From the IMG/VR virus record IMGVR_UViG_3300006104_000938, positions 1 to 23,686 of that record: a DNA stretch of 23,686 nt. One strand, given 5' to 3'. Below the pieces are notes generated by a model. That model saw only the letters and a list, made by a program, of their open reading frames with translations, was not told where the DNA came from and made no database searches. Made by a program: the position numbers and the translations under genes. The stretch is from a virus. Below, one piece after another: positions 1 to 23,686 of the stretch (positions within the stretch are counted from its first letter, which is position 1; each line of letters starts with the position of its first letter).

Positions 1-408
1 GAAAATCGTACAGCATTTATTCACGGCGATCTTCAATTTGATAATATCATATACACAGGATCAAGATTTGTTTTCTTAGATTGGCGTCAAGACTTTGCAG
101 GACATATTCAAATTGGTGATATGTATTATGATCTTGCTAAACTTGTTGGTGGTATGCATATAAATTATGACCTTATCAAGAAAAACATGTTTACATTTAA
201 AGATCATCATGATAAAATAACTTATGAATATTCAAGTAGACCTGAATATGATAAGATGATACAACATTTACATATGCTTAATCTTTACGATATGGATTTA
301 ATTGAATTAATTGTATCTTTGATTTATTTGAATATGTCACCATTGCATGAAGCACCTTATGATAAAATGTTATATAGTATTGCATTAGAAAGATTGAATG
401 CTTATTAA
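1..408 (+). CDS. APH/choline-kinase-like phosphotransferase, C-terminal part
   Basis: The reading frame is open from base 1, so the gene is cut by the window edge; 135 residues remain. Visible residues 8-15 read HGDLQFDN, the Brenner-type HxDxxxxN catalytic loop of the aminoglycoside phosphotransferase/choline kinase fold. Then come FLDW (25-28), with the metal-binding Asp27, and GDMYYDLAKL (39-48), typical of the following helix. The family transfers ATP phosphate to a hydroxyl on a sugar, choline or similar small molecule. The gene is followed after 2 bases by a glycosyltransferase and then a KdsC-like phosphatase, so I infer phosphorylation of a sugar or a decorating group in glycan synthesis rather than antibiotic resistance. 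The internal ATG at 121 is not the start, because the motif lies upstream of it. Family confident; substrate unknown. Confidence 0.8.
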   Translation, partial: ENRTAFIHGDLQFDNIIYTGSRFVFLDWRQDFAGHIQIGDMYYDLAKLVGGMHINYDLIKKNMFTFKDHHDKITYEYSSRPEYDKMIQHLHMLNLYDMDLIELIVSLIYLNMSPLHEAPYDKMLYSIALERLNAY

Positions 409-410
409 TT

Positions 411-1109
411 ATGAAAGTTGCAGTAATTACTCCATATTATAAAGAACACATATCTTTATTAAAAAGATGTGCTGCTTCTATTCATAGTAATAATAATGAG
501 GTTACACATATTTTTATTTGTGATGGATCTGTTCCGTATAAAGAAATTGATAGTTGGACAAATTCTCAACATATATTATTATCAATAAATCACAATGATG
601 CTGGAGCAACGCCTAGAGCAATTGGTGCAATGAGTGCTTTTTCTCAAGGCTTTGATGCTGTTACATTTTTAGATGCTGATAATTTTTATGAGTTAAATCA
701 TATAGATAAAGTAGTAGAACTTCAGCAACAGAGACAAACAGATGTAGTTGCATCTACACGTAACATATGTAGAATTGATGGTGAAGTTTTATATGTAGAT
801 ACTACAGAGTCAGATGGTATAGAATTTTGTGATACCAATTGCATGTTTTTAATGAAAAGTACTTTGCCGTATTTACATGGATGGATAGCTGAACACAATT
901 TCAGACAGGTGTCTGATTTTCAATTTTGGAGTGTTCTCAAAAAAAGTAACTTAAAATTATCAGTATTATTTCAACCAACTGTAAATTACTGTAGTAACTG
1001 GACTTTGCATTATCTACAGGCCGGTGTAGAACCACCACCAAATTCAGTATCATTTGAAATAGATAATGCAGGAAATGCAATATATAAAAAATATAAAACG
1101 GAAGATTAA
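411..1109 (+). CDS. GT2-like (GT-A fold) glycosyltransferase
   Basis: A 232-aa protein with the GT-A N-terminal pattern: beta strand MKVAVITPYYKE, then FICDGS (35-40) with the nucleotide-binding Asp38, then FLDADN (86-91) giving the DxD metal/UDP-sugar motif (Asp88, Asp90). It should transfer a sugar from a nucleotide-sugar donor to an unknown acceptor in the cytoplasm. No signal peptide or membrane segment is seen. It starts 2 bases after the phosphotransferase stop with no clear Shine-Dalgarno, which suggests translational coupling, and it abuts the HAD gene. At this length it is a minimal GT-A domain without the C-terminal extension of larger GT2 enzymes. The acceptor could be phage DNA, a virion protein or host surface glycan; the sequence does not decide. 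Confidence 0.82.
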   Translation: MKVAVITPYYKEHISLLKRCAASIHSNNNEVTHIFICDGSVPYKEIDSWTNSQHILLSINHNDAGATPRAIGAMSAFSQGFDAVTFLDADNFYELNHIDKVVELQQQRQTDVVASTRNICRIDGEVLYVDTTESDGIEFCDTNCMFLMKSTLPYLHGWIAEHNFRQVSDFQFWSVLKKSNLKLSVLFQPTVNYCSNWTLHYLQAGVEPPPNSVSFEIDNAGNAIYKKYKTED

Positions 1110-1577
1110 ATGAATATTAAAAATTTTGTTATAGATGTTGATGGTGTATTATCAACAGGCCAATTTTTTTATACATCTGAAGGTAAAGTTATGAAGGTCT
1201 TTGGACCACACGACTCAGATGGTATTAAGTTAATTAAAAATATTGTTCAAATTAGATTCATTACTGCTGATTGGCGTGGATTTGATATTACAAAGAAAAG
1301 AATCGATGATATGAATTGTCCTTTAGAACTTGTATCTGAAGAACAACGATTTGGTTATATTGAAGATATTGGATTTGAACACACCGCATTTATGGGTGAT
1401 GGTTATTTTGATGCTAAAATAATGCCTCATGTTGCATGGGCATTTGCTCCAAAGAATGCACGTAAAGAATGTTTAGACGCTGCAGATTATGTTACTCCAT
1501 CTCGAGCCGGTGAAGGTGCTGTTATGGATGCTTGTTTATTTCTTAAGAAGGTATTAGAAAATGAGTCAGAAAATTGA
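1110..1577 (+). CDS. KdsC-like HAD phosphatase
   Basis: A 155-aa HAD-superfamily phosphatase of the cap-less C0 type, like 3-deoxy-D-manno-octulosonate-8-phosphate phosphatase (KdsC) and the phosphatase domain of CMP-NeuNAc synthetases. Motif I is DVDGVL (9-14) with nucleophile Asp9 and acid/base Asp11. Motif II is ITAD (51-54). Motif IV is GDGYFD (96-101). The C-terminal SRAGEGAV stretch matches the KdsC R-x-G-x-G-A loop. The motif III lysine is not obvious; Arg80 (SEEQRFGY) sits near where it is expected. It likely dephosphorylates a 2-keto-3-deoxy sugar phosphate or similar. It abuts the GT2 gene and overlaps the aldolase-like gene by 17 bases, so the three are probably one operon and pathway. 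Confidence 0.85.
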   Translation: MNIKNFVIDVDGVLSTGQFFYTSEGKVMKVFGPHDSDGIKLIKNIVQIRFITADWRGFDITKKRIDDMNCPLELVSEEQRFGYIEDIGFEHTAFMGDGYFDAKIMPHVAWAFAPKNARKECLDAADYVTPSRAGEGAVMDACLFLKKVLENESEN

Positions 1578-2583
1578 TGTTGGCATTGGGCCAATGAGTC
1601 TTGAAGTCATTGATGCAATTGTTGATTATGCTAATGACTTTAATAAAGTAATTATGCTTATTGCATCAAGAAATCAAATTGAAACATCTCGTCTTGATGG
1701 TGGATATGTTGGTGGATTGACTACGCAATCTTTTGTTGAAAGAGTTCGTGCAAGAGATGGTTATGGCTTAATTAAGATCTGCCGAGATCATTCCGGTCCA
1801 TATCTTAATGCAGCTGAAAAGAATATGGATTATACTGAAGCAATGCATCGTACTAAGATAAGTCTTGAAGATGATATTCTTGCAGGATTTGATCTTATTC
1901 ATATTGATCCTTCTTCAGCACCTGATCCGTATAAAGCTGGACAATCCCTGTTTATTCATTGTCTTAATACAATGTATCAAGCTGGTAAGCGTGTACAGTT
2001 TGAATTTGGATCAGAAGAAAATGTTGGTGTAGCAGCATCAGCTGAAAAATTTGAAAAGGATATTAAGTTTGCTCTTGACTTTGTACATCCAAAGTATGTT
2101 GTCGGTCAAACCGGTTCACTTGTAAAGAGTGTATATCAAGTTGGAACTTTCAATGAAGATAACGTAAAGCGTCTTGTTGAAATTGCTAATAAGTATGATG
2201 TGAAGCTTAAGGAACATAATGCTGATTATCTTGAAGCAGAAGATATTCAAAAGAAGATTGAACTTGGTGTTGGTGCAATCAATATTGCTCCAGAATTTGG
2301 TACACTTCAAACCTTTATTATCACATCTCTTGCTGATCAATATGGTCTTGATAATGAACTGAATAACTTCAAGAACACAGTCATTGATGGTAAGAAGTGG
2401 CAGAAGTGGGCTTGGGGAGATAATTTTGATGATGATCTTATGTATGCTTGTGCAGGACATTACCATTTCACTTCAGATGCATATTATAGATTAGTTGATA
2501 AAATTGAACAAGAATCCAATTGGCCAATCTTCGATCACGTAAAGCTAGGTGTGTATAATGCACTAGGTGTGTATGTTCAATGA
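1561..2583 (+). CDS. GatZ/KbaZ-like (tagatose-bisphosphate aldolase class II) protein
   Basis: A 340-aa protein resembling GatZ/KbaZ (COG4573), the so-called non-catalytic subunit of class II tagatose-1,6-bisphosphate aldolase. Recognisable blocks in order are ASRNQIE (35-41), GGYVGG (47-52), CRDHSGP (74-80), HIDPSS (114-119), QFEFGSEE (146-153), KEHNADYL (217-224) and NIAPEFG (241-247), on a TIM-barrel-like pattern. No partner GatY/KbaY gene is seen nearby, so it may act alone on another keto-sugar or aldol substrate. It begins inside the KdsC-like gene after an AGAAGG-type ribosome site, and ends overlapping the next ATG (ATGA). I infer that it builds or cleaves the sugar skeleton the HAD enzyme dephosphorylates. 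Family fairly confident; reaction not established. Confidence 0.72.
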   Translation: MSQKIDVGIGPMSLEVIDAIVDYANDFNKVIMLIASRNQIETSRLDGGYVGGLTTQSFVERVRARDGYGLIKICRDHSGPYLNAAEKNMDYTEAMHRTKISLEDDILAGFDLIHIDPSSAPDPYKAGQSLFIHCLNTMYQAGKRVQFEFGSEENVGVAASAEKFEKDIKFALDFVHPKYVVGQTGSLVKSVYQVGTFNEDNVKRLVEIANKYDVKLKEHNADYLEAEDIQKKIELGVGAINIAPEFGTLQTFIITSLADQYGLDNELNNFKNTVIDGKKWQKWAWGDNFDDDLMYACAGHYHFTSDAYYRLVDKIEQESNWPIFDHVKLGVYNALGVYVQ

Positions 2584-3473
2584 AACTATTGACAATCTGC
2601 CCAGTTCATGATTTTTCGGGTGAAGGATTTGATGGAAATGCCTATTATAGAGACCAAACAAATCCAAACGATGTTGTAAGAAATAATATTGCTAATATCA
2701 AAAGATTTAATAATGATGTTAGCATTATTATTCATGTGAATAAAGATTTTGATAAGTTTGATCCAACTATTGCTGATATAGAAAATGTATATGTAAATCC
2801 CGAAAGATTTGCTGTTACTCATGGTTCTAGTCAGATGGCATCCCTATTGACATCAATTAAGTATGGTATTAAATTAGGTATTGAGTTTGATTATTTGACT
2901 GTTACTCATTCCGGAGAAATGTTTATCAAAGAAAATGCGATAGACTATATGAAGGATTATGAGTTCAGCATGTGGTATCCACCAAATAGAGATAAGAGTA
3001 TTACTGGGTGGTTACCATATGAAATGGTTCTGAAGTTTCATAGAGAAGGAATGGATCTATTCAATGGTCTTGTTCCCAACCATGAATATGCTGCCGGATT
3101 TATTGAAGGATCATTTTATAATAAAGCACTAGTACTTAAGATGATGAACTGGTTTGAAGAATATTTTGATATTCAAACAATGAATAATTTAGATTTTGTA
3201 TTAGAAGAAATTATGATTCCTACAGTTGCTTATTATTTGAGTGAAACTAAAAATCCGGCAACATCTATTAATGCAATATTGCTTACTGGTGGTCATCAAC
3301 CACAACGGACAATGGATAATATTGAATTGATTAGAAATAACAAACCATTACAATTTTGGAATGCAAATCAATTTGGTGGTGAAATTATAGATGATACTCA
3401 ACATATCTATACAGTAAAGCGTATTAATAGAACTATGAATGATCCCATTCGTCAACAGATCAGTAAACTATAG
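2580..3473 (+). CDS. putative glycosyltransferase-like protein
   Basis: A 297-aa soluble protein starting in an ATGA overlap with the aldolase-like gene. The N-terminus MKLLTICPVHDF and the strand VSIIIHVNKDF look like the alternating beta/alpha start of a GT-A fold. Near residue 100-115 is a hydrophobic strand followed by LTVTHSGEMF, loosely reminiscent of the core-2/I-branching (GT14-type) layout, but I see no convincing DxD motif. Its place between sugar-metabolism genes is the main reason to suspect a sugar transferase. It is followed after 9 bases, containing a good AGGAG ribosome site, by glutaredoxin. It could equally be a non-catalytic carbohydrate-binding protein. Confidence 0.45.
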   Translation: MKLLTICPVHDFSGEGFDGNAYYRDQTNPNDVVRNNIANIKRFNNDVSIIIHVNKDFDKFDPTIADIENVYVNPERFAVTHGSSQMASLLTSIKYGIKLGIEFDYLTVTHSGEMFIKENAIDYMKDYEFSMWYPPNRDKSITGWLPYEMVLKFHREGMDLFNGLVPNHEYAAGFIEGSFYNKALVLKMMNWFEEYFDIQTMNNLDFVLEEIMIPTVAYYLSETKNPATSINAILLTGGHQPQRTMDNIELIRNNKPLQFWNANQFGGEIIDDTQHIYTVKRINRTMNDPIRQQISKL

Positions 3474-3482
3474 GAGAAATAA

Positions 3483-3743
3483 ATGTATACTCACGCAGTA
3501 ATGTATTCAAAAGATTCATGCATGTATTGTGATTATGCTCGCGATTTAATCTTAAACACAAAGCTTTCTTTGCAAAAGCTTGTTTATCATAAGGATTTTA
3601 CTTATGAAGAACTTATTGCAAAGGTTCCACATGCAAAGTCTTTTCCACAAATCTTTCTGTATGATGAAGCCAATACAGAAACATACATTGGTGGATATAA
3701 GGAACTTCAAACATTTATCAATGAAAATAAGGATAAGTTCTAA
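3483..3743 (+). CDS. grx: glutaredoxin
   Basis: An 86-aa thioredoxin-fold protein with the dithiol active site CMYC (Cys13, Cys16) after a short first strand, the cis-proline loop KSFPQIF (Pro55) and the GGY glutathione-binding turn (70-72). Length and motif order fit phage glutaredoxins that re-reduce ribonucleotide reductase. Its likely role is supplying reducing power for deoxynucleotide synthesis during infection. The start is set by a strong TAGGAG site about 6 bases upstream, and the stop overlaps the next ATG (TAATG). No ribonucleotide reductase gene lies in this window. Confidence 0.9.
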   Translation: MYTHAVMYSKDSCMYCDYARDLILNTKLSLQKLVYHKDFTYEELIAKVPHAKSFPQIFLYDEANTETYIGGYKELQTFINENKDKF

Positions 3744-4024
3744 TGGTCAATGATTATCTCGAAAGAATTCTTAATGAAGGCGATGCAGAAATCGTCTTTG
3801 ATAAGGTCGATGGTACTCGTAGGATTATGCGTTGTACCAAGAATAAGCAATATATAGATGAACATACTAAAGATCATAAACGTAAGACTGAGCGAGTAAT
3901 CAATAAGACTGCTGAAGTTCTTACAGTATTTGATATTGAAAAGAATGATTGGAGAACTATTCGTCCAGATTCAATTATTAGTTTTAGGCAATTAGAACAT
4001 GAAGCAAGAGCTGACCGGGTTTAA
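3743..4024 (+). CDS. WYL_2/DUF2693-like small phage protein
   Basis: A 93-aa protein with the pattern EIVFDKVDGTRRIMRCTKN, a linker, then VFDIEKNDWRTIRPDSIISF. This is the arrangement I associate with the phage family DUF2693, renamed WYL_2 (Sm/SH3-like beta barrel), common in T4-like phages. The molecular function is not established; a small regulatory or nucleic-acid-related role is only inference. It shares the TAATG overlap with glutaredoxin and its 3' end overlaps the next small ORF by 26 bases. Family assignment is by eye. Confidence 0.65.
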   Translation: MVNDYLERILNEGDAEIVFDKVDGTRRIMRCTKNKQYIDEHTKDHKRKTERVINKTAEVLTVFDIEKNDWRTIRPDSIISFRQLEHEARADRV

Positions 4025-4163
4025 AAGATTTAGAGCTCTTCTTGCTAAATGGATAGTATATCATATTGCTTTTAGAATTAGTAGATTAGCAGTATTATCT
4101 TTGTGTTTAGAAGTAGCAAATTTGTATTATGAAAATATAGAAAGTGTAGATGACGATGGCTGA
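3999..4163 (+). CDS. hypothetical 54-aa protein
   Basis: A short ORF filling the space between the WYL_2-like gene and the GT-B glycosyltransferase, overlapping both ends (26 bases and 14 bases). The predicted protein begins MKQELTGFKRFRALLAKW, followed by a mostly hydrophobic, amphipathic stretch (IVYHIAFRISRLAVLSLCL, about residues 19-37) and an acidic tail ending ESVDDDG. It may be membrane-associated. Support is the tight packing of the phage genome, which would otherwise leave an unexplained gap of about 125 bases. There is no strong Shine-Dalgarno and no recognised family. Confidence 0.5.
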   Translation: MKQELTGFKRFRALLAKWIVYHIAFRISRLAVLSLCLEVANLYYENIESVDDDG

Positions 4164-5148
4164 GATTGAACGTAATGAATTGAATAAAAACTCAAAGGGC
4201 GGAACCGAGCTAATGCTTGAAGGCCTTTATTCTAGACTTGATCATGATCTGTTAGATAAGTTTCAAATTATTCCATCTCGTGTTAGAGATCTGAAGCAGG
4301 ATAAGATCCGTATCTACTGGCTACACGATCTTCCAAATGATCCAGAAACCCAGCATATTAAAGAAGCAAGCAGCCGTAATAGATTCCATAAGATTGTCTA
4401 TTGCTGTAACTGGCAAATGCAACAATATCAAACTCTTCTTGGAGTACCACACGATATTCAATCTTGTGTAATTGATAATGCCATTGATCCAATTCCTTAT
4501 ATGGAAAAGTCTAAGGATGTTATTCGGCTCGTATATACATCAACACCTCAACGTGGTCTAGAAATTCTTGTACCAGTGTTTCAAGAACTTTGTAAGAAGT
4601 ATGATAATATTGAGCTTGATGTATTTTCATCATTCAAGATCTATGGTTGGGAAGAGGCTGATCGTAGATTTGAACCACTTTATGAAGTGTGTCGTCAACA
4701 TCCTAAGATCAATTATCATGGATTCCAACCTAATGAAGTTGTCCGTGAACATCTGCAAAAGGCTCATATCTTTGCCTATCCTTCAATCTGGCTTGAGTGT
4801 AATAGTCTTTCACTGATCGGTGCAATGTCTGCTGGTCTGATGTGTGTCCATCCAAACTACGGTGGTATGACTGATACTGCTGGTCAACTTACACAAATGT
4901 ATCATTGGGATAAGGATGTCAATGTGCATGCAAACATCTTTTACAATATGATGTGTAACGCAATTGAAACCGTTAATGATGATAATATGCAAGGGTATCT
5001 TCGTTATGTAAAGTCTTATGCTGATAATAGATATAATTGGGATAAGATTGCATCACAATGGAATAGTCTTCTTGTCGGTCTTCATGATCGGTATAAGGAT
5101 ACAGACCTCAGCATTCAAAAGAATTATTTTAGCTTTAAAACATCATGA
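4150..5148 (+). CDS. GT-B (GT4-like) glycosyltransferase
   Basis: A 332-aa group-1 type glycosyltransferase. NSKGGTEL (14-21) is the N-terminal glycine loop, IRLVYTSTPQRGL (125-137) starts the donor-binding C-terminal Rossmann domain, and AYPSIWLECNSL (209-220) begins the sugar-nucleotide motif. In most GT4 enzymes this reads E-x7-E; here Glu216 is kept but the second Glu is replaced by Gly224 (LIGAMSAG). The protein has no signal or membrane segment. A stop lies directly upstream in frame, so the start is ATG 4150 or the in-frame ATG 4156. The stop overlaps the next gene (ATGA). It should transfer a sugar in the cytoplasm as the last member of the sugar cassette; donor and acceptor are unknown. 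Confidence 0.85.
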   Translation: MTMAEIERNELNKNSKGGTELMLEGLYSRLDHDLLDKFQIIPSRVRDLKQDKIRIYWLHDLPNDPETQHIKEASSRNRFHKIVYCCNWQMQQYQTLLGVPHDIQSCVIDNAIDPIPYMEKSKDVIRLVYTSTPQRGLEILVPVFQELCKKYDNIELDVFSSFKIYGWEEADRRFEPLYEVCRQHPKINYHGFQPNEVVREHLQKAHIFAYPSIWLECNSLSLIGAMSAGLMCVHPNYGGMTDTAGQLTQMYHWDKDVNVHANIFYNMMCNAIETVNDDNMQGYLRYVKSYADNRYNWDKIASQWNSLLVGLHDRYKDTDLSIQKNYFSFKTS

Positions 5149-6209
5149 GAAAACAAACTATTGAACAGAAGCATATTGGCAACGAGCCTATTGCTGACGC
5201 TATCAATAATAATGAAGACTTCGTTCTGGCTTTAAATTGGTATAACTATAACTTCGATGTAAAGAGGGGTAAGCTCTGGATTGCTCAATATATGAGTAAG
5301 AATAATTATCCTATCGAAGATATTAACCAATTTAAGGCCGGGCCGGATTCTTATGTAACCAGCACAGCTGCAGCTTTAGCTCGTTTGAACAATAACGGTT
5401 ATGAAATAAATGAATCTCAGCGAGATAAGATAACTCGTGTAATTGACTGTATTGTCAATAAAAAGAAAGCTGAAGGAAAAGTTTCCAGAACACTTACTAT
5501 TACAATTCAAAAGTGGCATCATGTAGTAGCAGACTTAGAAGATCAAATTGATAAGTTTGTTGAAAACGGTTATGCCTCAGCATTTAAGCCTTATGACTAT
5601 TTTAAGCGTAAGAATATTACAGTAAGTGATTCAGAAAATATTATCAAGTACTATACTAGGTTGCAAGAAGAGTTGACTCAAACTCTTGCAGGTAAGACTA
5701 AAGATCTTAATGAAGCTTATTCTAAATTTGCAAAAGCCGATCTGAAAAAGTACTTAGCCTTTGTGTCTAATATTATTAATGATTGTACCCAAGCTGTTAA
5801 TGTAAAGAAAGTTTCTCGTAAGCCTAGAAAGGCAAAAGAAAAAACATCTACACAGCTTGTTTCTAAAATGAAATATCTTAAAGAATCTGCTCCATATAAA
5901 ATTGTATCTATTGATCCAGCTAAAATTGTAAAAGCTCAAACTCTATATGTCTTTAATACTAAATATAGAAGACTAGGAGTTTATACTGCAGCAGATGAAA
6001 ATGGATTGTCTGTAAAAGGATCATCTATTATCAATTTTGATACTGAAAATTCTTGTTCCAAGGTTCTTAGAAAACCTGAAGATATTCTTAAGGTATTTGT
6101 TTCTGAAAGTAAGTTTAAACTTAAGAAAGAGTTTGAAAGTATTAAAGCCGCTAAAGTTATTATGAATGGTCGAATAAACGAGGACATTGTAATACTTAGG
6201 GCATTCTAA
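5145..6209 (+). CDS. conserved-looking phage protein of unknown function
   Basis: A 354-aa protein that I do not assign to a family. The N-terminal half is mainly helical and polar, with a long charged helix region (about 95-225) including RTLTITIQKWHHVVADLEDQ and a possible coiled coil. A basic linker RKPRKAKEK lies near 225. The C-terminal part (about 245-354) looks like a beta-rich domain with YKIVSIDPAKIVKAQTLYVF and KYRRLGVYTA. There is no signal peptide or catalytic motif. It overlaps the GT-B gene (ATGA) and the next gene (TAATG), so it is in the same transcription unit. A DNA- or nucleoprotein-binding role would fit the basic linker, but this is inference. Confidence 0.75.
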   Translation: MRKQTIEQKHIGNEPIADAINNNEDFVLALNWYNYNFDVKRGKLWIAQYMSKNNYPIEDINQFKAGPDSYVTSTAAALARLNNNGYEINESQRDKITRVIDCIVNKKKAEGKVSRTLTITIQKWHHVVADLEDQIDKFVENGYASAFKPYDYFKRKNITVSDSENIIKYYTRLQEELTQTLAGKTKDLNEAYSKFAKADLKKYLAFVSNIINDCTQAVNVKKVSRKPRKAKEKTSTQLVSKMKYLKESAPYKIVSIDPAKIVKAQTLYVFNTKYRRLGVYTAADENGLSVKGSSIINFDTENSCSKVLRKPEDILKVFVSESKFKLKKEFESIKAAKVIMNGRINEDIVILRAF

Positions 6210-6565
6210 TGGATGAAGAAAAAAATAACGTAATCCAATTTCCAAGACAGAAGGTCAATAATGATTCTTTGCCAACTACGACAGAACAATTAGTAGATGG
6301 AATTACAAAGGTCCGTGAAACATTTGCTGATATTCTTTCAGCAGAAATAGCTTCTGACGTATTTGGCAAATGCATTTTGGCCGGTTTTGGAAATATTTCA
6401 GAAACAGAACATGCACGTGATTGCATTTTAGTTGTAGAATCAATTAAGTCTTTGCTACTAAAATCTATAGACCATGAGTATCCTTTACAAGAGTTTGCAA
6501 ATACCGCTATGGCTGTGTTTGATGATAAGTTCAAATATTCTGATGAAGATGATTATTTTGATTGA
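6209..6565 (+). CDS. hypothetical 118-aa protein
   Basis: A small acidic protein opening with MDEEKNNVIQFPR, a short N-terminal motif seen in various unrelated small bacterial and phage proteins, followed by a helical core (about 25-105) and an acidic tail EDDYFD. It has no recognised domain. It starts in a TAATG overlap and ends exactly where the next promoter begins, so it is the last gene of the upstream transcription unit. Function unknown. Confidence 0.7.
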   Translation: MDEEKNNVIQFPRQKVNNDSLPTTTEQLVDGITKVRETFADILSAEIASDVFGKCILAGFGNISETEHARDCILVVESIKSLLLKSIDHEYPLQEFANTAMAVFDDKFKYSDEDDYFD

Positions 6566-6590
6566 CATTAATTTTTAATTTTGATATAAT
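6562..6590 (+). promoter_or_regulatory. consensus sigma70 promoter with extended -10
   Basis: TTGACA at 6562-6567, a 17-base AT-rich spacer, then TATAAT at 6585-6590 preceded by TGA (extended -10). Every base of both hexamers matches the host housekeeping consensus. Predicted start is near 6597, giving a leader of about 26 bases to ATG 6623. It overlaps the last codon and stop of the upstream gene. It should drive RNase H and the following overlapping genes early in infection. Confidence 0.88.
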
Positions 6591-6622
6591 TGCTATATGA
6601 ACAACTCTTTTGGAAACTCACA

Positions 6623-7471
6623 ATGATTATTATGGATCTGTCGCAAGTTATGATTGCGACGCTTATGGTTCAACTCGGCAACCATAAGGATAATGAACTC
6701 GACGAAAATATGCTTCGGCATATGGTACTTAATAGTATCCGTTATAATAAAACCAAGTTTGCACCTGAGTATGGTGAATTGGTTATTGCTGCTGATGCTC
6801 CTCGCTCTTGGCGTAGGAATGTATATCCTTATTACAAGGCAGCTCGTCGGAAGTCTCGCGAAGAATCTACTATGAACTGGGGTGCTATCTTTGATAGCCT
6901 CCATAAGATCCGTGAGGAAATCAAGGAAAATTTTCCGTACAAGGTTCTGCGGGTTGAACTTGCTGAAGCTGACGATGTTATTTCTGTGCTTACAAAGCAT
7001 ACTCGCAATGAGCCAATTCTTATTCTGTCTGGCGATAAGGATTTTCAACAACTGCAAAAGTATGACAATGTCAAGCAATATAGCCCACCTATGAAGAAGT
7101 GGATCCAATGTAAGAATCCTCAAGAATATCTTATGGAACATATTTTTCGTGGCGATGTTAGCGACGGTGTTCCTAATATTCTTAGTGCTGATGATACTTT
7201 TGTTTCTGGATCACGTCAAAAGCCCATTTCTTCAAAGAAGATTGAGTCTTGGATCAAAGATGGTCCTGAAGCTATTCTTAACTTTGAGCAATATCGTAAT
7301 TTTAGTCGCAATCGTCTACTTATTGATTTTGATTATATTCCTGAAGACATCCAGTCAAATATCCTAAATGAATATATAAACTATCAAGGTGTTAATGATA
7401 AAAGTAAACTCATGAACTACTTTATGCAAAATAAGCTTAAGCATTTGACTGATAATATTAATGATTTTTAA
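6623..7471 (+). CDS. rnh: T4-type RNase H (FEN-family 5'-3' exonuclease)
   Basis: A 282-aa orthologue of T4 RNase H, which removes RNA primers and short adjoining DNA from lagging-strand fragments. Metal-binding acidic residues are visible in order: Asp5 (MDLSQ), Asp58 (AADAPRSWRR), Glu115/Asp117/Asp118 (EADD), Asp138/Asp140 (SGDKDF) and the GDVSDGVPN loop (177-185). The T4 signatures NVKQYSPPMKKW and IDFDYIPEDIQ are both present, and the length is close to the T4 enzyme (about 305). The frame is open further upstream, to a TTG at 6590, but that codon lies in the promoter -10 box, so ATG 6623 (or in-frame 6632) is the real start. The Shine-Dalgarno is weak (TTGGAA). Confidence 0.95.
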   Translation: MIIMDLSQVMIATLMVQLGNHKDNELDENMLRHMVLNSIRYNKTKFAPEYGELVIAADAPRSWRRNVYPYYKAARRKSREESTMNWGAIFDSLHKIREEIKENFPYKVLRVELAEADDVISVLTKHTRNEPILILSGDKDFQQLQKYDNVKQYSPPMKKWIQCKNPQEYLMEHIFRGDVSDGVPNILSADDTFVSGSRQKPISSKKIESWIKDGPEAILNFEQYRNFSRNRLLIDFDYIPEDIQSNILNEYINYQGVNDKSKLMNYFMQNKLKHLTDNINDF

Positions 7472-7481
7472 GGAATAATAG

Positions 7482-8120
7482 ATGCCAAAACATGGTATAT
7501 TTGAAATACTGAATATGATTAATGATCTTCCAGAGTATGAAGCAAGAAAGTACTCTCTGAGCACATGTCAAGATAATATTGTATTGATGCAAATTCTTCA
7601 ATGTACTTTTAGTCCACATATTAAATTTATGCTTCCTCCTGGTCCTCCACCTTATAAGCCTAATGATGCTGCTGCCGGTCAAGAAATGATTCTTTACCGT
7701 GAATGGCGCCGTATCTATTTGTTCCTTGAAGGCCAAGGACCAGATATGCCTCCTCTTAAACGTGAAACCCTTTTCATTCAAATGCTTGAAACTGTGTGTG
7801 CAAAGGATGCTGAGATTCTTGTTTATATGAAGGATAAGACATGTCCATATAAGAATATTACAGCTGAATTGGTATACGATACCTTTCCTTTCTTGATTCC
7901 TGATCCTGCCGAATTTCCCGTTAGTCCAGCCAGAATCGAAGAACAACAAAAGCCTAAAAGAGAAAATCGTCCAGAGCTTGAGCGTGCATGTCCATTTGGC
8001 TGCACTACTAAAGCTGGTAAAACCTTCATGATGCCCGGGCCACTCATGAAGCACCTTAAAGATGCCCATAGCTTTAACGAAGAACAGATTGCAGAATTTA
8101 AGAAGGAACACTACAACTAA
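7482..8120 (+). CDS. DUF6433-like phage protein with C-terminal zinc-finger-like motif
   Basis: A 212-aa protein. Residues 50-140 carry MLPPGPPPYKP, then LYREWRRIYLF, then RETLFIQMLETV, then AKDAEIL and CPYKNITAELV, a pattern I recognise from the DUF6433 family of T4-like phages. A proline- and charge-rich linker (about 140-168) leads to a C-terminal ACPFGC...HLKDAH block in which Cys170, Cys174, His191 and His196 form a C2H2-like zinc site. The conserved part has no known function; the finger suggests nucleic-acid or protein binding. It sits 10 bases after RNase H with an AAGGAA ribosome site and overlaps the next gene at TAATG, so replication or early takeover is a reasonable guess. Confidence 0.7.
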   Translation: MPKHGIFEILNMINDLPEYEARKYSLSTCQDNIVLMQILQCTFSPHIKFMLPPGPPPYKPNDAAAGQEMILYREWRRIYLFLEGQGPDMPPLKRETLFIQMLETVCAKDAEILVYMKDKTCPYKNITAELVYDTFPFLIPDPAEFPVSPARIEEQQKPKRENRPELERACPFGCTTKAGKTFMMPGPLMKHLKDAHSFNEEQIAEFKKEHYN

Positions 8121-8293
8121 TGTCTAAGACCCGCCGCAGATATCATAAGGATGATTTTTTCGAAGACGATAATGATTATGAGCCTCAAGAAAAAAAGCCT
8201 AAGGATAAAAGAACGTCTCGTCGTGTAGATCGCGCAATTCGTATTAAAGATTTAGATCAGTTGATTTCTATTGATGAAGAGGATGAGGTATAA
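8120..8293 (+). CDS. hypothetical 57-aa charged protein
   Basis: A short ORF that exactly fills the gap between two larger genes, using a TAATG overlap at both ends (ATG inside the upstream stop, stop inside the downstream ATG). It begins MSKTRRRYHKDDFFEDD, has a central basic stretch KDKRTSRRVDRAIR, then IKDLDQLISID and an acidic end EEDEV. The perfect overlaps at both ends are strong support for a real gene. It has no recognised family; the charge pattern suggests a small nucleic-acid or protein-binding factor, which is inference. Confidence 0.72.
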   Translation: MSKTRRRYHKDDFFEDDNDYEPQEKKPKDKRTSRRVDRAIRIKDLDQLISIDEEDEV

Positions 8294-8655
8294 TGAGTTA
8301 TTGGGGATATCACCTACTCCTTGATTGCAGCGGCTGCGATAAGAGTGCTATTACAGATCAAAGCATCTTAGAGCTTTGGGTCAAGACATTGGTTAAGCGT
8401 ATTGATATGGTTCCTTATGGTGAACCACAACTTCTTCATTTTGGTCACAATGAAGTACATTTAGAAGGTTGGACAGTCCTACAGTTCATCGAGACTTCAA
8501 ACATTTTGGCACACTTCAATGATCATACCGGAGAAGGTTATATTGACATCTTCTCTTGTAAAGATTTTGATATTGATATTGCTGTACAAACTGTAGAAGA
8601 ATTCTTTGCACCTAATAAGATTCGGAAGACATTTATCACACGTCAGGCTGACTGA
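8293..8655 (+). CDS. speD: AdoMet decarboxylase (SpeD) family pyruvoyl enzyme
   Basis: A 120-aa homologue of bacterial class 1b S-adenosylmethionine decarboxylase. The key residues keep exact family spacing: Ser69 (the residue cleaved and turned into the pyruvoyl group), His74 five residues on, and Cys89 fifteen further, matching Ser63, His68 and Cys83 of the Thermotoga enzyme. The frame GYHLLLDCSGCD (5-16) and GYIDIFSC (82-89) also fit. However, the usual ESH around the cleavage serine is TSN here (Thr68, Asn70). SpeD makes decarboxylated AdoMet for spermidine; some divergent homologues, including viral ones, decarboxylate ornithine or arginine instead. A GAGG ribosome site precedes the ATG. 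It is the last gene of the early unit before a late promoter. Confidence 0.83.
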   Translation: MSYWGYHLLLDCSGCDKSAITDQSILELWVKTLVKRIDMVPYGEPQLLHFGHNEVHLEGWTVLQFIETSNILAHFNDHTGEGYIDIFSCKDFDIDIAVQTVEEFFAPNKIRKTFITRQAD

Positions 8656-8657
8656 AC

Positions 8658-8665
8658 TATAAATA
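8658..8665 (+). promoter_or_regulatory. T4-type late promoter TATAAATA
   Basis: An exact TATAAATA octamer three bases after the SpeD stop, matching the T4 late promoter used by the gp55-type sigma with its sliding-clamp activator. Predicted start is near 8671, leaving a leader of about 12 bases with a GAGGA ribosome site before ATG 8683. Unlike the other exact late octamers, I found no inverted repeat masking the ribosome site here. Confidence 0.75.
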
Positions 8666-8682
8666 TCTTACATGAGGACTAT

Positions 8683-8934
8683 ATGCCAGAATATGGATTT
8701 AGAAATAAAATAACCAAAGAAGAATGGATTCAACGCATGGGCATTTCAGAGATGGAAAAATTCATCGAAGAAAATCCAGATATTGAAACCTTTCCGAATG
8801 GTGCTCCGTTAATACATTCCGGTAGATCGCTGGGTGGTGGCTTGAAAGTCGATGGTGGCTTTAATGACCTACTAAAAACTATTAAAAAAGGAAACAGTAG
8901 AGGTATTACCCAGTCAAACATTGAGACCAAATAA
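8683..8934 (+). CDS. hypothetical 83-aa phage protein
   Basis: A small protein starting MPEYGFRNKITKEEWIQRMG, with FPNGAPLIHSGRSLGGGLKVD in the middle and DGGFNDLLKTIKKGN near the end. The ending resembles the tail of small phage proteins that carry an FmdB-like zinc ribbon at the N-terminus; here no cysteines are present, so any zinc site has been lost or the resemblance is weak. It sits directly under a late promoter with a clear GAGGA ribosome site, and 37 bases upstream of PhoH, with which it is probably co-transcribed. Function unknown. Confidence 0.7.
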   Translation: MPEYGFRNKITKEEWIQRMGISEMEKFIEENPDIETFPNGAPLIHSGRSLGGGLKVDGGFNDLLKTIKKGNSRGITQSNIETK

Positions 8935-8971
8935 TTTGTCATGTCCATTAAATCCAACGTAAGGAATTTCT

Positions 8972-9730
8972 ATGGCATCAGCAGAAAATCGTTTAACAAG
9001 AAAGCAAAGAAGAGCCTCAAGAAACGGAGAACAACCTCAAGACTATAAAAACAATCCACCTAAAGAAAGAGGATTGAATATCAAAACTATTATCCCTATG
9101 ACAAGAACACAGGATATTACTTTTGATGCTTTTGCTGATGATAAACATTTACTGCTTCATGGCTCTGCCGGAACAGGTAAGACATTTATTTCTATGTATC
9201 TTGCTCTGCAAGAAGTAATGAATCCAGAAAACGACGTTGAAAAGCTAATCATAATTAGATCAGTTGTACCTACACGCGATATGGGATTCCTTCCCGGAAG
9301 CGCAAAAGATAAAGCCAAGGTTTATGAGGCACCCTATTATAGCATTTGTACTGAACTGTTTGGTCGTGGTGATGCTTATGAAATTCTTAAGACTAAAGGC
9401 CTTATTGAGTTTCATACAACATCATTTATTCGCGGTATTACTCTTAGCAATTGCGTGGTCATTGTTGACGAAATGCAAAACTGCACAGAACAAGAACTAG
9501 ACTCAGTTATAACACGTATTGGTGAAAACTGCCGTATCATCTTCAGCGGCGATTTTAGACAATCAGACTTACAACGTGATAATGAAAGACGTGGAATTCT
9601 CAACTTCATGAGAATTCTAAAGAAGATGAATTTATTTGAAAACATCGAATTTACACGAGATGATATTGTAAGATCTAAATTAGTAAAATCTTATATCATT
9701 GCAAAAGAGGAATTACAAATACCTGCATAA
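8972..9730 (+). CDS. phoH: PhoH-like P-loop ATPase
   Basis: A 252-aa PhoH-family ATPase. Walker A is GSAGTGKT (64-71), Walker B is VIVDEMQN (163-170), and the sensor-like SGDFRQSDL (192-200) matches the superfamily 1-like PhoH core. The first 35 residues are basic and disordered-looking (NRLTRKQRRASR), a common phage variation. PhoH is widespread in phages infecting marine bacteria; its cellular role is unsettled, and RNA or phosphate-stress links are only proposed. Start from a TAAGGA ribosome site. The stop overlaps the exonuclease ATG (TAATG), indicating coupling with a DNA-processing enzyme. Confidence 0.95.
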   Translation: MASAENRLTRKQRRASRNGEQPQDYKNNPPKERGLNIKTIIPMTRTQDITFDAFADDKHLLLHGSAGTGKTFISMYLALQEVMNPENDVEKLIIIRSVVPTRDMGFLPGSAKDKAKVYEAPYYSICTELFGRGDAYEILKTKGLIEFHTTSFIRGITLSNCVVIVDEMQNCTEQELDSVITRIGENCRIIFSGDFRQSDLQRDNERRGILNFMRILKKMNLFENIEFTRDDIVRSKLVKSYIIAKEELQIPA

Positions 9731-10404
9731 TGTTTAACCTTGAATTAGTAAATCATGAAAATATAATTACAACTGAAAAGGATGGAAAGCGCTTATACCA
9801 ATTACCTACTGGTGAGCGCTTTCCATCTGTAACTACCGTATTAGGTCATACCTCTGATAGCACATGGCTCGAGGAATGGCGTGATAAAGTTGGACACGAA
9901 GAAGCCGATAGAATTGGTAGATTGGCCGCAGCAAGAGGAACAGTTCTTCATCTTGCATGTGAGCAATATGTTATGAACCAACAACAAGATCAAATGAACC
10001 CATTTATCAAGATGCTCTTCAATCAAGTCAAGCCAATTCTTGATTCTCGATTAGCTACAGTGTATGGTTCTGAAGTACCATTATATTCTCGGCATCTCCG
10101 GCTTTCTGGAAGATGCGATCTAATTGGTCGGTTTGATGATAAGGATTCTATCATCGACTTCAAGACGACTAATTGGTTTAAGAACGAAGATGATATGACC
10201 GACTATTATATCCAAGAATCTTGTTATGCGGTTATGTTTGAAGAGGTATATGGTCGTCCTATTAGTCGTATCGTTACAATCTCAGTCGGTGAATCTGAGA
10301 TTGGAGCCCAGGTTATCATCAAGAAGCGAGATGACTACATTGATAAGGCAATTGCTCGCATAAAACTTTTTTATGAAAAATTTGATTTTTTGGGTTTACA
10401 ATAA
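9730..10404 (+). CDS. RecB/Cas4-like PD-(D/E)XK exonuclease
   Basis: A 224-aa single-domain nuclease of the RecB/Cas4/MGME1-like group. Order of motifs: PSVTTVL (32-38), RGTVLH (69-74) with His74, GRCD (127-130) with Asp130, IIDFKT (141-146) with Asp143 and Lys145, then QESCYA (162-167) giving the Q-x3-Y motif. These are the metal-binding and catalytic residues, all present. It should degrade DNA ends during recombination, repair or host DNA breakdown. Its ATG sits in the PhoH stop (TAATG). A 13-bp perfect inverted repeat lies inside the coding sequence about 50 bases after the start, and the promoter for the next gene begins within the last codons. Confidence 0.9.
   Translation: MFNLELVNHENIITTEKDGKRLYQLPTGERFPSVTTVLGHTSDSTWLEEWRDKVGHEEADRIGRLAAARGTVLHLACEQYVMNQQQDQMNPFIKMLFNQVKPILDSRLATVYGSEVPLYSRHLRLSGRCDLIGRFDDKDSIIDFKTTNWFKNEDDMTDYYIQESCYAVMFEEVYGRPISRIVTISVGESEIGAQVIIKKRDDYIDKAIARIKLFYEKFDFLGLQ
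9781..9827. repeat. 13-bp perfect inverted repeat inside the exonuclease gene
   Basis: GATGGAAAGCGCT at 9781-9793 is the exact reverse complement of AGCGCTTTCCATC at 9815-9827, with a 21-base loop. It encodes residues around the DGKRLYQLPTGERFPS segment. There is no T-run after it, so it is not a standard terminator. It could fold in the mRNA shortly after the start codon; whether it matters is unknown. Confidence 0.75.
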
Positions 10405-10423
10405 TTATTTTTATTGATATAAT
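10395..10423 (+). promoter_or_regulatory. sigma70 promoter with extended -10 (DUF932 gene)
   Basis: TTTACA at 10395-10400, 17-base spacer, TATAAT at 10418-10423 preceded by TGA. One mismatch to the -35 consensus, none in the -10. Predicted start near 10430, leader about 30 bases with AAAAGGA before ATG 10461. An 8-bp inverted repeat (TTGGGTTT 10390-10397, AAACCCAA 10436-10443) flanks it. Confidence 0.85.
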
Positions 10424-10460
10424 AAGAATATAAGCAAACCCAACCAAAAGGAAATACATT

Positions 10461-11423
10461 ATGTCTCACGAAATTGAATTTGTTAACGGCAAGGCTCAAA
10501 TGGCTTATGCTGGTGAAGTTCCCTGGCACTCTTTGGGAACTCAAGTTCCTCCTGATCTGACTCCCGAGCAGATGCTTGAGGCTGCTGGTCTGGACTGGAT
10601 GGTTCGTAAGTATCCTCTGTATGCTCAAATTGCTGGCAAGCAAGTTGAAACTACTCAAATGGCTCTCGTCCGTGAAACCGACAATAAGATTCTGTCGATT
10701 GTTTCCGAGTCGTGGAATCCTCTGCAAAATCATGAAGCCTTTGAATTCTTCAATGAATTCATCGAAGCTGGTGATATGGAAATGCATACCGCCGGTTCCC
10801 TGAAGGGTGGCCGTCAAGTATGGGCTCTTGCCAAGATCAAGGATTCATTCTTTGATCTGTTTGGTGGTGACCGAACTGAAGGGTACCTGCTCTTCTCTAA
10901 TCCTCACCAGTTTGGTAAGAGCATCGATGTCCGCTTTACCAGCGTCCGTTGCGTTTGCAATAACACGGTCTCGTTTGCTCTTGAGTCTAATTCTTCCAAC
11001 TCCATCGCGATCAATCACCGTAGCGTGTTTGATCCGGTTTCTGTCAAGGAAACCCTTGGTATTGCTACTGGCAAGTTCCAGAAGTACAAGGAAATGGCTC
11101 AGTTCCTCGGTACTCGTAAGTACAATGAAGAAAACATTGTCGAGTACTTCAATCGAGTCTTCCCTCTGACCACTGAAACTAATAAGTCAAAGAAGCCTGT
11201 TTCTCGAGCAGCTCGTCTTGCTCTTGATGTTCTTGACACTCAACCCGGTGCTGAGTTTGCTCCTGGTACCTGGTGGAATGCCTTCAATGCTGTTACCTAC
11301 CTGACTGACCACAAGCTCGGTCGCTCGGCCGATACTCGCATGTCGTCTTCGTGGTTTGGTAGCAACAAGGACCGCAAGATCAAGGCTCTTAACACAGCCA
11401 TGGAGTTTGCTGAAGTTGCTTAA
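10461..11423 (+). CDS. DUF932 phage/plasmid-like protein
   Basis: A 320-aa member of the DUF932 (TIGR03299-type) family found in phages and plasmids. Recognisable blocks are PWHSLGT (21-27), DWMVRKYPLY, SESWNPLQNHEAFEFF, GGRQVWALAKI, FSNPHQFGKSIDVRFTSVRC, VCNNT and the late TWWNAFNAVTYLTDH. The function is unknown, but such genes are often strongly expressed early. That fits here: a near-consensus sigma70 promoter, a good ribosome site, and a GC-richer, evidently translation-adapted codon choice (32 of 60 bases G/C in line 10921, against 15 of 60 in line 15781). It is followed at once by a long hairpin and late promoter, so it seems to be a single-gene early unit. Confidence 0.9.
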   Translation: MSHEIEFVNGKAQMAYAGEVPWHSLGTQVPPDLTPEQMLEAAGLDWMVRKYPLYAQIAGKQVETTQMALVRETDNKILSIVSESWNPLQNHEAFEFFNEFIEAGDMEMHTAGSLKGGRQVWALAKIKDSFFDLFGGDRTEGYLLFSNPHQFGKSIDVRFTSVRCVCNNTVSFALESNSSNSIAINHRSVFDPVSVKETLGIATGKFQKYKEMAQFLGTRKYNEENIVEYFNRVFPLTTETNKSKKPVSRAARLALDVLDTQPGAEFAPGTWWNAFNAVTYLTDHKLGRSADTRMSSSWFGSNKDRKIKALNTAMEFAEVA

Positions 11424-11427
11424 TTGA

Positions 11428-11477
11428 ATATGCTCCGTAGGTTCCTATAAATATAATAAGCAACCTACGGAGCATAT
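11428..11477 (+). promoter_or_regulatory. 16-bp ribosome-site-masking hairpin around a late promoter
   Basis: Left arm ATATGCTCCGTAGGTT (11428-11443) is the exact reverse complement of AACCTACGGAGCATAT (11462-11477). The 18-base loop contains TATAAATA. The right arm includes the CGGAG Shine-Dalgarno (11468-11472) of the gene at 11481. RNA reading through from DUF932 would fold and hide it; RNA from the late promoter (start near 11459) lacks the left arm. It is not an intrinsic terminator, since no T-run follows. Confidence 0.88.
11446..11453 (+). promoter_or_regulatory. T4-type late promoter TATAAATA
   Basis: An exact late octamer in the loop of the 11428-11477 hairpin. Predicted start near 11459, three bases before the right arm, so the late transcript keeps the ribosome site but not its masking strand. 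Drives the 74-aa gene at 11481 and probably the two genes after it. Confidence 0.82.
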
Positions 11478-11480
11478 CTT

Positions 11481-11705
11481 ATGCAGAATGATCTTCTAGC
11501 AAAATTCCTTCCGGATGTCTTAACTAGACAAGAGATGCCAGAATGGTTTATACATATTGCCGACTCTAGATCTAAAGGCAGATGTGAATTTATCGTCTGG
11601 GATCATGAGGATGAAAAGATCATCCATGCTGATTTCTGGAAAGATGACGAATTCCATGAAACAAAAACTTTTCAGATTAAATTAGATTACACTAGAAAAG
11701 ATTAA
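11481..11705 (+). CDS. hypothetical 74-aa late protein
   Basis: A small protein starting MQNDLLAKFLPDVLTRQ, then MPEWFIHIADSRSKGRCEF and a beta-rich second half with DHEDEKIIHADFW and FQIKLDYTRKD. It has no recognised family, no membrane segment and no zinc motif. Start is defined by CGGAG with an 8-base spacing. It is controlled by the late promoter and masking hairpin directly upstream, so its product appears to be kept off early and made late, which suggests a virion, assembly or lysis-timing role. That role is inference from regulation only. Confidence 0.75.
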   Translation: MQNDLLAKFLPDVLTRQEMPEWFIHIADSRSKGRCEFIVWDHEDEKIIHADFWKDDEFHETKTFQIKLDYTRKD

Positions 11706-11723
11706 ATTAAAGGATATTATATT

Positions 11724-11984
11724 ATGGCAGTTTCAACTCGTAAGAACTACACCTCTAAGGGCACTCACAGTTCTGTTTCTCGTGGTATTACCCAGGCAGT
11801 TCGGGCAGATCGTACTCGTCTCGAGAAGCTTGAGTTTATTCATGATGCTTGGAAGAAGCTTCAGAACCCTTGGGTAACCATTGAAAACCCAGATAAGAAT
11901 GCTACTAACCGTCGTCATATTAAGGTTCGTGCCAATGATCTGTGGGGCAATCCAAAGATCAAGAAGGAAGAACCCACGGGATGA
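11724..11984 (+). CDS. hypothetical 86-aa basic phage protein
   Basis: A basic protein, with MAVSTRKNYTSKGTHSS at the start, a helix TRLEKLEFIHDAWKKLQNPW in the middle, then TNRRHIKVRANDLWGNPKIK. The NPWVTIENPDKN segment followed by a basic strand reminds me of small conserved proteins in other T4-like phages, but I cannot name the family. It follows the 74-aa gene after 18 bases with an AAGGAT ribosome site and no new promoter, so it is probably late. It may bind nucleic acid given its charge. Confidence 0.75.
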   Translation: MAVSTRKNYTSKGTHSSVSRGITQAVRADRTRLEKLEFIHDAWKKLQNPWVTIENPDKNATNRRHIKVRANDLWGNPKIKKEEPTG

Positions 11985-12145
11985 AGCTTGTTCCCATTGC
12001 GCTTCTTCTCATATTTGCTTCTAATGCTGCAATGTTTTATGAAGCTGGAAAATATTCTAATACCGGTATGGGAAAGCTAGCCTGTGTGGTGTTTATGCTA
12101 AGCAATTTTGTTGGAATTTATCTGACGGTTGTAAATTTTCTATAA
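11981..12145 (+). CDS. hypothetical 54-aa two-helix membrane protein
   Basis: Start chosen at ATG 11981, which overlaps the upstream stop (ATGA); an earlier in-frame ATG at 11942 would run 40 bases into the preceding gene and add only polar residues. The protein has two hydrophobic segments, about residues 3-17 (LVPIALLLIFASNAA) and 30-53 (ACVVFMLSNFVGIYLTVV), joined by a short polar loop. It is most likely an inner-membrane protein. A holin-like or superinfection role is possible but there is no specific motif. It shares the late unit starting at 11446. Confidence 0.7.
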   Translation: MKLVPIALLLIFASNAAMFYEAGKYSNTGMGKLACVVFMLSNFVGIYLTVVNFL

Positions 12146-12152
12146 AACCTAG

Positions 12153-12181
12153 TTTACATTAATTCGTCTCCGTGGTATAAT
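12153..12181 (+). promoter_or_regulatory. sigma70 promoter with extended -10 (metallopeptidase gene)
   Basis: TTTACA at 12153-12158, 17-base spacer, TATAAT at 12176-12181 preceded by TGG. Predicted start near 12188. The spacer contains CTCCGT (12168-12173), the reverse complement of ACGGAG (12188-12193), which is the ribosome site of the next gene; two G-U pairs could extend it. Read-through RNA could be masked while RNA from this promoter could not. Confidence 0.83.
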
Positions 12182-12200
12182 GAATTAACGGAGGTATCAT

Positions 12201-12665
12201 ATGAAAATACATATCTATAACATCAAAAACACTAATGGTATGGTAACTCGCTCGAAAGTTATTTCTGCGATGAAGTTTTATGCCAGTAAACTTATGACAC
12301 ACCGATTGTCTGATAGTCTGACTGTCTTTGTTAGATTTAAGACTGACATTCCATATGCCGGTTTGTGTACATGGTTGGATGAACCTCGTCGACCAAAAGA
12401 ATTTGCTATTACTATTAATCCGGATATGGCAGATGATCCTATTGAACAAACTCTTGCTCATGAAATGGTTCACGTAAAGCAATACGCTAAGGGTGAACTT
12501 AAAGATCTTCTTTCATATCCGGATCTTGTTGTCTGGCAAGGCAGCAGAAGGCATTGCGACAATGATGGTGCAGACTATATGTCTCTGCCATGGGAAATTG
12601 AAGCTTTCGATAAAGAACGTACGTTATATCTCGAATACATGTCTAACAATGGGAGAAAATTCTAA
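12201..12665 (+). CDS. HExxH zinc metallopeptidase-like protein
   Basis: A 154-aa gluzincin-type protein. HEMVH (87-91) gives the two zinc His ligands and the catalytic Glu88; the third ligand is likely Glu132 or Glu134 in PWEIEAF (130-136), which follows after about 43 residues. The spacing and small size resemble SprT-like and DUF45-like phage metalloproteins. No signal peptide is seen, so it should act in the cytoplasm, possibly in proteolysis of host or phage proteins; the substrate is unknown. A strong ACGGAGG ribosome site lies about 7 bases before ATG, under a near-consensus sigma70 promoter, so it is probably an early gene. The stop overlaps the next ATG (TAATG). Confidence 0.83.
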   Translation: MKIHIYNIKNTNGMVTRSKVISAMKFYASKLMTHRLSDSLTVFVRFKTDIPYAGLCTWLDEPRRPKEFAITINPDMADDPIEQTLAHEMVHVKQYAKGELKDLLSYPDLVVWQGSRRHCDNDGADYMSLPWEIEAFDKERTLYLEYMSNNGRKF

Positions 12666-12859
12666 TGAACACTATGAATGATGTAGTTGATATTGCAGAA
12701 ATTGATCTTGAAGAAGTTGAAACTAAAGAAATTCTTTATTTCAATTCTTATGATGAGGTTAGAAACTTTGTAAGACAAAAGCCAACATATTCGGCCAATA
12801 TCAGTTATTATGAACCTTCTCTTCAAGCTTGGGCAATGGTGATTAATCATGACCAATAA
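12665..12859 (+). CDS. hypothetical 64-aa acidic protein
   Basis: A small acidic protein beginning MNTMNDVVDIAEIDLEEVE with a compact second half FNSYDEVRNFVRQKPTYSAN. It has no known family. It starts in a TAATG overlap with the metallopeptidase and overlaps the next gene by 11 bases, so it belongs to the same early unit. Early acidic proteins of this size in phages often bind host factors, but nothing in the sequence shows which, if any. Confidence 0.68.
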   Translation: MNTMNDVVDIAEIDLEEVETKEILYFNSYDEVRNFVRQKPTYSANISYYEPSLQAWAMVINHDQ

Positions 12860-13223
12860 AATTACTGAACTGTTGGATAGTCCTGAATGGCAAGAACTGA
12901 CTCGTCTCCAAATGGAATGGGAAAAGACTTATGATGAAGAACAAGATGCAAAATGGAATGCACTTGATCATGACACTCAACTATCGATGTTCTATTCGGT
13001 AGTCAAGAGACTCGTTCAAGGAGAACTTAATGACCATGGCACTTATCGTTGGGTGCTGTATGATGTGTTTGGTTTTGATATGTCTTCTTATGCCATAGGA
13101 ATGAAATGTGGATTTATGGATCTGCATAACTCTATTGTTGATAGAGGTACTGTAGATAAAATGCACGAAGAAATCAAGCGGCTACAAGCAGAAATTGATC
13201 TAAGAAATGATGACCTAAAGTAA
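12849..13223 (+). CDS. hypothetical 124-aa protein with C-terminal coiled coil
   Basis: Starts MTNKITELLDSPEWQELTRL, has a central helical/hydrophobic part (LSMFYSVVKRLVQGEL and YRWVLYDVFGFDMSSY) and ends in a heptad-like helix KMHEEIKRLQAEIDLRNDD, consistent with a short coiled coil for oligomerisation. No catalytic motif. It overlaps the 64-aa gene and is the last gene of the early unit starting at 12153. Its stop directly abuts the stop of the minus-strand glycosyltransferase. Function unknown. Confidence 0.72.
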   Translation: MTNKITELLDSPEWQELTRLQMEWEKTYDEEQDAKWNALDHDTQLSMFYSVVKRLVQGELNDHGTYRWVLYDVFGFDMSSYAIGMKCGFMDLHNSIVDRGTVDKMHEEIKRLQAEIDLRNDDLK

Positions 13224-13229
13224 TTAGGT
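13213..13229. terminator. weak hairpin at convergent gene ends
   Basis: ACCTAA (13213-13218) and TTAGGT (13224-13229) form a 6-bp stem with a 5-base loop spanning the adjoining stops of two convergent genes. It could serve both strands as a weak terminator, but it is short, AT-rich and lacks a clean T-run on either side. Confidence 0.3.
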
Positions 13230-14174
13230 TATTGTGTTGACGTCTTCTTCTCTATTACGAAGATAATTATCAAAATGTCTTTCCAAATCTGGCTTATTAC
13301 CAGCAAATTCAACTACGCCATGGCTATTCTTTATGATGTCAAGAAGAGGATTAAACTCATGCATCATGAACATATCCCATCTTGAAATATATCCACGATT
13401 GCCTTTACGGCCATGGAACATATGTTCAATAGTACCAGGTACATAACCAATCTTAAAATTGATAGCCTTAGTAGCTCGTACTTGCCATGCTTGTAATAGC
13501 TGCTTATAGCTATCATGGGCTACCTTTGGAATGCTTCTTTCCCAAGATCCAACTAAACACAGAGCCATATGATGGTCACCAGAACCCATGGCGGCAAACT
13601 CAATAAGTCCACCAACCGCATCTAGAGCTTCTCTTCTCCAGGCCCATGCATAACCAGGATGTGGGTAATCATATGGTCCGCTATTAAATTTCCAGAAGTT
13701 TGCTCCCTCAGGAACTACAGGAAGTCCAGCATGGAATATAGAAGCAAAGCTTTTATGAACTTGCATATGAGCATCTGCAGGACCAAGATCATATGCATAT
13801 GACCAAGGTTGAACTACTGGATAAATTTGTAAGGCATTAAGAGTATCCAAGGCCCATGTATCTTTTCTGAAAAGGATATCTGCATCTAAGAATGCAATGT
13901 ACTTGGCATCATCTGGAAGACGTGTTAAGCCAAGGTTTAAAAGATTTTCTTTATTCCACACTAATGTTTTAGCTCTTACACCAAGATGATTAACACCAAG
14001 TTCAGTAAGATATTCTAGATCGTGTGGTCGATCTCCAAAAGCGCATTCTACTAAAGTAATGCTTACACCAGCTTTTAACCAACTTTTAATAGCAATATCT
14101 GCTAAAGCAATTCTTGATTTCCACATAATAGGATTTGAAATGCAAGTAACAACATGAAGATCCGAAGGTTGCAT
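13224..14174 (-). CDS. GT-A glycosyltransferase (minus strand)
   Basis: A 316-aa GT-A protein and the only gene on the minus strand. It has FLDADI (95-100) as the DxD motif (Asp97, Asp99), then GYAWAWRREALDAVGG (174-189) and GSGDHHMA (197-204), the acceptor-side block of the galactosyltransferase-like GT2/GT7 group. It should transfer a sugar from a UDP-type donor. It has no signal or membrane segment. It lies apart from the 5' sugar cassette and in opposite orientation, which suggests separate acquisition or separate regulation. Its promoter must lie in 14175-14281; I see no consensus sigma70 site on that strand, only weak candidates. A weak GAGATC site precedes the ATG. Confidence 0.85.
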   Translation of the reverse strand: MQPSDLHVVTCISNPIMWKSRIALADIAIKSWLKAGVSITLVECAFGDRPHDLEYLTELGVNHLGVRAKTLVWNKENLLNLGLTRLPDDAKYIAFLDADILFRKDTWALDTLNALQIYPVVQPWSYAYDLGPADAHMQVHKSFASIFHAGLPVVPEGANFWKFNSGPYDYPHPGYAWAWRREALDAVGGLIEFAAMGSGDHHMALCLVGSWERSIPKVAHDSYKQLLQAWQVRATKAINFKIGYVPGTIEHMFHGRKGNRGYISRWDMFMMHEFNPLLDIIKNSHGVVEFAGNKPDLERHFDNYLRNREEDVNTIT

Positions 14175-14238
14175 AATGATCTCATATATTAAAAGGTTAA
14201 TGATCGTATAAGTATTTACGGATTTACAAAATTAACTA

Positions 14239-14267
14239 TTGACATTTTTATATAAATTTTGTATTAT
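14239..14267 (+). promoter_or_regulatory. sigma70 promoter (gene at 14282)
   Basis: TTGACA at 14239-14244, 17-base spacer, TATTAT at 14262-14267 (one mismatch to the -10). Predicted start near 14274. That leaves only about 8 bases before ATG 14282, or about 20 bases with a GGAGG site before an AUU codon at 14294. It lies in the 107-base divergent gap after the minus-strand gene. Confidence 0.72.
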
Positions 14268-14281
14268 AGTTTTATAACATT

Positions 14282-14824
14282 ATGGAGGCTACCATTAATA
14301 TTTTCTATATTGACCGCGATCCTACACAAGCTGCTCAATGGATGGTTGATAAGCATGTTGTAAAAATGATTCTAGAATCTGCACAGCTTCTGTGTACAGC
14401 TCATCGTGTACTTGACGGGGATGAGTATATTGATCTATCTCCTGCAGGTCGTCGTATCAAGCGCTGGCGTCTTAATGATGCTCGTGATGAAATTATGTAT
14501 TATGCTACACATATCAATCATCCATCTGCAGTATGGATTCGTCAGTCTGTATCCAACTATCAGTGGCTTGTCGATCATTTCTTTGCTCTTAATCAAGAAT
14601 ATACATACCGATATGGTAAAACTCATAAGTGCTATGAGCTAGGTTATTATATGCAGTCACCTCCTTTCAATCTTAAGGAATGGGATTTTACTGAACCGCC
14701 TCCTGCAATGGCTCCTGAATATATTGTTTCTAAGGATGCTGTTGAGAACTATCGTAACTATTACAAGGTCGGTAAGGCCCGTATGCACTCATGGAAGATG
14801 CGTGAACCACCGCCGTGGATCTAA
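14282..14824 (+). CDS. conserved phage protein, INIFYxDxDP family, unknown function
   Basis: A 180-aa protein with NIFYIDRDPTQAAQW, then DKHVVKMILESAQLLCTAHR, NHPSAVWIRQS, EYTYRYGKTHKC and YRNYYKVGKARMHSW. I recognise this layout from a family common in T4-like and other phages, with no established role. The start is doubtful: homologues as I recall them begin at MNIF, which corresponds to ATT 14294 here, and a perfect GGAGG (14284-14288) sits 5 bases before that codon while nothing precedes ATG 14282. The true start may therefore be an AUU. The gene is under its own sigma70 promoter and is followed by a late promoter/hairpin, making it a one-gene early unit. Confidence 0.85.
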   Translation: MEATINIFYIDRDPTQAAQWMVDKHVVKMILESAQLLCTAHRVLDGDEYIDLSPAGRRIKRWRLNDARDEIMYYATHINHPSAVWIRQSVSNYQWLVDHFFALNQEYTYRYGKTHKCYELGYYMQSPPFNLKEWDFTEPPPAMAPEYIVSKDAVENYRNYYKVGKARMHSWKMREPPPWI

Positions 14825-14827
14825 TAA

Positions 14828-14852
14828 TATAAATATCCGAAAGAGGATATTT
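14828..14852 (+). promoter_or_regulatory. late promoter overlapping a ribosome-site hairpin
   Basis: TATAAATA at 14828-14835. AAATATCC (14831-14838) is the exact reverse complement of GGATATTT (14845-14852), with a GAAAGA loop; the Shine-Dalgarno AAGAGGA (14841-14847) lies half in the loop and half in the right arm. Predicted start near 14841, so late RNA lacks the left arm and leaves the site free, while RNA read through from the early promoter at 14239 can fold it. Confidence 0.8.
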
Positions 14853-14854
14853 TC

Positions 14855-15922
14855 ATGGCTAAATCTACTCAAGAATTTAAGGCTTTCGGTGAACAGCTCA
14901 ATAAATTACTGAAGCCATATAATTATAAAGTAGCAGATACTTCTCCAGCTGGTAAGCCTGGAAAGAATAATACTAGAGAATTTAGACTTCAGCTAATTGA
15001 TAAGCAAAGAAATACTTCAAAGGACTTAATTGATAAGTTTTCAGGTGTTTTAAAGAAAGCTTATCCAAAAGGACGAGTTCAATTCAATAAGCTTTCACCA
15101 AATAGTTCAAAGTTTTCTAGCTATACTTTAGAATTAGATTCAACAAAAATGGATTTAGTTATAGCTCAAGGCGCCAATAAGGGTGAAAAGTTTGAGCAGA
15201 TAATGGTTGATGCATATCAAAAAGCATTTTCCAAAAGCAGATTTGATCCAAAAATGGCTCAATTAATAGAATTAATGAATTCAGAAAATAAAGATTTTGC
15301 ATCAACAGAAATTATACGCGTTGAGCAGCGTAAAGGCTCTACTGCTAAACAAGGTATACCTTTAGAAAGATTAGGTGAAGTTATTGGTGATATCATATTA
15401 ACAGATAGCACAAATAAAAGATGGTATGTATCTCTAAAGAATAAAGATGGTGCTACTATTGCTAATGGTTTACCAGGTGGATCTACTATTTTTAATAATG
15501 AAGGGACCCTTGATCCACAATCAAAGGGTTCACAATTTTTATTAATGTTTGGTGTAGACTTAAACCGAGTACAAGCTGGATTTGATTTAAGAAATAAAAT
15601 TACTACACCTAGATTAGGACTTCCAGGAAGCAATGGTATTCCTTCAGACACTTCTAAAATTAAAGAACTCTTTAAACAAATTTGGGGAATGAACTATTTT
15701 TACGTTAGAGAAAAGACTAATGGTTGGGAAGTCCATTGGATAGATTCAAATTACTTAAATAAATTAACATCTGGAATTAAAGTTACAAATATTAGATATC
15801 CTGGAATAAACACAAAAACTATTACAATAGAATGCGAAAATAGTACAAAAAAATATATGATAGAAGTCCGCAATACAAAAGGCGGCGAATATCCAAATGA
15901 TATTAAGGTTAGATTACGATAA
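14855..15922 (+). CDS. late phage protein, possible PD-(D/E)XK fold
   Basis: A 355-aa soluble protein under a late promoter. In the middle, GEKFEQIMVDA (110-120) is followed by GDIILTD (178-184) and RWYVSLKNKDG (189-199). An acidic residue on one strand and an SLK on the next is the layout of PD-(D/E)XK nucleases (Asp179, Ser193-x-Lys195), with Glu111 as a possible third residue. The usual Glu or Asp before the Lys is Ser here, so activity is uncertain. The C-terminal 90 residues look like a separate beta-rich domain (WEVHWIDSNY, NIRYPGI). Role in packaging, head processing or DNA handling is inference. Its stop lies in the next late promoter-like sequence. Confidence 0.72.
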   Translation: MAKSTQEFKAFGEQLNKLLKPYNYKVADTSPAGKPGKNNTREFRLQLIDKQRNTSKDLIDKFSGVLKKAYPKGRVQFNKLSPNSSKFSSYTLELDSTKMDLVIAQGANKGEKFEQIMVDAYQKAFSKSRFDPKMAQLIELMNSENKDFASTEIIRVEQRKGSTAKQGIPLERLGEVIGDIILTDSTNKRWYVSLKNKDGATIANGLPGGSTIFNNEGTLDPQSKGSQFLLMFGVDLNRVQAGFDLRNKITTPRLGLPGSNGIPSDTSKIKELFKQIWGMNYFYVREKTNGWEVHWIDSNYLNKLTSGIKVTNIRYPGINTKTITIECENSTKKYMIEVRNTKGGEYPNDIKVRLR

Positions 15923-15943
15923 ATAACTATATATTAATTTGGA
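15892..15943 (+). promoter_or_regulatory. late promoter-like site with a weak masking stem
   Basis: GATAAATA at 15918-15925 differs from the late consensus by one base. TCCAAAT (15892-15898) can pair with ATTTGGA (15937-15943), which covers most of the TTTGGAG ribosome site of the gene at 15951. Predicted start near 15931 lies between the arms. A 7-bp stem with a 38-base loop is weak, so this is a lower-confidence case of the pattern. Confidence 0.5.
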
Positions 15944-15950
15944 GCTTATA

Positions 15951-17117
15951 ATGGAAAGACTATATCTAGCGGAATCTATGGAATCCAATGAGGATAAGCT
16001 TACACATCTAGAACACGCAGAAGATCATGTAATTAATTCAGGCGGTGAAGGTTTTACTCACGCCTATAATAATCTTATGGATGTTCATAATAAGCTTTCT
16101 GGAAAAAATAATGATACTCGGGTAACCATGAAATATGATGGTTCACCTTCTGTAGTCTTTGGTCATCATCCAGAGAATGGTAAATTCTTTGTAGCTTCAA
16201 AGTCAGCTTTTAATAAGAATCCAAAAATCAATTATACACCTGAAGATGTAGAAGCTAACCATGGCCATGCACCTGGATTAGTTAAGAAACTTAAGGCAGC
16301 CCTTGAGCATCTTCCTAAAGTTACTCCTAAACAAGGAGTCTATCAAGGTGATATTATGCATACACCTGATGATGTAAAGTATAATAAAGGTAAGGTTTCA
16401 TTTACACCCAATACCATTGAATATTCTACAGATGCAAATTCAAAAGAAGGACATAAAGCTTTAAACTCTAAGATTGGTGTAGTACCACATACTGCTTATC
16501 GTGGTGGTCCAAGTCTTGAAGATATGAAAGCTGAATATGCACCAGATATGAAAGACTTTAATGAGCATCCAGATGTACATGTAATTTCTTCTCATCATGA
16601 CTTAAAGAAAGTCAAATATTCACCAAGACAACAATCACAATTTAAGAAACATTTAGAGGCAGCATCTGATGTATTTTCTAGAACTCACCCTGATGCCCAT
16701 GCTGCTATTGAGCCTCATAGGCTTTTACTTAAAACATACATCAATAGCACAGTCCGTAAAGGTACGACACCAGATCACGAAGGCTTCAAAGGCTTTTTAG
16801 CAGATCAGCGAGATAAAAGTGTTGCAAGTGTAAAGACTCCTAAAGCACAAGATGCTAAACGTGAAATGTATAATTCTAAAATTATGGATGTTGAACACAA
16901 TAAAAATCATTTCAACAATGTTCTTGCAATACATCATCATCTACAAAAAGCAAAAGATGTATTAACCAATGCTCTATCATCTCATTCAACATTTGAAAAT
17001 CATATAAAAGGTAAGAAGACGAAGCCTGAAGGTTTTGTTGTTGTAAGAAATAATAGACCCACCAAATTCGTCGATCGTGCAGAATTCTCACGAGCAAACT
17101 TTGAACCCAGAGGATAG
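15951..17117 (+). CDS. KxDG ligase/nucleotidyltransferase-like protein (DUF6267-like)
   Basis: A 388-aa histidine-rich protein. KYDG (61-64) with SPSVVFG after it matches motif I (KxDG) of ATP-dependent ligases and capping enzymes, where the Lys carries AMP. YQGDIM (131-136) fits motif III, FTPNTIEY (151-158) a middle motif, and EGFVVV (about 360-365) the EGxV motif IV, followed by a lysine at about 372. Phage proteins like this are grouped, as I recall, as DUF6267. It may ligate RNA or modify another end, but activity has not been shown for this type to my knowledge. The frame is open further upstream, to a TTG at 15939, but that codon is the first part of the TTGGAG ribosome site, so ATG 15951 is the start. 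The fibre gene follows after 3 bases. Confidence 0.75.
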   Translation: MERLYLAESMESNEDKLTHLEHAEDHVINSGGEGFTHAYNNLMDVHNKLSGKNNDTRVTMKYDGSPSVVFGHHPENGKFFVASKSAFNKNPKINYTPEDVEANHGHAPGLVKKLKAALEHLPKVTPKQGVYQGDIMHTPDDVKYNKGKVSFTPNTIEYSTDANSKEGHKALNSKIGVVPHTAYRGGPSLEDMKAEYAPDMKDFNEHPDVHVISSHHDLKKVKYSPRQQSQFKKHLEAASDVFSRTHPDAHAAIEPHRLLLKTYINSTVRKGTTPDHEGFKGFLADQRDKSVASVKTPKAQDAKREMYNSKIMDVEHNKNHFNNVLAIHHHLQKAKDVLTNALSSHSTFENHIKGKKTKPEGFVVVRNNRPTKFVDRAEFSRANFEPRG

Positions 17118-17120
17118 TTT

Positions 17121-19310
17121 ATGGCACAGTTTACACTTTCAAATAATGCTTTTATAGCATCTAATAAAAGTATTTTTGATGTAAATATGATTGCATCTGA
17201 AGATGGTAATGTTATTTCAAACACTAATCCTCTTCCAATTAATCTTGTAGCTGGTGGAACAGTTTCTATTTCTGGCCCAATTAGTGTTACTGTCGGCAAT
17301 GTTGGAATAATTCACAGCAATGGTACGCCTATTACAAATGCTGCACCATTAGATGTTAAACCAATTGCAAATAGTTCTGTATATGTAAACGGTGGAAATA
17401 TTAATATTGGGAATTATCCACTTACACAGAATGTTTCATTTAGTAATCAGTCTGTTACAGTTGCTAATGGTTATATTAGTGTCAATAATCTTCCTGGAAC
17501 ACAAAACGTTTCATTCTCTAATCAATCAGTTACTATTTCTTCAGGAACAGTAAGTGTAAATAATCTTCCAACTACTCAGAATGTTTCATTCTCTAATCAA
17601 ACAATAACTGTTTCTGGTGGAACTTTAAATGTTAGCAATTTCCCAGTTACACAAAATGTTTCATTCTCTAATCAAACAATAACTGTTTCTGGTGGAACTT
17701 TAAATGTTAGCAATTTTACAGTTACACAAAATGTATCTTTTGCTAATCAGTCAGTAACAGTTTCTGGAAATATTGCTGGAATTACAAATACTGTTACTGT
17801 ATCAGTAAATAATTTTCCAACGACTCAAAATGTAAATGTAACATTTCCAACCACGCAAAATGTAGCTTTCTCTAATCAATCCATTACAGTTTCTGGTGGA
17901 AATATTAATATTGGCAATTATCCAGTTACACAGAATGTTTCTTTTTCTAATCAATCAGTGACAATTTCTTCTGGTACTATATCAGTAAATAGTTTTCCAG
18001 CTACACAGAATGTTCAAGTTCTTTCAAATACTAGCAACTATGTATATACACAATTTGCTCCAACTTGGTCATTAGATGCACTTAGTAAAGTTAGAACTTC
18101 AACTACATTAAATCAAAATTGGTATGTTCCAGTTATTGATGATGACACAAATTTTAGATGGTCACAAACACTGGCGGGCACTGCTGCAAATAGTACTTTT
18201 GTTTCTAATACAAATGAAATTATTTTACAAAGTGGACTGAGTGCAATTGGATCTGTGGCAAGACAAACTTATGAAAAATTTAAGATTATTCCAGGAACAT
18301 CACATACAGTTTATACTACAGTAAACTTTACAGCTAATACTACAGAATCTGGTGTTACTCGCCGTACTGGAATGTTTAGTAATACAAATGGAATATTTTG
18401 GGAACAAGGTGGTGTTTCTGCAAATACATTAGCCGTCGTTGTAAGAAGAAGACAAGCAAATGGTAATGTTATCGAAGATAGAACTTATGCAAATGCATTT
18501 AGTGTTGATAAATTAGATGGTACAGGACCATCTGGATTTAATATTTTCAGTGCAGGATTAAACAAATATTATACTTTTTGGTTTGACTTTATTGGCGGTA
18601 GAACGGGACGTATTCGTTTTGGTATGGGTACTCCACTTGGTCCACAAATTTGCCATGTTCAAAGTTATACTGGTACTGTTAATACTACATTTATTACAAA
18701 TAATTCTTTGCCATTGCGCCGTGAAATCTTTAATTCATCTTCGCAAACATCAACACCAACATTTGGAATGTCTGGTATTTCTTTTCAATCAGAAGCTCCA
18801 GCAGTATTTAATCCTTCACCAACCACAGCATATAATATTACACCATATACTCCAAATACTACATTGACACCAATTCTATCTATCGGTCTTCGTTCTGGAG
18901 AACCATATGTATTCAGTGATATATCTCCAGAACAACTTTTATTAGCTGATATTAATAACCAAGGAAAAAATAGTAGTCCCGGAACATTCTTATATGTACT
19001 TTTGTATAATGCAAATGTAAATGGTATTCCAGTATATTCTAATACAACTATTAGTGCAAATTGTGGTAGATCTTCTCAATATTGGGCCTGGCCAAATACA
19101 GCTACTGTATCAGGAGGTCTTCAAATATTCTCAGGCATTACTCAATCTGGAACTGGAGCATCTTCATTTCAAGCTTTGCCAACAACATATAATCTAGGAT
19201 CAGATATAAATGGAAATCCGGCAACATTAACTTTAGCAGTACAGCAAGTAGCTGCTGGAGGTTCAGCGGCAGGATTAGTAGCAACATGGAATATAATTGA
19301 ACAATTATAA
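17121..19310 (+). CDS. repeat-rich tail fibre/virion surface-type protein
   Basis: A 729-aa beta-rich protein. Residues about 92-300 hold about eight copies of a roughly 25-residue unit built on TQNVSFSNQSVTV and VNNLPT, two of which are almost identical in DNA. The following domain (about 310-560) contains GVTRRTGMFSNTNGIFWEQG, DGTGPSGFNIF and a FDFIGGRTGRIRFGMG strand pattern that I recognise from phage fibre-like structural proteins; a lectin-type jelly-roll is possible. The last 160 residues are a further beta-rich domain. The layout suggests an elongated stem with a host- or glycan-facing head. It starts after an AGAGGAT site and ends in a late promoter. Confidence 0.75.
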   Translation: MAQFTLSNNAFIASNKSIFDVNMIASEDGNVISNTNPLPINLVAGGTVSISGPISVTVGNVGIIHSNGTPITNAAPLDVKPIANSSVYVNGGNINIGNYPLTQNVSFSNQSVTVANGYISVNNLPGTQNVSFSNQSVTISSGTVSVNNLPTTQNVSFSNQTITVSGGTLNVSNFPVTQNVSFSNQTITVSGGTLNVSNFTVTQNVSFANQSVTVSGNIAGITNTVTVSVNNFPTTQNVNVTFPTTQNVAFSNQSITVSGGNINIGNYPVTQNVSFSNQSVTISSGTISVNSFPATQNVQVLSNTSNYVYTQFAPTWSLDALSKVRTSTTLNQNWYVPVIDDDTNFRWSQTLAGTAANSTFVSNTNEIILQSGLSAIGSVARQTYEKFKIIPGTSHTVYTTVNFTANTTESGVTRRTGMFSNTNGIFWEQGGVSANTLAVVVRRRQANGNVIEDRTYANAFSVDKLDGTGPSGFNIFSAGLNKYYTFWFDFIGGRTGRIRFGMGTPLGPQICHVQSYTGTVNTTFITNNSLPLRREIFNSSSQTSTPTFGMSGISFQSEAPAVFNPSPTTAYNITPYTPNTTLTPILSIGLRSGEPYVFSDISPEQLLLADINNQGKNSSPGTFLYVLLYNANVNGIPVYSNTTISANCGRSSQYWAWPNTATVSGGLQIFSGITQSGTGASSFQALPTTYNLGSDINGNPATLTLAVQQVAAGGSAAGLVATWNIIEQL
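17394..18020 (+). repeat. tandem ~75-bp coding repeats in the fibre-like gene
   Basis: About eight in-frame units of roughly 25 codons (TQNVSFSNQ...). The units starting at 17581 and 17656 are exactly 75 bases apart and identical over about 60 bases, so a recent duplication is likely. Units near 17750-17850 are irregular, including a short TQNVNVTFPT unit. Such repeats can change stem length by recombination. Confidence 0.85.
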
Positions 19311-19344
19311 ATATAGTATGAATTAATCTTAGGAATATTCCATG
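19285..19344 (+). promoter_or_regulatory. late promoter within an inverted repeat covering a start codon
   Basis: TATAAATA at 19306-19313 overlaps the fibre gene stop; predicted start near 19319. CATGGAATAT (19285-19294) is the exact reverse complement of ATATTCCATG (19335-19344), whose last three bases are the start codon of the next gene. GGAATATTCC (19332-19341) is also self-complementary. Read-through RNA could hide the start; late RNA lacks the left arm. Confidence 0.7.
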
Positions 19345-20607
19345 GGCAGCTTAGTAGATCGTATCAAAATAAAACTACAGTTATCTAAAGGTGGAAAGAA
19401 GTCCATGTTAGGTTCTGAGTTAGATGATATTGAAATTAATCCATTTACTCGTGGAATTAAAGAAGAAGCTCAGCCTAAAGAAAAACATACTGTATTCACA
19501 TTTGGTAGATTTAATCCTCCACATGCTGGTCATGAAAAATTAATCAATAAAGTAAAAGACGTTGCTGCTCAACATGGAGCAGATCATATGATTTTTACTT
19601 CTCATTCACATGATAGATCTAAAAATCCACTTCCGCATGATGAGAAAGTTGGATTTATGAAGAAGATTTTTCCTAATACAAATATTCATGATAGTTCAGA
19701 ACATCCAATAAAGACTGCTTTAGATGCTGTTAAGCATTTAAGTAGAACTGGTACAACACATGCTACATTTGTTGTTGGTCAAGATCGTGTAGATGAATTC
19801 CATAATCTACTTCACAAATATAATAAGCACCCATCTGATCCTGATTTTGATCCTAATAAGCATTATCATATTCCACATCTTAATGTAATCTCAGCTGGAC
19901 AAAGAGATCCTGATGCTGAAGACGTTACAGGCGCATCTGCTTCAAAGCAACGTGAGCATGCACAAAATAATAATTTTAAAGGCTTCCATGGTAATATGCC
20001 AGCAGGAACTTCACATGAAGATTCACGAGCTTTATTCCATGCTGTCCGTCATCATATGGGTATTCATGAAGCTTTTGTTCATTATGCACCAGCTACAACA
20101 AAAGTTAAAAGCGGTCTTTCGCCTGAAGCAGAACAACGTACTAAAGACTTTGCTGCTAAAGCTAAAGCAGATATTCAAGCTGCCCGCCGTGAAGATCAAC
20201 ATGGACGTAGAACTGCTAAGCCAGTTAAATATGATGTAAAGCCAACTAAAACGCCAGTTGCTCCAAAGTATATGCCAGCAAGTATGGCACAAAATCCATA
20301 TGAAGAGCGTCAGTTTATAATTCGTTATAAGCGTGATAACATGGCTCCAGGTAAAAAGGCTTTTGATATTGGCTGTGATAAAGATCTTAATGATAAAGAT
20401 GTTGATAATCAATTACCGCGTCGTCAAGGAATTAAACGCTTTAAAACGTTTGTTGAAGATGGGTATGATCCAGGTTCATCTATTACTATGCAAGGATCAC
20501 AACAAGATCTTGGACCAAATGTACCTACAGTGAGAAAATTAAAAGGCCCTGTGTCATTAATGTTAAACCGTAGTAATGGTAAACCAGAGAAGGTAGGAAA
20601 TGCCTAA
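19342..20607 (+). CDS. cytidylyltransferase-like nucleotidyltransferase
   Basis: A 421-aa protein. FGRFNPPHAGHEKL (54-67) contains the HxGH active-site motif (His61-Ala-Gly-His64) of the HIGH nucleotidyltransferase superfamily, and GASASKQREHA (197-207) sits where the family carries its second, ISSTxIR-type motif. Such enzymes join CMP or AMP to a phosphorylated small molecule (glycerol-P, choline-P, heptose-P, pantetheine-P). Residues 240-421 are a charged, disordered-looking tail unlike cellular enzymes, perhaps for virion or partner binding. The start is fixed by TTAGGAA before ATG. It overlaps the next gene by 8 bases. Late expression suggests a role in virion modification or host metabolite use; the substrate is unknown. 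Confidence 0.8.
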   Translation: MGSLVDRIKIKLQLSKGGKKSMLGSELDDIEINPFTRGIKEEAQPKEKHTVFTFGRFNPPHAGHEKLINKVKDVAAQHGADHMIFTSHSHDRSKNPLPHDEKVGFMKKIFPNTNIHDSSEHPIKTALDAVKHLSRTGTTHATFVVGQDRVDEFHNLLHKYNKHPSDPDFDPNKHYHIPHLNVISAGQRDPDAEDVTGASASKQREHAQNNNFKGFHGNMPAGTSHEDSRALFHAVRHHMGIHEAFVHYAPATTKVKSGLSPEAEQRTKDFAAKAKADIQAARREDQHGRRTAKPVKYDVKPTKTPVAPKYMPASMAQNPYEERQFIIRYKRDNMAPGKKAFDIGCDKDLNDKDVDNQLPRRQGIKRFKTFVEDGYDPGSSITMQGSQQDLGPNVPTVRKLKGPVSLMLNRSNGKPEKVGNA

Positions 20608-21856
20608 ACCCCTTAACGAGTTAGGAATGTTTAATGAACCATCCCTGGGAACATCTGATGAAAAACCTTCTGCTTTTGACTCAAGTCAAATCGCTTCTGC
20701 TGTTCCTTCTATCCAAATTCGACGTAAATCAAAAAAAGCAATAAAAGACTATAAAGTGGAGAACCCGATGGACGAAGAAAATAAACTGCTTACTTTCAAA
20801 GAGTTACAAGAAAAGCGTGGACTCTGGGATAACATTCATGCAAAGCGAGCGCGCATTAAGCATGGATCTGGAGAGCATATGCGTAAGCCGGGTTCCAAGG
20901 GTGCTCCTACTGCTGCAAACTTTAAGGCAGCTCAAGAAGAAGTTGATGCTGAAGGTGAAATGGCAGCAAATCAACTTTCAACTGCTGAACGTGCTGCCAA
21001 AACTCTTAAAGGTAAAATGAGTAAGAATACTCAATTGCCTGCATGGCTTCAAGCTAAAATTACCAAGGGTTCTGGTATGCTTGATGCTGCTTCTGATTAT
21101 ATGGCTAGTAAAGTTAAAGAAGAAATAGTATCTGAAGGTCCATTCTCTCAGGGGTATTTAAAAGCTACACAAAAGATGATAGATCAATCTAAGGCTGGTG
21201 GTGTTACATCAACTATTAGAGATAAAGATGAAAAGGGTACCTATACTCAAGTCACTAAAAATGGTGTACCCGGTCCTAAGGTATATGAAAGCATTCGTAT
21301 GGGTCACAGAGGAATCAAACCTGTTGAAAAAGATCCAGGTAAGAAAGTAGCATTCAAGAAAGTCAATAGTGCTGATGCTTTCAAGGCTGCTCTTGCTAAA
21401 GCCCGTGCTAAGAAGATGGAAGAATCTGCCGAACAGATTGATGAACTATCTCCTCAATTCTATGCAGCTGCTGATCGTGGTGATAGTACAAAGCGCAATA
21501 AGCCAAAGCCAGCAAAGTTAAAGTTCTATAGTAAGCCAGCAATGCCTATCAATAATAAACCAGCTCCTGCAATGGAAGAAACACTTACTGAACGCGGTGC
21601 AGATTCAAAGGGGTACTTCAGATCTACTGAAGCTGGTGCAGGTCTGACTGCTAAAGGTGCTGCTCACTTCCGTAGACAAAATCCAGGCTCAAAGCTTTCG
21701 ACAGCAGTAACTGAAAAGAATCCTAAGGGTAAGAGAGCTGCTCGTCGTAGATCTTTCTGTGCTAGAATGAGTGGAATGCCAGGTCCTATGAAGGATGAAA
21801 AGGGTAGACCAACTCGTAAGGCCATGTCACTTCGCCGTTGGAGATGCAGAACTTGA
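20600..21856 (+). CDS. DUF6321-like late phage protein
   Basis: A 418-aa basic, low-complexity protein. The C-terminal 90 residues hold KGYFRSTEAGAGLTAKGAA, RRQNPGSKLSTAV and SFCARMSGMPGPMKDEKG ending in LRRWRCRT, the pattern I associate with the phage DUF6321 family. The N-terminal part has KRARIKHGSGEHMRKPGSKG, and several alanine/lysine-rich helical stretches lie between. It is probably a virion-associated or DNA-binding structural protein made late; the two C-terminal cysteines (SFC and RWRC) may form a metal site, which is inference. AGGTAGGA precedes the ATG. Its end overlaps the Dps gene. Confidence 0.68.
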   Translation: MPKPLNELGMFNEPSLGTSDEKPSAFDSSQIASAVPSIQIRRKSKKAIKDYKVENPMDEENKLLTFKELQEKRGLWDNIHAKRARIKHGSGEHMRKPGSKGAPTAANFKAAQEEVDAEGEMAANQLSTAERAAKTLKGKMSKNTQLPAWLQAKITKGSGMLDAASDYMASKVKEEIVSEGPFSQGYLKATQKMIDQSKAGGVTSTIRDKDEKGTYTQVTKNGVPGPKVYESIRMGHRGIKPVEKDPGKKVAFKKVNSADAFKAALAKARAKKMEESAEQIDELSPQFYAAADRGDSTKRNKPKPAKLKFYSKPAMPINNKPAPAMEETLTERGADSKGYFRSTEAGAGLTAKGAAHFRRQNPGSKLSTAVTEKNPKGKRAARRRSFCARMSGMPGPMKDEKGRPTRKAMSLRRWRCRT

Positions 21857-22287
21857 GTAATTTAATCGATGAAATGAAAGTCTTTGAAGCAAATGCATTT
21901 TGCTTTTATTTGAATCTTCACTACTTTCATTGGAATGTAGAAGGTCAAGACTTTTATCAATATCATAAGTTCTTTCAAGAGCTATATGAAGAAGTGCATG
22001 ACTCTGTTGATAATATTGCAGAGCATATCCGCGCATTAGGTGCTTATGCTCCAGGTACAATAAAGCGTTTCATGGATTTATCTGAGTTAGAAGAAACAGA
22101 AAAGGTTCTTGATATCAAAGAAATGCTTAATGCGCTTATCAGTAATAATGATATAGTTATGGCATCAATTAAACGAGCTTTAAAAGAAGCATCTACTGCA
22201 AATGAACGCGGTGTAGAAAACTTTTTACAAGATCGTTTAGACAAGCATATGAAACATCAATGGATGTTAAAATCATCTAATAAATAA
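21844..22287 (+). CDS. dps: Dps-like ferritin-fold protein
   Basis: A 147-aa ferritin-like protein. Counting from ATG 21844, the ferroxidase residues are His29 (HWNV), His41 (YHKFF), Asp56 and Glu60 (DNIAE); the steps of 12, 15 and 4 residues equal those of E. coli Dps (51, 63, 78, 82). Dps proteins form 12-mers that bind iron, use up hydrogen peroxide and coat DNA. The start is uncertain: TTG 21838, ATG 21844 or TTG 21853. GGAG at 21840-21843 is well spaced only for TTG 21853, which also gives a TTGA overlap with the upstream stop. Its position among late genes suggests a virion or late host-DNA protecting role. Confidence 0.88.
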   Translation: MQNLSNLIDEMKVFEANAFCFYLNLHYFHWNVEGQDFYQYHKFFQELYEEVHDSVDNIAEHIRALGAYAPGTIKRFMDLSELEETEKVLDIKEMLNALISNNDIVMASIKRALKEASTANERGVENFLQDRLDKHMKHQWMLKSSNK

Positions 22288-22290
22288 ATA
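22279..22290 (+). promoter_or_regulatory. possible weak late promoter (AATAAATA twice)
   Basis: Two overlapping AATAAATA octamers (22279-22286 and 22283-22290), each one base off TATAAATA, at the end of the Dps gene and about 24 bases before the next ATG. This AT-rich spot could serve as a late promoter, but base composition alone makes such matches likely. Confidence 0.35.
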
Positions 22291-22313
22291 ATAATAAATT
22301 TTAGGAGCTTAAA

Positions 22314-23471
22314 ATGATCACTAAAGAAGAAATTGTTGTAGACATCGAAACACTTAGCACAGAAGAATTTGCTGAAAAATATAAGGACATCGATGTTCTT
22401 GCAATTCTCGATGAAGAAACTCTTGAAGAAGATGAAGCTCCAGTAAAGCGTGGTCGTGGTCGTCCAAAGGGTACAACAGGTATTCCTAAGCGTCGTGCAG
22501 GTGATTCAGAAGCTGAAAAGGCAGAACCACGTGGTATTACTCAGCAGTTAGGTCATGCTGCTGATAATCCAGAAGGTGCAAAGGTAAGATTTGCTTCTGG
22601 TGAAGTTCATCACGTTCGTCGCGCTGAAGCACATAAAGCTCTGCTTCATTTTGATAACGAGCATAATCAAAAGCCAGAAGCAAAGCGTAGATATCTTGCA
22701 AAGCTCGGTAAGAGCAAGGCTCATTTCTATGATGCTATGAAGACTGGTAAAGGCGATGAGCCAGCTGGTCCAAAGAAGATCTCGCTTGCTCGTGGTGCAA
22801 CATATGATCCAGCAACACGTCAATACTCAAAAGAAGAAGTTGAAATCTTTGGTGAAGCCGTTGACATGCATGGCTGGAATAAGATCAGCTCGCATAAGGA
22901 TCATACCGGCGAGATGTTCCACCTTCATAATAAGCCAGGTACTGATGAGCACGTATTAGTACATGCTGGTACTGGTGATATTCATCATGGCTTCCATGGT
23001 AAAACAAAGGATGTACATCACTTCCTGAAGAATTATAGCTTCAGCGATCTGCCACGTCCAACCAAGGAAGAAGCAGAACTTTCTCCAAAGCAAAAGAAGA
23101 TTGCTGCCATGTCTCCTCCTGCAGATAAGATTGATGCTGGCGATTTAGCTAAGCTTCGTCAAGGCAAGAAGATGCATGAAAAGTATGAAGATTCTGAGGA
23201 AGACGACAAAGAAGATAAGAAGATGGAAAAGAAAACCGGAATGTCTCATGATGAATGGGAAGCTTCGGATGAAGATAAAGAAATGGATAAGAAGGCTGAG
23301 AAGAAAGACAACGATAAGAAGTCTGACAAGAAGGATGCTAAAGAAGATGTAAATCCTCGCGTCCCAGGCTTTACTCATGGTCTTGCTAGTACTATCCATG
23401 AAATTATGAGTAAGAATATTGACCTGAGAAGAATGGCTTCTGAAGAAGAGTTTAAGAATCGTAATAAATGA
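22314..23471 (+). CDS. AT-hook-containing, charged late protein
   Basis: A 385-aa protein. An acidic N-terminus (about 1-42) leads to RGRGRPKG (46-53), an AT-hook that binds the minor groove of AT-rich DNA, apt for this AT-rich genome. A histidine-rich middle follows (VRFASGEVHHVRRAEAHKAL and LGKSKAHFYDAMKTG), then a compact GWNKISSHKDHTGEMFHLHN region, and a long acidic/basic low-complexity stretch (about 285-345) rich in DKK and EDD. The end is RVPGFTHGLASTIHEIM, resembling a short conserved phage tail motif. It is probably virion-associated and DNA-binding. TAGGAG precedes ATG. The stop overlaps the next ATG (ATGA). Confidence 0.72.
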   Translation: MITKEEIVVDIETLSTEEFAEKYKDIDVLAILDEETLEEDEAPVKRGRGRPKGTTGIPKRRAGDSEAEKAEPRGITQQLGHAADNPEGAKVRFASGEVHHVRRAEAHKALLHFDNEHNQKPEAKRRYLAKLGKSKAHFYDAMKTGKGDEPAGPKKISLARGATYDPATRQYSKEEVEIFGEAVDMHGWNKISSHKDHTGEMFHLHNKPGTDEHVLVHAGTGDIHHGFHGKTKDVHHFLKNYSFSDLPRPTKEEAELSPKQKKIAAMSPPADKIDAGDLAKLRQGKKMHEKYEDSEEDDKEDKKMEKKTGMSHDEWEASDEDKEMDKKAEKKDNDKKSDKKDAKEDVNPRVPGFTHGLASTIHEIMSKNIDLRRMASEEEFKNRNK

Positions 23472-23638
23472 TAGTAACTCTATCTCAAAAGGCCATGATT
23501 CTAGATTCTTCTAACACTGTGGTTAAACAACTGACTAATGGATCGACTAATAAAGTCATTATGGACCTAAGGCCGATCTTCTTTGTTAGAGATTCACAAT
23601 CTATTATAAATAGTACTAATAACAAAGGAGATAACTAA
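23468..23638 (+). CDS. hypothetical 56-aa late protein
   Basis: A short ORF that exactly fills the space between the AT-hook gene and the last gene, with an ATGA overlap at its start and a TAATG overlap at its end. It begins MIVTLSQKAMILDSSNTV and continues VKQLTNGSTNKVIMDLRP, FFVRDSQ, beta-rich with no hydrophobic segment. The 3' third of the gene also carries the late promoter and both arms of the hairpin for the next gene, so its codons are doing two jobs. Family unknown; a small virion or connector protein is a guess from context. Confidence 0.68.
   Translation: MIVTLSQKAMILDSSNTVVKQLTNGSTNKVIMDLRPIFFVRDSQSIINSTNNKGDN
23576..23632 (+). promoter_or_regulatory. 13-bp ribosome-site-masking hairpin around a late promoter
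   Basis: ATCTTCTTTGTTA (23576-23588) pairs with TAACAAAGGAGAT (23620-23632): 12 Watson-Crick pairs and one G-U. The right arm covers the whole AAAGGAG Shine-Dalgarno of the gene at 23638. The 31-base loop contains TATAAATA (23605-23612), with a predicted start near 23618, so late RNA lacks the left arm. Confidence 0.85.
23605..23612 (+). promoter_or_regulatory. T4-type late promoter TATAAATA
   Basis: An exact late octamer inside the 3' end of the 56-aa gene and inside the loop of the 23576-23632 hairpin. It is placed to drive the virion protein gene at 23638 with a leader of about 20 bases. Confidence 0.8.
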
Positions 23639-23686
23639 TGCCTTTATGGGGAAAATTAAATCAACAAAATAATGCTCCAAAGTCGA
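23638..23686 (+). CDS. virion protein of the MPLWG type, N-terminal fragment
   Basis: Only 16 codons are in the window: MPLWGKLNQQNNAPKS, then the edge. This opening resembles the MPLWG start of virion/structural proteins annotated in marine T4-like phages, as I recall them. It starts in a TAATG overlap with the 56-aa gene, with a perfect AAAGGAG ribosome site that is under hairpin control. Identity rests on a few residues and on context. Confidence 0.55.
   Translation, partial: MPLWGKLNQQNNAPKS

Follow-up and report, generated by a model that had tools for sequence, protein, structure and literature searches.

In phage T4, the leaders of genes e, soc and 49 form hairpins over the ribosome site in early and middle read-through RNA, with the late promoter situated between the two arms (PMC3014915). 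Comparable hairpins precede the homing endonuclease genes I-TevI, I-TevII and segB of T4 and mobE of phage Aeh1; I-TevI, which is intron-encoded, is also autorepressed, and a 2010 review noted that every T4 gene under such control is a late gene carried on a long polycistronic early or middle transcript (PMC2988022). A CTAAATA variant of the late promoter octamer is known from Aeh1 (PMC1524935).

We analysed IMG/VR record IMGVR_UViG_3300006104_000938, a stretch of 23,686 nt referred to below as the window; near-identical contigs lengthen the virus to 52 kb. PHROG matches to major head, head scaffolding and contractile tail sheath proteins place the virus in the T4 superfamily, and its capsid is 65% identical to that of Stenotrophomonas phage DLP6. 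Among the window genes scanned, no family match pointed to a gp55 late sigma factor reading TATAAATA; the record is a fragment. A scan of the window for early-type promoters with at least 11 of 12 matches returned four sites on the plus strand and none on the minus strand (0.3 expected from shuffles, maximum 2), the same four that an earlier note on this DNA had placed on one strand (6562, 10395, 12153 and 14239; 11–12 of 12 matches). The exact late octamer TATAAATA is found at 8658, 11446, 14828, 19306 and 23605, likewise on the plus strand with none on the minus strand. Since shuffled sequences contain 1.95 such octamers on average and up to 6, five of them are weak evidence by count alone; the evidence is their position, 25–36 nt upstream of an ORF start in every case. 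In the extension of the virus beyond the window, the octamer is likewise found in front of the genes for capsid, scaffold and sheath. The list of late promoters in the earlier note stands for the five exact octamers and for 15918, which reads GATAAATA, but it overlooked the AATAAATA pair at 22279/22283 (Table 1).

Table 1. Promoters, hairpin arms and adjoining genes in the window
Feature	Coordinates	Strand	Remarks
Early-type (sigma-70) promoter	6562..6590	+	12/12 match, 17-bp spacer; upstream of RNase H-like gene
Late octamer TATAAATA without hairpin	8658..8665	+	gene 8683 is phrog_385 'transcriptional regulator'; counterpart in relative L008 also without hairpin
Early-type promoter	10395..10423	+	11/12, 17-bp spacer; upstream of DUF932 gene
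Hairpin 1 left (anti-ribosome-site) arm	11428..11446	+	predicted missing from late RNA; 16 bp perfect
Late octamer TATAAATA within hairpin 1 loop	11446..11453	+	predicted RNA start ~11459
Hairpin 1 right arm	11459..11477	+	holds Shine-Dalgarno GGAG; ATG 11481; closure +18.4 kcal/mol
74-aa ORF behind hairpin 1	11481..11705	+	function unassigned
Early-type promoter	12153..12181	+	11/12, 17-bp spacer
Early-type promoter	14239..14267	+	11/12, 17-bp spacer; upstream of gene 14282-14824 (phrog_624)
Late octamer TATAAATA	14828..14835	+	3' part doubles as hairpin 2 left arm
Hairpin 2 left arm AAATATCC	14831..14838	+	promoter-embedded type, 8 bp; predicted RNA start ~14841, within loop
Hairpin 2 right arm GGATATTT	14845..14852	+	covers part of Shine-Dalgarno AGAGG; ATG 14855; +9.3 kcal/mol
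355-aa protein at compared early-to-late junction	14855..15922	+	function unassigned
Weak left arm TCCAAAT	15892..15898	+	pairs with ATTTGGA 15937-15943 over Shine-Dalgarno; p = 0.11
Late-type octamer GATAAATA (not exact TATAAATA)	15918..15925	+	upstream of DUF6267 gene, ATG 15951
Hairpin 3 left arm CATGGAATAT	19285..19294	+	10 bp
Late octamer TATAAATA	19306..19313	+	between hairpin 3 arms
Hairpin 3 right arm ATATTCCATG	19335..19344	+	includes start codon (19342); +5.2 kcal/mol, p = 0.03-0.11
Two overlapping late-type octamers AATAAATA without hairpin	22279..22290 (22279/22283)	+	upstream of gene 22314; likewise in L008
Hairpin 4 left arm ATCTTCTTTGTTA	23576..23588	+	13 bp, one G-U; inside ORF 23468-23638
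Late octamer TATAAATA within hairpin 4 loop	23605..23612	+	
Hairpin 4 right arm TAACAAAGGAGAT	23620..23632	+	holds Shine-Dalgarno AAAGGAG; ATG 23638; +9.7 kcal/mol; counterpart in L008

The absence of good intrinsic terminators, also asserted earlier, is borne out: 11 weak candidates were found in the window against 10.6 expected, and a stricter scan of the 52 kb gave a single terminator, where the capsid gene ends; no late promoter has one nearby. The late sites 11446, 14828 and 15918 follow early-type promoters at a distance of 0.6–1.7 kb, no terminator intervening, a layout in which read-through may reach the late genes; the nearest ones are 5 kb from 19306 and 9.4 kb from 23605.

Inverted repeats spanning the predicted start are present at four of the five exact octamers and missing at 8658, as the earlier note stated. 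At 11446, 14828, 19306 and 23605 the octamer stands shortly upstream of a gene, the left arm precedes the late start, and the right arm falls on the Shine-Dalgarno sequence or AUG. At 16 bp, the perfect repeat at 11446 exceeds all other perfect ones in the window (four shuffles reached 9–11 bp). An Rfam search returned no family match, and a structure predicted from the single sequence of the 14855 product was unusable (pLDDT 39.5).

At 11446, 14828, 23605 and probably 19306 (15918 is doubtful) a T4-type late promoter lies inside an inverted repeat, or forms one arm of it, and the other arm covers the ribosome-binding site or start codon. We propose that read-through RNA coming from upstream, which would contain both arms, folds and keeps ribosomes off the late gene in vivo. 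RNA from the promoter itself, which is predicted to fire late and to start 6 nt past the octamer, would begin in the loop beyond the left arm and be translated. The device would serve those late genes that follow early genes with no terminator in between rather than late genes in general, and at one such junction other viruses employ an intrinsic terminator instead.

To quantify the opening of ribosome sites, read-through and late RNAs were compared in folding calculations with shuffled and real-segment controls (100 shuffles, P-value floor 0.01), the late start offset being borrowed from T4 (octamer at –13 to –6, PMC1524935). Predicted closure in read-through RNA gained most at 11446, 14828 and 23605 (Table 1; P-values 0.01, 0.01–0.02 and 0.01–0.02). 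The hairpins at 19306 and 15918 are marginal, the former borderline and the latter, with a gain of about 4 kcal/mol, not significant; at 8658 and 22283 no pairing specific to read-through RNA was detected. The seven late sites of the window combined to P-values of 0.0002–0.0008. The genome-scale pattern of the earlier note is not confirmed outside the window: seven further late promoters of the virus (capsid, scaffold, sheath and others) gave 0/7 effects, with a combined P-value of 0.36–0.93. In a blind positive control, the identical test applied to T4 placed e, I-TevI, I-TevII, 49 and segB in the top ranks; soc was weak (+1.6 kcal/mol).

For genes 11481 and 14855, close relatives among viral contigs are near-identical copies only, and covariation is therefore not measurable on the window hairpins themselves. 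The nearest relative, L008, whose DUF6267 protein is 72% identical, again has a hairpin at the 14828 junction, ahead of a gene whose protein is not detectably homologous. At the L008 counterpart of 23605 the hairpin is present with a shifted and altered arm, and the counterpart of 19306 is closed by another pairing. The left arm at 23605 falls in codons for the same residues (Phe-Val) in L008, and thus its conservation may be partly coding.

We surveyed junctions homologous to 14828, with synteny checked. Each of the 18 loci has a late octamer and a single insulator, a terminator in 14 (13 by scan and one, L017, by eye) and a hairpin in 4, with both in none; shuffled loci yielded no terminators (0/360). 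In the three hairpin lineages an early-type promoter with at least 11 of 12 matches lies within 1.7 kb upstream. Because the loci are related (roughly three hairpin and about eight terminator lineages), they do not represent 18 independent events. The exchange of terminator and hairpin at this junction is the strongest new evidence.

The 14828 hairpin belongs to a family of promoter-embedded elements that shows covariation (P-value 4e-10), with inner spacing of 4 to 12 nt and T-runs in 19/60. The cyanophage S-PM2 RusA-like resolvase leader GATAAATAcctccatatggaggtttttt, identified in this analysis, has such a hairpin over its Shine-Dalgarno sequence, related elements upstream of RusA-like genes frequently have a T-run at their end, and in related upstream regions with TAAATA a helix immediately following it is kept in 46/53. 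We also considered that the palindrome creates divergent late promoters, and rejected this, as an octamer can also be read on the opposite strand in just 13/60 elements, and not in that of the window.

The repeats could instead act as intrinsic terminators or stabilise the 3' end of the preceding early mRNA, their overlap with the ribosome site being incidental. Sites 11446 and 14828 do lie 5 and 3 nt past the stop codon of the preceding gene, and the T-runs of RusA-like and other promoter-embedded elements point the same way. Yet a T-run follows none of the four window hairpins, the scan detects no terminator at the window late promoters, and the arms of the 19306 and 23605 hairpins fall within coding sequence or where it ends, with the right arm over AUG or Shine-Dalgarno, which makes this explanation improbable.

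The earlier note had gone further, suggesting a possible general rule and thus a predictive annotation grammar; taken to its full extent, this would put a cis hairpin at each late gene in this virus and in T4-like viruses. Although four of the five exact window octamers have a repeat, such generality is now very unlikely, and for the 52-kb stretch it is refuted by the 0/7 result. T4 sites at or above 9 kcal/mol number 5/14 on the early strand and 0/14 on the late strand. In a set of 211 non-redundant viral TATAAATA sites, 12% score, compared with 3% of controls, and the median effect is the same in both; of 127 late sites in 15 genomes or contigs, 22 are strong. Some observations count against our own reading as well: three of the 211 carry a terminator and a hairpin together once longer loops are permitted, 23605 is 9.4 kb away from any early promoter, and 8658 sits 2.1 kb downstream of one with no insulator, so that the junction rule leaks. 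A DsbA identity for gene 8683, behind the 8658 octamer, is not claimed (BLASTP match of just 11 residues, E = 0.025).

An operator function, in which the repeats are DNA-level dyads bound by a late-promoter repressor, is equally hard to sustain. The arms flank or overlap the promoter and T4 I-TevI autorepresses at its own late promoter (PMC2988022), but the four arms are unrelated in sequence and differ in spacing, sharing complementarity to the ribosome site, and the variable inner spacing of promoter-embedded elements is unlike that of a protein-bound dyad. Least credible of all is chance complementarity in AT-rich DNA selected by expectation: 19306 and 15918 lie close to the limit of chance and upstream arms swapped among 90 relatives pair similarly on average, but the shuffle test puts 11446, 14828 and 23605 at its floor, and the junction survey and the family covariation speak against it. 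In the same swaps exact TATAAATA sites scored higher (18.1 versus 16.2), from which we draw no strong conclusion.

We thus consider it likely that hairpins insulate late genes from early read-through where early and late genes meet. The local logic of the earlier note, that read-through passes and translation is blocked, fits the geometry, the folding statistics, the T4 control, the L008 pattern and the terminator replacement, all of them sequence-based. Its novelty beyond a handful of T4 genes is lower than was supposed, publications on T4 having already described the mechanism and the reasoning behind it (late genes carried on early or middle polycistronic RNA), including the 2010 review (PMC2988022); new here are further viruses and genes. 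A classic T4 timing device would thereby extend to viruses distant from T4, backed by a quantitative folding test that recovers known cases blind. The 'general rule' gives way to a sharper testable statement, namely insulators at early-to-late junctions with hairpin and terminator substituting for each other. The covarying promoter-embedded form and this exchange are worth pursuing. We hold it an evenly balanced proposition that such junctions across the T4 superfamily face a conserved insulation problem for which terminators and late-promoter-built hairpins are interchangeable, and that in many uncultivated and cyanobacterial viruses one short element (octamer plus YCC ... GGR plus TATTT, often with a T-run) acts simultaneously as a late promoter and a lock on the ribosome site, and possibly as a terminator, transcription beginning in its loop. 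Annotation pipelines may misread such hairpins as plain terminators.

Compared with known systems, the window sites resemble T4 e, soc and 49 in having a late octamer, a left arm before the late start and a right arm over Shine-Dalgarno or AUG, all among early genes, and e and 49 rank within the top four T4 sites of the identical test; they differ in the genes concerned, and function is experimental in T4 and predicted here. The 14828 site has the I-TevI layout, in which AAATA of the octamer and the following pyrimidines pair with the Shine-Dalgarno sequence and UAUUU, but unlike I-TevI, I-TevII, segB and mobE the window genes that would be protected cannot be recognised as homing endonucleases. 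It also shares with the S-PM2 RusA-like leader a promoter-embedded hairpin over Shine-Dalgarno; leaders of that type differ in that many contain T-runs, with termination as a possible second role, and some use the CTAAATA octamer.

The window takes in the entire virus record, 23,686 bases; the phage collection searched held no isolate close to it. Two overlapping near-identical contigs (99.97–99.99% identity) carry the sequence on to a total of 52,313 bases (window coordinates). Among the genes downstream of the window are those for a major capsid, a scaffold and a tail sheath protein of T4 type. Capsid identity is 65% with Stenotrophomonas phage DLP6 and 61–62% with Sinorhizobium, cyanobacterial and Pelagibacter phages, so this is a distant member of the T4 superfamily. 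Self-matches revealed internal repeats (~78–83% identity) at 17424–17969 in the long ORF 17121–19310 and at 25746–26664 in the long ORF 25286–27328. A lone minus-strand gene (13224–14174, 316 aa) without a PHROG or Pfam match sits in the forward early/late block.

Four early-type promoters (12/12 or 11/12, 17-bp spacers) were found in the window, on the plus strand only, with 0.3 expected from shuffles. The exact late octamer TATAAATA occurs five times on the plus strand and never on the minus strand of the window (shuffle mean 1.95, maximum 6), a count that is not striking by itself. This virus also has it ahead of its capsid, scaffold and sheath genes, as would be expected of a late promoter. 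Since the T4 late octamer occupies –13 to –6 (PMC1524935), the start of late RNA was placed 6 nt past the octamer end. A scan of the 52 kb found no intrinsic terminators adjoining late promoters; the sole strong one, at 42085 (extension, minus strand), marks where the major capsid gene ends and faces the opposite block of genes.

Under the proposed mechanism, late genes behind a hairpin would be expressed late from their own promoters; read-through from upstream would yield early RNA in which the hairpin would block their translation. The computed opening energy of the ribosome site (–14 to +3) was compared between late and read-through RNA, using shuffled and real-segment upstream sequences as controls. 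The combined P-value for the seven window sites was 0.0002 (shuffles) and 0.0008 (real segments).

Pairing across late starts, closure gain in read-through RNA, and state of the counterpart in the nearest relative (L008)
Late octamer start	Pairing	Gain (kcal/mol)	L008 counterpart
8658		1–2	no hairpin
11446	19-nt arm pair, 16 bp perfect (longest perfect inverted repeat of the window); encloses octamer, covers Shine-Dalgarno GGAG	18.4	
14828	left arm is AAATA of the octamer itself plus TCC	9.3	hairpin
15918	seven pairs over Shine-Dalgarno	4.0	
19306	ten pairs over AUG	5.2	hairpin, different arms
22283		1–2	no hairpin
23605	13 bp including one G-U; covers Shine-Dalgarno	9.7	hairpin

Conservation of the 23605 arms may in part be due to coding. 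In the stretch 8658–8934, a late promoter without an insulator has an early promoter 2.1 kb upstream; its gene (phrog_385, 'transcriptional regulator'), whose L008 counterpart likewise lacks an insulator, may be needed early too.

The earlier note had proposed hairpin insulation as a general rule for annotating late genes. This generalization failed out of sample: none of the seven late promoters of the same virus beyond the window (29433, 29776 and 30792 on the plus strand; 43518/43524, 44740, 46432 and 50974 on the minus strand) showed this gain in ribosome-site closure (combined P-values 0.36 and 0.93). In T4, the same blind test ranked e, I-TevI, I-TevII, 49 and segB at the top, all on the early strand, and none of 14 late-strand sites reached 9 kcal/mol (nearest, gene 51, 8.9). 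Among viral contigs, 26 of 211 non-redundant TATAAATA sites exceeded shuffles by at least 3 kcal/mol, as did 5 of 160 control starts, and the two sets had the same median; the 211 sites were gathered partly by a pattern requiring AGGAG 5–9 nt from ATG, which may under-sample hairpins embedded in the promoter. Strong late sites numbered 22 of 127 across 15 genomes or contigs. The pairing is not a genome-wide grammar.

At the junction where an early gene (14282) is followed by the 14855 gene and a DUF6267 gene, we compared 18 same-place loci encoding relatives of the 14855 protein or a second family, MSxxSDKYExDV. All 18 carry the late octamer. An intrinsic terminator lies just upstream in 13 by scan, and in L017 by eye (ACCGGC-TTAG-GCCGGT followed by TTTCTTTT, missed by the tail rule of the scan); shuffled upstream regions gave 0 of 360. 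The remaining four are the window, L008, and two related loci, L335 and L454; these have a ribosome-site hairpin and no terminator, and none of the 18 loci has both. Perfect exclusion has a probability of 1 in 3060 under independence, though the loci are not independent, with about three hairpin lineages among them; in the 211-site set it is imperfect, three sites carrying both devices. We read the presence of one insulator per locus, never both, as a functional replacement, the junction presumably needing insulation by either means. Two proteins, MSIASDKFEKD... (L008, 9255) and MSADSDKYEHD... (genome G007, 67237), share a motif, YSDVKV...WVEVKM, that to us looks like a PD-(D/E)XK nuclease; no family match backs this reading.

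The promoter-embedded type, as at 14828, was searched for in viral contigs as octamer + YCC ... GGR + TATTT + ATG, with a stem-broken version as control. At least 119 stretches matched, versus 36 with the stem broken. Among the matches listed, 74 of 84 stem and 10 of 36 broken-stem cases lead an ORF; the Y/R positions, unconstrained by the pattern, covary (T-A 26, C-G 25, T-G 5, C-A 1; P-value = 4e-10), and so do the two inner pairs (P-value = 2e-4). The element recurs before a conserved structural-looking protein family starting MAVVQISRIQVRRGQ or MPIIEIAKIQVRRG (L234, L241, L247, L257, L262, L288 and others). It also occurs at RusA-like resolvase genes (L238, L255, L289, L300, L472–L551, and S-PM2 at 115200), many with T-runs or the octamer variant CTAAATA. 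When RusA-like upstream regions were gathered by protein similarity, with no use of the pattern, a helix of at least 5 pairs directly followed TAAATA in 46 of 53 distinct TAAATA-bearing regions. T-runs end many of these hairpins, which may terminate transcription as well; a combined promoter, terminator and ribosome-site lock is possible.

The hairpin-controlled T4 gene 49 also encodes a resolvase (endonuclease VII), of a family that we take to be unrelated to RusA-like resolvases; if so, hairpin control of the two would be convergent. A limited literature search found no papers on the terminator/hairpin exchange or on the embedded family in cyanophages. In T4, ribosome-site-sequestering hairpins with the late promoter between their arms are described for e, soc, 49 and I-TevI, and at e the effect is reported to be 100-fold (PMC3014915); the same arrangement is described for I-TevII, I-TevIII, segB and Aeh1 mobE, and the genes so controlled are all late and lie on long polycistronic early or middle transcripts (PMC2988022). 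By this latter account, the idea of the earlier note is, in its correct, restricted form, already published for T4. Borne out by sequence, statistics and comparative pattern, the window hairpins are real: new members, in a distant virus, of a known mechanism.

Follow-up and report, generated by a model that had tools for sequence, protein, structure and literature searches.

T4 late gates and the phage under study

In T4, according to two reviews, the Shine-Dalgarno and/or AUG of genes e, soc, 49 and I-TevI is masked only in longer transcripts, the late RNA being without the 5' strand of the stem (PMC3014915, PMC2988022). The second of these describes hairpins of the free-standing homing endonucleases T4 segB and Aeh1 mobE that follow the same logic outside introns (PMC2988022), and the first describes split ribosome-binding-site stems at T4 genes 25 and 38, with the gene 25 stem found only in close relatives (PMC3014915). 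The mechanism considered here is already known from e, soc, 49 and I-TevI and from segB and mobE, and is proposed here for another gene; a full-text literature search, with most subscription journals outside its coverage, returned no report of a late gate at an MPLWG-type gene.

The window, i.e. the whole stretch of DNA that was analysed, is a virus record of 23,686 bases. Three longer IMG/VR contigs share its genotype (3,219/3,219 bases identical in each), and contig G001, with 1 mismatch in 11,918, extends it to a joined sequence of 52,313 bases; these records of identical genotype are the sole close records of the phage. The phage is uncultured and T4-like. A minus-strand block carries the terminase, sheath, tube, portal, protease, scaffold and major head protein genes, and the plus strand on both sides of the studied region carries exonuclease, PhoH-like and glycosyltransferase genes as well as primase and NrdA/NrdB genes. 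Neither the upstream region nor the 385-aa protein had a match in a phage collection, the sole match to the MPLWG protein in that collection was Caulobacter phage Cr30, which is without the NATAAATA box at that place, a scan of genome contigs for relatives found none, and the 729-aa protein used as a probe matched 0 of 8 relative contigs. The sister contig G005 has matches to 21 of 30 proteins tested.

Stem and probable late promoter at 23576-23632, and the small gene around them

The following features, all on the plus strand, were distinguished.

14239-14267, plus: sigma-70-like promoter (TTGACA, 17, TATTAT; 11/12), a candidate source of early read-through by consensus match alone, such matches being no commoner than in shuffles
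22314-23471, plus: upstream 385-aa ORF, with a G005 homologue 44% identical
23468-23638, plus: 56-aa ORF holding both arms and the promoter; its start overlaps the stop of the 385-aa ORF (ATGA) and its stop overlaps the next start (TAATG)
23576-23588, plus: 5' arm, ATCTTCTTTGTTA, which encodes I-F-F-V-R in the 56-aa ORF
23605-23612, plus: very likely late promoter, TATAAATA, in the loop of the stem, with the box at -33; NATAAATA stands before 40 of 47 related starts
23618, plus: predicted late transcription start, about 6 bases past the box, placed by analogy with the T4 late promoter
23620-23632, plus: 3' arm of the stem, TAACAAAGGAGAT, the inverted-repeat partner
23624-23630, plus: Shine-Dalgarno AAAGGAG of the MPLWG gene, entirely inside the 3' arm
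23638-23686, plus: first part of the MPLWG gene, which runs past the window end; 214 aa in L002, relatives found

The inverted repeat at 23576-23588 and 23620-23632 is 13 nt long, with 12 Watson-Crick pairs, one G-U pair and 31 nt between the arms, and the 13-bp stem is the main helix in the predicted fold of 23560-23660 (-20.4 kcal/mol, z -2.0). The upstream 53 bases and the leader form a duplex calculated at -15.6 kcal/mol, and dinucleotide shuffling gave equal or better pairing in 20 of 20,000 cases when only the upstream side was shuffled and in 10 of 20,000 when both sides were. Across the 52-kb phage sequence this stem is among 12 strong hairpins, for which two shuffles gave 2 and 1, and NATAAATA lies in the loop of two of the 12, a figure equalled or exceeded by 354 of 100,000 random placements. 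The repeat, the fold and the shuffles agree with the earlier note, which had described a 13-bp stem with one G-U and a 31-base loop masking all of AAAGGAG and had placed the promoter in the loop, where TATAAATA is indeed located; the observed hairpin-promoter arrangement is thereby confirmed as real. Strong perfect hairpins, many of them inside coding genes, are in excess throughout the group, with 12, 11, 12 and 6 in the 52-kb phage, G005, G006 and G009, respectively, as against 0-2 in shuffles.

Five exact copies of TATAAATA occur in the window, all five on the plus strand and each 25-36 bases ahead of an ORF start, and a pattern scan for TATAAATA at 15-45 bases ahead of an MxLWG start returned at least 120 contigs. 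A separate set of 85 loci comprised 79 found by protein, with the promoter not used as a criterion, and 6 others; 16 were without a start by the pattern used and one was too near the end, and deduplication gave 47 distinct starts. NATAAATA lies within the last 60 bases of 40 of these (4 of the 40 only at -60), so, judged on this recurrence, the T4-type box very likely serves the MPLWG gene family as a true late promoter, in agreement with the earlier note, which had predicted a late start from it. In T4 late promoters, transcription starts approximately 6 bases past the box. By that distance the predicted start at 23618 falls between the arm boundaries 23588 and 23620, which agrees with the proposal that the arms flank it and that the 5' arm would be absent from RNA beginning there.

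The 56-aa ORF has a homologue at the same place in L071 (17/52 residues identical, pairwise E 9e-6) and further homologues in L207, L208, L237, L261 and L263, some of which match the L071 protein better than that of the window. On these homologies it is a real, conserved small gene, and the proposed overlap of both arms and the promoter with coding sequence therefore stands; its codon statistics, taken alone, are ambiguous, and there is no clear Shine-Dalgarno ahead of it. With the peptide held fixed, the 5'-arm codons pair better than approximately 99% of synonymous recodings (30/5,000 as good; usage-weighted P 0.0075). The effect is weaker by pair count, as 13 pairs are kept in 8 of 288 synonymous combinations (weighted 0.097). 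Codon choice in the 5' arm thus favours pairing beyond the requirement of the peptide. The gene whose Shine-Dalgarno is covered starts at 23638, in a UAAUG overlap with the stop of the 56-aa ORF. The earlier note had called it a virion gene; the virion role is an inference, the single family match of the product being weak (phrog_460, E 0.0038).

Predicted accessibility differs strongly between the two forms of RNA: opening the Shine-Dalgarno would cost 7.0, 9.4 and 7.5 kcal/mol in RNA from -60, -90 and -150, respectively, versus 1.5 from the late start. By the same measure the T4 genes e and I-TevII gave 13.1-13.4 versus 1.3 and 11.8-12.9 versus 0.3 kcal/mol, and the control gene 18 gave 2.4-2.8 versus 1.7. 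Ranking 24 T4 late boxes by the same statistic placed I-TevII 1st, I-TevIII 3rd, e 5th and soc 9th, and since the documented case soc scores low by energy (1.3), the measure is neither complete nor proof. T4 genes 51 and 26 also score high, which, as read from the coordinates, reflects complementary ribosome-binding sites of divergent genes.

An early promoter is one possible source of the long RNA, the candidate being the sigma-70-like match at 14239, 9.4 kb upstream, with early-type genes on the same strand; upstream late boxes are another. Several of the promoters upstream (15918, 19306 and 22279) are late boxes too, so read-through need not be early; if it came from these, the gate would separate RNA of the gene's own promoter from operon RNA, and not late from early.

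Relatives and other late genes of the phage

Complementarity is kept in two of the six relatives with the small ORF (L207 and L208) and not in the other four: in L238 (the contig carrying L071), L237, L261 and L263, the small ORF and the late box are present, but no helix masking the Shine-Dalgarno was found. In L207, whose protein is 57% identical, UCUUUGUUGU pairs with ACAACAAAGG around a loop containing AATAAATA, and a Shine-Dalgarno-anchored helix as good was obtained in 12 of 2,000 shuffles. A 20-bp hairpin inside the small ORF of L207 overlaps the 5' arm and wins, and because it takes this arm the predicted read-through and late RNAs differ little. The hairpin lies at 21775-21825 of G005, reversed (-110 to -60 from the L207 start at 2501), and is followed by a T-rich stretch; it may be a terminator or a structure competing with the gate. 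Stems of 11 and 13 bp occur elsewhere in the same small ORF of L208 and L237, respectively.

In L208, identical here in sequence to L209 and L210, CCUAUGUU pairs with AACAUAGG; compared with the window phage, both members of one pair differ and C-G replaces the G-U. The 5' arm is drawn from another part of the small ORF, so that retention would be functional and not homologous. The predicted difference in L208 is large (6.2-6.8 versus 0.5 kcal/mol) and its helix is statistically weak (p 0.076 and 0.106; 185/2,000 shuffles, where the start-site cut trimmed its 3' arm). Among 117 other family members, i.e. the distinct MxLWG starts L042-L161 that were left when 3 duplicates were dropped from 120 of the pattern matches, the stem statistic was at chance level (1 at p<=0.01, 5 at p<=0.05). 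General conservation of the hairpin is therefore not upheld by either set, and the differences of relatives in the arms are replacements and indels, not synonymous changes. An impression from the 117 distant relatives that the structure is unique to the window phage was softened by L207 and L208, and then by the competing hairpin of L207. At 61 of the 117 MxLWG starts listed, a terminator-like hairpin stands directly upstream of TATAAATA, with its T run merging into the box; such a terminator fused to a late promoter would be another way to shield the gene from read-through.

Within the phage, the difference between read-through and late RNA, start codon included, was ranked for 13 late-box genes, and the top four, all on the plus strand, were 11481 (16.7), 19342 (8.7), 23638 (8.4) and 14855 (7.9). 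The exonuclease, PhoH-like, primase and NrdA/B genes share this strand with them, and the opposite-strand major head and scaffold genes gave 1.0 and 0.8 by the same measure. From these models the phage seems to use the gate at four late genes (11481, 14855, 19342 and 23638), all on the strand of the early-type genes, and seems not to use it at the two opposite-strand head genes, although the sample behind this strand contrast is small (four genes against few). Gene 19342 reaches only 0.5 by its Shine-Dalgarno alone because the start codon is the masked part.

The structures at the other three genes are built differently. At 11428-11477, a 16-bp perfect stem with TATAAATA (11446) in its loop masks the Shine-Dalgarno of the 74-aa ORF at 11481, and is the strongest such structure found (duplex z -6.1; 22.9 versus 3.9 kcal/mol); the G005 homologue of this ORF is without a late box and without such a stem. 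At 14831-14852, the late box at 14828 itself serves as the 5' arm; the stem AAATATCC/GGATATTT covers the Shine-Dalgarno of 14855, and the predicted start falls in its loop. The G005 counterpart (reversed, upstream of the gene at 17226) retains the stem, its loop being different. At 19342, the pairing CATGGAATAT/ATATTCCATG (19285-19294 and 19335-19344) joins the last part of the 729-aa ORF to the region of the start codon, the late box at 19306 lying between; the straddling stem of the G005 homologue is unrelated to it. In G005 the differences remain large, with changed stems, at the gene in the position of 14855 (9.0) and at the 19342 homologue (8.0), and the MPLWG gene gives 1.9.

A late gate formed by a hairpin is probably present at several genes of this virus. 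A wider generalisation, offered tentatively and with somewhat less than even confidence, is that the phage group uses promoter-in-hairpin gates generally to silence late genes among early genes, with at least four here, and that the arm is drawn from whatever lies upstream (a coding-gene end, a separate small gene, intergenic DNA or a promoter box), such that sister phages would retain the gate although its sequence changes from one to another.

Alternative readings and comparison with T4

The best explanation for the arrangement, with a probability of roughly 0.6, is a T4-type late translation gate at the MPLWG gene. Transcripts entering from upstream, whether early or other read-through, would carry both arms, so that the 13-bp stem would fold and conceal the Shine-Dalgarno of the MPLWG gene; RNA begun at the loop promoter, near 23618, would be without the 5' arm, leaving the Shine-Dalgarno free and the MPLWG gene translated only late. 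Since the 5' arm is also coding sequence of the small conserved gene, the gate would be shut only when no ribosomes are moving through the end of that gene. The earlier note had left this point out: ribosomes translating the 56-aa ORF would open the stem. This and the weak conservation at the MPLWG gene are two points that hold back the gate reading.

The serious rival, although an unlikely one, is translational coupling, by which the MPLWG gene on polycistronic RNA would need ribosomes from the 56-aa ORF to open the stem and restart at UAAUG, with the late promoter adding an uncoupled transcript. It accords with the conservation of the small ORF, with the overlap of its ends with both neighbours and with the position of the arms within its last 20 codons, where ribosomes would melt the stem. 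Against this, the stop-start overlap is absent from L207, L208 and L071, where the small ORF stops 24, 24 and 4 bases upstream, respectively, and other strong gates of the phage, such as the intergenic one at 11481, need no such ORF. The balance between the two would be set by the efficiency with which ribosomes translate the 56-aa ORF on long RNA, and the gate is favoured because no clear Shine-Dalgarno precedes this ORF.

It is less probable still that the stem is a chance by-product without function, i.e. an AT-rich, anti-Shine-Dalgarno-like codon run (F-F-V) facing a Shine-Dalgarno. Four of the six relatives with the small ORF are without the stem, equally good pairing with the leader occurs in 14 of 10,403 stretches taken elsewhere on the same strand of the phage, and strong hairpins are generally many in this phage group, but the rarity of equal shuffles (20/20,000), the promoter-in-loop association and the three further straddling structures at late boxes of the same phage argue for more than coincidence. 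As a DNA pattern, the arms were found in 32 contigs, of which 3 are this phage and most of the others hold unrelated genes, since the arm is simply anti-Shine-Dalgarno. In L162, L167, L183 and L189 a stretch that is TTGAC-like and contains GATAAATA lies between the same arms (CTTTGTTA/TAACAAAGGAG), ahead of a gene with a product that resembles photosystem II D2 (psbD). Very improbable is a DNA or transcription element, such as an intrinsic terminator or a protein operator around the promoter, in place of an RNA gate: terminator-like hairpins do stand before TATAAATA in the 61 relatives noted above and the G005 hairpin precedes a T-rich stretch, but the arm at the MPLWG gene coincides exactly with the Shine-Dalgarno. 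An intrinsic terminator was specifically rejected, the stem having 3 G-C pairs in 13, a 31-base loop and no T run after it (AACTAATG), and the terminator scan listing none there. A divergent-gene artefact was likewise rejected, with no minus-strand ATG-start ORF of at least 40 aa at the repeat (one TTG-start ORF has 46 aa).

If the late gate at the MPLWG gene is true, the T4 device would be a routine means to place late genes inside early transcription units, beyond lysozyme and homing endonucleases, promoter, RNA switch and protein code would share the same bases, and concrete predictions would follow at four genes. As with T4 e, soc, 49 and I-TevI, the late box is within or beside the stem; unlike them, the gate would act on an MPLWG-type gene, its 5' arm and promoter belong to the coding sequence of a small gene that adjoins this target, and the effect is predicted only. 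The T4 e structure is seen in close T-evens; complementarity at the MPLWG gene is kept in two of six relatives and in one of these is out-competed. segB and mobE are endonuclease genes, and mobE, according to the reviews, was experimentally tested, whereas the MPLWG gate is predicted from sequence. The likeness to T4 genes 25 and 38 lies in a local stem at a T4-like translation start, but there the stem lies between the Shine-Dalgarno and the AUG and aids initiation, and here it covers the Shine-Dalgarno.
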